A stretch of DNA of 44,836 nucleotides from positions 1-44,836 of the IMG/VR virus record IMGVR_UViG_3300030329_004952; one strand, 5' to 3'. This DNA comes from a virus. The translations under genes and the position numbers were made by a program. Below are positions 1-44,836 of this stretch, one piece after another. The notes under the pieces are model-generated. The model ran no database searches. It was not told the DNA's origin and saw only the letters and a list, made by a program, of their open reading frames with translations. Numbering within the stretch: the stretch's first letter is position 1; each line of letters opens with the position of its first letter.

Positions 1-2
1 AT

Positions 3-569
3 CTTCTTACCAACGAAGCAGATTCGGTCGTTAAGACGAGATATGTTGAAGACAAGACCAATCACATGATTATGAGGTTAGACAAGGGAGACGCCGATAT
101 CAGGCGGATAGAGCGTTTGGACATCTCTATTCTCAAAGCGTATGATGCCGTTATAATCTCGGATTATAACAAGGGGTATCTGCTCGAAGAAGATATAGAA
201 ACAATTTGCAGCAATCATGATTTGGTTTTTTTGGACACCAAGAAGTTGTTGGGCAATTATGCTCGTAATTGTGCGTACATCAAGATCAACGAATACGAAT
301 ATGAAAAGACGAAGCACTTGGTGCCAGATTTGGGAGACTGGGTGGAAGAAAGCTTAATTGTAACTCTCGGATCCACAGGTTGCAAATATAAAGGGACTAT
401 TTTCCCCGTAGAAAAGGTCGAGGTTAAAGACTTGACCGGAGCGGGAGATTCGTTTTTGGCTGCTTTGGTTACCAGATATGTTGAGTCTCGCGATATCGGA
501 GATAGCATCAGTTATGCAAATGAGTGCGCAACCAAAGTAGTCCAACAAAGAGGAGTGAATACATTATGA
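3..569 (+). CDS. rfaE1: HldE/RfaE1-type heptose kinase (PfkB family), 5'-truncated by the window edge
   Basis: The reading frame is open from base 3, so the gene begins upstream and only about 188 C-terminal residues are present. PfkB-family carbohydrate kinases of the HldE N-terminal type phosphorylate D-glycero-D-manno-heptose 7-phosphate at C1 in ADP-heptose synthesis, in the cytoplasm. Visible signatures are a VKTRYV segment followed by an RLD segment near the start, an SDYNKG motif like the SDYAKG of HldE, and the family's C-terminal GAGDSF motif, whose Asp is the catalytic base. The protein ends soon after the kinase fold, where bifunctional HldE would continue into its nucleotidyltransferase half. 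Here that half is a separate gene at 847, with a third gene between them. The stop overlaps the next start (ATGA). Another PfkB sugar kinase is possible, but the motifs and the RfaE2-like neighbour favour HldE type. Confidence 0.85.
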   Translation, partial: LLTNEADSVVKTRYVEDKTNHMIMRLDKGDADIRRIERLDISILKAYDAVIISDYNKGYLLEEDIETICSNHDLVFLDTKKLLGNYARNCAYIKINEYEYEKTKHLVPDLGDWVEESLIVTLGSTGCKYKGTIFPVEKVEVKDLTGAGDSFLAALVTRYVESRDIGDSISYANECATKVVQQRGVNTL

Positions 570-853
570 GTTTTAAAGAATATTATCAGCATTATCTGGC
601 GCTGCACCAGAACAAGTATTGTCGTCGCCTTCACTTTGTCGGGCAAATTATAACCATGCTGTTCGTTGCCTACAGTGCCCTAAACAATTTGTGGCTACTG
701 CCTTTGGCGCCTTTTATCATCTACCCCTTTGCGTGGACGGGTCATTTTGTCTTCGAGAAGAATAAGCCCGCAGCCTTTAGCAAGCCATTGTGGGCAAAAG
801 CGTGTGATTGGGTGATGTTCAAAGATATTGTCGTGGGGAATATCGAATGGTGA
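566..853 (+). CDS. Mpo1-like / DUF962 small membrane protein
   Basis: This 95-residue protein matches the layout of the DUF962 (Mpo1-like) family. It has an N-terminal FKEYYQHYLALHQN block with H14, then H23 in RRLHFVGQ, a hydrophobic span at about residues 27-56, and a TGHFVFEKNKPA block with H60 and E64. Yeast Mpo1 is an iron-dependent dioxygenase of 2-hydroxy fatty acids that depends on conserved histidines. The phage protein keeps candidate His ligands, but its activity is unknown. I chose the start at 566 because it is coupled to the kinase stop by ATGA and has an AGAGGAG ribosome site just upstream; an in-frame ATG at 524 would give a longer overlap and an N-terminus unlike the family. 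It lies between the two halves of a heptose pathway enzyme, which suggests a role in lipid or LPS alteration (inference). Confidence 0.75.
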   Translation: MSFKEYYQHYLALHQNKYCRRLHFVGQIITMLFVAYSALNNLWLLPLAPFIIYPFAWTGHFVFEKNKPAAFSKPLWAKACDWVMFKDIVVGNIEW

Positions 854-1233
854 TTTGGACCAATGGCTGCTTCGATATCCTACACAGAGGGCACATTGAA
901 ATGTTTCAGTACGCACGCTCTCTGGGCGACTCTCTCATTGTTGGGCTCGACACCGACGCGAGGGTAAGAGAGAAGAAAGGCGAAAGCAGACCAATTAACG
1001 GGCTAGAAGATCGCTCTTATGTAGTCTCAGCACTAAAGTGTGTAGACGCGGTGGTTTCTTTCGGCAGTGACGAAGAGTTGGTTGATCACATAGAAGATAT
1101 TCAGCCAGATATCATGGTCGTCGGCTCAGACTGGCGAGGAAAGAAGATTATCGGCGCCCAGCACGCAGGTGAAGTTAAATTTTTTGATCGTGTAGGCGAT
1201 TACTCAACTACAGGAATTTTGGAGAAGTCATGA
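847..1233 (+). CDS. rfaE2: RfaE2-type heptose 1-phosphate nucleotidyltransferase
   Basis: This 128-residue protein is a stand-alone version of the HldE C-terminal domain, which adds a nucleotide to heptose 1-phosphate to make ADP-heptose. It belongs to the cytidylyltransferase-like fold. The nucleotide-binding signature is clear: TNGCFDILHRGH at residues 5-16, with HxGH at H13 and H16. GDSLIVGLDTD and KGESRPI follow, and an STTG motif lies near the C-terminus, where the family has its second nucleotide-binding signature. The start at 847 overlaps the previous stop and gives a family-typical N-terminus; an ATG at 808 would add 13 unrelated residues. The 3' end overlaps the next gene (ATGA). 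Glycerol-3-phosphate cytidylyltransferase is a related alternative, but the neighbouring HldE-type kinase favours a heptose or similar sugar. Confidence 0.88.
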   Translation: MVIWTNGCFDILHRGHIEMFQYARSLGDSLIVGLDTDARVREKKGESRPINGLEDRSYVVSALKCVDAVVSFGSDEELVDHIEDIQPDIMVVGSDWRGKKIIGAQHAGEVKFFDRVGDYSTTGILEKS

Positions 1234-2153
1234 AAGTCTTAATCACGGGAGCCGCAGGCTATATTGGAAGCGAGCTAATCGCCCACTTCATCAACCATTA
1301 TAAGGTTACAGCCTTTGACAACATGATGTATGATCGCACGTCGCTCCTGCGGTATGCAACTCACCCCAACTTTACTTTTATTGAGGGTGACGTAAGGGAC
1401 ACCAAGACCCTCCTTAAGTTGGTCTCGGAACATGACATCATCATTCCTTTGGCTGCACTGGTAGGGTTCCCGCTCTGTGACAAAGACCCAAGAGGGGCTT
1501 CTGAGATTAACTTTGCCGCTAATCGCTTGATAGCTGATGCTAAATCTCCCGATCAAATGCTGATCTATCCTTGCACGAATTCGGGCTATGGCGTAGCTAA
1601 GGATGGGGTGTGTACTGAGGAGTCTCCCCTCAACCCCGTTTCGTTGTACGGAAAAACTAAGGTTCAAGCAGAGTCGGTCTATCGTGACACTCCCGGCTGT
1701 GCAACGTTCCGTCTGGCAACGGTGTTTGGACCGTCGTCCCGAATGAGGGCAGACTTGCTCGTAAACAACTTTGTGTTGAGAGCTATTCAGGATCGATTGA
1801 TTGTTCTTTATGAGTGTGAGTTTATGAGAAATTATGTCCACCTTCAGGATGTGTGCCGAGCCTTTAAATATGCCATTGATAACTGGAGCCTGTTTAAAGA
1901 CGAGACTTTCAACTTGGGCAACGATGCCCTCAACATGAACAAGCTTCAGTTGGCAGAGCAAATTGGGTACCATTTGCCTTTAGAGATTGTGCGTGCCGAG
2001 TTCAATAGTGATCCTGATGTGAGGGATTATATCGTGAGCAGTGAAAAGATTTATGAGACTGGCTTCATATGTCAATACAATTTGCGCCAAGGCATCTTGC
2101 AACTCATCAATGCATATTCTATGATTAAGGAGCCGTGGTATGGAAACTATTGA
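1230..2153 (+). CDS. NAD(P)-dependent sugar epimerase/dehydratase (extended SDR)
   Basis: This 307-residue protein has the extended short-chain dehydrogenase/reductase fold that acts on sugar nucleotides. The Rossmann motif GAAGYIG is at residues 7-13, an acidic FDN segment follows the second strand, and the catalytic pair YxxxK is Y140 and K144 in SLYGKTK. TNSGYG before it supplies the usual Ser region, and FRLATVFGPSSRMR resembles the substrate-binding loop of UDP/GDP-sugar epimerases. The length is normal. It does not look specifically like HldD, so its substrate cannot be named from sequence. The start overlaps the RfaE2 stop (ATGA), and the end overlaps the HAD gene by 14 bases, so it is translated within the same operon. 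Confidence 0.85.
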   Translation: MKVLITGAAGYIGSELIAHFINHYKVTAFDNMMYDRTSLLRYATHPNFTFIEGDVRDTKTLLKLVSEHDIIIPLAALVGFPLCDKDPRGASEINFAANRLIADAKSPDQMLIYPCTNSGYGVAKDGVCTEESPLNPVSLYGKTKVQAESVYRDTPGCATFRLATVFGPSSRMRADLLVNNFVLRAIQDRLIVLYECEFMRNYVHLQDVCRAFKYAIDNWSLFKDETFNLGNDALNMNKLQLAEQIGYHLPLEIVRAEFNSDPDVRDYIVSSEKIYETGFICQYNLRQGILQLINAYSMIKEPWYGNY

Positions 2154-2493
2154 TGCAGAGGGCATTAAGTTAACTTATGTGTTTGACATAGATGGTACAA
2201 TCTGTTATAATACAGGTGGAAACTACGATAATGCTTATCCATTTAAAGACAGAATTGAGAAGGTCAACATTTTATACGATGCAGGACATACAATTATTTT
2301 TCAAACTGCTAGAGGAATGGGCAGGAGTGGTAATTCGTCAGCATATGCTTATGGGGCGTTTGAAGAACTCACCAAAAAACAGCTTGAAGAGTGGGGTGTA
2401 AAATACCATGCACTGTTTCTCGGAAAACCCGCAGGAGATATTTATGTGGATGACAAAGGAATGAATGATGAAGAATTCTTTGAAGTTGAGTAG
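2140..2493 (+). CDS. Small HAD-superfamily phosphatase of the capsule/sugar-locus type
   Basis: This 117-residue protein carries all four HAD motifs: DxDGT with D16, D18 and T20; a Thr at T56 in QTARG; K96 in GKPAGD; and the acidic pair D104-D105 in YVDDK. No cap domain is visible, as expected for the compact HAD proteins found in capsule and sugar-nucleotide gene clusters. It probably hydrolyses a sugar phosphate made by its neighbours, but the substrate is unknown. It is too short and different to be a clear GmhB. An AGGAG site precedes the ATG at 2140. The DNA that encodes FDIDGT and the nearby YNT also forms a perfect sigma-70 promoter, listed separately. The 3' end overlaps the cupin gene. 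Confidence 0.82.
   Translation: METIDAEGIKLTYVFDIDGTICYNTGGNYDNAYPFKDRIEKVNILYDAGHTIIFQTARGMGRSGNSSAYAYGAFEELTKKQLEEWGVKYHALFLGKPAGDIYVDDKGMNDEEFFEVE
2183..2211 (+). promoter_or_regulatory. Perfect sigma-70 promoter inside the HAD gene
   Basis: TTGACA at 2183-2188 and TATAAT at 2206-2211 are separated by exactly 17 bases, the full consensus and optimal spacing for the host housekeeping sigma factor. A transcript should start near 2218. Its first complete gene would be the cupin at 2465, followed by the dehydratase and the genes up to the gp55-like sigma factor. The -35 box is read as part of the conserved FDIDGT codons and the -10 box as part of YNT, so part of the match could be imposed by the protein. 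Activity is inferred. Confidence 0.6.
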
Positions 2494-2848
2494 TATCAAT
2501 CTTCCTATGAGCTTTGTTCCGAAAGGGTGGGGTTTCGAAAAATGGATTGTAAACTGTGAAGAATACTGTGGAAAACTCCTCTACTTTGTAAAGGGGCGCA
2601 AATGTTCATGGCACTATCACAAGCTCAAGGATGAAGTATTTTATGTTCAATCGGGCAGAATCATAGTACGCTATTCCACAGCAGATGATATTTCCAGAGC
2701 GTCAGAGCGAATTCTAGGACCGGGTGATAATTTTCACGTTTTCCGAGGCTTACGTCACCAGATGGAGGCTATCGAAGACACAGAACTTTTTGAGTTCTCG
2801 ACACAGCATTTTGATTCTGATAGTTATCGCATTGAGAAGGGTGATTAG
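2465..2848 (+). CDS. Cupin-fold sugar isomerase-like or regulatory protein
   Basis: This protein of up to 127 residues contains one cupin domain. The first cupin motif is WHYHKLKDEVFYVQSG with metal ligands H50, H52 and E57, and the second motif supplies H98 in RGLRHQ. Such small cupins accompany sugar-nucleotide genes and resemble mannose-6-phosphate isomerase C-terminal domains or sugar epimerases. The reaction cannot be told from sequence. The start is uncertain. ATG at 2465 or 2468 follows an AAAGGA site and overlaps the HAD gene by about 28 bases; ATG at 2507 gives the more typical cupin N-terminus but has no good ribosome site. The stop is directly followed by the next ATG. Confidence 0.8.
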   Translation: MMKNSLKLSSINLPMSFVPKGWGFEKWIVNCEEYCGKLLYFVKGRKCSWHYHKLKDEVFYVQSGRIIVRYSTADDISRASERILGPGDNFHVFRGLRHQMEAIEDTELFEFSTQHFDSDSYRIEKGD

Positions 2849-3826
2849 ATGAAACTTGTGGTTGTCACCGGGTGTCTTGGCTTCATTGGTATGCATGTAG
2901 TCAAGGCGTGCCTAGAGAGGGGATGGAGGGTTTACGGCATAGATAAGCGCACATATGCCGCAAACGATGTTGCAGATCTGTTTGACATGTGCCGGGATCT
3001 CAATTTAGACAGCTTAACCTTTGTAGAGGGAGATATCTGCGACTTAAAAGATATTCCAAATTGCGACTATATTATCAACATCGCAGCAGAGACTCATGTC
3101 GGAAACAGTATAATTGATAGCACCGACTTTATTCACAGTAATGTGGCTGGCGTTAAAAATCTTTTAGACATTATTCGACGCAAGCCAAGTAACGTGGCTC
3201 GCAAGCCGATCTTTTTTCATTTTAGCACTGATGAGGTTTATGGGGACATTGTTGAGGGGTCTCATACGGAAGAGTCGCCTCTTGCGCCAAGCAATCCCTA
3301 CTCGGCGTCAAAAGCATCTTCGGATATGCTCATAAAAGCTTGGGCACGAACCTACGGCATAGACTACTTAATCTTACGCCCAACAAACAATTATGGCACA
3401 TACCAATATCCAGAGAAGTTGATTCCTCTGGTGGTCAAGCTTTTACAACAGGGGAGGAAGATTCGGTTACACAATGAGGGCGAGCCATATCGTAATTGGC
3501 TACACGCATCAGACACCGCTAGTGCCGTAATTAAAATAATTGAATCTGGTGTTGTAAACGAGATTTTTAATGTTGCAGGGGGATTTGAGCAAAAAAATTA
3601 TGATACCGTTTGTAAGATTGTCAACTCATATTTTAACGGAAGGCACGATAAAGAATACGCGGGTTGCAATGGCTTGCTTGATTTGTCGTATGAGAGAAAG
3701 GGGCAAGATGTGAGATATGCGGTTGACGATACAAAGTTGCGTAATTTAGGGTGGAAACCCGAAAAGAGTTTTGATCAGGAAATTGATCATATAGTTGAAC
3801 ATTTTAAAAACCACTTTAGGTGGTGA
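2849..3826 (+). CDS. rfbB: RmlB/RfbB-type nucleotide-sugar 4,6-dehydratase
   Basis: This 325-residue extended SDR protein resembles dTDP-D-glucose 4,6-dehydratase, which makes the 4-keto-6-deoxy sugar that leads to rhamnose and other deoxysugars. It has GCLGFIG (residues 8-14) for NAD binding, the diagnostic TDEVYG at T127-D128-E129, and YSASK with Y151 and K155. The segment LRPTNNYGTYQYPEKLIP and a later NWLHASDTA block are typical of the family. The length is close to the usual 330-360 residues. The start abuts the cupin stop, with a GAGAAGGG site upstream. The nucleotide on its substrate (dTDP, CDP, UDP or GDP) is not certain. Together with the epimerase it suggests a deoxy or epimerised sugar donor. 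Confidence 0.85.
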   Translation: MKLVVVTGCLGFIGMHVVKACLERGWRVYGIDKRTYAANDVADLFDMCRDLNLDSLTFVEGDICDLKDIPNCDYIINIAAETHVGNSIIDSTDFIHSNVAGVKNLLDIIRRKPSNVARKPIFFHFSTDEVYGDIVEGSHTEESPLAPSNPYSASKASSDMLIKAWARTYGIDYLILRPTNNYGTYQYPEKLIPLVVKLLQQGRKIRLHNEGEPYRNWLHASDTASAVIKIIESGVVNEIFNVAGGFEQKNYDTVCKIVNSYFNGRHDKEYAGCNGLLDLSYERKGQDVRYAVDDTKLRNLGWKPEKSFDQEIDHIVEHFKNHFRW

Positions 3827-3835
3827 GGAGAAAAA

Positions 3836-4072
3836 ATGAGTAATCTTGTAACTGACATGAGGCTTTCTAAACAAGCACTGGGTGCTCTTATGATGGCTTT
3901 GCAGAAATCTTTATTGGAACAGAGCGATATTGTCCCTGTTCTTGAGGACTTCAACTTTATTCTTAAGGATGGAGATTTGTTCGTCAAAAACCCGCCCGTT
4001 GTAAAGTTCGATGCTGATGGCGAATGGCTAAGCGGGGCAGAAGCAGGCGAGGAATCTACGACAGATGCCTAG
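3836..4072 (+). CDS. Small acidic protein of unknown function
   Basis: This 78-residue protein has no family I recognise. The N-terminal 35 residues could form helices, the middle FNFILKDGDLFVKNPPVV segment looks like a short beta hairpin, and the C-terminus is acidic. A strong AGGAG ribosome site lies six bases before the ATG. The stop overlaps the next gene by eight bases, so it belongs to the small-gene operon that ends with the late sigma factor. A phage transcription accessory role is possible by position only. Confidence 0.6.
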   Translation: MSNLVTDMRLSKQALGALMMALQKSLLEQSDIVPVLEDFNFILKDGDLFVKNPPVVKFDADGEWLSGAEAGEESTTDA

Positions 4073-4313
4073 ATATGCCTACAGGTGTGTAGAGTGCATG
4101 AACCAGTTTACAGCCTTCCACGGATTTCGTGAGAGGGCTAGCTGTCCTTGCTGTAACTCATCTTTGTGCGAAATGATACCATCTGTAGGGTTCAGCGTAT
4201 CAGGAAAGAAGCCAGAGAAAAAAGCAAAGGTTGGCGAGAAAGTAGAAAAATTTATTGAAGACTCCAAGGAAGAATTGAAACAGCAACGAAAAGAACTGGA
4301 AGACAAGCGATGA
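4065..4313 (+). CDS. FmdB-family zinc-ribbon protein
   Basis: This 82-residue protein starts MPRYAYRCVEC, the typical opening of the FmdB putative regulatory family. It has two Cys pairs that would hold one zinc: C8-x-x-C11 and C27-x-x-C30. After the ribbon comes a lysine- and glutamate-rich helical tail at about residues 45-82, probably a coiled coil. FmdB-like proteins are small nucleic-acid- or protein-binding factors whose exact roles are mostly unknown. The start overlaps the previous stop by eight bases and the stop overlaps the next start (ATGA), so translation is coupled to both neighbours. Confidence 0.75.
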   Translation: MPRYAYRCVECMNQFTAFHGFRERASCPCCNSSLCEMIPSVGFSVSGKKPEKKAKVGEKVEKFIEDSKEELKQQRKELEDKR

Positions 4314-4639
4314 CGTGGTTTGTAATTGTATGCATAGCATTAGCTATATCTACTGTATTTAATGTTTTTGCGGTATGGTATTGTGTCCGACTACTTCGGG
4401 AACTTGTGCAAGTCTCCGATAGTCTTGAGGGTCTTTTTATCGATGTGTCTAATTTCTCTAAGCACCTTGAGGGTGTCTATGAGTTGGAAATGTTTTACGG
4501 CGATCAAACCTTAGAAAATTTACTTTCTCATGCGCGTACTCTCACACAAGAGTTTGATAGATACGAGGTGTTGTTTTCTCTTCGAGAGCCGCCCAAACCA
4601 GAGGAAGAAGATTTTGACGATAAAGCCGAGGAGACGTAG
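4310..4639 (+). CDS. Small membrane-anchored protein, unknown function
   Basis: This 109-residue protein has one clear N-terminal membrane helix at about residues 3-27 (FVIVCIALAISTVFNVFAVW), followed by a soluble helical region with an acidic tail. There are few charges before the helix and no signal peptidase site, so an N-in anchor is most likely. I do not recognise a named family, though such genes sit next to late sigma factor genes in some marine T4-like phages (from memory). Its last 26 bases overlap the proposed TTG start of the sigma factor, and part of its acidic coding tail doubles as that gene's ribosome binding site. Confidence 0.65.
   Translation: MTWFVIVCIALAISTVFNVFAVWYCVRLLRELVQVSDSLEGLFIDVSNFSKHLEGVYELEMFYGDQTLENLLSHARTLTQEFDRYEVLFSLREPPKPEEEDFDDKAEET
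4601..4616 (+). promoter_or_regulatory. Ribosome binding site and TTG start of the late sigma factor gene
   Basis: GAGGAAGAAG at 4601-4610 lies four bases before an in-frame TTG at 4614-4616. No ATG lies between 4530 and the start of clear family similarity, and the ATG at 4530 would force a long unrelated N-terminus out of the overlap with the previous gene. This site therefore decides the start. Confidence 0.6.
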
Positions 4640-5324
4640 ACGCCGGTCTAAGGGCGGAAGACAGTATTTCACGCAGGTACACGAAGATGCTATCGTGCGC
4701 TTTTGTGCGTCTACTGATCCAAAAGAAAGAACAGAACTCTATGTAAAATTTATTCAACCTGCCTTTGATGAGATGGTTGACAAAATTGTTTTTACCTATA
4801 AGTTTACCACACTGCCCAACATTGATGAGCTTCGAGATGAGTGTAAGGTGTGGCTTACGACCATCTTGGATAAGTACGACCAAAGCAAGGGCTCCAAAGC
4901 CTTTTCTTACTTTAGCGTGGTGACTAAAAACTGGTTCATCCATCAGGTTAAGAAGACATCCAAGCAGAGGTCACGAGAATTAGAATACGAAACTCTTCCT
5001 AGCGAGACCAAGCTTAAATATATGGCGACTTACAACGAATATGACGCCATAAGGGAGAAAGAAGAGTTCTGGGATTCTCTCTGGGGCGAGATAGATTCAT
5101 GGGACCTGCCCAATTTAAAGCCTAACGAGAAAAAGGTTTTAGAGGCTATCCGCGTCTTGCTGAGTAACAGTGATAATATAGAAATTTTTAACAAGAAAGC
5201 TATTTATTTGTACATGAGAGAGATAACAGGTCTTAACACCAAACAAATTGTAAACAATTTGAATAAAATGCGTATTAAATATCGCGCTTTTAAGGTTAGG
5301 TGGGACGAGGGGAAAGATTCGTGA
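4614..5324 (+). CDS. 55: gp55-like late-transcription sigma factor
   Basis: This protein (236 residues from the TTG start) resembles the gp55 sigma factors of T4-like phages, which replace the host sigma and direct RNA polymerase to late promoters. After a basic RRRRRRSKGG stretch come YFTQVHEDAIVRF, an ELYVKFIQPAFDEMVDKIV block, and DECKVWLTTILDKYDQSKGS leading into FSYFSVVTKNWF. The last resembles sigma region 2 and is the strongest part. The C-terminal third includes NKKAIYLYMREITGLNTKQ and a helical end. The last residues are charged and do not show the hydrophobic LDFLYE-like tail by which T4 gp55 binds the sliding clamp. Its stop overlaps the next GTG start. The CTAATTA elements listed below are candidate targets (inference). 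Confidence 0.8.
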   Translation: MTIKPRRRRRRSKGGRQYFTQVHEDAIVRFCASTDPKERTELYVKFIQPAFDEMVDKIVFTYKFTTLPNIDELRDECKVWLTTILDKYDQSKGSKAFSYFSVVTKNWFIHQVKKTSKQRSRELEYETLPSETKLKYMATYNEYDAIREKEEFWDSLWGEIDSWDLPNLKPNEKKVLEAIRVLLSNSDNIEIFNKKAIYLYMREITGLNTKQIVNNLNKMRIKYRAFKVRWDEGKDS

Positions 5325-5614
5325 AAAACATTGACACATACTTGGAGCAAGCTATCGCCAATATTCAAGAAGATAGAGAGATCACCCGTGAACTCCTAGA
5401 CGATGTGGTGCGTTTCATGAGCAAGGATGAGCAGCGCCACCGCGAAGTGGGCATGACAGCAGCCAAGTATGTTGAGACACTCCAGCGCTCTAACGAGCAG
5501 TTGGTAAAGATAACGGCTATCTTGCAAAAGAAAGAGGCTTCTGGACCTGCATTATCCGATACGGATAAAAACGAATTATTTGACATGATCAAGGGGGAAC
5601 CGGCTAATGGCTGA
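5321..5614 (+). CDS. Small helical protein coupled to the late sigma factor
   Basis: This 97-residue protein probably starts at GTG 5321, inside the stop of the sigma gene (GTGA), with a GAGGGGAAAG site just upstream; an ATG at 5300 would put the start before that site. It is almost all helical, with a central HREVGMTAAKYVETLQRSNE region likely to form a coiled coil. It ends with a short hydrophobic ELFDMIKG segment. I do not recognise a family. Tight coupling to the gp55-like gene makes a late-transcription cofactor (gp33-like) conceivable, but no sequence match supports this. The gene is also next to the baseplate block and overlaps the lysin gene by eight bases, so a tail role is possible. 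Confidence 0.6.
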   Translation: MKNIDTYLEQAIANIQEDREITRELLDDVVRFMSKDEQRHREVGMTAAKYVETLQRSNEQLVKITAILQKKEASGPALSDTDKNELFDMIKGEPANG

Positions 5615-7016
5615 TGATGAAAATCTTCCTTCTGATGCGCGTCAAAATCCTCCTATTGGGTGGTTGAACAACGACAGACCCCCCTCTAGCGGGACTTCTC
5701 TCGATCACAATACTCTTCATAGCGAATATATGCTCCAGCAGACGATGGTGGACTTTATGACACAGCAGGAAACCTGCGATTTGGAATTTCCTCGTAGGGC
5801 AATCTGTATAGTCGCGGCTGAGTATGTGTCTGAGGCAGGAGCCTCCTACGATAGCACCGTAAATATAGGGAGGACACTGGGAAGCAACCCTTATATGGTG
5901 CTTGTTAAGGCATATGATGATTTTTTGGACGGCGGATCATTTCCGGCGCCTGACTTCTCGGCTATTGTCACGGGTCGCTTCAACGAGAGAGAGGCAATAC
6001 TTCGGAGTATGTGCCCCACCTATTATGGCGTGGGACCGATGGAGGTTCCGTCACCGGGGGACATTGTTTGGATTGATTACGCTGACAGACAAAATTTAAG
6101 CGGGGGCATCTATAAGGGAATAGCGGAGAAAGTGAGTGTTGTGCCCTCACCATATGCAGAATCTGCCATGGACTCCATGCAGGATGCTATTGGGGTCCCA
6201 TTGATGCAGATGGATGTCGGCGCCGACGTGGGTTCTGGAACTAAAGCCGATATCGATGACTTGTGTGATGGACCGGTCAGCACTAGGGGCTCGGCGTTCG
6301 GGGGCGGCTCAGTAGAGACCGTGATAATTGATGGAGTTCCTGTTGCGAAAGATATGGCAGGCTATTGGATAACTATGAGGGATGCCGCCGCTGCTGCCAC
6401 CCCTTCTGTGACACTATCTTTAACTTCTGGGTTCCGCGCAAACGAAGACCTCGCAGTTGACACAAACTGTCCACTTGATGGGTCCCCTGATGCTACATTC
6501 TCGGGTCAGCAAAGTTTGTGGGAAGGCTATCAGGATCGCGTAGGATGGGCTGAAGCTAGTGCTGCTAGTGATTCTGAAGAAGATATCGAGTTAGCAATGG
6601 GCGGCGCCAACCCATATCAAAAGTTTAACTTAGCTGCTACACCGGGGACTTCGCAACACCAGAATGGTAGAGCGTTTGATATTGATTTGGGCTATTCTAC
6701 AAACGATACTAAACAGCCCCACCCTGAAGCCATGACGGAGACTTACAAGTGGCTTCTGTTGAACGCGCATAAATATGGATTTGTGCGTACCGTTGCAAAT
6801 GAAAGGTGGCATTGGGAGTATCTTGGAGGAGGCTCTCAGTTTAAGCAAGACCCGAAAGGTGCTTTAACTCGTGACCACAACTCATGGGATAACTTTTTTG
6901 TGGAAGGGGAAGAAGGGACAGAGATGTTGGAAGAGAGCAGAGAGGGATCGATAACAACAGCAGAAGAAGCATGGGAAGATACCACCAATGTCTTCCCTGA
7001 AGAGCGGACGTGGTAA
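5607..7016 (+). CDS. gp5-like baseplate hub/tail lysin with M15 (VanY-type) peptidase domain
   Basis: This 469-residue protein has an N-terminal region with a beta-rich block at about residues 145-172 (VPSPGDIVWIDYADRQNLSG), compatible with an OB-fold baseplate hub domain. The C-terminal domain is a zinc D-Ala-D-Ala carboxypeptidase/endopeptidase of the M15 type. SQHQNGRAFDID at 349-360 matches SxHxxGxAxD with ligands H351 and D358, and WHWEY at 401-405 supplies E404 and the third ligand H402. Such enzymes cut peptidoglycan stem peptides. In a baseplate cluster upstream of gp25 and gp6, the domain would open the cell wall during DNA injection, in place of the lysozyme domain of T4 gp5. The end is acidic. 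No signal peptide is seen, which argues against a secreted endolysin. Confidence 0.78.
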   Translation: MADDENLPSDARQNPPIGWLNNDRPPSSGTSLDHNTLHSEYMLQQTMVDFMTQQETCDLEFPRRAICIVAAEYVSEAGASYDSTVNIGRTLGSNPYMVLVKAYDDFLDGGSFPAPDFSAIVTGRFNEREAILRSMCPTYYGVGPMEVPSPGDIVWIDYADRQNLSGGIYKGIAEKVSVVPSPYAESAMDSMQDAIGVPLMQMDVGADVGSGTKADIDDLCDGPVSTRGSAFGGGSVETVIIDGVPVAKDMAGYWITMRDAAAAATPSVTLSLTSGFRANEDLAVDTNCPLDGSPDATFSGQQSLWEGYQDRVGWAEASAASDSEEDIELAMGGANPYQKFNLAATPGTSQHQNGRAFDIDLGYSTNDTKQPHPEAMTETYKWLLLNAHKYGFVRTVANERWHWEYLGGGSQFKQDPKGALTRDHNSWDNFFVEGEEGTEMLEESREGSITTAEEAWEDTTNVFPEERTW

Positions 7017-7034
7017 CAAAAGGGAGCCAGAAGA

Positions 7035-7937
7035 ATGGCAATTTTTGGTGACGATAAAAAAATACAAGATCAAGAACAGATTCCTGATGCGATGAAGGAA
7101 GCGCTAAAGCGCATCAAAGACTCAACAACGGTCCACTTGGGAGCCATGCAGAACAATGGTCTTAACTGCGACAATATTCCCGAGCCCGTTCCGTTTCATA
7201 ATCAGGCGCAGAGCGAAGTCGTTTACAAGAACAACAACAACGCTTGGATCGTTCTGGGGAGAGACCGTCCGGGTCCCAAGACGAGTGGGTACGGAGGTCA
7301 GGGTGCCACACAAGCTGGCTCAATTGATTTGGTTGTGGGAAAAATGGGCGCCACAAAAGAAGGACCAAAATCTAATATTTACACAGATCCCAACTTTGCA
7401 GGCGACTCGGCTCGCATATACATAAGTCAGAAAACAGACATCGATAAAAACTTTGATCTAGCACGCGGCAACGTTGGGCTTAGCGAGGCAAAATCTGGAA
7501 TTGGAATTAAGGCTGATGCCGTGCGTGTGATTGGGCGCGAAGGGATTAAGTTGGTTACGGGAACTTCCAGTAACGAAAGAACGAGCGGAGGGGGAAAGCG
7601 AAGAGTAACCTACGGTATTGACCTCATCGCAGCAAATGATGACGAAACAGTGGAGCTTGAGCCTATGGTAAAGGGCTCACGTCTCGTTTCGGCGCTCAAG
7701 GACATGAACGAGAGAATTGACGAGCTTAATGGTCTCTATACGACTTTGGTGGTGGCTTTGATCGCACATGGTCACCCTCCCTTCATGGTCCCGTCGCCCA
7801 CACTTGCTGTTCAGGGTTTGACACAGTGTTTGATTCCAGCATACGGGAATAAAATAGAATTGATGATAAATGAGATGAACAACCTCTCGCCATTTGGCGG
7901 CAACTGGATTAACAGCCGCTTTAACAGGGTGAATTAA
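7035..7937 (+). CDS. Baseplate-region structural protein, unknown role
   Basis: This 300-residue protein is not assigned to a named family. Its middle (about residues 100-200) is rich in short beta strands, with DSARIYISQKTDIDKNF, GIGIKADAVRVIGREGIKLV and YGIDLIAANDDE. This pattern suggests a beta-helical or spike-like fold. A helical region with the DMNERIDELNGLY segment follows. Proteins of this style sit beside the gp5-like gene in marine T4-like phages (from memory), so a hub or spike-associated role is likely. It is translated from a GGGAG site 15 bases upstream and is followed by one base and then the next ATG. Confidence 0.6.
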   Translation: MAIFGDDKKIQDQEQIPDAMKEALKRIKDSTTVHLGAMQNNGLNCDNIPEPVPFHNQAQSEVVYKNNNNAWIVLGRDRPGPKTSGYGGQGATQAGSIDLVVGKMGATKEGPKSNIYTDPNFAGDSARIYISQKTDIDKNFDLARGNVGLSEAKSGIGIKADAVRVIGREGIKLVTGTSSNERTSGGGKRRVTYGIDLIAANDDETVELEPMVKGSRLVSALKDMNERIDELNGLYTTLVVALIAHGHPPFMVPSPTLAVQGLTQCLIPAYGNKIELMINEMNNLSPFGGNWINSRFNRVN

Positions 7938-7938
7938 G

Positions 7939-10900
7939 ATGGCTGGTACGGATAACGGAAATGGAACACCCTTCGACGGCGTATTGAGTGAGTCAGATAT
8001 AGCCGAACTTCAGGCTGCTGTTGATCAAGTTGTGCTGATGTTATACGAGGAGACCATAGATAAAGGCGATAACTTTCTGTTTGATATAGGCAATCCGGGG
8101 TATGATGAGATAAATTTTGGCGCTTACTACGACGCGCCCGAAGGCGGCGTCGGATATTACGGCTTCGTGTCGCATCCCCTTGGAGATGCTGGATGGTTGG
8201 CGTGGACGGGGGGATACCCCATAAGCAATGACACAAACTTTGACCTTCTTGAGAGTTGGACACAAGAGCTTGAGCGCCAGACGCGAGACTCCGTACACGA
8301 TGATACGTTCTTCTGGGAAGATTACCCCAATTATGAAGCAGACTTAGCTAATTTTAGGAGTTGGGCACAATACTTAGCGGATCTGGTGCTATATCTCAAT
8401 GGGGGCTACATGTCGCGCCCCACCTCACCCGCCGAGGACGCACCATTGACGCCAGAAGAAGTGGCTGATTTATTTGAGGACCTTGCTGCACGCGAAGCCG
8501 CCGCTGCTGCCGAAGAAGCCGCCGCTACAGCCGCCGCTACAGCCGCATCGCTCGCTTCCGCTGGTACCATGGGTGTAAGCTCTGAAAATGTTGTTTCTTG
8601 CGGAGAGCTAGAAGAGCCTGCTGAAGAAGAGCCCGAATGTCCTCCCCCTTGTGTTGAAAATCCCAAAGCAAGCATCCCAGACTGGACCGTTTTGACCGAC
8701 AAAGAGCCGTTTTTCAATGGCAGGACTTGCGAATACTCAATCACAATCTTGACTGAATATGAAGGCTCCCCAGAAGAGGTGAAGGCGGATGCAAGCATTT
8801 TAAATGAAGGCGTTGTCAAGCTTCTTGAATTTTACGGCAAGAAAACAGAAGTTTATACGGTGATCAACGAAGACGGCTCAGAGGGAGAGAGAATAGACCC
8901 CATAGCTCTATGCACTGCTGAGGGATCTGTTAAAGAAGCATTTGTTCCGGTTCGTGCGCTCCTCAAGACTCGTGCTTTGGTTGTGGTGCCGAGTGACACA
9001 TTCAACTCAATCGAAGACCTAGAGCCCTCTGAAGAACAACTGGACCGCCTTGATCAGCCCGGATTTGTGGTGATAAAGGGCGACGACTTTTTTCCAATGT
9101 TTAATCAGACAGCAAAGGGAATGGAGATTCTGGCAGTTAAGCAAGCGCTTTGGTTCTGGAACGAAGGTGGCAGAATAAGTGAACCTATGTTCAGCCTTCA
9201 AAATCAGGCGAGACTTCTGAAGGTCTTTAGGAAAAATTTGCTACAGTTGATACAACTTAATGACTTCCGCATCAAGAAGCCCGCTCGTTTTGGAAAGAAG
9301 TGGGTAGACGAAATTGAGATAGGCTTTAACGAAGAAATGGCAATAGATTACGTCAGGGTTCTGGAGCGGGGATGTGATGAGCCCGAGGTCTTGAAAAAAG
9401 GCATGAGCGCATTTAAAAATACTTCCCCGGCGACATTACCTCGTATCATGTATTATGTTTGGCAGTTACCAACTATCTGGAATGCTTTCCAAGTTGTCCA
9501 CGAAATGTCGTTTGGTGATTTTGCTGAGACCTATGTTGCGTATCCTCCTCTCGATGTTCAATACGAGCCCGATCTAGAGGAAATGGGGGCGGACCAAAAG
9601 CCTTATTGGTGTCCCGATACGGTCAACTCGGCAGATGAAGAGGATAGCTTTATTGAAGGTTGGTGGAACGATTTATCAGCCAGCGTCATGAATGAAATTC
9701 TCGGCTTTCCAGCAGCTTATGCAGACCGATTTGCCAAAGACTTGTGCGCCACCTTTGAAGGGAAGCAGAAAAACGAAGTAAAAATGAGCGACTGGCGAGA
9801 GTTGGCAGCACGCGCCACTGACAGTATGCTCAGAGAATATTTTTCAGGTGACGCCTTTTTGGAAAAGATTCCTGAATTTTTGGATACTGCCGCAACTGAC
9901 CCAGACGAGTTGTGGACCAAGTTCTTGGATAAATTGGAGCTATGTGGCTTGCTGGCTCTCTTGGAGATGGCACTGAAGTGTTTGTTGGCAGGCATGGATT
10001 GGCAGACGGCACGCAATACAATTTTAGCCAATGCTTTCGCCAATATGGACAACGAGTGGATGGGCAAAATCTTTATTGGATTGCCCCCCGATGTACAGGC
10101 AATGTTGCTGGAGAGCTTGGGGCAAAACTTGGCGAATATTCCCCCTCCATGGGACTCTGGCTATAGACCCGGAAGTTATAGCGGGCAAGGTAGAACATAT
10201 TCTCTGGATAAGGAGAACGCTCCCCCCGGTGCAGAAGCAACTTGGCAACCGCAACAGGAAATCACTGTGGATGGCAACACCGCCGTGCAGAGCACTAGCT
10301 CTGATATTATTTATAGCACCACGGGTATCGCCACCAACGAAAGTGCTATGGGCGTGTATTATGGGAGCCCCGGCTCTATCGGAACCGCACTCGATAACGT
10401 ATCCGATCTCTATTGGGCAGAGGTAAAGAAGGTTCTAAGTGAGATGATACTGGGGGGCTCACTCGCAGACTATATGGACGACATATGGGATGGATTTAAG
10501 GCTTCGTCTGGAACCGCCGCTGATATAGCGGGCTTTGTTGAGGATTTCAACTTTTTGGACGATATGGACTGCCCCCCGTTTCCATTGTTCACGCCTCCAT
10601 TGGGTGATTTCTGGAAAGGGCTAGAGATTGATTTGTGTGATCGACATTTAGCCATTACACTCCCTATCCTTGTTCTTCCTCCGTTTTTTCTGGGCGACAT
10701 CTTCAAACTTATCATTAGTGTCGCTAAAGAACTCATCAAAGAACTTGTTGTCAAGCTGATTGTTCTGCTTCTTCAAAAATTATTAGAGCTTATTTTCGGC
10801 GGTCTTTGTGCTTTACTTGGAATGCTAGGGGCGCCCCTTGTTAACGCCTTAACTGGAGGAAACGAGTTTAAAGAGGCTATGGGAGATGCTTTATGCGAGG

Positions 10901-13900
10901 ATGCTACCGACGAACTTATCAACGAAGCACTCCAACAAGTAATGGACGCCACCCTATCTGATTGCGGCACATCCCCTACTCCTGAAGATGCGGGAGCTTT
11001 TGTTGAAATTGTAGCTGCTGTCCTAACCAACGCAGAAGTGATGGAGCTTCTAAGTGGCGAAGCAAGCCCTCGTGTCACACAGATGTTGGCAGAGATCGTA
11101 GTTTCGCAGATTCCTGCATTTGAATGTATGAGTGCCGAAGATATAGCGAATCTTTTCAAGGCTCTGGGAAGCCTCCTTAACAAAGATTTGCTCCAACGCG
11201 GCGCCGAGGCAGCAGAAGAGATCCCCGTATGTGACTCCATTTGCGGGTCACCTTCGCAAATGCAAATGTTTAATGAGATTCGCTGCCTGATGCTCCAGAG
11301 CAAGGGCTTGACCCCTGAGCAGTGCCAAGAGCAAATTGATGCTCTCACTGATCGCGCCAAAGCAGACTTGGCTGATCTTGTAGATCTCTTGGCTAACGGT
11401 CCGTTTTCAAACTTCCCCGAAATAGTGGGCGAATCAGATTGTCCTGATAGCGGGCTCCCTGACGGAATGGGTGGTCCTATTTTGCCCGCAATCCCCGAGG
11501 CTCTGAACGACGCTGCTTCCAATGCAGCTAAAAAGACGTTTGAGAACATTAGTCGTGCTCACGTCAAGGACTTGGTTGGCAATCGTGGATTCTTTGATAT
11601 GATACTCTCAGACTCGAACGGAGCAGGTCTCAAGCAGCACAGCAAGGCAGTTGGTGGGCTTTTTGGCGAACCCTTGGCTGCTGAAGTAGGGTTCTTTGAA
11701 GCGTACACCGATAACTGGGCATCAACGAAGGATAATTCTGCATCCTCAATTCTGCCCAGTGGCTGGAATACGGATGTGGCAGGTCGCATTGAGGGACCGG
11801 GATCATGGGCAACCCTGTGGACCGAGGTGGGTACGGGCGGCTACCCCATCACGGTTGGATCCCTGTTGCAGAAACACTTGATTCGCTATAACGAGAGCGT
11901 GGCTATAACCATGGATGTCCCAGATGCTACAGACCCCGGAACTACCATGAGATCTCTCACGATTGATTATGCCCCTGATGAGGCGGGCTTGTCCACCACT
12001 GGCTACAATCGAGGCACAAAGTGGGTCATAGAAGCAGATGGTGATGGCGGTCGCAAAATGTTTGACCTTAATTTTAGTGATTATGCCACCGAAGATCTAT
12101 CATATGCCTCCAAGATCGAGGCGGTTGTGGCAACCAAGGAAGACGGTGCATGGTCGAGAGAAGATAAAACACAGACAATCGTTTATGAAAAAGTAGGTTC
12201 ATCAACGGTTGACGAAGAAGTGCAGAGCTTTACAGTGACCACTCCTATTCCATCTGGAGTACAAAGCCTAATAGACGATCTGGAGCTTGGAAATAGCAAC
12301 CCCTTGGACACTGCAATTTTTAGAGCTTATCTTCCCGAGGTCATAAAAAGTTATTCCGATTACGATTCTTCGGTTGGTATGGCGGACCTAAAGGACGCCC
12401 TAAAGGACGCTCTGCCTTACCTGCAAGATGTCTACATGAGGAAGTTCGCCCTGTTTTTGGCTTCTAACTCTGAAAATAAGGTCAGCCCTGCTCCAAGCCC
12501 TTATCAGTTTGGATATTCTGAAGACCAGCAGGTCCAAGAGGTTTACATGGCGGGACCTGACAAAGACCCTATCTTTGCAGCCGCCAACCCAGACATAACC
12601 GACGAAGAAATTTATGAGAGATTTGGAGGAAACGAGAGAAATCCACCATTTTATCTTCGTAACCCTGAGCGTTATGGGTGGCTAGGAATGATGGATAAAT
12701 TCGTTCCCCCTTGGGATGCGTGTGATCCAGTAGATGGAAGTGAGCCTCGCGAACCAATTTGTAAGTTTGAGGACTTAAAAGACGTGTATACGGACTTGAT
12801 GAACAAGTACCGAGACGACAAGAGATTGTTTGCTTATCCCAATTCATCCTGCGCACTCGGCGGAGCAGCCACCCCGTTTAACGAGATTATGACTCGTGGC
12901 GGCGCGGCAGGAATAGACACCTCTATTATGGCGCTTATAAGAATTTATGTCACCGAGGCTCTCCTTAGAGGAACTTCGATTTTCTCTGTCTTTGGGTTCG
13001 ACTGTTTTGGGGAGATCTTGTCTCGGTATGTGGTGAACTTTATTGAGTCCGACATTCAATATATGGGTCCATACAATCTACCCAGTAAGAATTATTATTA
13101 TCTCTTTATGGAACAGGTCGTCCAAATGTTTGGTCGCCAGAAAGATATTGGGATGATTGAGCCCACACGAGAGGAGCAAGAGGCATTAGACTATTTGAAC
13201 AGCCTAATAGCATCCTTTACGCCGTCGAGCCATGTGAGCTACCGAATCCAGAGGAACGCTGTGGTTCAAAGTGCCCTCGATCACGAAGCCGAGACTGGAC
13301 AGCCGGGAATTCGAACCCTTTTGAGCCACTTCATCCTTCAGGAAATGCGAACTATGAGTGCGCAATTTGAGGAGTCGCTCCACGCAGATGGCATTCCTGT
13401 TCCCAATATTCCATCGCTTTTCCTCCAATCACCAGAGTTTATCCATGGAGCTTCGGTGGAAGGTCGGGATGTGTGGAATGGCAAAACTGCATCCGAGTCC
13501 AATATTTATGAGCTAGACTTGCTTAATGCTTATGGTTCGGGTGGATCCTCTGTGCTTTTTCCCGTGTACCCTAGTTTGGCTGGCGGAACCGATGCCATGC
13601 AAGCCGGAGTAGGCAATCATCCTTTCAGGCTAGAGAGATACATACGTTTAACTGAGTTAGCTGGCGCACATCCTGATATTGCGAACCGAGATGAGGAACT
13701 TTTTGGTGTTGTATCGTTGGTAGAATTTGAAAATTGGGTAGCTGCCCAATCAGAAGAAGTGCGTAGTCTATCACTTTCCGAGTGTTTTGCGAGCGCACAA
13801 TTGGGATATAGAATTGTCTTTGCTGTTTCCCCTTCTAATCGGGGCAATGAAGAATGGGGAGATGAAACTAATGCTATCCGCGATAACCTCGACGCTGCCG

Positions 13901-14553
13901 TGAGCGGAATGGAAACGACGATTATGCAAGAGAAGACGCTAAAGGTCCCCGTTAATTTGAACCGTTACGACCCCGATTCCCTTTATGTTCCTGATTATCT
14001 TAATATGTACATGTACATGATACCGATTGCATCGGCTGAGAAAACCATCGACACTTCAGATAACCAAGACGGTAGCCTTAGCTTAGGAGAGATTGTAGAT
14101 GGTCTAAAAGATTTTGATACCGAGGAGAGACGTTGTTTGTTGGAGGATCTGGTAAAAACCGATGCATATCAGATGATTTTTGGAATTTGCATTCCTTTTG
14201 AGAAAATGTTATCATGGCTTGCTATTTATGTCATCAACAACTTTTTACCATCTGTAGGATGGGGAGAAGACGGATGGGCAATCGAGGGTGGCAAATGGAT
14301 GGGATTCGACGAAGGATTCAAGTCTTGGGATCAGCAATCTTTCAAGCGATCCAAAAGAGCGGCGAGAAGAACTTTTCTGCGATTTTATCATTCGAAGGAC
14401 CCTACTTATGAAGACGAGGAAGCAAAAGATGAACAAAAAGAGGAAGCCGATCAGGAGAAAGATAAGCCCAACAAAGATCCCGGCATTCGTTGGTGGAAAT
14501 TGCGGAGAAAGGTCAGAAAACCGACCGACAAAAACGAAGTATTGTGCCCTTAA
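7939..14553 (+). CDS. 2204-residue virion protein with hydrophobic core; tape-measure or baseplate candidate
   Basis: This very large protein lies between the hub lysin and gp25. The N-terminal 150 residues are acidic and aromatic. An alanine-rich helix at about residues 183-210 and a Cys/Pro/Glu-rich segment with CPPPC follow. The most striking part is a long hydrophobic stretch at about residues 903-970, with at least two possible membrane helices (LPILVLPPFFLGDIF and KLIVLLLQKLLELIFGGL). More helical, Cys-containing regions follow, and the C-terminus is highly charged. I recognise no enzyme motif. Position suggests a baseplate or tail protein. Hydrophobic segments occur in tape-measure proteins that insert into the host membrane, but size and place could also fit the large VrlC-like proteins reported in cyanomyoviruses. 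Ribosome site weak. Confidence 0.65.
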   Translation: MAGTDNGNGTPFDGVLSESDIAELQAAVDQVVLMLYEETIDKGDNFLFDIGNPGYDEINFGAYYDAPEGGVGYYGFVSHPLGDAGWLAWTGGYPISNDTNFDLLESWTQELERQTRDSVHDDTFFWEDYPNYEADLANFRSWAQYLADLVLYLNGGYMSRPTSPAEDAPLTPEEVADLFEDLAAREAAAAAEEAAATAAATAASLASAGTMGVSSENVVSCGELEEPAEEEPECPPPCVENPKASIPDWTVLTDKEPFFNGRTCEYSITILTEYEGSPEEVKADASILNEGVVKLLEFYGKKTEVYTVINEDGSEGERIDPIALCTAEGSVKEAFVPVRALLKTRALVVVPSDTFNSIEDLEPSEEQLDRLDQPGFVVIKGDDFFPMFNQTAKGMEILAVKQALWFWNEGGRISEPMFSLQNQARLLKVFRKNLLQLIQLNDFRIKKPARFGKKWVDEIEIGFNEEMAIDYVRVLERGCDEPEVLKKGMSAFKNTSPATLPRIMYYVWQLPTIWNAFQVVHEMSFGDFAETYVAYPPLDVQYEPDLEEMGADQKPYWCPDTVNSADEEDSFIEGWWNDLSASVMNEILGFPAAYADRFAKDLCATFEGKQKNEVKMSDWRELAARATDSMLREYFSGDAFLEKIPEFLDTAATDPDELWTKFLDKLELCGLLALLEMALKCLLAGMDWQTARNTILANAFANMDNEWMGKIFIGLPPDVQAMLLESLGQNLANIPPPWDSGYRPGSYSGQGRTYSLDKENAPPGAEATWQPQQEITVDGNTAVQSTSSDIIYSTTGIATNESAMGVYYGSPGSIGTALDNVSDLYWAEVKKVLSEMILGGSLADYMDDIWDGFKASSGTAADIAGFVEDFNFLDDMDCPPFPLFTPPLGDFWKGLEIDLCDRHLAITLPILVLPPFFLGDIFKLIISVAKELIKELVVKLIVLLLQKLLELIFGGLCALLGMLGAPLVNALTGGNEFKEAMGDALCEDATDELINEALQQVMDATLSDCGTSPTPEDAGAFVEIVAAVLTNAEVMELLSGEASPRVTQMLAEIVVSQIPAFECMSAEDIANLFKALGSLLNKDLLQRGAEAAEEIPVCDSICGSPSQMQMFNEIRCLMLQSKGLTPEQCQEQIDALTDRAKADLADLVDLLANGPFSNFPEIVGESDCPDSGLPDGMGGPILPAIPEALNDAASNAAKKTFENISRAHVKDLVGNRGFFDMILSDSNGAGLKQHSKAVGGLFGEPLAAEVGFFEAYTDNWASTKDNSASSILPSGWNTDVAGRIEGPGSWATLWTEVGTGGYPITVGSLLQKHLIRYNESVAITMDVPDATDPGTTMRSLTIDYAPDEAGLSTTGYNRGTKWVIEADGDGGRKMFDLNFSDYATEDLSYASKIEAVVATKEDGAWSREDKTQTIVYEKVGSSTVDEEVQSFTVTTPIPSGVQSLIDDLELGNSNPLDTAIFRAYLPEVIKSYSDYDSSVGMADLKDALKDALPYLQDVYMRKFALFLASNSENKVSPAPSPYQFGYSEDQQVQEVYMAGPDKDPIFAAANPDITDEEIYERFGGNERNPPFYLRNPERYGWLGMMDKFVPPWDACDPVDGSEPREPICKFEDLKDVYTDLMNKYRDDKRLFAYPNSSCALGGAATPFNEIMTRGGAAGIDTSIMALIRIYVTEALLRGTSIFSVFGFDCFGEILSRYVVNFIESDIQYMGPYNLPSKNYYYLFMEQVVQMFGRQKDIGMIEPTREEQEALDYLNSLIASFTPSSHVSYRIQRNAVVQSALDHEAETGQPGIRTLLSHFILQEMRTMSAQFEESLHADGIPVPNIPSLFLQSPEFIHGASVEGRDVWNGKTASESNIYELDLLNAYGSGGSSVLFPVYPSLAGGTDAMQAGVGNHPFRLERYIRLTELAGAHPDIANRDEELFGVVSLVEFENWVAAQSEEVRSLSLSECFASAQLGYRIVFAVSPSNRGNEEWGDETNAIRDNLDAAVSGMETTIMQEKTLKVPVNLNRYDPDSLYVPDYLNMYMYMIPIASAEKTIDTSDNQDGSLSLGEIVDGLKDFDTEERRCLLEDLVKTDAYQMIFGICIPFEKMLSWLAIYVINNFLPSVGWGEDGWAIEGGKWMGFDEGFKSWDQQSFKRSKRAARRTFLRFYHSKDPTYEDEEAKDEQKEEADQEKDKPNKDPGIRWWKLRRKVRKPTDKNEVLCP
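8518..8541 (+). repeat. 12-base tandem repeat in an alanine-rich helix
   Basis: Two exact copies of a 12-base unit (gccgccgctaca) stand in tandem inside a GCC/GCT-rich stretch (8494-8550) that encodes an Ala/Glu-rich segment. The repeat keeps the reading frame, so copy-number change would alter helix length by four residues (Ala-Ala-Ala-Thr) without a frameshift. Confidence 0.7.
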
Positions 14554-14574
14554 CGGGATAGTGAGGTACAAGCA

Positions 14575-14985
14575 ATGGCTATAGGCTACGGGGTACTTTT
14601 ACCGTTACATACTACGCCCACAGATGGACCGTTTGCACTTTCAACCACAATGCGGCAAGTGGCGGCACAAAATCTCAAAATGCTTGTAATGACTTCTCCC
14701 GGTGAGAGAGTGTGGGACTTAAAGTTTGGAGTAGGCATAAGAAACTTTCTATTCTGGCAAAACAACGCCGGAACCTTGGCTACCATAGAAAGTCGCATTA
14801 ACGAACAAGTATCAAAGTATATTCCTTATATCCAGATTCAGAGCATCCAGTTTAATAAGTCTGGCGACCTCCGCGTCGGTCCTGCAATGTCTGACAACTT
14901 TATATCGATACAGATTAATTATATTGTTAATCCTCTTGGTATTGGGGGTGTCCTTACTGTCCCGATAGGAGCGACGGCTCCATAG
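14575..14985 (+). CDS. 25: gp25-like baseplate wedge protein
   Basis: This 136-residue protein belongs to the gp25/GpW-gp25 family, the small wedge component conserved across contractile injection systems, whose fold is related to lysozyme. It makes the first contact between sheath and baseplate. The core signature is complete: NLKMLVMTSPGERVWDLKFG at about residues 33-52, then VGIRNFLFW. A helix of the RINEQVSKYIPYI type follows, with a beta-rich end. Length matches the family (about 120-140). A GAGG site precedes the ATG. It is followed by gp6, its usual partner in the wedge. Confidence 0.92.
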   Translation: MAIGYGVLLPLHTTPTDGPFALSTTMRQVAAQNLKMLVMTSPGERVWDLKFGVGIRNFLFWQNNAGTLATIESRINEQVSKYIPYIQIQSIQFNKSGDLRVGPAMSDNFISIQINYIVNPLGIGGVLTVPIGATAP

Positions 14986-15003
14986 CTCGTGCGAGCGTCC
15001 GTC
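14973..15003 (+). other. Possible RNA hairpin spanning the gp25 stop codon
   Basis: GACGG at 14973-14977 can pair with CCGTC at 14999-15003, and CTC at 14978-14980 can pair with GAG at 14993-14995. Alternatively an inner GCTCG/CGAGC pair forms at 14985-14996. No run of T follows, so it is not a clear terminator. It could be a processing or attenuation element just before the CTAATTA site, or chance. Confidence 0.3.
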
Positions 15004-15020
15004 AAATTCCCAATGAGAGA

Positions 15021-15027
15021 CTAATTA
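15021..15027 (+). promoter_or_regulatory. CTAATTA candidate late-promoter element, copy 1 (before gp6)
   Basis: The heptamer lies in the 60-base gap between gp25 and gp6, after AATGAGAGA, and 18 bases before the gp6 ATG. If it acts like the T4 late element, the transcript would start near 15033, at the AGAGG ribosome site (15033-15037). The same heptamer with similar left flank occurs in the two other gaps of the structural block. Function is inferred from recurrence. Confidence 0.45.
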
Positions 15028-15045
15028 GTTTTAGAGGTTTTCAAC

Positions 15046-16842
15046 ATGGCAAGAAGAATCACACCAGTCAATTATTCCGCTCGCGACTTCGAGTCCATTA
15101 AAAGCGAACTGGTGCAATATGCAAAGAGGTATTATCCTGAAACTTTCCGTGATTTTAACCAAGCCTCGTTCGGTGCGCTTATGTTGGATATGGTGTCGTA
15201 TGTGGGGGATAGCCTATCTTTCTATCTAGATTATCAGGCAAACGAATCGTTTTTCGATACAGCTACAGAAAGAAACAATATTATTCGCCAAGCTAAGCAG
15301 ATGGGGTACCAATATAGAGGAGCTTCTACGGCTACGGGCATGTGTGATTTCTATGTGGTTGTACCTGCAACTTCTACGGGACTTGGACCTAACAGCGCTT
15401 ATTTACCAATTTTAAAACAAGGCACATCGGTAAGCTCAACAGGCGGCGGCGCCTTTATTTTGGCGGAAAACGTAAACTTTGGAGATACGACAAATCCCGT
15501 AACCGCTGCTCGTGTTAACCCTGATACGGGGGTTCCTACACATTATGCTGTAAAAGCGCGAGGAAAGGTTGTATCGGGAAGGATCGTTGTAGAGAATCAC
15601 AGAGTAGGCGGCTTTCAGAGATTCAGAAAAATTCAACTCAAGAGTCGAGCAGTAACGGAAGTCCTTTCGGTTTTTGACGATCAAGGGCACGAATATACAC
15701 AAGTAGACTACCTCTCTCAAGACGTGGTTTATAAAGAGATGGGAAATAGAGGTTCCACTGCCAACGATCAGGTCACCTCTGTTATGAAGCCGATTATTGT
15801 CCCGAGACGCTTCGTGGTTGAACAGACGGGAACTCGATCTTTTCTCCAGTTTGGATATGGCTCAGATTCCGAGATAACCAGTGATTCGGTGGCAGAGCCT
15901 TCTCAGATTGTTTTGAATCAAGTGGGTAGACCTTATATCGAGGATGTTAACTTTGACCCATCAAAGCTTTTGGATACCGATAAGTTTGGTGTTGCACCCG
16001 CGAACACTACGCTGACTATCACATATAGGACGAACGGTGGAGCAAATTCTAACGCAGCAGCACGAACCCTGAAGAGGATCCAGAATCCTATTGTGGAATG
16101 GAACGATAGAACAGCGGTTACTAGAAAGGTTGCTAGAGACGTGATTAACTCTATTGAGTGCAACAACGATGAGCCCATTGTTGGGAGCGTTGCAGACCCT
16201 TCAACAGCCGAGTTGAAGCGTCGGGCTATTGATCACTTTGCAACGCAAAACCGCGCAGTAACAGAGCGTGATTATGAAGCGATGGTGTACGCGATGCCCC
16301 CACAGTTTGGGGCGATAAAAAGGTGCAAAATTGTTCGTGACGATGACTCTTTTAAAAGAAATTTAAATTTGTATGTTCTTGCCGAGAATCGAAATGGCAC
16401 GTTAGCTGAAGCAACCATGCCTCTCAAGGAAAATCTTAAAACGTGGATCAACAACATGAAGATGGTACACGATACGGTTGATATTATCGATGGTAGATTT
16501 GTAAATTTTGGAATAAAATATTCTATTATTGCCGAGCCCAATGTAAACAAATATGAGCTTTTAGACACTTGTAGCAGGGCACTGTCGCAATATTATGCTG
16601 AGCCTTCGTATTTCGGCGAATCTTTATATATTACCGATGTTTATTCGGTCTTGAATAAGATCGACGGAGTGGTTGACACATATGATGTGGAGTTTGTGCA
16701 GAAAGAGGGAGGAGCTTATTCAACCACGACATATTCTTTCAAAAGCAACATGTCTGCCGATGGAAGACAGCTATTGGTTCCCGATAATGTCTGCATGGAA
16801 CTTAAGTTCCCCGGTACCGATATCGCGGGAGCAATTAAATAA
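15046..16842 (+). CDS. 6: gp6-like baseplate wedge protein (baseplate J family)
   Basis: This 598-residue protein resembles T4 gp6, the wedge protein that forms the baseplate inner ring, and the baseplate_J family. The N-terminus has the typical YSARDFESIKSELVQYAKRY block, followed by FNQASFGALMLDMVSYVGD and FYLDYQANESFFDTA (residues about 10-75). The region ATQNRAVTERDYEAMVYAMP near residue 400 is the conserved J-domain segment. T4 gp6 is 660 residues, so the size is close. An AGAGG site precedes the ATG. It forms the wedge with gp25; its other usual partner, gp53, is not obvious in this window. Confidence 0.9.
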   Translation: MARRITPVNYSARDFESIKSELVQYAKRYYPETFRDFNQASFGALMLDMVSYVGDSLSFYLDYQANESFFDTATERNNIIRQAKQMGYQYRGASTATGMCDFYVVVPATSTGLGPNSAYLPILKQGTSVSSTGGGAFILAENVNFGDTTNPVTAARVNPDTGVPTHYAVKARGKVVSGRIVVENHRVGGFQRFRKIQLKSRAVTEVLSVFDDQGHEYTQVDYLSQDVVYKEMGNRGSTANDQVTSVMKPIIVPRRFVVEQTGTRSFLQFGYGSDSEITSDSVAEPSQIVLNQVGRPYIEDVNFDPSKLLDTDKFGVAPANTTLTITYRTNGGANSNAAARTLKRIQNPIVEWNDRTAVTRKVARDVINSIECNNDEPIVGSVADPSTAELKRRAIDHFATQNRAVTERDYEAMVYAMPPQFGAIKRCKIVRDDDSFKRNLNLYVLAENRNGTLAEATMPLKENLKTWINNMKMVHDTVDIIDGRFVNFGIKYSIIAEPNVNKYELLDTCSRALSQYYAEPSYFGESLYITDVYSVLNKIDGVVDTYDVEFVQKEGGAYSTTTYSFKSNMSADGRQLLVPDNVCMELKFPGTDIAGAIK

Positions 16843-18809
16843 TGGCTATTAAGAGATATACTGCCAACGCAGAAACGACAATAACCAATGCTTTCAAGGC
16901 AGACTTGACTACACGAGGGACCGGAGCCAACATGGGCGCCGCCGATGTGCTAGAAATCTTTTCCATTTATGGGCAGGCAAGTGGCTCTTCAGCGGGCTTG
17001 TCTTCGGAATTGAGTCGGGCGCTGATTAAGTTCCCCGTTGACGATATACAGACAGATCGTAGTTCCAGCGTTATTCCTCGCAGCGGCAGCGTCAGCTTCT
17101 ATTTGAAGATGTCTAATGCCCCCCACACCCAGACTAATCCCCGAGACATGTACCTCATGCTGAACGCCGTTACGCGAAGTTGGCAAGAGGGTACCGGCTT
17201 AGACATGGAACAGTATACTGATCTGACTTATGGAAAAGAGGGGGCTACATGGACTTACGGAGGTCTTACAGGCTCTTGGCAACATATGGGCGGAGATTTC
17301 GTTTCCGACCTAATCGATGCAGCAGCAGCCACTGCCACTATCACTGTTACTGACGCTGGTGCCTTGGTTGATGGTGAAACCTTTGTCATCGTTGACACAG
17401 CCGGGACTTCTCATACTTTCACAATCGAAACAGGAGACGATCTCGTCGCCGATAACAAGGTTGGCGTTCAAACGGCTAAAGCCGCTAGTAATGAGACAAC
17501 CGCCGCCCTTCAATTTGCACTGGCTATCAATGATGCAACCTCAACTTGTGTAAACACCATAAGTGCGACACACAACAGTGACGCCACTACAACTCTTACG
17601 CAAAAAGTCTCAGGCATTCTCGGCACAAGGACAAATACGGACGGCGCGGCTGGCGTCACTATCGGAAACTTTACTGGAGGAGCAGGAAACCCCAATAAGT
17701 TTTACAAAGTTCATTTTGCCAATGGCACCGAAGATCTTGAGCAAGACATTACCCCACTGGTAGAAATGTGGGCAAACGATGTCGGAAACATTTACGGTGC
17801 GCTGGACAATTACGGATTGATGGTGAAGCTTACAGGAACTCAAGAAGCCTACAATGAGAATTACGCCACCTATGCCATCCCCAACGAGTCGGGCTCCGTA
17901 AAGTCTTATTACACCAAGAAATTCTTTGGCAGAAGTTCTGAATTCTTTTTCAGGAGACCGTATATTGAGGCACGATGGAATTCCTCAGACAAAGATGATC
18001 GTGGAAATTTTATGTATAGTAGTTCTTTGGCTCCCGGCGTTGATAATCTTAATACTCTTTACCTTTACAATTATGTACGAGGTCAACTGAAAGATATCCC
18101 CGAGATTGGAACAACTGGCTCCATTATGGTCAGTCTCTATTCTGGATCAGCCGACGATACAGCACCTTCGGGAGCGGCTTTGCAGCTAAGTATAGGCGGC
18201 GGCGTCTCAATCGCTGCTGAGACCTATGCTACTGGCGGATGGCTTGAGACAGGAATCTATACCTGCTCTTTAGCAATCACTGCGGCTGCGACTCCATTGG
18301 CAACATTGTATGATGTTTGGTCAACAGGCAGCATAGTGGACGGGGATCATTTGAAGACGAGATTTCACACAGGCTCTATCACACCGACATCTCTAGAATC
18401 TTCCAACATAAACCCTGCCACCGAATATGCCTTGGCAGTTACCAATTTGAAGCCGATTTATTCTCAGAAAGAGACAGCCCGTTTTAGACTTTATGCTCGC
18501 GAAAAAGGATGGAATCCAACTATTTACACTAAGGCGACCACAGATATTCAGAATACGATAATTGAAAGCGCGTCTTATACAATTTATCGGATCGCCGATG
18601 ATTTAACTGTGATTCCATACGGAACGGGCAGTGATCTTAGCACGCAACTTTCGTTCGACGTAAGCGGCAATTATTTTGATTTGGATATGGGGATGTTAGA
18701 CACTGAATATGCGTATGGTTTAAAGTTCGCTTTCTATAATGGAGCGATAGGAACATGGGTTGAGCAGTCAGACGTATTCAAATTTAGAGTCGAAGAGCCA
18801 CAGACGTAG
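16842..18809 (+). CDS. Tail/fibre structural protein with DNRLRE-like domain and an inserted module
   Basis: This 655-residue protein begins one base inside the gp6 stop. Residues about 100-150 (SWQEGTGLDMEQYTDLTYG) and again 283-320 (NKFYKVHFANG, EDLEQDITPLVEMW) look like the two halves of one DNRLRE-type beta domain found in surface and fibre proteins. Between them, at about residues 158-282, is a Thr/Ala-rich module of a kind seen as a repeat in phage virion proteins. The C-terminal half is beta-rich without a known motif. No enzyme site is visible. It lies directly after the wedge genes, so it may belong to the baseplate periphery or fibre base. A homologous order is common in marine T4-like phages (from memory). 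Confidence 0.7.
   Translation: MAIKRYTANAETTITNAFKADLTTRGTGANMGAADVLEIFSIYGQASGSSAGLSSELSRALIKFPVDDIQTDRSSSVIPRSGSVSFYLKMSNAPHTQTNPRDMYLMLNAVTRSWQEGTGLDMEQYTDLTYGKEGATWTYGGLTGSWQHMGGDFVSDLIDAAAATATITVTDAGALVDGETFVIVDTAGTSHTFTIETGDDLVADNKVGVQTAKAASNETTAALQFALAINDATSTCVNTISATHNSDATTTLTQKVSGILGTRTNTDGAAGVTIGNFTGGAGNPNKFYKVHFANGTEDLEQDITPLVEMWANDVGNIYGALDNYGLMVKLTGTQEAYNENYATYAIPNESGSVKSYYTKKFFGRSSEFFFRRPYIEARWNSSDKDDRGNFMYSSSLAPGVDNLNTLYLYNYVRGQLKDIPEIGTTGSIMVSLYSGSADDTAPSGAALQLSIGGGVSIAAETYATGGWLETGIYTCSLAITAAATPLATLYDVWSTGSIVDGDHLKTRFHTGSITPTSLESSNINPATEYALAVTNLKPIYSQKETARFRLYAREKGWNPTIYTKATTDIQNTIIESASYTIYRIADDLTVIPYGTGSDLSTQLSFDVSGNYFDLDMGMLDTEYAYGLKFAFYNGAIGTWVEQSDVFKFRVEEPQT
17319..17690 (+). 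other. Inserted Thr/Ala-rich module within the 655-residue protein
   Basis: The segment encodes ATITVTDAGALVDGETF, then SHTFTIETG, TAALQFALAIND and TTLTQKVSGILGTRTNT, ending in FTGGAG. The order is beta strands, a helix with ALQFALAIN, a second strand pair and a GG end. It is the same general pattern as the two modules in the next gene but clearly diverged in sequence. It splits a beta domain whose halves still look intact. Confidence 0.5.
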
Positions 18810-18820
18810 GATGATTAGGA

Positions 18821-21800
18821 ATGGGAACTAAAGATTTATTTGACAAGGGAACACCCTTTAAAATTCTAACAAGTACCGATGTCCAAAAAGCCACCGAAAA
18901 GGTGGAGTCTCCGAGAAACTTAAGGGCTAAAATTGAAGAAAAGGGTCGGTTTATACCCCAGATCGACTATAACAATCCTGCTGAATTTGTTCGTTTTGGT
19001 TCTGCTGAAAAATATTATGAAGACGCCTTTGACCGAATAACAGACAATTTTCCCTACGACGGGTCAGAGGCAGAGCAAGTTGAATTCTATAATAGCTCTT
19101 CTTATCTTGACCTTTATGTTTTTGACAAAGAATATCCAAGAACTACTGGTTACGCGACAATTCACAGTGAGGGATATACTGCTGCCGGAGTTCAGGATGG
19201 GTGGGTAAGGGTTCACCCTCTCGATCAAGAATACATCATCATTAAGGGAGGACCCCACACAGCTTCTGGCGGGATGCCGTCAGGCTCGCTAGGGACTCAG
19301 TTTACGGGAGCGAACTATTATAACACAGATATTTATACGACCGACAGGGAGTATCAGGGAACAAGGACAGGAACAAGACTTTCCAATCTTCGATATAGCT
19401 TGTCTGATGGCGTATCAGTTGAATTTTGGTTGAAGAAAGATGGATGGCAGACAACCAGTACCGACACCATCAATAAAACGGCTATTTTTGATCTGTGGAA
19501 TGGCGAGGTCACTGGAACTGCGGTTGGATCGAGCGTATATGACCACTCCCAGTATGGTCGTCTTTTAATTTATCTTTCGGCAAGTGGACCAGTTGGGACT
19601 GGAACCGGAGGACTGTATCCTTTTGGTGTCCATTTAGCATCCGGCTCCACTGTTTGGGATTTGCAGTTTGGTGCAAATATAACCACTTCATCGATGGACG
19701 GTGATTGGCACCATTTTGCCTTCACGTTCCAGTCTAGCTCTGACAACAGTTCTTTGGAGGCAAAATTCTTTCACAGTGGTGCCTACGTTGAAGCCTCTAG
19801 TTCGGGAGATATTGGAACCTTTGGCGAAGTCACGGGCTCGCTAGTCGCTCACTTAGGCTCTTTACAAACAACACCTTCTGGTAATGCTTTTGCCGCTTAT
19901 GCATATCCCGTGACCACATGGAAGGGTTATGGCGGTCTCAAAGCTTCGATGGATGAGTTCCGTTACTGGAAGACAACCCGAACTGCCGAGGACATTGGTT
20001 TAAATTATTTCCGACAAGTTCGCGGCGGAACAAATACAGATCCAGCAAATGCAGATTTGGGTGTTTATTATAAGTTTAACGAGGGCATCACCGGTACCAG
20101 TTCTACTGACTCTATTGTTTTGGACTATAGTGGTCGGATCTCCAACGGTACATGGTTTGGATATCCCGGCTCTGCTGCGAGAAACACGGGCTCAGCCATG
20201 GTGTCTGCTTCAGCTATTTTAGAGGAGTGGGAAGACCCCATTATTCGCCCAAACAACACTACCCTGAGCAACAAAAGAAGCAGCCTCATAGAATCCGGTA
20301 GTATTTTTGACGATACTCATAACGCTACTCTCTATAATCGTATTCCAAGCTGGATCATAGAGGAGGATCCGGGCACGCTCAAGGACATGATGCAAATCAT
20401 GGCGAGCTACATGGACACTCTTCATCTCCAACTCGAATCATTGCCTCACTTAAAAGATATGACATACGCGAGTAGTTCTGTGAAAGCGCTCCCAATGTCG
20501 AATCGCCTCGTAAACAATTGGGGGCTGGAAGCTCCAGAGATTTTTGCCGAGGCAGATATTCTGGCTCAAATCATGAGCCGCGATGAGGTGCGCAATTTTG
20601 ACCTTAACTTGGACGAGATTAAGAACAGAATTTATAAAAATATTTACAATAACCTAGTTTATATCTACAAATCCAAGGGGACGCTAAAGTCTTTTAGGAA
20701 TCTTATTCGTTGTTATGGTGTTGGGGATGATATTGTAAGGCTCAATCTTTACGCCAACAATGCAACGCACAAAATAAGGGATAATTACGAGCCCTCTGCG
20801 GTTCGAAAAAATTACGTTAACTTCAATCATCCAGATAGTTTTAACGGAGTTGTGACTCAGCAATCTCAAAGTTCAAACCCTAGTGCGAACAACGTATCTT
20901 ATGTGTCTGGCACAGTTAACGAATATCTGGCAACGACTGCCGAATTGGATGTTATTTTTCCGAAGAAAACAAGTGATGCGGGAAGTATTTCTTGGTTTGA
21001 TACCAACTTCCTTTCATCATCGATTTTTGGAACTCACCGCCTTCTCATAGATGGCGAGGTGAATGAGCCCGCCTTTGAGCAGGCTGCTGTTGTAGATGAT
21101 TATTCATGGAGTCTGTACGCTGTTAGACCAGAGGAAAACTCCAGTGACGCTTATCTGGTGTTTAAATCCAACCGAGGTGCAAAGCCAGATTTCTATCTTA
21201 CCTCGGCTATCTATCCTGATCTTTATGATAATGAGCGTTGGAACTTTGCTGTTCGCACTAAAAATGTAAAATATCCTGTATCTGACGGGGCTTCTGGATC
21301 GGATGCTGGAAATTCGACTGATTTTGATATCGATGACACTTATCTCAAGCTCGAACTTTATGGTGTCAATTATGATGCGGGCTTGTTGAAGAACGAACTT
21401 CTCCTCACCTCTTCGGCATTGACCGCTAGTGCCTATCTGACCGCCGACCGCCGATACTATGTCGGGGCAAGCAGGACTAATTGGACTGGATCTGTTAACG
21501 TTCGCAGTGATATTAACGCGGCTTCTTTGCGACACTGGGAGAGTTATCTTGCAGATGAAGCAGTTCAGGCTCATGGTCGAGACCCCAATAATTTTGGTTC
21601 TCTTCGCCCCTACCGCAGCACATATCTGATGCAGTCTGCCTTAACGGGTACATGGGTCCCTCAAATGGCGACCTTGGCTTTAAATTGGAATTTTAATGAC
21701 GTAACTGGCTCTGATTCATCTGGAGAGTTCATTGTTCAAGACGCGTCTTCGGGGTCTATGGATGACCTCGGACGTTATCACGACAATGAAAATAATCCTC

Positions 21801-24800
21801 AATATTGTAGAACTATTTCTTATCAGTATCCCGGCACTGCTTATGGGATGAGAACTTCTAGCACGGGGGCTGTTGATAGGGCTTATATCTACGGGTTACG
21901 GCAAAATGCTCCCGACAGTCTTATGAGTTCGGACATGGTAAACATTCTTAGTAGACAAGATGATATCGAGTTTACGAGAGAGACGAGACCAATAAATTAT
22001 TATTTCTCTTTCGAGAAAAGCATGTACGGAACCATCACACAAGAGATGATGAACTTCTTTGGTTCGGTTGTAGAATTTAACGATCTCATCGGAGATCCCA
22101 AGAATCGTTATCGACAAGATTATAAAGAGCTTGGCAAACTCAGAGAACTGTTCTTCGAGAAAATCGGAAACACTCCAGATCTCGATAAATATGTGGAATA
22201 TTACAAGTGGATTGATAATTCTCTCGGGGTGATGCTCCGGCAGCTTGTTCCAGCTACCGCTGATTTCTCAGATGGTATTCGAACAATGGTCGAGAGTCAC
22301 GCCCTTGAAAGAAACAAATACTGGAACAAGTTCCCAACCCTCGAAATGAAGGTTTCAGATCCAGAAGCTGCTGTTCATGGCATCACAGAGCTTAGGTATG
22401 ATTGGGAGCACGGTCATGCGCCTCCCGCACCAATACGCGCTGTGGCAACAGGAGGTACCGACATCTTGTTAATGCCCGGTGATCAGGCTAACAATGATCG
22501 TTTTAAGGTTAATATTCCGACACACTTGGGCGGTACCGGAGAAGACATCACAATTAGGTTTGTCACTGCCACCCCTTCGGACGGTACAGCAGGCGAAATT
22601 CAGATAAGTCTTGGGGGTGCTGAAACTACACGAAACAGGCTAGTAGCCGCCATCAACGGTGTCGATACATCTGTAGTTAAATATGGTGCTGGCTCTGGCG
22701 ACGTGACTAACGGTATTGCTGGAATTTCTGGGGCGAATGGCTCCACGGTTGCAAAGACAACTATAACCTCAACCCAGTCTAGTCCTTATGGCGGCACCTC
22801 CATCGTGTTCACCGATATCGAAGGTACCGCTGTCGCAGAAGGCGCGACCGGCGCTTCCCCGGCATATATGACTGTTCCGACAACAGCGCTTGAGAGCGAT
22901 AATTGTCTGTGGTGGCACGATAGAGCAGAAAGAACCACGGGTGTCCTCTCTTCTTCGGTGGCAAGTGTCAACACTGACAGGGACGCAATCCTTACGATTA
23001 CCGAGACTTACAGAACAGGCTCTCCCGGTCCAACACTCGCACAGTCCACAAAGGCTTTGCCAGCCCCAACCTACCAAGGCTCAACATATGCCCTTAGAAG
23101 GTTTGATGAAATTTATAACCTTGTCCCTGACGAGAGCCCACTCTATCACGGTGGACCAGACTATTCCCAACGTAAACGTTATGGTTTTGTGAAGCCCCAC
23201 CTTAATAGTGTTTCGGTCGCCACCGCGCACGCGGGCTTCGATTTGCAGGTAATAGGTCAATCCACTATAGCCGGTCGTTTAGATCCAGAAGATGGGAAAG
23301 ATTGCGATGACGCTCTTATCCCTCCCGAACTGAACAAAAAGAAAATTAAAAGCGGTTTTTATGCCGCACCCCCCAGCGTTGCCGCACCCCGACCACTCCG
23401 CACTAACCCTTATACGAGTCAGGGTTATAGTGATATCGTCACGCCTTTTAGCCTCTACAGTTCGTCTGTCAACACCGGATATATGGCTGCTGACATCGGC
23501 AACAGACCCGGCGCGACCGGCGGTAGAAAAACACTAGCCGATGTTGTGTCTGGAGGGATCACAAATTATCATCACGACATTATCGGCAATGATATGGATG
23601 TCCCAATGCAGGGACCCTTTACCGAGAAATATGTTGGCGGAAACCAGTGGCGACATCAAGACCTCGTTTACGACCCAGAGACAACAGGATCAGCCTATGA
23701 CGGAAACAGGGCAGAGGCATGGTATCTTATCGCTGCTGCCACTAATCATCTTTTCTTGGAAAATGTTCGTTCACGGCTGTACCACACCGTGCCACGGGTA
23801 TATCTCAGGTCTCCGCAAGCGATTTATACTCGCGAGGAAGCCGCCAAACGACCCGTCAACATCCGAAACATCCAGATGACAGCAAGTGCTGTAGGAGCTT
23901 ACAAGACAACTCTTCCATCTGATGCAGGCACAAATATCGGACCCACCCCAACAGAATTCATCTCTGGTACACTAAGGTCCAACATCGGAAACTTCGAGAA
24001 CTTCTACGATATTGTCCAAACATCAGGTCGAAGCATTAATAACGTAGCACTTACAAAACAGGATGGGTTTAGTAAGACAGCCATTGCTCCAGATACTAGT
24101 GCTGGCTCTTATGTTGAGACGCTTGTAAGCACAGAGAAGCCACAACGTGACAAGAACGAGCATGTATTCGTGGAAAGGTTCTCTGCTCCCGGCGGACCGG
24201 AGACAGCAGGCGATGCAAATGGAGGCTTCGGTCTTGATTTCGAGTCGGCTGTCTATTCTCCCTATAATGCAATGCCTTGGAGAAACACATCAGTAAGAAC
24301 CCCTCTCAATAGGACACTGCTCGTTAACCATTCGAACCAGTTTGGATTTTACAGCAACGAGCAAGAGATAAAAAACGGTGGTCGCGTCTCTGTTGCAAGT
24401 ACAGGCACTGACATCATAACAAACCCCGGTGATCAAGCTAATAATGATCGATTTACTGTAAACATTCCAACAGCACTCGGTGGCACGGGGGTAGATATTA
24501 CAATCAGAGTTGTTACTGCTACTCCTTCCGATGGAACCCCAAATGAAATTCAAGTAAGTCTTGGGGGTGCTGAAACTACACGAAACAGAATTGTGGCTGC
24601 TATCAACGGTGTCGATACATCTGTAGTTAAGTATGGTGCTGGCTCTGGTGATATAACTAACGGCGTTGCGGGGATTTCCGCCGCCAATGGGTCTACAACC
24701 GCAGATATAACTATAACTTCAACTACTGGTGGGCTTACCGGTGACACCATTACATTTACGGACGTTGAAGGAACCATGATCTCTGGAGCCGGTACGGGCG

Positions 24801-27800
24801 CCTCACCAGCCACCATGGTGGTGCCATCAGGCGTCAACGGCGACTCAACTGTCACAGCCGAGAATTATTCTGGAACGGGCAGTTACCAGAAAGCTAATCG
24901 TAATACCCTAAAGACGCCCAGACTTTCTGCCACTTCTTTGGATTACGGAACAGACGAGGGAGATATGGTCGTAAGCACGGCAAGTGTTTATGACAATGGC
25001 TGGGTTACACATGAAATTCCAAGAATGGAGACAAGCTATGCTTGGATTGCAACTTCTTATACAGGCTCTCTGGCTTTTGGTCATGGTCATCCCGATGGCT
25101 TGCTGTCTACTTCTGCTGGCTATGTTGCCTCTATTGACTTTGTAAGTTCGTCGGATTTTGTTAGTTATATCCACCCCGCCATACGGACATACGGAGCAGA
25201 CCATATAAATGTGGGCGTCGGCGCTCTCAGTCCCGTTTTCCAGACGACTCACCTAAACACAAACATCGTTGAGCCCATGACTGCCTCCCAAGCTATTTTG
25301 GGGCACCAGATTAAAACGTCTTCCATCGGGACCACCACCCCTCTTACGACTTATATTAACATTGGAGATATAGACACTACTGTGCCACCCGCTGGACTTC
25401 TTATATCAACCAACGATACGTTCATCGAAAATGTCGGCGCCGCCACCACCGCCGGTAATACAACCTTTGCAAGTGCTTTCATGGATCTCATCATTCACCG
25501 CCAAGGATATTACGGTCATCCCTCTTGGAAACAAATAAGGGGTGCAGAACACCAACTCACAAGGTATTATCGCAACAATAATCAGATTACGATTAATCCC
25601 GATGATGGTGCTTCGTTTGAGGTTGCCACTAAAGGCGGGGGAACCATAACAATTGTTCCTCGCTTCGGAGAGCTTCAGATATTTGATGAACCTCCAGTGA
25701 ACCAAAGCTCAAAACCTTTAAAGTTCGTACTTGGAATTGAAACCCAGACGGGAATCAACCCTGATGGAACTCCAGCGATGGGGGTCAAGAATCTTGAGAT
25801 TAACTCTTCTTACGGGAATGATTTGATGAGGTTCTCCAATCTTGGTCTGGAGGAACTTACCACACTAAGTTCGAATACAATCTATACTTCGTATGACACC
25901 ATTAAAAACACCTATTTGAATGGGGCATTGGCGAGCCCAACGACTCCTGTGAAAAGTTTTGTTTCACTGACCTATAAGCAACAGGTATATCCGGCTGGCT
26001 ATAATGCGGGGCTAGAAAAGGTTCGAGAAAGGCAAAATTTTAAAATTAAATTTTGGGCTAATAGCCGAGCCGACCGAACCCTTCTTGGGAATGAAAAGAG
26101 TAGCAGCATGGGGTTCCCCCGTAAACTAGCGGGCACCACTAACTGGGGACAGCAGACCCGACTCTCTCAGAGTGCATGGGTTATGGACGCTTCACAGACT
26201 TTTGTAGACGGTCCTATTTGTTCGGCTTCAAACGCGACCTCAAGCGCTTCGGGCGAGCTTCAAAACGATTATGTCATGGTTCATTCGGGAGGCGTAGGGG
26301 CTCCTAGTTATAGAGGCGTTGCCTTTGTTAAAGCGGGGGCTCTATACTCTCGGAAACACATGCTTCCGTCTACAGCTTCGACGGTCCCTGTCACACTGGA
26401 CAATCCCCAGACTGGCGGTCTAGGAAGTAACTTAACCATGACAAAGGGTGCCGTTAAACTTTTTGCTGGAAACGCCCTATGGGAAGCCGATAGACTTGCT
26501 GGAAGAATAAAGAAGAAGTTTATAAACATGAAGAGTCCATGGGGGAAAACTGTTGCCCCCGAAATTGCTCAGGTCTTTGAGTCGGCTGTCAGGCAACCAA
26601 TTGACCCTGATTACGAAAGTAATATGAAAGATGCAATACTTCAGAATCAAACGTTCAGTGTTATTCCCGAGTTTAGAATAAGCGATCATATAAAATTTTA
26701 TGTGGAATCTGGAGTAAATTTCTTGCGAGAAAATAATAATTTTCTTGACATATATGGAGCCTCTGGGTCGTTACCCTCATCTAGTGGCGAGGATAACTTT
26801 TATAAAATTTACACCAACTCAGATTTCATGAAGAATTTCGAGACCATTCATGATGATCATGCTGGCTTTAAGAGTCCCTCTAAGATTACGCTTAAGTGTA
26901 AGGCGATTAAAAAGTTCTTACCTTATGATGGGTTTTATCCGGCACAACGATCTTTAGATATGGCATCACAATTTTCACAATCTTATGGGCAATACGTTTC
27001 TTACCCGGATGTTGATAGCATTAAGGCTACATCGATCAAGGACTACGCCGAACAAGCACGACTTCGCCCTCTGATGGCGCCTCTGTTTGCTCCCGGCGTG
27101 ATGTATAACACCATTAAATCGGGAATGGCTGTGGATTATGGAACATACAGTGGTTCTTACGAGGTGATATGTAACACGGGTTCGGCTGGAGGAGGTGGCG
27201 AGGGCACAGGCGGCGGTGGAGAAATGTACTTGGTAGGTGCTCCAACAGCCCTCGACGGCTCAAAGCGCCGCTCTGAAGACGCTGGTGTTTACGCTTATGG
27301 TTTTGATAATCGAGTTCCGTTTGAGGCTTTGGTAGAGCCCGAGAACCACATAGCCAACATGACCTTTGTGGATATGGAGCCTCACCCAAGTGCTTCTATG
27401 AATTTAAGCGCGTCATGGGATGGTACAGGAGATCCCTTCTACAAATTGATGGCAAACAATTTCTTTGCTGAATGTATCCACATGTTTATGCCCAATGGAC
27501 AAATGACTTCTTTTGTGTCTGCTAAGGAGGATGAATTCTTGCCCTTTGAGCCCGGTAAAGTTTATGGCATGAGGATTAAACTGCGGAAGAGCTATAATCG
27601 CCAAAGAACATACGAGCAAACAGCGCAGAAATTAAATTACCCCATTCCCCAGATTACCCCAAATGAAGCTGGTTTGATGGAGGGGACGAATGCCCCCGAT
27701 GAACGACTACTTGAGACGTTCACGATGTACAGCCGCCCCTCTGCTTTTGGTCCCCCGATGGCTGGCAGAATATTCGGACCCGCCAACCAGATCGAACAGG

Positions 27801-29314
27801 ACATGGGAATGATTAAGGGCGGACCTATTGATGGGTACAATCCTGCTTATACTCCTCCCTACTACTGTGGAGAGGCGTGGTTTGATATTTATTTTAAAGC
27901 AACCGATGTATCTCATGACATCGCTGAAATCCTTGGAGACTCTCATTTTTCTCCCTATAGGTTCGATTACCAGTGGTGGACCAGAGCAGCGGGTGGAGGC
28001 GCCGCGGCGACACGCTCGGATCCGGCTATTCCATATGACTATCAGCAGATTACGAATTATATTATGCAGCTAACGGCTTCGATTAACATTGATGGGGTTG
28101 CAAATGTAAACTCTGTAGAGTATTCGCCAGATGGGACCCCAGTGTTGGTATCTGACAGCCCTGTCGGGACCGAGAATGTGTGGGTCATCGAGCCCAAGTT
28201 TGAAACCCCAATGTTTAACTTCACTCCGACATCGGGTGCTTTGCGACCCATAACGGAAGCTGACGGAAACTTGACTATTCCGGCTAATGGAGCAGCTACC
28301 GTTCCTCGGGGAATGTGGCACCAATTTGGACTACCTCCTTCATCGGATGAAGAGGGGATCTTTTTGGAAGTGACAGATATCGACCCCCAATGGGCTAAGA
28401 ATAGAGCAGCCCGCGTGAATTCCTCGACGAGTGAAGGACAACTGTGGTACAGTTCAGAATTGAACAGTCAAGGTAAAACCTATTTAAGCTTAAAAAATCA
28501 AATAGGAATGAGTCAAACCAGCAAGCGCATGGGCGAAGTTCGAGAATCTCTTGAGGTGAGAGAGGCTATCGTTGCGGTCCCCTTTACCGTTGGTGGTGAT
28601 GGAAGCAGACAGTTTTTTGCAATACCTTCTGACTCTATTGATGCCTATCATCAGATGACAGATTTTCCAGCAATGGCGGGCGCTCTAGAAACTTCAGGCA
28701 ACCCAGAGTTGGATATAGGCGATTCTATCAAGAAACAGATCGAAGCTATGAAGAGGTATGTCATACCACCACAATTTAACTTTAACGATCTTGATGTGGA
28801 TCCGGTAGTAATGTATATTTTTGAATTTAGTCATATTTTTGATAAAGATGACTTGTCTTATATTTGGCAAAACTTACCACCAAAGGCGGCAGAAAAAATA
28901 GAAATGGTAGAGGCTGAAATAAGCCACCCTCTTTTGGTTAATGAGCTTATGGGTGCGAGGGGAGCCGCCACGGGAGCCGCACTTCAAGCGGAGCTTCAAT
29001 GGATGGTGTTCAAGGTCAAGCAGAAGGCGCATACGGAATATAAGGACAGGTTGGCAAAGAACACCGGATTGGTGGGCGACACAGATATCTCCACGTTTGT
29101 TCTTGGTGGAAAAAAAGCCACTCTGTCTCCGTCAAATATGAAATATTCCTATAACTGGCCGTATGACTATTTCTCTCTCTTGGAGTTTGGAAGCATTGAG
29201 TCAGAAGTAGAGTTTGGGAGTACGCCAGAAGTTCCCAACATCAGCTATTTGCCAGAGCCAACGGATGAAGAGCTTGAGGATGAGGACACCACTGATATTG
29301 GGTTTGGGGATTGA
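18821..29314 (+). CDS. Giant 3497-residue virion protein with LamG/lectin-like domains
   Basis: This 10.5-kb gene is the largest in the window. A LamG/concanavalin-type jelly-roll domain spans about residues 190-390, with SDGVSVEFWLKKDG, DGDWHHFAFTFQSSS and MDEFRYWKTTR as its typical first, middle and last strands. A second, weaker one lies at about 760-900 (DNERWNFAVRT, then YYVGASRTNWTG). Between them is a helical region with YKSKGTLKSFRNLIRCYG. Two copies of an inserted module lie at about 1209-1356 and 1858-2005. A Gly-rich GGGGEGTGGGGE linker is near 2790. The acidic end is about 15 residues. The lectin-like domains suggest glycan binding, so a fibre, adhesin or baseplate-periphery role is likely. 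No catalytic site was recognised. TTAGGA precedes the ATG. Confidence 0.75.
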   Translation: MGTKDLFDKGTPFKILTSTDVQKATEKVESPRNLRAKIEEKGRFIPQIDYNNPAEFVRFGSAEKYYEDAFDRITDNFPYDGSEAEQVEFYNSSSYLDLYVFDKEYPRTTGYATIHSEGYTAAGVQDGWVRVHPLDQEYIIIKGGPHTASGGMPSGSLGTQFTGANYYNTDIYTTDREYQGTRTGTRLSNLRYSLSDGVSVEFWLKKDGWQTTSTDTINKTAIFDLWNGEVTGTAVGSSVYDHSQYGRLLIYLSASGPVGTGTGGLYPFGVHLASGSTVWDLQFGANITTSSMDGDWHHFAFTFQSSSDNSSLEAKFFHSGAYVEASSSGDIGTFGEVTGSLVAHLGSLQTTPSGNAFAAYAYPVTTWKGYGGLKASMDEFRYWKTTRTAEDIGLNYFRQVRGGTNTDPANADLGVYYKFNEGITGTSSTDSIVLDYSGRISNGTWFGYPGSAARNTGSAMVSASAILEEWEDPIIRPNNTTLSNKRSSLIESGSIFDDTHNATLYNRIPSWIIEEDPGTLKDMMQIMASYMDTLHLQLESLPHLKDMTYASSSVKALPMSNRLVNNWGLEAPEIFAEADILAQIMSRDEVRNFDLNLDEIKNRIYKNIYNNLVYIYKSKGTLKSFRNLIRCYGVGDDIVRLNLYANNATHKIRDNYEPSAVRKNYVNFNHPDSFNGVVTQQSQSSNPSANNVSYVSGTVNEYLATTAELDVIFPKKTSDAGSISWFDTNFLSSSIFGTHRLLIDGEVNEPAFEQAAVVDDYSWSLYAVRPEENSSDAYLVFKSNRGAKPDFYLTSAIYPDLYDNERWNFAVRTKNVKYPVSDGASGSDAGNSTDFDIDDTYLKLELYGVNYDAGLLKNELLLTSSALTASAYLTADRRYYVGASRTNWTGSVNVRSDINAASLRHWESYLADEAVQAHGRDPNNFGSLRPYRSTYLMQSALTGTWVPQMATLALNWNFNDVTGSDSSGEFIVQDASSGSMDDLGRYHDNENNPQYCRTISYQYPGTAYGMRTSSTGAVDRAYIYGLRQNAPDSLMSSDMVNILSRQDDIEFTRETRPINYYFSFEKSMYGTITQEMMNFFGSVVEFNDLIGDPKNRYRQDYKELGKLRELFFEKIGNTPDLDKYVEYYKWIDNSLGVMLRQLVPATADFSDGIRTMVESHALERNKYWNKFPTLEMKVSDPEAAVHGITELRYDWEHGHAPPAPIRAVATGGTDILLMPGDQANNDRFKVNIPTHLGGTGEDITIRFVTATPSDGTAGEIQISLGGAETTRNRLVAAINGVDTSVVKYGAGSGDVTNGIAGISGANGSTVAKTTITSTQSSPYGGTSIVFTDIEGTAVAEGATGASPAYMTVPTTALESDNCLWWHDRAERTTGVLSSSVASVNTDRDAILTITETYRTGSPGPTLAQSTKALPAPTYQGSTYALRRFDEIYNLVPDESPLYHGGPDYSQRKRYGFVKPHLNSVSVATAHAGFDLQVIGQSTIAGRLDPEDGKDCDDALIPPELNKKKIKSGFYAAPPSVAAPRPLRTNPYTSQGYSDIVTPFSLYSSSVNTGYMAADIGNRPGATGGRKTLADVVSGGITNYHHDIIGNDMDVPMQGPFTEKYVGGNQWRHQDLVYDPETTGSAYDGNRAEAWYLIAAATNHLFLENVRSRLYHTVPRVYLRSPQAIYTREEAAKRPVNIRNIQMTASAVGAYKTTLPSDAGTNIGPTPTEFISGTLRSNIGNFENFYDIVQTSGRSINNVALTKQDGFSKTAIAPDTSAGSYVETLVSTEKPQRDKNEHVFVERFSAPGGPETAGDANGGFGLDFESAVYSPYNAMPWRNTSVRTPLNRTLLVNHSNQFGFYSNEQEIKNGGRVSVASTGTDIITNPGDQANNDRFTVNIPTALGGTGVDITIRVVTATPSDGTPNEIQVSLGGAETTRNRIVAAINGVDTSVVKYGAGSGDITNGVAGISAANGSTTADITITSTTGGLTGDTITFTDVEGTMISGAGTGASPATMVVPSGVNGDSTVTAENYSGTGSYQKANRNTLKTPRLSATSLDYGTDEGDMVVSTASVYDNGWVTHEIPRMETSYAWIATSYTGSLAFGHGHPDGLLSTSAGYVASIDFVSSSDFVSYIHPAIRTYGADHINVGVGALSPVFQTTHLNTNIVEPMTASQAILGHQIKTSSIGTTTPLTTYINIGDIDTTVPPAGLLISTNDTFIENVGAATTAGNTTFASAFMDLIIHRQGYYGHPSWKQIRGAEHQLTRYYRNNNQITINPDDGASFEVATKGGGTITIVPRFGELQIFDEPPVNQSSKPLKFVLGIETQTGINPDGTPAMGVKNLEINSSYGNDLMRFSNLGLEELTTLSSNTIYTSYDTIKNTYLNGALASPTTPVKSFVSLTYKQQVYPAGYNAGLEKVRERQNFKIKFWANSRADRTLLGNEKSSSMGFPRKLAGTTNWGQQTRLSQSAWVMDASQTFVDGPICSASNATSSASGELQNDYVMVHSGGVGAPSYRGVAFVKAGALYSRKHMLPSTASTVPVTLDNPQTGGLGSNLTMTKGAVKLFAGNALWEADRLAGRIKKKFINMKSPWGKTVAPEIAQVFESAVRQPIDPDYESNMKDAILQNQTFSVIPEFRISDHIKFYVESGVNFLRENNNFLDIYGASGSLPSSSGEDNFYKIYTNSDFMKNFETIHDDHAGFKSPSKITLKCKAIKKFLPYDGFYPAQRSLDMASQFSQSYGQYVSYPDVDSIKATSIKDYAEQARLRPLMAPLFAPGVMYNTIKSGMAVDYGTYSGSYEVICNTGSAGGGGEGTGGGGEMYLVGAPTALDGSKRRSEDAGVYAYGFDNRVPFEALVEPENHIANMTFVDMEPHPSASMNLSASWDGTGDPFYKLMANNFFAECIHMFMPNGQMTSFVSAKEDEFLPFEPGKVYGMRIKLRKSYNRQRTYEQTAQKLNYPIPQITPNEAGLMEGTNAPDERLLETFTMYSRPSAFGPPMAGRIFGPANQIEQDMGMIKGGPIDGYNPAYTPPYYCGEAWFDIYFKATDVSHDIAEILGDSHFSPYRFDYQWWTRAAGGGAAATRSDPAIPYDYQQITNYIMQLTASINIDGVANVNSVEYSPDGTPVLVSDSPVGTENVWVIEPKFETPMFNFTPTSGALRPITEADGNLTIPANGAATVPRGMWHQFGLPPSSDEEGIFLEVTDIDPQWAKNRAARVNSSTSEGQLWYSSELNSQGKTYLSLKNQIGMSQTSKRMGEVRESLEVREAIVAVPFTVGGDGSRQFFAIPSDSIDAYHQMTDFPAMAGALETSGNPELDIGDSIKKQIEAMKRYVIPPQFNFNDLDVDPVVMYIFEFSHIFDKDDLSYIWQNLPPKAAEKIEMVEAEISHPLLVNELMGARGAATGAALQAELQWMVFKVKQKAHTEYKDRLAKNTGLVGDTDISTFVLGGKKATLSPSNMKYSYNWPYDYFSLLEFGSIESEVEFGSTPEVPNISYLPEPTDEELEDEDTTDIGFGD
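22450..22890 (+). repeat. Duplicated module, copy 1 (in the giant virion protein)
   Basis: About 147 residues beginning TDILLMPGDQANNDRFKVNI are repeated near 24400. The copies share long exact DNA runs, including 34 bases at 22605-22638 that match 24555-24588, and a 29-base run around the ATCAACGGTGTCGATAC segment. Copy 1 falls between EHGHAPPAP and DNCLWWHDRAER, which read as one continuous domain if the module is removed. Confidence 0.8.
24400..24845 (+). repeat. Duplicated module, copy 2 (in the giant virion protein)
   Basis: This copy begins TDIITNPGDQANNDRFTVNI and follows the same order as copy 1: GVDITIRVVTATPSDGT, SLGGAETTRN, VAAINGVDTSVVKYGAGSGD, then a Thr-rich strand pair and a TGASPA end. 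Silent sites agree in the shared runs, which points to a recent duplication or gene conversion rather than old divergence. Confidence 0.8.
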
Positions 29315-29341
29315 CCACAATAGATATTTTTAAATTGAGAG

Positions 29342-29348
29342 CTAATTA
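29342..29348 (+). promoter_or_regulatory. CTAATTA candidate late-promoter element, copy 2
   Basis: The heptamer follows AAATTGAGAG in the 39-base gap after the giant gene and ends five bases before the next ATG (29354). The nearest ribosome-like site, GAGAG at 29337-29341, is 12 bases from the ATG and overlaps the left flank. If the element sets transcription start a few bases downstream, the message would be nearly leaderless. Confidence 0.45.
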
Positions 29349-29353
29349 ATACA

Positions 29354-30418
29354 ATGGCAACCTTCTTCGATAAAAAACAAGATGTAATAGATATTGAGCT
29401 TACCAAATATGGAGAGTATTTGCTTTCTTTGGGAAAGTTTAAGCCAGTTTACTATTCCTTCTTCGACAATAATGTTTTGTATGACACTCGATACGCAGGT
29501 TTCTCGGGCTCGCAAAACAGCTTTGAGGGGCGTATCCAAGAGGATACGCCTTCGTTGAGAACCCAGCATTCATTTGAGGGTCGTGGAGAGCAAGTTTTGG
29601 CGTATAACGAAGCTATGGTTGATGTGTTTCACCTGCGAGAAGATGAAAAAATTAGATTCCCATCGACAGTAGACAAGCACTTTACAGCCCTTTACGATCC
29701 ACTAGGTCATTCGGATTTATCTTCCACAAAAGCGCCCGCATGGAAGATGAGGTTTTATCACAATGAGATGCTTAATTGGGAAACAATGTATACTGGAAGC
29801 CGCTCAGAGCAAAAAATTCCTCAAATTGATGCTACGATAACTTATAAGACACGAGTTCGAACAACCCAAAACCCTCCCTTGGCGTTGGATCCTCAAACGG
29901 GGCAGATGGTTCCCCAAGGGATTTATCAGCCTAACGAAGTCGATCCTGAATTGGGCATGGGAATCTTTGCAGATGGCACTTTTGTGGAAGTCGAGGGCGA
30001 CTATATTCTGCTCGACCTGCAAGAAATCAATGCTTTATACGAAAGGGACAATTTTGAAATTGAGGTTTATGAGATTAAGACTCAAACCTTTCCCAACGGA
30101 AACACCAGAGACGAACTTATACCCCTTCAGTTTAGGGAGAAAAAACCAGAAATTGTAAACAACTTGTTGGTCGAAGATACGGGCTATACTAATGTTACGT
30201 TAGACCCGAGTTATGCAGAATATTTTTTTGATGTCCTAGTTGATGAAGAAATAAGTGACGTTATAATCTGCAAATCATTAAGCGAACTAAAAGCAAAGGG
30301 CGTCTACATAGAAACACCCTTTGAGTGTCCCGATTTATCTCCTTCTGCTACTGTTGGGCTCTATTCCTCTGAAAACACAGAGGGCGCTAAATGCGCGACA
30401 GAAACAGGAGAAGGTTAG
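29354..30418 (+). CDS. Conserved virion protein, N-terminal module shared with the protein at 37389
   Basis: This 354-residue protein is a probable virion component of unknown role. Its first 47 residues (DVIDIELTKYGEYLLSLGKF, then KPVYYSFFDNNVLYDTRY) align with the start of the 309-residue protein at 37389, so both carry the same N-terminal module. The rest has beta segments and an ALDPQTGQMVPQG turn, without a known motif. It sits between the giant lectin-domain protein and a 1316-residue protein, and is preceded by a CTAATTA site instead of a strong ribosome site. The similar openings suggest that the two proteins dock on the same tail or fibre partner (inference). Confidence 0.65.
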   Translation: MATFFDKKQDVIDIELTKYGEYLLSLGKFKPVYYSFFDNNVLYDTRYAGFSGSQNSFEGRIQEDTPSLRTQHSFEGRGEQVLAYNEAMVDVFHLREDEKIRFPSTVDKHFTALYDPLGHSDLSSTKAPAWKMRFYHNEMLNWETMYTGSRSEQKIPQIDATITYKTRVRTTQNPPLALDPQTGQMVPQGIYQPNEVDPELGMGIFADGTFVEVEGDYILLDLQEINALYERDNFEIEVYEIKTQTFPNGNTRDELIPLQFREKKPEIVNNLLVEDTGYTNVTLDPSYAEYFFDVLVDEEISDVIICKSLSELKAKGVYIETPFECPDLSPSATVGLYSSENTEGAKCATETGEG

Positions 30419-30420
30419 CC

Positions 30421-33400
30421 ATGACCACTACGCCGCCAATCAGCACCGAAGGAGTCCGTGGGAATGATAGTTACGAACAAAGGCTCATGCCAATTGTTTA
30501 TATCGACAAGATAACTTTAGAAAACAATTCGGTTCCCCCTAATCTTGGAGACAATCCCCACATTGAAGAGTACACCTTTGACTCTAGCGGGAATCCGGTG
30601 CCAATCATCCGGTCAGAAGCACAAGCCTCGCCAGATGGCTGTGTTATCACCCTAGACCTGCTTGTCAGAGACGACATACAAAATACAATCTTAAGTTCAT
30701 GGTTTTATGACGCTCAGCTTCTACAGTATATGCAGATTAAGGTAATTCAGAGCACCAACTCTCAATTGACGACTAAGCTCATTAATGGACAATTTGAGGA
30801 GCTTGAAAACCCCGCCTATAAAACTGGGTACACCACCAAGATTCTTGGTTTGGAAAACTATTATGAAGAGGGCACGCAAGACTTCTACGCAGCGTCTCAA
30901 GCCAATGGCGGATTGATGGCGAATATCCCGTATGAAGTGAAGTTGCAGCTACCTACATCACAGCCCGACCATTTATCTTATTTTGTGTTTTGCTATTTTG
31001 ATATAGCCGCGCTGTCGAGAGATTACAACTTAAGCATGTACGGATATAAGCTCAATACAGGGATCATGTCAAAAGATATAACTTCTGAGATTGTGATTAG
31101 AAACGGCACAGTTGTTTCCGAGTCTTACGTTTTTTATACTCCAGAAGGCGAGATATGGACCGGAGCCGTTCATGAACACAATGGAGTGTGGATGGCGGGC
31201 GCGACACATACTAGCGAGCCCCACCCAATCTTAACGAGAGAGGTAGTTATAAATTCCACCGTTCAGGATTTTAGAGATATTGATGCTCCTTTGAAAGAGG
31301 AAATAAATTTAGCTCCAGTAGAGGCGCTCATCGACAACATTAAGAACAATCTCAACAAAAAGCCGAGCAATAGTGTGGTTCACCAATATGATACTAGAGG
31401 CGTTCTTGTGAGTGCAACAAAGTTGCCCATAGAGGATAACCCAGCATATTTTTCAGAGGGGTTTATTGCTAGGAGCGCCCACTCGAAGGAGGGCTCGTTA
31501 AGCAACTTTGTTTTTTCTTTTAATTTCGAAGAATTTGTCAAACAGGAGAGTGAGTTTGGAAAGTTGTTTGCTTTTTCGTCCAACGAAACTGCTAAAGCAA
31601 AAATGCTTGAGCTTTCTAAAATATTATCCTTAAAGGTTTACAGGAAGCGAGCCACGTCCGAGCTATCGTTTAATCGAATTAATTCCCCCGTCAGAGGAGG
31701 CAGATTTAAAAAACTTCCTTATGTGAACGCTCAGGATCCTCCGGTTCTGGTCGTCGAGTCGAAAGATGATGGGAAAACGCTCCGAGCAACAAAAGAAAAT
31801 GTGGGAGGGTTTGCCGCGTCAGGAACGGGAGCAAGAACGACCCCGCCATCCAAGTCGAACGGCTCCATTCGTCAGATACAGCTAAACAACATGGAGGGCA
31901 TAAGGAGCTACGCTGTCACTGATGCCACCATAGGAGAAGTCACAGACGGTCTCTATCAGTATAGTGTAGAAGTTTCTGTTCTAGACGGCACCGTGCCTTA
32001 CTTAAACAACATGCTTGAGCTTTTTTCCAATGTAAAGCACAAGTTTTCTTTGTATTACGATATCTGTACTTCTCCCACCTATTACGATTCCGATACGAAT
32101 CAATTTAAGGCTGCGCTGGTTAAAGAATATTCTGGAAGCAAGAGTGATCCGTGGTCTAACATGGTTGCTCAAATTGTCTATGTTCTAGGAGTTTTGAGCG
32201 ACTCCAAGGACGCTAGTCCGATTTTTACATCCTTGTTTTCACTTTGCAATGGAGTTACGGGAACCCCCAAGGGAGTCAACGCGGTTCTTGTTTTGGCTGA
32301 TAAGTTGGAGTCTATTTTAGTCTCCTACATAGGGGATAAAAGAACTACAAGTGTGGACCTCACGGCAAAAAGTGGCACCGGGTCACAGGCTTCTAAAAAG
32401 TTCATACTACAAGATACGCAGACTTTCACCCAGTTGTTTAACTCCGAATTACCAGACGACTATGGCTTAGAATTCATGAACATGAAGAATAGGAATAGTT
32501 TTTCTGGACCACCTACTTTTACTCTCCGAGACTATAAGTCCCGAATCGCTCAGGAAAATGATAAATATTTTAAAGCCAAAGGGGAGGTGGTTCTCTCTTC
32601 TCCAAGCGCACCTTCGGTTCCGCACGCTTCGTTGAAAGATTTGCAAACTTATGGAGCCACTTACTTGACCCCAGTTTTGGCTAAAAATGGTCGCTTCACT
32701 TTGGAAATGGCAAGTGTTGCTGGAGATCTTTTGTCGAACCTAGACAAGTATGAGCGTTTTAGTATCCCCCTGCTCAACGCCCAGATGCAGAGGAGGGGAG
32801 ACTTTGTTCCTTCAACGACGACAACCTCGGGAATCAATAATGAGAGGATTAATTTTTTAGGGAAGATAGGAGTTACTGTTGCCAACCTTTACGAAACCAA
32901 CACTGATGCGGCTGGAGATCGAGGCGCTGTGTCCGCTAAAGATGTGTTGGGTGATGATAGTCTGTTTGCGTCCCCCCTTTCCATCGTTTATAGCAGCGAA
33001 CAAGGGCTCGCTACGGATATAGATTTAAAACAACTTTCTTCTGTTTTCTCCTCCAATCTTTCTTTGGCAGCAGAGAGAGGGGGCTCGCTTAGTGCAACCA
33101 CTAAATGGGAGAGTCCAATTGAGCAAGTTGAGATTGGGTGCTTTAATCTAGAGACTGATTCTTGTGGTATTTTAGATTATTATATCATTTCTGCTGGCGG
33201 CGCACTAGACACTGCTGCAATGACAAGGGTTCCTAATCAGATTAAATCTTTGTTTTTGTCACACGAAGGTGATACTGTGAGGGCGCAGTGGTTCGACGAA
33301 AGTTATGATGTGGCTAATGATTTTAAGACTTCTTTAATGTTTATCTGGAATTATCAAAACATTGCCGAAGTAGAATACTTGAACACTTACAGGATGACAT

Positions 33401-34371
33401 CTGCCGAGGGTAGGCAGGTTTCTGCTCCCGTGTGGGAGCCTCTAACTTTTAAGGCGATACAAGACGTGGAAAGATCGTCGGGGATGGTCATGTGTAGGCT
33501 TACCAAATATACAGATGCACTTTATAAGATTGGCTCTTCCTCCGTTGCACAGATGCCCTATTATAATTCATATTTCTTCTTGGCATCTACCAACAAGGTT
33601 GCAAAGAAAGGGAATCTTCCTGAATCATCCGTCGCCATCGTGGACTCATCGTATGTTGAGATGAGGAATATGGGGAATGAAATGACCAAGCAGCTTGCGA
33701 GAGCAGCATCTTCAGCCAACATGCGAACTGTACTCCATCAGCAACCGGCTCGCAATCCACATCATGGTTATTATGATGCGTTTAAGGGCGGCGGCACGCC
33801 ACCCAATATCCTATCCGATCTCTACGATGAAACAACGGGGCTGTGCGAAATAACTTATGACCAGTTGGGGGCAGGACCCGCAGAAGAAACACCAGAGGGC
33901 GACCGTGAAGCAATAAGCTATGATGGCGGCTCACCCGGTGGTGGAGGCGGTGGAGGAGCCGGTGGCTCTGGCGGGGGCGCTCCTCCTGCCCACGTTACGT
34001 TCGAAGAGACTTCGCCCAAACAAGATGACACATTCCATTATTCCTCTGATCCTGATATTGGTGCAGCCATGGGTCAGCCTGAGAATGACGAGCCAGATCT
34101 TACGATGCAGACAGATTATGATAAGGCGATGAGCAAAGCAATTCAAGAGGAAATAAGGTGGCAACAAAACGTACAAGTTCAGGGAGGAAACGACACCGGT
34201 CAGAGCGCCAAGGAGCGGAACGATGCCATTGCTCAGTGGGTGCAGGCAATGTATAAAGGTGTTGGTGAAGATGGTTCCCAACAAGCTGCGACACAGGGCG
34301 CGAACACCGGAGCACCTTCGCAGCAAATGCAACAAGGCAACGACGGTAACGCAGGAAATGGGTATAAATGA
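30421..34371 (+). CDS. 1316-residue virion protein with Gly-rich linker near the C-terminus
   Basis: I place the start at ATG 30421, two bases after the previous stop and five bases after an AGGAGAAGG site; an in-frame ATG at 30391 would sit inside the previous gene without such a site. The N-terminal 250 residues (YIDKITLENNSV, LLVRDDIQNTILSSWFYDAQ) look like a conserved phage structural domain of unknown fold. The middle is mixed. A glycine-rich linker lies at about residues 1169-1190, after which the last 125 residues are Gln-, Asp- and Gly-rich and probably flexible. No enzyme motif is seen. It is likely a tail or baseplate-associated protein. Confidence 0.65.
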   Translation: MTTTPPISTEGVRGNDSYEQRLMPIVYIDKITLENNSVPPNLGDNPHIEEYTFDSSGNPVPIIRSEAQASPDGCVITLDLLVRDDIQNTILSSWFYDAQLLQYMQIKVIQSTNSQLTTKLINGQFEELENPAYKTGYTTKILGLENYYEEGTQDFYAASQANGGLMANIPYEVKLQLPTSQPDHLSYFVFCYFDIAALSRDYNLSMYGYKLNTGIMSKDITSEIVIRNGTVVSESYVFYTPEGEIWTGAVHEHNGVWMAGATHTSEPHPILTREVVINSTVQDFRDIDAPLKEEINLAPVEALIDNIKNNLNKKPSNSVVHQYDTRGVLVSATKLPIEDNPAYFSEGFIARSAHSKEGSLSNFVFSFNFEEFVKQESEFGKLFAFSSNETAKAKMLELSKILSLKVYRKRATSELSFNRINSPVRGGRFKKLPYVNAQDPPVLVVESKDDGKTLRATKENVGGFAASGTGARTTPPSKSNGSIRQIQLNNMEGIRSYAVTDATIGEVTDGLYQYSVEVSVLDGTVPYLNNMLELFSNVKHKFSLYYDICTSPTYYDSDTNQFKAALVKEYSGSKSDPWSNMVAQIVYVLGVLSDSKDASPIFTSLFSLCNGVTGTPKGVNAVLVLADKLESILVSYIGDKRTTSVDLTAKSGTGSQASKKFILQDTQTFTQLFNSELPDDYGLEFMNMKNRNSFSGPPTFTLRDYKSRIAQENDKYFKAKGEVVLSSPSAPSVPHASLKDLQTYGATYLTPVLAKNGRFTLEMASVAGDLLSNLDKYERFSIPLLNAQMQRRGDFVPSTTTTSGINNERINFLGKIGVTVANLYETNTDAAGDRGAVSAKDVLGDDSLFASPLSIVYSSEQGLATDIDLKQLSSVFSSNLSLAAERGGSLSATTKWESPIEQVEIGCFNLETDSCGILDYYIISAGGALDTAAMTRVPNQIKSLFLSHEGDTVRAQWFDESYDVANDFKTSLMFIWNYQNIAEVEYLNTYRMTSAEGRQVSAPVWEPLTFKAIQDVERSSGMVMCRLTKYTDALYKIGSSSVAQMPYYNSYFFLASTNKVAKKGNLPESSVAIVDSSYVEMRNMGNEMTKQLARAASSANMRTVLHQQPARNPHHGYYDAFKGGGTPPNILSDLYDETTGLCEITYDQLGAGPAEETPEGDREAISYDGGSPGGGGGGGAGGSGGGAPPAHVTFEETSPKQDDTFHYSSDPDIGAAMGQPENDEPDLTMQTDYDKAMSKAIQEEIRWQQNVQVQGGNDTGQSAKERNDAIAQWVQAMYKGVGEDGSQQAATQGANTGAPSQQMQQGNDGNAGNGYK

Positions 34372-34392
34372 TGTTAGGGAGCGAACTTAGAT

Positions 34393-37308
34393 ATGCAGGC
34401 TAGTAAAAAGAACACATATATTTTTAAAGAAAATGCTAAGCCTATGGGCGCATCTGACACTGGCGACCAATCCCTCGGTGGTTTTAACGATACCCACTTA
34501 AGAGATCATGTGCGCCATGCTCTCGGTAAGTATTGGGTCTTAAAGCCGTCAGAAGTCTATTACGGAGATCCAGAGCAGCAGCAATTGTTTGAAAGTCAGG
34601 CACACACCACCATAAGCTACGGGGCTGTGGTGGAAAGATATTTAAAGCATCCTCCTTTTTGCTCCAAAGAGCAGTATATTTGCTTTCACGGTGACGAGAT
34701 CTGGGGACTGCCGCCTCACGGAGAATTCGGTTCGTCTACGTCGCTAGATCACGACGATTTTCGCTCAATGATAAACACCCTTGTGCAGACAAGCGACGGT
34801 CGCGCCGAGGTTTATAAAGATTGTTCGTTTAGGATAGATACGCCGTTCACCCAAGCGGAGAGGAAACAAATCGGAGACACCTCGGCGCTAGGCTATGTGG
34901 ACGTGGACTTCAGCTATAATTTCTACCACCCTCAGTATGAAGCAGCCGCCGCAGGCATCAGAGAGGAGCTTCTGCCCACCGTATATTCTTTTATTGGCGA
35001 TGATATATCACGCAACCTCTTTATGCTGAAAACTCTTCAGAATCGTATTTCGCAACACCTTGCTGTGATTCGAGAGGCTTCCGTGGATAAGATCGGCGAA
35101 ACCAGCGGATGGAGCGTAGGAGCCATATCCCACAGCACATCGCATGGCACTATGGATACTTATTTCTATTATTTGTCTAAGGTATATGCCGAGCTAACTT
35201 CTAAATTTAAAGACAACTTTGCAGTAAGATTTAGAAATTTTATTTTTCCTTTTGAGAATTTAAAATTGACGAGTGCTCCACCCAAGAAGAATTCGTTTCC
35301 CATGTTTGTGGAAGTTGAGTTTTCGACAGATAGCGTAACAGAGATAGCCCAAATGCTAGAAGATTCAAGTCTCACGACCGCCTTTCAGAGAAATGTTGCG
35401 GCAGGATGCGGGGGTCCTAACGCCTCTCTCTTGCGTCAAATGGGCGGGGGAACGGACGATTATTACGCCGCTAAGCAAAACCTTTCATACTCTTCTTTGG
35501 AGGGAGGGTCTATAGCCTACTCTTTGGGCTCCTACAAAAGAATAAATCTTTTGACGTGGTGGACCAATTATCTTCGAGGGCTAATACCCAAGGTTTATAA
35601 AAATCAAACTTTTATCGGACCCAACACTTATTCAGTCTATATTAGTTCGGGCGTTGAAAATAACAATCTTGCCCAAGCATTGAGCTTGTTGGTGTTTTCT
35701 GGAAAGTTGTCTGGCATTGTGCAAAAGAATCATCGTTCCATTGAAGAAGTGTTCGAAGGCAAAAAAAGCCATACAGAAACCGTGTTGTATAGGGTGGCGA
35801 AATACAAGGGAGCAGCGACCCCCGGAAAGATGCCAATTCAAAATTATTGGTTCCCCAATTCCAACAACATTGACATTGTTAACCTCGTAGATACGCAGGT
35901 AAGATATAGTTCGGTGTATACCTATGTGGTTTATGCATACCAGCTAATAATTGGGACCGAGTATTCCTATGGTCCTATAGAGTACGACCCTCCAGAGTTA
36001 CAAATTGATTGTCCCGAGCTTGATATTTCGCTAAACGGCATGGATTGTGTTGACGAAGATGGGACCACCGTCCTTGACAGTATGTGCGTTCAGATAGATT
36101 CCACGATAGTGTACAGCGCACTCCAAAACCAACTTGGAAACGATTATACTGATATAGGCATCTTAGCGCGGGACATACTCGCTCTGTATGTTCTGGCTGA
36201 AGCTGTTGATGCCCTCTCTATAGCCTCTTATGTAAACCAGTTATGTGTATACTTAGCCCCCCTGTATGGCTTCAGTTCCGCTAATCTTATCGAAGCACTA
36301 ATGGGGGCTGTGTGGAGCTACGAAGCCGGTGAGTCAATGTCTGTCACCTACCCTTCGATAGAGACGGAGGTGTACACCGATTTTAATGCATGGACCAAGG
36401 TTATAACAAAGCCCATTGTTGACGTGGTAGAGGTTCCCTTTTTCTCTCATACCGGCAAGATGATTGATTCCCCTCCGCTGCCACCTGATGTCAACATTAT
36501 TCCTTATCGTGGCGAGAGCGGAAAAGCTTTGATTTGGCTAAACTCTACTGTGGGAGATCAGGAAATGTATCCGATTGCCTTTGATCAAAAGGAACAACAA
36601 GAGATTAATCAGATTAGGCAAACTAACTTTTTAACTTCCAGTGATCCAATTCGCTTTAAGTCCGACGATGTTGCGGCAGCGTTTGAAATATTTAGACTCT
36701 CAGAGAAGCCGGAAATGTATACGGATTTTGCTGGCAACCAGCGGGCTATCGTCTCTACGGTCCTCGATCCCGATGCCCCAAAGAAGGCAGTATCCTCTAT
36801 GTCATATGTTGATGTTGTTGCGCCCAATACGAAGTATTATTATACGTTTAGGGCGCTAGACAACCACGGGCATCGCTCGAACCCCACGGCGGTATATGAG
36901 ATTGAATTGGTCGAGAACAGCGGCGCAGTCTATATGATTACGAACATCATTCCTTTGGGGGTCAAGCCAAAGCCGCACGAGCCCGTCAAACAGGCAAAGC
37001 GATATGTGCAAATTGTTCCTCGAATGACTCAGGGTCTCTTTAACCAAAAGGCATCGGGGCTTGCTGATGCAACTTCCGTACTAGAGGGGAACAATTATAG
37101 GCTGGGGGTCGAAGATCAAAGTATGTGGGGCAAGAAATATAAAGTGCGTTTTATTTCCAAATCCACAGGAAGAAAAATAGACTTGAACATTACTTATGAC
37201 ACAGAACACGTTCTAACTCCCGAAGAAATGGAGCTTAGAAACATGGATACAGAACCCTCCAACAATTGGTGGGACTTGTTCATCAGTTGGTTTGGCTCCA
37301 GCCCTTAA
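34393..37308 (+). CDS. 971-residue virion protein with a fibronectin type III-like region
   Basis: The protein opens with a polar tail and a mixed domain (HALGKYWVLKPSEVYYGDPE). Its centre is helical. At about residues 750-846 a fibronectin type III-like domain is suggested by VDVVAPNTKYYYTFRALDNH followed by NPTAVYEIELVE. A small basic domain (RYVQIVPRMTQGLFNQKASG) follows, and the protein ends with a Trp-rich NNWWDLFISWFG segment. FN3-like domains are common in phage tail and fibre proteins, where they are thought to help surface attachment. An AGGGAG site precedes the ATG. A TATAAAT sequence ends 23 bases upstream, but it lies within the previous gene's last codons. Confidence 0.65.
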   Translation: MQASKKNTYIFKENAKPMGASDTGDQSLGGFNDTHLRDHVRHALGKYWVLKPSEVYYGDPEQQQLFESQAHTTISYGAVVERYLKHPPFCSKEQYICFHGDEIWGLPPHGEFGSSTSLDHDDFRSMINTLVQTSDGRAEVYKDCSFRIDTPFTQAERKQIGDTSALGYVDVDFSYNFYHPQYEAAAAGIREELLPTVYSFIGDDISRNLFMLKTLQNRISQHLAVIREASVDKIGETSGWSVGAISHSTSHGTMDTYFYYLSKVYAELTSKFKDNFAVRFRNFIFPFENLKLTSAPPKKNSFPMFVEVEFSTDSVTEIAQMLEDSSLTTAFQRNVAAGCGGPNASLLRQMGGGTDDYYAAKQNLSYSSLEGGSIAYSLGSYKRINLLTWWTNYLRGLIPKVYKNQTFIGPNTYSVYISSGVENNNLAQALSLLVFSGKLSGIVQKNHRSIEEVFEGKKSHTETVLYRVAKYKGAATPGKMPIQNYWFPNSNNIDIVNLVDTQVRYSSVYTYVVYAYQLIIGTEYSYGPIEYDPPELQIDCPELDISLNGMDCVDEDGTTVLDSMCVQIDSTIVYSALQNQLGNDYTDIGILARDILALYVLAEAVDALSIASYVNQLCVYLAPLYGFSSANLIEALMGAVWSYEAGESMSVTYPSIETEVYTDFNAWTKVITKPIVDVVEVPFFSHTGKMIDSPPLPPDVNIIPYRGESGKALIWLNSTVGDQEMYPIAFDQKEQQEINQIRQTNFLTSSDPIRFKSDDVAAAFEIFRLSEKPEMYTDFAGNQRAIVSTVLDPDAPKKAVSSMSYVDVVAPNTKYYYTFRALDNHGHRSNPTAVYEIELVENSGAVYMITNIIPLGVKPKPHEPVKQAKRYVQIVPRMTQGLFNQKASGLADATSVLEGNNYRLGVEDQSMWGKKYKVRFISKSTGRKIDLNITYDTEHVLTPEEMELRNMDTEPSNNWWDLFISWFGSSP

Positions 37309-37347
37309 TCAATGAGCATAAACTAAGTGAGATTTAAAAATTGGAAA

Positions 37348-37354
37348 CTAATTA
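37348..37354 (+). promoter_or_regulatory. CTAATTA candidate late-promoter element, copy 3
   Basis: The heptamer follows AAATTGGAAA in the 80-base gap before the gene at 37389, the longest gap in the structural block. It runs directly into TAATGAAG, so a TATAAT also appears at 37353-37358. Over 30 bases this gap matches the one at 29319-29348 at about 21 positions. Transcription from it would leave a leader of about 28 bases with an AGGAG site (37373-37377). Confidence 0.45.
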
Positions 37355-37388
37355 TAATGAAGACTATTTATAGGAGTAGGGAAAAACA

Positions 37389-38318
37389 ATGGCTTTCTTA
37401 GACAATTCAGGTGACATCATCTTAGATGCTGTCCTAACAGACACCGGTAGGATGAGGTTGGCTCGCGGCGACGGCAGCTTTAAAATTGCAAAGTTTGCTT
37501 TTGGCGATGACGAAATCAACTACGGGGAATACGATAAAAACCACACCAGTGGTTCAGCTTATTATGACTTAGAGATTCTTCAGACACCGATTCTGGAAGC
37601 GTTTACTAACAACGCATCTTCCATGAAGTCCAAGCTTCTTTCTATCTCTCGAACTAACTTGCTTTACCTTCCAGTTATCGAGATAAACACGAATCCCGCC
37701 GCCGCAGTACAATATACGGGCAACTATTATGGCGTGGCTGTGGATACACGAACTGAACAGTCGGTATCGGGCATGTCAGGTGATCTCGTTACAACCGCTG
37801 AATCTCCGGCACTGACCGGCTTTATGTTCGGGGCAAATCCGGCAGATGGATCAAACTACATCAGAGTCGATCAAGGTCTGGACACTTCGGATATATCTGC
37901 TGATAATGTGCTCGATGCAGATTTGGTAGAGACGCAATACATTGTAGAGATGGACAACAGGCTTGGAAGTTTGGTTAGCGTAGGAGGTTCTACCGGAGCA
38001 GCAGTTTCTTTTGTTGACGACGATAACATCGCAAGCTACTATTTATCTTTGGGAACCGACTCTACCTTCGTCTCTAATAACACGGCGGGAGCAAGCGCCC
38101 CTGATCAGTCCATATCTGGTCCAAGGGGGACAACCCTTCAATTCCAGATACAGTCTTCTATTGATCTGAATTCAAGCACATTCTTGTTCACAGAATTAGG
38201 AAGCGAGTTTAGTGTCGATAACACCTATTACTATATCGACACTACTGTGCGCGTTACCGGGGCAACAACCGGCTACAGGATTGATATTCCAGTTCGATAT
38301 GTGAAGTACAAGAGTTAA
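37389..38318 (+). CDS. Conserved virion protein, paralogous N-terminus to the protein at 29354
   Basis: This 309-residue protein opens with GDIILDAVLTDTGRMRLARG, then FKIAKFAFGDDEINYGEY, an opening I recognise from virion proteins of marine T4-like phages. It is shared with the protein at 29354. The rest is beta-rich (TLQFQIQSSIDLNSSTFLF and a C-terminal RIDIPVRYVKYKS end). It is followed by two fibre-like paralogues with the same direction and short gaps. No motif of known activity is seen. A tail-fibre or baseplate role is inferred from position and from the shared module. Confidence 0.65.
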   Translation: MAFLDNSGDIILDAVLTDTGRMRLARGDGSFKIAKFAFGDDEINYGEYDKNHTSGSAYYDLEILQTPILEAFTNNASSMKSKLLSISRTNLLYLPVIEINTNPAAAVQYTGNYYGVAVDTRTEQSVSGMSGDLVTTAESPALTGFMFGANPADGSNYIRVDQGLDTSDISADNVLDADLVETQYIVEMDNRLGSLVSVGGSTGAAVSFVDDDNIASYYLSLGTDSTFVSNNTAGASAPDQSISGPRGTTLQFQIQSSIDLNSSTFLFTELGSEFSVDNTYYYIDTTVRVTGATTGYRIDIPVRYVKYKS

Positions 38319-38340
38319 TAATCTGAGGAAAGGATAAAAA

Positions 38341-39450
38341 ATGGCTACCATATTTAAGAGTTTTTTGAACAACGATGTTGCGACAACGCGCACACTTCTC
38401 CATGAAGCTGTGCCGATTACGGGGACAATTGTTTCTGGAACTTATACTGCCGAGGCAAACATTAAGAATTATGCCCACGGGATGTTTCAGAGCGTATATG
38501 ACTACCCCTATTTGAGTTCCTCGGCAAATCATATTTTTGATATCACTGTCGGGCTATCGAACAACTCGTCGTTGTCCGCAAGCACAACTTTCCAGAACTC
38601 CAAAAAAATCAACATCTACAATCAGATGGCTCAGACGCTTGTAGGGTACAAGGCTGATGGCACGATTAAAGATTTCGACAAAGATGGGGATTTCTCCACC
38701 GAAACAGATAAGATGACGGAGACTTTCTTTGTTAACTTCGCTCGCTTGTTGAGCAAAGATGAGGTCAAAAAAGGCTCATTTTCTATGACCGTTTTGACGG
38801 GAGGTTTTGGACCCCCCGATAGGGAGGCAACCTTAGTCCCGCTCAGCATCAATGACACGGGCTCTACTAATGATTATAGGGTTAACTCGCCAGCAGGTGA
38901 GTATGGGTTTCTTTATACGACAACCGGCTCCCAAGTTGGGCTTATCTATTACCAAGCTGGCGTTGCGGTCTTAACTGCCTCGATGTTCGCTACCGGAGGC
39001 GCAGGCGGCATTAATGGCGGCACAGTACCCGGAGGCGTGATGACTAGTGGCGACGGCGGATTTGGACCTCCCGGCTCGGCTTCCTATGACTTTGCGTCAC
39101 ACAGTGCTTCTGTTGACTCATATTTGACAGGAGCTTCTATTTCGGGAGCCGCAGATGGCGTTAGAAATTGTTTGGGGACTGTTTCGTTCAACAACACGAC
39201 TGAATTAAATTCTACCATCTATTTCTGTCGGGCAAGTCACAATGAGTTTAATTATTCTTCTAATCCCACTTATCTTAATGCAAGTAAGCTGGTGGTAAAA
39301 AACAAGAGCACAGATATGCCCGTATCCTATATCACTTCTGTAGGTTTGTACTCCGCAGATAACGAGTTGCTGGCTACGGCGAAACTCTCTGAACCCCTTA
39401 AGAAGACTCCTTCCAATGAGTTGACATTACGCGTCCGACTTGATTACTAG
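38341..39450 (+). CDS. Tail-fibre-like virion protein, paralogue 1
   Basis: This 369-residue protein shares its layout with the next gene. A VKKGSFSMTVLTG block comes first, then GLIYYQAGVAVLTASMF, then EFNYSSNPTYLNAS, and last a closing YITSVGLYSADNELLATAKL followed by PLKKTP. A Gly-rich loop lies at about residues 218-250. The closing block is typical of fibre-like proteins in marine T4-like phages (from memory). GAGGAAAGG precedes the ATG. The protein probably belongs to the distal tail or fibre. Its divergence from its neighbour suggests that the two bind each other or different receptors (inference). Confidence 0.68.
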   Translation: MATIFKSFLNNDVATTRTLLHEAVPITGTIVSGTYTAEANIKNYAHGMFQSVYDYPYLSSSANHIFDITVGLSNNSSLSASTTFQNSKKINIYNQMAQTLVGYKADGTIKDFDKDGDFSTETDKMTETFFVNFARLLSKDEVKKGSFSMTVLTGGFGPPDREATLVPLSINDTGSTNDYRVNSPAGEYGFLYTTTGSQVGLIYYQAGVAVLTASMFATGGAGGINGGTVPGGVMTSGDGGFGPPGSASYDFASHSASVDSYLTGASISGAADGVRNCLGTVSFNNTTELNSTIYFCRASHNEFNYSSNPTYLNASKLVVKNKSTDMPVSYITSVGLYSADNELLATAKLSEPLKKTPSNELTLRVRLDY

Positions 39451-39461
39451 GGAGGTCACAA

Positions 39462-40694
39462 ATGCCTCTGTACAAGTTTGAGGAATCTGACAAGTTTTTC
39501 AATGTCTTAAAGACGAACCCAAAGACAGAATTTGTAATCTACGACGGTCAGATATTTCTCAACAATCGATCTGAGCAGTCGGGTAGCTTCTATAAATGGG
39601 TCCCGAATGTTGAACCCGGCAACGTAAGCCTCTATGAGCTTAATGTTGATCGACTAGAAGAGGAACTTGGTACAACCATCGGTGTAGACGAGGTTGAGAA
39701 TAAGGGGATTGTTTACCCCTTCGTCACCAAGCAAGGGAACATCACAGCGTTCAAGACCATCTCGACAACTCAGTTTAATTCCGATTTCTCTTATGGAGAC
39801 GTTATAAGCGGTAGCTATCCCCTGTCTGCGAGCATTGAGAGGCACCTATTTATCGAGAATGCAACAAGACCCCGTATCGTAGCTCTCCAGAACACCTTAA
39901 ATTTTTACAAACCTCTGAGCCAAGCTTACGCTTATAGCTCCACTATGGGATCGGCTCAGTGGGACAAGGCAACACAGGCACTTAATCTTATTTCGATTCC
40001 TTCGATCTTTTATGGGAGTGAGATTAAAAAGGGCTCCGTAAAGTTACAATTCTATATGTCTGGAACGCTCATTGGAGAATTGCAGGATAAGAACCAAAAT
40101 GGTGAGCTAATTCAGGTAAGTGGCAATGTGGAATCGCAAGCCAACGGGTCTGGCTCGGTTGCAGGCGTCGTCCTTTATAATGAGGGCTTTATCCTTCTTA
40201 CGGGTAGCTGGGGAATGACATCCCAAGATAGGGATTATTTGAATGCTGGATCTGGAAATGAGGTTGCTGGATCATGGCTATACTTTGGCGCTGGTGCTAA
40301 CGATGGTATTCCCACTTCTCTACTGCCATCTTCTAGTTTCGCTCTAAGCTTCGAGGGGGTTCAAGAGGTGCCCACTCTTACCATGCTTGCTCATGCCAAA
40401 AAGGGAGAACTAAATTATTCCCCTAATCCGACGTATGTTGAATGGGAACAGAGTGCTTCTATTACCACCCCCATTACCGGAAATTACACGTTCTTTGAAA
40501 AGGAACTAAGAATAAGGAATATGGTGAGTTCTTCTTTCTCTTTTCCAACTGCAAGCTTTCAAAAAGAGACTTACATCACAAAGGTAGCTATTTATGACGA
40601 GAACCGAAATATGATCGGAATCGCCAATCTTGCAACGCCAGTCAAAAAGACGGAAGAACGAGATTATACTTTCAAGTTAAAGGTGGATTTTTAG
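39462..40694 (+). CDS. Tail-fibre-like virion protein, paralogue 2
   Basis: This 410-residue protein repeats the layout of the gene before it: EIKKGSVKLQFYMSG, then GVVLYNEGFILLTGSW, ELNYSPNPTYVEWE and a closing YITKVAIYDENRNMIGIANL with PVKKTE. It is about 40 residues longer, mainly in the N-terminal half. A GGGAGG site precedes the ATG at 39462, and the stop is directly followed by the start of the next gene. It most likely arose by tandem duplication of the neighbouring fibre-type gene. Confidence 0.68.
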   Translation: MPLYKFEESDKFFNVLKTNPKTEFVIYDGQIFLNNRSEQSGSFYKWVPNVEPGNVSLYELNVDRLEEELGTTIGVDEVENKGIVYPFVTKQGNITAFKTISTTQFNSDFSYGDVISGSYPLSASIERHLFIENATRPRIVALQNTLNFYKPLSQAYAYSSTMGSAQWDKATQALNLISIPSIFYGSEIKKGSVKLQFYMSGTLIGELQDKNQNGELIQVSGNVESQANGSGSVAGVVLYNEGFILLTGSWGMTSQDRDYLNAGSGNEVAGSWLYFGAGANDGIPTSLLPSSSFALSFEGVQEVPTLTMLAHAKKGELNYSPNPTYVEWEQSASITTPITGNYTFFEKELRIRNMVSSSFSFPTASFQKETYITKVAIYDENRNMIGIANLATPVKKTEERDYTFKLKVDF

Positions 40695-41585
40695 ATGTCA
40701 CAATATAGTTCATTCAAAGACTACCAGCTACTGATGGAAGGGTGGAGAGCCTATGCCCAAGAAGAAAGCAATACTATTTTTCTTTTTGAAGGCGGTAAAC
40801 CTCAGCCCAGAGATTTTGAACTTATCTTGGAGCGTCGTGCTCTGAAAGAAGCTATTCAGATGTGGGAAGCTTCTTCTCTCTATGAATGCGATAAGCTTCT
40901 GTTGGAAGTAAACTCCGCAGCCTTTGTCAAAGAATTCTTTTCTGATATTGGAAAGAAGGTGAACGATTTTATTCTGAAGCTGTCGGTTCAAGCATTTAAT
41001 TTGTTGCAAAGAGGGTCGGAGTCTGTTAAAATGGTTTTGTCGGTGATAAAAAAGCTTGTAAACGCAATTGAGGGGCATTGTACGAAGTTGCCAACAACCT
41101 GTAAGATCGCTAGGACATCTGCCATGATCTTGAGTATTTTCGCACTTGGGACTCTTTTTTATTCTCCAAGGGCATATGCTGCTATCCAATACGGCGATGC
41201 ACCTTTGTCAGATGAAGAGTATAGCTATATTCGAGGCGTCATTATGGACGGCTTTGTTTCTGGTTCATACGAGGGGCTTTCGCCTGAAAGCCAAAGGAAT
41301 ATTGCCGAAACAATCGAGCAGCTTGACAAGTTGCAGGCATCCCCTGATGTAACGGGATACGAAAATCTAAGCGGAACACTTCAGGCGGCTTTAGATTCAA
41401 GCTACGGTATTATGGACTATTACGAGAGAGAGCTTTCCCTCGGTAGAATGACGCCAGAGAAGTTTCACGCAATTAAAGAATATTTTGAAAAGATGGGGCA
41501 AGCAGCTAAAATTTCTTACGATACGATAGTCCCGAACACAGATATTGCGGTTGCTGGAGACATTCCTGAGAAACCTTCTTGGTAG
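40695..41585 (+). CDS. CTS-like tagged protein with internal signal-peptide-like segment, copy 1
   Basis: This 296-residue protein opens with SSFKDYQLLMEGWRAY (residues 5-20), which resembles the T4 capsid-targeting sequence (K-x-Y-Q, ending in I/L-x-E). LME is a possible cleavage site for a gp21-like prohead protease. A helical region follows to about residue 136. Then comes a basic KIAR, a hydrophobic span at about 142-156, and SPRAYA ending at A162, which together look like an n-region, h-region and signal peptidase site, though internal. The last 134 residues are acidic and helical. No enzyme motif is seen. It is a tandem paralogue of the next gene in design. It may be an internal head protein released into the cell with the DNA (inference). 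Confidence 0.65.
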   Translation: MSQYSSFKDYQLLMEGWRAYAQEESNTIFLFEGGKPQPRDFELILERRALKEAIQMWEASSLYECDKLLLEVNSAAFVKEFFSDIGKKVNDFILKLSVQAFNLLQRGSESVKMVLSVIKKLVNAIEGHCTKLPTTCKIARTSAMILSIFALGTLFYSPRAYAAIQYGDAPLSDEEYSYIRGVIMDGFVSGSYEGLSPESQRNIAETIEQLDKLQASPDVTGYENLSGTLQAALDSSYGIMDYYERELSLGRMTPEKFHAIKEYFEKMGQAAKISYDTIVPNTDIAVAGDIPEKPSW

Positions 41586-41598
41586 GGAGAAATTTAAA

Positions 41599-42678
41599 AT
41601 GAACGACATGAAGCTCATAATGGAAGGCTGGAGGCAGTATTCAAACATCCGCAATGAAGAATTGGTTATCGAATCTATCGACAAGTTTGAGAAGCAGATT
41701 CTTAAAGAGCTTTCAAGAGTCGAAAGGCTTGATGAAGGAAAGATCGAAGATTTTGCCAAAGGGACAATAGACAAGGCGCTTAACTATGTTAAGGGTTTAA
41801 CTTCTAAGGCAAATAGCTTGACCACTGCGGTTTATGTTAGGGCTATGAACATGCTTGATAGGGTGATTAAGAGAGTCAAGTCTCTTGCAAAACGATACCC
41901 GGCGCTAAAGCCAGTTATTATAACTCTTGTTTCTGTGGGGCTCTTGTTGGTTTCAACTGCTGCTCAAGCTTCCGAAGTGGAAGTGGATTTGTCAATTATA
42001 CCATCGTGGCTCGAAGGGCTCGATCTATCAGAGGTGGGTCAAAGCGCAGACTATATAGAGTCATATCTTGAAACAGCCAAAGAGATAGCCGGAGAAGATG
42101 GCATCATCAGCGCAGATGACTGGGAGAATGCCACATCAGCGCAACGAAGCACTATTGAGTCTGGAGCATCGGAGTTTTCTGAAATTATCGATCAGTTCAA
42201 AGAAGCAGATGTCTCTGGCGCCGACGCCGAAATCTCTGGACCAGTAGAGATGGAAGGAAAGGTTTACAGTGCTGAGATGGTGGAAATATTCAAAGATATT
42301 AGAAAATCATCCGAGATGAGAGGCAGGGCATTTGACGACTACCAAAATGTGTACAATCGCATGACCAGCCAAAAAGGTCCTGAAGCTGGCTGGTGGAAGG
42401 AGACTATGACAGATTTAATGCCCCCGCCCGAATCGATAGGGCGCACTACAGATGTTGCCAGAGATGCAGTACAAGCGCTAGAAAAAAGTGAATATGGCGA
42501 CATGGATCGAACCAAGCTCGTTGTTAAATTATTAAATAATATGGCTGACACACAAGATGCTTGGCAAGGGGTTGTGGACAACGCTAGGGACAATAGCATC
42601 GAATTTAACCAGTGGATGGACTCTCTCCTCGCCGCCGGAGACTACATGGGCGCCGAGCGCATCATCGATAAGTTTTAG
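41599..42678 (+). CDS. CTS-like tagged protein with internal signal-peptide-like segment, copy 2
   Basis: I place the start at ATG 41599, with AGGGAGA about 10 bases upstream; an ATG at 41545 would lie inside the previous gene. The 359-residue protein opens MNDMKLIMEGWRQYSNI, sharing the IMEGWRxY core with the gene before it. Residues 20-104 are helical and basic. K104-P105 then leads into a hydrophobic span (about 106-121) ending AAQA at 121-124, followed by SEVEVD, a textbook Sec signal peptide end placed about 120 residues into the protein. The C-terminal 235 residues are acidic and helical. No known motif is seen. The likely role is like that of its neighbour: an internal or injected virion protein, or one that sits in the host membrane. 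Confidence 0.65.
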   Translation: MNDMKLIMEGWRQYSNIRNEELVIESIDKFEKQILKELSRVERLDEGKIEDFAKGTIDKALNYVKGLTSKANSLTTAVYVRAMNMLDRVIKRVKSLAKRYPALKPVIITLVSVGLLLVSTAAQASEVEVDLSIIPSWLEGLDLSEVGQSADYIESYLETAKEIAGEDGIISADDWENATSAQRSTIESGASEFSEIIDQFKEADVSGADAEISGPVEMEGKVYSAEMVEIFKDIRKSSEMRGRAFDDYQNVYNRMTSQKGPEAGWWKETMTDLMPPPESIGRTTDVARDAVQALEKSEYGDMDRTKLVVKLLNNMADTQDAWQGVVDNARDNSIEFNQWMDSLLAAGDYMGAERIIDKF

Positions 42679-42682
42679 AGAC

Positions 42683-42711
42683 TTGACAAAGCAACGTAGA
42701 CCAGTTATAAT
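42683..42711 (+). promoter_or_regulatory. Perfect sigma-70 promoter, predicted to give a leaderless mRNA
   Basis: TTGACA at 42683-42688 and TATAAT at 42706-42711 are 17 bases apart. The ATG of the resolvase gene starts at 42717, only five bases after the -10 box, where transcription would normally begin. No ribosome site precedes it. The promoter lies four bases after the stop of the virion gene, so it marks the change from late to early/middle genes. Confidence 0.8.
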
Positions 42712-42716
42712 AAAAT

Positions 42717-43250
42717 ATGATTCTTGGCTTAGACATCTCAACCAGCATTACAGGCTGGACCATTACAAAGTATCAAGGCGACGTTGTTGAATACGGAGCG
42801 TGGGATACCAGAAAATACAAAGACTTCTTTGATAAAGCGGAGGCAGTGAGAAAAGGTGTTACAGAAATACACGCGCAATATGCTGGAAGAATTGAACACG
42901 TTTATATTGAACAATCGTTACAGACGTTCCGATCAGGTTTCTCATCTGCTAAAACTTTATCAAGCCTGTCTCGTTTTAATGGGATTGTGTCATGGCTTGT
43001 TTATGATCTATTTCAGATTAAGCCAGAATACATCGCAGCGACAAGTGCTCGAAAGCTCTGCGGCATTAAAATCCCTAGAGGAGAAAAAGCCAAACCAGTT
43101 GTCTTAAAATTTGTACTTGACAACCAACCGGGTTTCGTGATAGATTATACTCGTCATGGAAATCCAAAGCCAGAATCCTATGATATGGCTGATTCAATTG
43201 TAATCGCAAAAGCGGGGGCTATATGCGAAGCGAGAAAATTAGGATACTGA
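42717..43250 (+). CDS. RuvC-fold Holliday-junction resolvase-like nuclease
   Basis: This 177-residue protein has the RNase H fold of RuvC-type resolvases, which cut four-way DNA junctions with two metal ions. The four acidic residues are present: D6 in GLDISTSITGW, E65 in VYIEQS, and D156 and D159 in YDMADSIVIAKAG. The length is normal for RuvC. In a T4-like phage it would resolve branched replication DNA before packaging, a job done in T4 by the unrelated endonuclease VII. D6 lies so close to the N-terminus that a later start would destroy the active site. This fixes ATG 42717 and makes the leaderless mRNA likely. It overlaps the primase gene by 28 bases, so both are expressed together. Confidence 0.85.
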   Translation: MILGLDISTSITGWTITKYQGDVVEYGAWDTRKYKDFFDKAEAVRKGVTEIHAQYAGRIEHVYIEQSLQTFRSGFSSAKTLSSLSRFNGIVSWLVYDLFQIKPEYIAATSARKLCGIKIPRGEKAKPVVLKFVLDNQPGFVIDYTRHGNPKPESYDMADSIVIAKAGAICEARKLGY

Positions 43251-44155
43251 GAAGCGCACTGGGGTCGTCTTATGACCGTGGAAGCGAGCTTCTCTTTACT
43301 TGTCCTTATTGCCGTCACCACAAACGCAAGTTTTCGGTGAACATCGAGAAGAACTATTATAAGTGCTGGGTCTGCGACAAGCGCGGCAGAAATGTCGGTC
43401 GTGTGATTCGCCGCTTTGGTTCGTTGACGCACTTCCGCGAATGGCAGGATCTTGTTGGCAAGGTTGATCTTAGTGACTTCGATAACCTGTTTGGGACTGA
43501 GGTCGAGGAAGAAACAGAAACAATTTTAAAATTGCCTGATGAGTTTGTGTCCCTCGCCAATAAAGATTTGCCAAGGTCGGCAAGACCGTTTCTTCGCTAT
43601 CTCTCACAGAGAGGCATCGGAAAGAAAGAGATCGTGAAGTGGAAGATTGGATATTGTCCAGAGGGCGAATACCGGAACCGAGTGATTATCCCATCTTTCA
43701 ACAAGGACGGATTTGTAAATTATTATGTGGCTCGCTCAATCGCTGACGATTGGCAAAAATACAAGAACCCTCCCGCCAGCAAGGACATTGTTTTTAACGA
43801 GCTTTATATCGACTGGCATGAAGACGTTATTATTGTGGAGGGCATCTTCGATGCCATCAAAGCAGGCAACGGAATCCCCATCCTTGGATCAACTTTGAGA
43901 GACGGAGGGAAACTCTTCAAAGCTATCGTGAGTAGTGGGGCTAAAGTATTCTTGGCTCTGGACGCGGACGCAAACGACAAAGCAGACCGGATAATTCAGA
44001 GCCTGATGTCTTATGGTGTCGAGGTATCCAAGATTGACACGTCAGGATATGAAGACATAGCCGAGATGCCAGCCTCTAAATATGAAGAACGAAAAAAGAA
44101 TGCTGTCTTTATGTCTAACGACAACTATTTACTGGAAAGACTATCGTCTATTTAG
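43223..44155 (+). CDS. DnaG-type DNA primase (T4 gp61-like role)
   Basis: This 310-residue protein has a zinc-binding domain with C27-P-Y-C30 and C48-W-V-C51, followed by a linker and a TOPRIM domain. TOPRIM signatures are VEGIFDAIK with E206 and LALDADAND with D247 and D249, which bind the catalytic metals. DnaG-type primases make RNA primers for the lagging strand. The size is close to that of T4 gp61 and shorter than bacterial DnaG, because the C-terminal helicase-binding domain is absent or very short. The region GIGKKEIVKWKIGYCPEG is the usual RNA-polymerase-core segment. It overlaps the resolvase gene and shares its promoter. Confidence 0.9.
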   Translation: MRSEKIRILRSALGSSYDRGSELLFTCPYCRHHKRKFSVNIEKNYYKCWVCDKRGRNVGRVIRRFGSLTHFREWQDLVGKVDLSDFDNLFGTEVEEETETILKLPDEFVSLANKDLPRSARPFLRYLSQRGIGKKEIVKWKIGYCPEGEYRNRVIIPSFNKDGFVNYYVARSIADDWQKYKNPPASKDIVFNELYIDWHEDVIIVEGIFDAIKAGNGIPILGSTLRDGGKLFKAIVSSGAKVFLALDADANDKADRIIQSLMSYGVEVSKIDTSGYEDIAEMPASKYEERKKNAVFMSNDNYLLERLSSI

Positions 44156-44182
44156 ATTGCTATGGCAGGAGATAAAACAGAT

Positions 44183-44836
44183 ATGAGTTTTTCAAGCTTT
44201 AAGAAAGATCAGATGATCTTTGAGAATTTTCGTAAATTTGTGAACGAAGAAGGGGAAGAAGAACGAGATAAAGGTTTCTTTCCGGCTTTAAGTTGGGGTA
44301 CCAAGTATGTAGCATTTGTCGCAGCCCTTGGTCAAAATGCGAAAGACCCAAAAGTCAGGGCATTCATATCAGCGGGAATCCAAGACAAGGATGGCAACCC
44401 CAATGATGACAAGTTTGATTTTCAAGAGAATGTGGCAATCCCGGTCGCCAAACTTCAGCCTACGCAGAACGAAGTGGACATTGATAAATCGTTGTCTTTC
44501 CCTCTCATAAAGACCGGTGGCAAAGGATTTGTCAAAAACAATACAGCATCTGGTCCAATTACAGTTGGCTCTCCCATTGTTACCTTCAATGGAGAATATG
44601 TGATCGATGGTCACCATAGGTGGTCTCAGTTATATGCGTGCAACAAAAACGCAGAGATTGTAGCACTCAATATAACATTGGAGGGCATCGAAGCATTGGA
44701 TGCACTCAAGGCAGTTCAGGCGGCAATCGCTTTGCAGACAGGAGCCGTCCCCACTAACAAGGTCGAAGGTAGCAACCTGTTTACAATGAGTGGAAAGGAT
44801 ATCGCGGCTTGGATAAAGTCCAAGGTCCCAGCCGAC
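44183..44836 (+). CDS. ParB-like nuclease-domain protein with CTS-like tag, 3'-truncated
   Basis: The frame runs off the right end, so only the first 218 residues are seen. The N-terminus reads MSFSSFKKDQMIFENF, then RKFVNEE. It matches the tag of the protein at 40695 (SFKxxQ, then hydrophobic-x-E, an aromatic-Arg pair, and EE). The region VAIPVAKLQPTQ and the motif YVIDGHHRWSQLYA are signatures of the ParB/Srx-type nuclease fold, in which GHHRW is the nucleotide-binding element. I chose ATG 44183 because AGGAG lies 11 bases before it; ATG 44162 is in frame but lacks a ribosome site. Known activities of such phage proteins vary (CTP-binding, nuclease, partition). Which of these applies is unknown. 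Confidence 0.72.
   Translation, partial: MSFSSFKKDQMIFENFRKFVNEEGEEERDKGFFPALSWGTKYVAFVAALGQNAKDPKVRAFISAGIQDKDGNPNDDKFDFQENVAIPVAKLQPTQNEVDIDKSLSFPLIKTGGKGFVKNNTASGPITVGSPIVTFNGEYVIDGHHRWSQLYACNKNAEIVALNITLEGIEALDALKAVQAAIALQTGAVPTNKVEGSNLFTMSGKDIAAWIKSKVPAD

Follow-up and report, generated by a model that had tools for sequence, protein, structure and literature searches.

CTAWTTA, a probable late-promoter element in a large group of T4-like marine phages, and the gp55-like sigma factor that may read it

Introduction

The virion genes of the T4-like phage represented by IMG/VR record IMGVR_UViG_3300030329_004952 are separated by only three longer gaps, and the heptamer CTAATTA, which the preliminary description reported in each of them, raises the question of whether it is a late promoter and, if so, which sigma factor reads it. 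The window, by which we mean the whole stretch analysed, comprises 44,836 nucleotides. We consider it highly probable that the element, generalized to CTAWTTA, is the -10-like late-promoter element of a large group of T4-like marine phages and is read by their gp55-like sigma factor, early and replication genes being placed on host-type promoters. A published attempt at late-promoter prediction was unsuccessful in pelagimyophages (PMC7029224), and among the papers covered by a literature search none relevant was found on CTATTTA, the main form of the element, as a phage promoter. The present reading would yield a late-promoter consensus and a probable sigma factor for a large uncultivated marine phage group, and would make it possible to delimit late operons in phage genomes from metagenomes using CTAWTTA.

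The window encodes T4-like baseplate genes (gp25-like at 14575 and gp6-like at 15046), together with large unassigned proteins, a RuvC-like resolvase, a primase and sugar-nucleotide genes. Among isolates, Flavobacterium phage immuto (Immutovirus) and Microcystis phage Mel-JY01 come nearest, with about 29-30% identity in the gp6-like protein. For comparison, eight relatives' contigs and Immutovirus were assembled from fetched pieces, with genes called by a simple script, and seven further contigs were held out from the setting up of the whole-genome tests.

The heptamer in the window

On the plus strand of the whole window CTAATTA occurs only at 15021-15027, 29342-29348 and 37348-37354, one copy in each of three long virion-block gaps: 14986-15045 (60 nt), 29315-29353 (39 nt) and 37309-37388 (80 nt). 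All remaining virion-block gaps measure at most 22 nt, and the 38-nt gap before the resolvase and primase genes at 42717 is free of the heptamer. The sole minus-strand match, at 15022-15028, is the same near-palindromic site as that at 15021-15027. The preliminary description was thus accurate as to the three copies and the three gaps of about 40 nt or more, and the left flanks are purine-rich as it stated; its alignment of two gaps over about 30 bases also recurs, a count by eye giving about 21 identities over 29 ungapped positions between the second and third long gaps.

Relatives show that the fourth base of the element is A or T, giving the consensus CTA(A/T)TTA, or CTAWTTA. This corrects the fixed heptamer of the preliminary description and adds a further element to the gap at 37309, CTATTTA at 37364-37370, which lies 16 nt downstream of its tandem partner CTAATTA. 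The features concerned are as follows.

15021..15027, plus strand: putative late promoter element CTAATTA (candidate -12 to -6), 18 nt before the ATG at 15046, predicted start about 15033
15046..16842, plus strand: baseplate wedge (gp6-like) gene, PHROG 219/10646, downstream of the first element
29342..29348, plus strand: putative late promoter element CTAATTA, 5 nt before the ATG at 29354, predicted leaderless mRNA
29354..30418, plus strand: virion-block gene with a predicted leaderless late mRNA, no PHROG match, orthologs in 8 genomes
37348..37354, plus strand: putative late promoter element CTAATTA, upstream tandem member before the ATG at 37389, predicted start about 37360
37364..37370, plus strand: second putative tandem element CTATTTA, 18 nt before the ATG at 37389, predicted start about 37376, GG at -21/-20
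37389..38318, plus strand: gene behind the tandem pair, 251 relatives in IMG/VR

Taken alone, the evidence from the window is suggestive. When the three gaps were shuffled with their dinucleotides preserved, 0.48% of trials left some heptamer common to all three, and CTAATTA is the window's best gap-versus-gene heptamer (p = 5e-5, uncorrected for the many heptamers). CTATTTA has 10 plus-strand copies in the window, and because 9 of them lie inside genes this form is by itself not specific there. The T4 late element TATAAATA is absent from the plus strand of the window.

Conservation among relatives

Chance sharing of a heptamer, which the 0.48% of shuffles would leave possible in the window alone, is ruled out by the relatives, and it is they that turn the earlier assertion of a non-chance match into a certainty. 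Of 80 loci with an ortholog of gene 37389, 77 have CTAWTTA in the 60 nt before that gene, and 50 of the 52 non-redundant orthologs carry it, at a distance of 15-50 nt (1.9 expected from shuffles); in these upstream regions it ranks first among all heptamers with one A/T-degenerate position. The gaps orthologous to that of the 15021 element contain it in 7/9 genomes, and also in L005, L006, L007 and L008. For gene 29354 a direct pattern scan for relatives found none, and the orthologs were recovered by other means.

Genome-wide, the gap heptamers that lead in the window and in G001, G002, G003, G005, G009 and G012 include CTATTTA or CTAATTA, which ranks lower in G004 and G007; in the seven held-out contigs CTATTTA is the first gap heptamer in four and the third in one. 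The heptamer is commoner in gaps than in genes both in the window and in the relatives' contigs, the comparison that the preliminary description had suggested. The element strongly follows the coding strand (strand counts of 3 versus 26, 48 versus 6 and 1 versus 28, for example), and neither reversed nor reverse-complement control motifs pile up before genes. The opposite reading, with TAAWTAG before genes in the manner of the T4-like TATAAATAG, was rejected, as it gives no pile-up before genes in the family.

Virion genes and replication genes

Gene classes were assigned as orthologs of Immutovirus genes, with labels from the GenBank annotation, and genes with an upstream gap of at least 25 nt were scored for an element within 80 nt upstream. 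Of 58 virion genes 36 have the element, as against 0 of 28 in the replication, nucleotide or chaperone class (p = 3e-9); in the held-out contigs the figures are 27 of 44 virion genes and 0 of 16 replication-class genes (p = 1e-5). The totals, 63/102 virion versus 0/44 replication or chaperone genes having room, display the restriction to virion genes that marks T4-type late promoters. In the relatives the element is present before the gp6-like, 37389-family, neck, sheath and tube genes, in agreement with the expectation that gaps before other late genes would carry it. The exact motif is missing from 39 of the 102 virion genes with gaps; no element lies directly upstream of the portal, protease, terminase and major capsid genes, and that nearest to the major capsid gene is 1-5 genes upstream.

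Host sigma70-type TTGACA-TATAAT sites are skewed oppositely, being found in 7/28 replication gaps versus 2/58 virion gaps, and the element does not match these hexamers. The window itself provides a contrasting example, and similar sites occur in the orthologous gaps of G002 and G012.

42683..42711, plus strand: perfect host sigma70-type TTGACA-N17-TATAAT, before the RuvC-like resolvase and primase genes

Judged from sequence comparison, CTAWTTA is thus established as a real, strand-specific and virion-gene-specific element, and it is very likely a promoter. The late-promoter proposal of the preliminary description is supported by the in silico tests: gap versus gene, late gaps, 0/44 replication genes and the presence of a sigma factor.

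Distance to the start codon

The spacing between element and ATG is bimodal: a main group peaks at about 15-30 nt and tails off to 50, a minor one lies at 4-9 nt, and distances of 10-14 are few. The held-out genomes show the same bimodality, and the commonest short distance is 5 nt. The T4 late box ends at -6 (PMC1524935), and if this applies to CTAWTTA, a spacing of 5 nt would put +1 on the A of the ATG; the RNA starts given here downstream of CTAWTTA are predicted by the same analogy. A Shine-Dalgarno-like site is found in 1/21 short-distance genes, whereas 84-90% of the genes in the farther classes have one and so do 65% of genes overall, a shortage that is partly mechanical because the element occupies the Shine-Dalgarno place. 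The 5-nt arrangement that gene 29354 has in the window recurs in four relatives (L010, L011, L012 and L074), and in many relatives the orthologs of 39462 have the element 6-9 nt from the ATG. By analogy with T4 spacing, the short-distance subset (5-9 nt, without a Shine-Dalgarno site) is predicted to produce leaderless or nearly leaderless late mRNAs, that of 29354 being one.

A weak signal in the -35 region

In a set of 151 non-redundant, leadered putative promoters, with positions counted from the element, G is over-represented at -21 (0.36) and -20 (0.44, p = 3e-12). Positions -16 to -14 are rich in A/T (to 0.94, p = 1e-19). Relative to the presumed start, the two parts correspond to about -33/-32 and about -28 to -26, respectively. 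Held-out sequence around the sigma gene at first offered 13 usable sites, too few for a test of the -35 region, and whole contigs were therefore used. In these, G reaches 0.44 at -21 (p = 4e-5) and 0.36 at -20 (p = 4e-3) and A/T 0.89 at -16/-15 (p = 1e-4), with upstream bases near background at coding copies of CTAWTTA. In the coding control of the earlier contigs G was 0.35 at -21 but 0.22 at -20, which makes -20 and the A/T block the safer part of the signal.

Some elements come directly after the terminators of the preceding unit, and the extra T contributes to the A/T part. Terminator tails as the sole source were rejected, since G at -21/-20 persists in sites without T-runs. The signal is weak, with G at 0.36-0.44 at each of two positions. 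T4 late promoters are without a conserved -35 sequence (PMC2988020), a trait that the putative CTAWTTA promoters, with their weak signal, do not share.

The sigma factor

The sigma family was reached through a sub-threshold Sigma70_r2 match in relatives, the only Pfam match that the protein gives, and its member in the window is the open frame 4530-5324. The start of the gene is uncertain, and TTG 4614 fits the family.

4614..5324, plus strand: gp55-like late sigma gene within open frame 4530-5324, region 2-like domain at about residues 20-121
5031..5324, plus strand: sigma C-terminal domain, predicted fold resembling sigma region 4

PHROG_234, "late sigma transcription factor", is matched by the window protein (E 3e-5) and by 15/15 relatives (E 1e-3 to 2e-8), thus in 16/16 family records, and weakly by Immutovirus gp118. 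At least 565 IMG/VR stretches encode the sigma factor. Its AF2 model (pLDDT 75) can be superposed on T4 gp55 as seen in complex with a promoter (7d7c_F: Z 10.2 over 114 residues at rmsd 5.0) and also on region 2 of many sigmas, and profile comparison (hhalign) with seven gp55 proteins gives E 1e-3 over region 2 only; a PDB sequence search with the sigma profile returned nothing useful. The homology to sigma region 2 expected of the gp55 family is therefore present, and the gp55-like sigma factor that the preliminary description had presumed in this phage can be assigned to the gene at 4614-5324 from the PHROG_234, 7d7c_F and gp55 profile matches. Co-occurrence and analogy suggest that this family likely reads CTAWTTA.

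The remainder of the protein is seemingly unlike gp55, which lacks region 4 and ends in a short hydrophobic clamp-binding motif. In the family the C-termini, for example FKVRWDEGKDS, are without the LDFL-type hydrophobic clamp motif of T4 gp55, and the last 97 residues, predicted alone, give a model of pLDDT 85. Foldseek with this model found nothing significant; on re-alignment the first 24 rows were sigma factors, nearly all via region 4, the best at Z 7.9 over 75 residues (rmsd 2.9 A). Foldseek E-values for the sigma models are weak, and Z under about 8-13 can be unspecific for helical proteins, so that the modelling makes a good but not conclusive case for a region 4-like domain.

In T4, late transcription also requires gp33 and the clamp gp45. 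For the latter, PHROG_223 and PF09116 brought up nothing convincing in Immutovirus, Mel-JY01 or the relatives, the sole hit being a weak, partial one to PHROG_223 (E 1e-3) within a G014 frame of 1158 aa; the positive controls HTVC008M (PHROG_223 and PF09116) and T4 (PF09116) were detected. PHROG_254 (gp33) finds T4 and HTVC008M, and in the relatives only weak fragments in long frames of G003 and G013. A single-sequence search with T4 gp33 missed even HTVC008M and is uninformative. In these profile searches the relatives are partly incomplete contigs and Immutovirus and Mel-JY01 complete genomes; gp33 is a short, fast-evolving protein, and a very diverged clamp may have escaped detection.

Proposed mechanism and alternative readings

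Under the favoured reading, early and replication genes would be transcribed by host sigma70 from TTGACA/TATAAT promoters, after which the phage sigma factor would bring the host core polymerase to CTAWTTA, at about -12 to -6 before the virion operons. By analogy with gp55, region 2 would read the CTAWTTA box; the C-terminal region 4-like domain might hold the beta flap instead of gp33 and perhaps touch the G at -33/-32, in which case the sliding clamp would hypothetically be unneeded. That a one-piece late sigma factor of this kind, with a region 4-like domain replacing gp33, reads CTAWTTA and the weak -35 signal free of the clamp is a tentative proposal that we hold with some doubt. Were it true, late transcription would be uncoupled from replication in the T4 sense. 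A review of T4 late transcription asks why a fused late sigma does not exist (PMC2988020); on the models obtained here the present family is a candidate for one, and whether such a protein can replace the gp55/gp33/gp45 machinery becomes testable.

Since the core of the element is AT-rich in the manner of a -10 box and is accompanied by a weak upstream signal, CTAWTTA could be the late -10 box of a host sigma factor, the housekeeping or an alternative one, with the phage sigma-like gene serving another role. We regard this as improbable: near-consensus TTGACA-N17-TATAAT before replication genes in the same genomes indicates that host sigma70 sites look unlike CTAWTTA, the element is kept in diverged phages, and a gp55-like sigma is encoded in every relative. 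The near-palindrome CTAATTA and its varying distance from the ATG, anywhere between 4 and about 50 nt, would suit the site of a phage activator or antiterminator rather than a -10 box itself. The main form CTATTTA is non-palindromic, however, and strict orientation, the flanking bases A at -1 and T at +7, a constant distance to the upstream signal and the lack of any further box at a fixed downstream distance make such a site very unlikely.

A third possibility, to which we give hardly any credence, is an RNA-level signal in late mRNA leaders, such as a translation enhancer or processing site. It would account for the position before virion genes and for the subset at the Shine-Dalgarno place; yet the distances to the ATG, nearly empty at about 10-14 nt and scattered to 50, fit a start 6 nt downstream of the element, and 84-90% of the genes in the farther classes have Shine-Dalgarno sites of their own.

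Relation to known phage systems

The late system of T4 (TATAAATA, gp55/gp33/gp45) shares with the present family an AT-rich -10-like box before virion genes, AT-rich sequence just downstream, a phage sigma factor with region 2 homology, and separate host-sigma early promoters (PMC2988020). Aligned at -6, CTAWTTA departs from TATAAATA at -12, -8 and usually -9, and the T4 core ATAAATA differs from CTAATTA in two bases. The family also has a weak -35 signal, which T4 lacks, an extra region 4-like sigma domain, as predicted, and no convincing gp33/gp45. Because the T4 consensus, the bare -35 region and the clamp were each sought and not matched, we do not class CTAWTTA as a T4 late promoter, although it would act in a similar way; of the suggestion that it is a diverged T4 late element read by a gp55-like sigma factor, the promoter reading is retained, and the consensus, upstream signal and apparent sigma architecture set it apart.

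The late promoter of Aeromonas phage Aeh1, CTAAATA, comes closer, with C at -12 followed by TA, a terminal TA and one base (-8) distinguishing it from CTAATTA (PMC1524935); it has A at -9 and -8, and its gp55 is diverged, but its late system is counted in the T4 family. Phages immuto and Mel-JY01 have baseplate genes homologous to those found here and a sigma factor of the same family (gp118 in immuto, where it is annotated as hypothetical), whereas Immutovirus gaps are richest in ATATTTA, with fewer CTATTTA, and the sigma is only 24-26% identical. In Pelagibacter phage HTVC008M several genes have their late element at exactly 5 nt from the ATG, the predicted leaderless class, but the element is the canonical TATAAATA, and gp55, gp33 and gp45 are all present. 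A first result with both strands pooled had given CTATTTA as the HTVC008M motif, which was discarded when orientation showed the real motif; applied as a positive control, the approach used here recovers TATAAATA as its late element.

Promoter-type sequences in the window

Besides two CTATTTA copies of the candidate late element CTAWTTA near the end of the primase gene, the window holds two perfect matches to the host sigma70-type consensus, and two of its virion-block proteins are very large:

2183-2211, TTGACA-N17-TATAAT, internal to the open frame 2140-2493
42683-42711, TTGACA-N17-TATAAT, within a 38-nt gap 5' of the RuvC-like resolvase and primase genes
44125-44131 and 44148-44154, CTATTTA, close to the primase gene end
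7939-14553, 2204-aa virion-block protein
18821-29314, 3497-aa virion-block protein

A site similar to that at 42683-42711 is found in the related contigs G002 and G012. The CTATTTA at 44148-44154 stands 7 nt upstream of ATG 44162. It may represent a promoter or a chance occurrence, since its TAG doubles as the primase stop. Neither large protein has a PHROG match.

Gap sequences in other phages

In several genes of Pelagibacter phage HTVC008M (NC_020484.1, L161/L162), ATAAATA precedes the ATG at exactly 5 nt, and leaderless late mRNAs are therefore predicted for them.

In Immutovirus (NC_055915.1, L089-L092), many near-identical gap copies of GTTG-N~20-TATATTTAGGTAT...AATTAAAAC constitute a second promoter-like class, with which the ATATTTA count of this phage overlaps. 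In G012 (L139-L148), CCTACCC occurs 19 times in gaps versus once in genes. In the relatives G001, G002, G003, G005, G007 and G009, the prohead protease gene is directly preceded by an inverted repeat that is GC-rich and conserved (GCGGGTAGCGCCCGC is an example), in gaps of about 90-420 nt.

Follow-up and report, generated by a model that had tools for sequence, protein, structure and literature searches.

Do the closely similar N-termini of three otherwise dissimilar proteins, encoded at the end of a viral DNA fragment, mark them for packaging into the phage head, as the capsid-targeting sequence (CTS) of phage T4 does for its cargo? The window analyzed here, 44,836 bases long, is an entire IMG/VR record, a linear fragment that holds the baseplate and tail region of a T4-like myovirus, including a gp25/gp6-like baseplate pair, very large tail proteins, a RuvC-like resolvase, and a primase. 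We used the gp6-like baseplate wedge (15046..16842, + strand) to place the phage and to find its relatives. The closest isolates by this protein are Microcystis phage Mel-JY01 and Flavobacterium phage immuto (~30% identity), and the contig relatives include G002 (99.8 kb, 72%) and G003 (172 kb, 55%). Megablast of window bases 1-25000 and tblastn of tagged proteins 2 and 3 against isolates gave weak ParB-like matches at most. The 44,836-base fragment contains no head genes, and relatives were therefore used in place of the missing head region. The tagged genes of the window come after the tail genes and not beside a head module.

All three tagged genes lie on the + strand. Protein 1 (40695..41585, 296 residues) is an orphan cargo, with no Pfam family above cut-off, no PHROG, and no homologue in the viral sequences compared; its N-terminus is MSQYSSFKDYQLLMEGWRAY, with the opening MSQYSSFKDYQLLMEGWRAYAQEE, and its tag, SSFKDYQLLMEGWRAYAQE, spans residues 5-23 (40707..40763). 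Protein 2 (41599..42678, 359 residues, GGGAG before ATG 41599), likewise an orphan cargo, begins MNDMKLIMEGWRQY, with the opening MNDMKLIMEGWRQYSNIRNEE, and has its tag at residues 4-14 (41608..41640). Protein 3 (44183..44836) is cut by the window end and carries a ParB/Srx-like cargo with a DGHHRW motif; it begins MSFSSFKKDQMIFENFRKF, with the opening MSFSSFKKDQMIFENFRKFVNEE, and its tag, SSFKKDQMIFENFRKFVNE, spans residues 4-22 (44192..44248). Single-sequence queries returned no relatives for proteins 1 and 3, and the three cargos share no similarity with one another. A 12-residue tag profile, built from one tag per cargo family and only from other viruses, scores proteins 1, 2, and 3 at 23.1, 28.4, and 19.4 bits; no other site among the 14,545 window positions rises above 5.6, and 20 shuffled window proteomes peak at 7.4. 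The shared pattern that the original prediction had singled out is therefore real. That prediction also had protein 2 open with MKLIMEGWRQY; the tag stands, and matches our IMG/VR search pattern exactly, but the true start lies three residues before that methionine. Proteins 1 and 3 belong to a longer subtype, SSFKxxQ...[WF]Rx[YF][LVA][NQ]E, that is also found in loci L052 and L103/L121.

This sequence, which we call tag A, is widespread. A degenerate DNA pattern for M-K-three hydrophobics-E-[N/S/G etc.]-W-R-x-[YF] matched at least 120 stretches in IMG/VR, where ~3 would be expected by chance (~3 per 100 Gb); the size of the collection, ~100 Gb, follows from a 16-base control pattern, which matched 53 times where 52 would be expected per 100 Gb. 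From 80 loci we drew 103 tagged proteins of at least 40 residues each, and clustering after removal of the tag resolved them into 65 cargo families, with matches to nucleases, NUDIX and nucleotidase enzymes, peptidases, endolysins, and ParB-like proteins. These loci thus contain a short terminal peptide common to otherwise unrelated proteins, as a T4-type CTS is. Scanning the viral loci with the profile gave 167 N-terminal sites, one true C-terminal site, and no genuine internal site (of two matches scored as internal, one marks the edge of a locus and the other lies in an unlikely frame). C-terminal copies are carried by an 816-residue protein of G003 and a 611-residue protein of locus L083. 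In 257 Gb of prokaryote genomes there were 20 matches to tag A, two of them resembling tagged starts and most of the others close to where a bacterial protein ends. By tblastn, tag A was found in no isolated phage, a search whose sensitivity is limited with a 20-residue query, and a literature search for the tag letters found no paper with the tag.

Could so many proteins simply have inherited one ancestral N-terminal domain that has no targeting role? Tagged genes are often adjacent, with up to five per locus, relatives G002 and G003 carry the tag on runs of adjacent genes, and tags within one contig are 69-91% identical in DNA, so local duplication may well spread them. Ordinary paralogy should, however, leave related cargos, and 65 families remain once the tag is removed; the window cargos match neither one another nor the rest, except for protein 3 with its ParB-like relatives, and no match recurs inside any protein. 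We consider common descent of this kind very improbable. A conserved stretch working in DNA or mRNA, for example in translation initiation or regulation, is scarcely credible. It would explain why almost every copy starts at the start codon or close to it, but synonymous codons vary (arginine at tag position 9 uses all six), which places the conservation on the protein, and copies also exist at C-termini.

The build of the tag points to T4. The T4 prohead protease gp21 cuts after L/I-X-E, and mutagenesis of IPIII assigned residues 4 and 7 to targeting and residues 8 and 10 to processing (PMC9026906). These positions are Y4, F7, I8, and E10 of MKTYQEFIAE, the N-terminus of both IPII and IPIII in the T4 record; IPI reads MKTFKEFTSTTTPVSTITEA, so the [LI]-x-E may sit farther from the hydrophobic pair in T4 too. 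The key residues of tag A are W8, Y/F11, L/I12, and E14, a spacing (hydrophobic-x-x-hydrophobic-[LI]-x-E) that is the one mutagenesis revealed in the T4 CTS. A second widespread N-terminal tag, tag B (MKITKxQLKxIIKEEL), has L8, I11, I12, and E14, residues that its search pattern fixed. Residues 12-14 of tag A lie outside its search pattern, and [LI]-x-E nevertheless falls within residues 11-20 of 87 of the 103 tagged proteins, compared with ~13% of other stretches of the same proteins (p ~1e-48); it is mostly retained where the spacing shifts. Between residues 3 and 19, the hydrophobic-xx-hydrophobic-[LI]-x-E pattern occurs in 6.9-8.6% of open reading frame starts in G003, immuto, and G002; the figure is 1.6% for random viral contigs and ~1.2% inside proteins. 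In Mel-JY01 the enrichment is not significant (p 0.25).

This comparison recasts the register proposed originally, which ran through K-x-Y-Q and placed the cut solely before GWR/NFR. What lines up with T4 is the W/F..Y/F aromatic pair together with the next [LIV]-x-E, and the earlier alignment is probably off by eight residues. K-x-Y-Q is not what the proteins share, and as a T4 match it is unsupported: the subtype of proteins 1 and 3 occurs in L052 and L103/L121 without a fixed tyrosine, so the tyrosine is not conserved. A cut solely before GWR/NFR is unsupported because the conserved cargo-border site of the family lies eight residues farther on. Each window protein does contain I/L-x-E, as claimed (LME15, IME9, and IFE14 in proteins 1, 2, and 3), but these sites fall inside the tag and not at the tag/cargo border. 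Further candidate cuts are AQE23 and LFE32 in protein 1, LKE37 and LDE46 in protein 2, and VNE22 in protein 3. At the main cleavage position of the family, protein 1 has A-Q-E, protein 3 has V-N-E, and protein 2 has no site, its L-K-E/L-D-E lying farther downstream. The lack of a strict [LI]-x-E at this position in the window proteins counts against their being trimmed propeptides.

The phages that carry the tags also carry the machinery that such a signal would need. A gp21-like (S77) protease gene, which the original prediction had proposed to look for, is present together with a gp23-like capsid gene in relatives and in tagged contigs with an uncut head region. Among 21 long tagged contigs, gp23 was found in 10, a gp21-like S77 protease in 8, and an HK97-type capsid in none; in the two gp23 contigs that lack S77, gp23 lies at the very contig end. 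The protease link is statistically weak because large T4-like contigs commonly carry one; in a prevalence control the protease occurred in 1 of 50 contigs, that one being the sole contig >100 kb. At the gp23 maturation site, T4 has FLTE/A where the relatives, in alignment, have LLKE/A, LLRE/A, IVSE/A, and LISE/A, which indicates the same [LIV]-x-E specificity from a second substrate.

Tags are exchanged on the ParB-like cargo of protein 3. This cargo has 41 viral homologues, and its non-redundant long members bear at least five different tags (MLKLKSLLTE, MKLSELRTIIKEE, MKQELITEAARLQKLAGLLKE, MKQNIAILKLIIE, MVRLEEYILE, and others). Canonical tag A is found in L052 (KLIMENWRRYLNE) and L074 (KLIMENWRRFINE), in register with window protein 3 (QMIFENFRKFVNE), and short Aeromonas-65-type homologues have no N-terminal extension. 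The first 25 residues contain [LI]xE in 21 of 22 members, as opposed to 20 of 229 interior stretches. It is difficult to account for such swapping on one cargo unless a terminal propeptide is under selection. The ParB/Srx-like assignment of the cargo itself is putative. ParBc_2 hits protein 3 at E 0.073, below cut-off, and reaches E 4.3e-4 at best among its relatives, being detected in 7 of the 20 sequences of the protein 3 alignment; DGHHRWS is invariant across all 20. An AF2 model computed from this alignment (pLDDT 74.7; a single sequence gave 34) has ParB-N 5k5d as its closest, if modest, structural match (prob 0.92, E 0.03).

A third tag can be traced to the prohead scaffold. The gp22-like scaffold encoded directly upstream of gp23 ends in [RK][MLFW]xxLAG[IL] in all 12 phages examined and in two more contigs, L368 and L371. 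The same LAG peptide, tag C, is N-terminal in two immuto proteins (MKKQILSEQFKRMQ.LAGIITE), and ParB-like cargos carry it at one terminus or the other; in T4-like and tagged sets it lies at a protein end in 35 of 40 cases. The immuto genome (MW353176) bears tags B and C as well as a further tag, D, with tagged genes at 1803, 25470, 102250, 102836, 103762, 111631, and 113144. Its presence on the termini of other proteins indicates that tag C, at least, copies the scaffold terminus. For tag A, the likeness to the scaffold C-terminus was not significant by rank, and a single hybrid sequence, LLENWQKLAGIIKG (L103), offers the suggestion of a bridge.

We put the probability that these tags are exchangeable capsid-targeting propeptides at roughly 0.84. 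Judged from comparative sequence evidence, the tag is real, terminal, modular, and widespread, has a T4-CTS-like build, and occurs in phages whose protease and capsid are of the T4 type. The central idea of the original prediction, a T4-CTS-like tag served by a gp21-type protease, thus gains strong independent support, although its K-x-Y-Q match and a cut solely before GWR/NFR are unsupported. That support comes from the 65 cargo families, the [LI]-x-E at the junction, the T4-like spacing of targeting and cleavage residues, the presence of gp21 and gp23 in tagged contigs, the exchange of tags on the ParB-like cargo, and a second tag that the prohead scaffold also bears. During prohead assembly, the two hydrophobic/aromatic tag residues would dock the protein on the scaffold or core, the gp21-like protease would cut after the glutamate of the next [LI]-x-E, and the freed cargo would be packed in the head along with the DNA and probably be delivered to the next cell. 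The predicted packaging and trimming of the tagged proteins are strongly supported by the sequence patterns, and we infer ejection with the DNA. The docking partner, the cleavage itself, presence in virions, and the roles of the cargos are likewise drawn from these patterns. Our literature search found no virion proteomics of a tagged phage, immuto included. The C-terminal copies in G003 and L083 are at odds with a cleaved N-terminal propeptide and count against this reading, though in T4, too, Alt undergoes C-terminal cleavage (PMC9026906).

A terminal docking peptide need not, of course, lead to the head. The tag could instead bind tail or baseplate, inner membrane, host RNA polymerase, or a chaperone, with [LI]-x-E arising as a by-product of a helical motif. 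The position of the window genes after the tail genes rather than by the head module and the occurrence of tags at C-termini would both suit such a partner, and a title cited in PMC10052503 indicates that the T4 gp23 N-terminus guides to GroEL. This explanation sits uneasily with the retention of the glutamate of [LI]xE despite shifts in spacing, and with an [LI]xE that is about six times commoner there than elsewhere. It would also have to accommodate a sister tag, C, that is the terminus of a head scaffold, and different tags on one cargo that have only the T4 grammar in common. We regard it as unlikely.

The T4 CTS, and its use for diverse cargos in T4-like phages, was already known (PMC9026906). 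The tags described here share with the CTS of IPI, IPII, and IPIII, processed by gp21, a short N-terminal peptide on unrelated proteins with diverse cargos, two spaced aromatic/hydrophobic residues followed by [LI]-x-E, and a setting in phages with gp21-, gp22-, and gp23-like genes. They differ in having no alignable identity beyond spacing, a length of 14 rather than 10 residues, a longer core (ENWRx[YF]), several tag types per phage, C-terminal positions too, and far more cargo families. Inner-head proteins of the giant phages phiKZ and SPN3US likewise have N-terminal propeptides cleaved after Glu, and their gp53/gp54 have identical 15-residue N-termini; unlike the tags here, they are cut at A/S-x-E and most propeptides exceed 100 residues (PMC5694885). 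A further analogy bears on tag C, the scaffold's own C-terminus. Encapsulin cargo-loading peptides and the C-terminal coat-binding peptides of scaffolds are short terminal peptides that bring cargo into a protein shell; here, by contrast, the analysis pointed to no shell partner, and tags A and B are apparently removed. What is new is the tag families, their number, their swapping on one cargo, their use at both termini, and the peptide shared with the scaffold.

Phage-injected proteins are normally known only through proteomics of a few cultured phages. Because the tag probably works like the T4 capsid-targeting peptide, it could reveal carried-in proteins from sequence alone and list probable injected proteins straight from metagenomes. 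Instead of a single conserved sequence, the T4 packaging code would then be a general grammar whose words can be exchanged, and the tags would offer new peptides with which to load proteins into phage heads. A broader proposal, which we hold tentatively and at somewhat less than even odds, is that uncultured T4-like viruses rely on a few address peptides that can replace one another, sit at either protein end, and copy the docking peptides of their own prohead scaffold, so that any cargo given one is packed, freed by the protease, and injected. If so, the tags read as an inventory of injected enzymes that is large and changes quickly. Hydrophobic, secretion-like segments, which are not enriched among tagged proteins, lie ~100-140 residues into window proteins 1 and 2 and end in AYA-A and AQA-S, respectively; on the broader proposal, such a segment of some injected enzymes may act after trimming.

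A second N-terminal tag, MKITKxQLKxIIKEEL, is widespread on numerous small proteins, occurring on the related 172-kb viral contig G003 (95789-96608, 84644-85201 and 169237-170051, within loci L019-L027) and at viral loci L170-L248. Its I-x-E, whose two residues were fixed in the search pattern, lies at a position identical to that in tag A, the tag family to which the window's three proteins belong, and one of its bearers sits in the head module close to the protease.

Inspection by eye suggests a NUDIX hydrolase, an ADP-ribosyltransferase-like protein and a nucleotidyltransferase among the tagged or tag-like proteins of G003 (21492-21938, 171360-171704 and 18101-19054). An ADP-ribosyltransferase, Alt, is also among the proteins that T4 packs. 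Tag A also occurs C-terminally, as LFENWRGFLKED in a product that by eye appears lysozyme-like and GDSL-like (L083:5740-7578) and as LFEGWRKFLNT, which ends an 816-aa G003 protein (162578-165028). The ParB-like protein of L346:2926-4497 seems to be fused to another tagged cargo whose own tag, MIKLIDLLKEDEAPK, is retained within the chain.

Several tagged proteins contain an internal secretion-like segment, frequently with AxA at its end (window 41115-41183 and 41899-41976; also L056, L069, L088 and L107), and one segment is twin-arginine-like (SRRSFLKK). Across tagged proteins taken together, hydrophobic segments were not enriched.

The window's 3497-aa tail protein (18821-29314) carries one domain in two near-identical copies, DILLMPGDQANNDRFKVNIPTHLGG... 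and DIITNPGDQANNDRFTVNIPTALGG...; its homologue on the related contig G002 is ~400 residues shorter.
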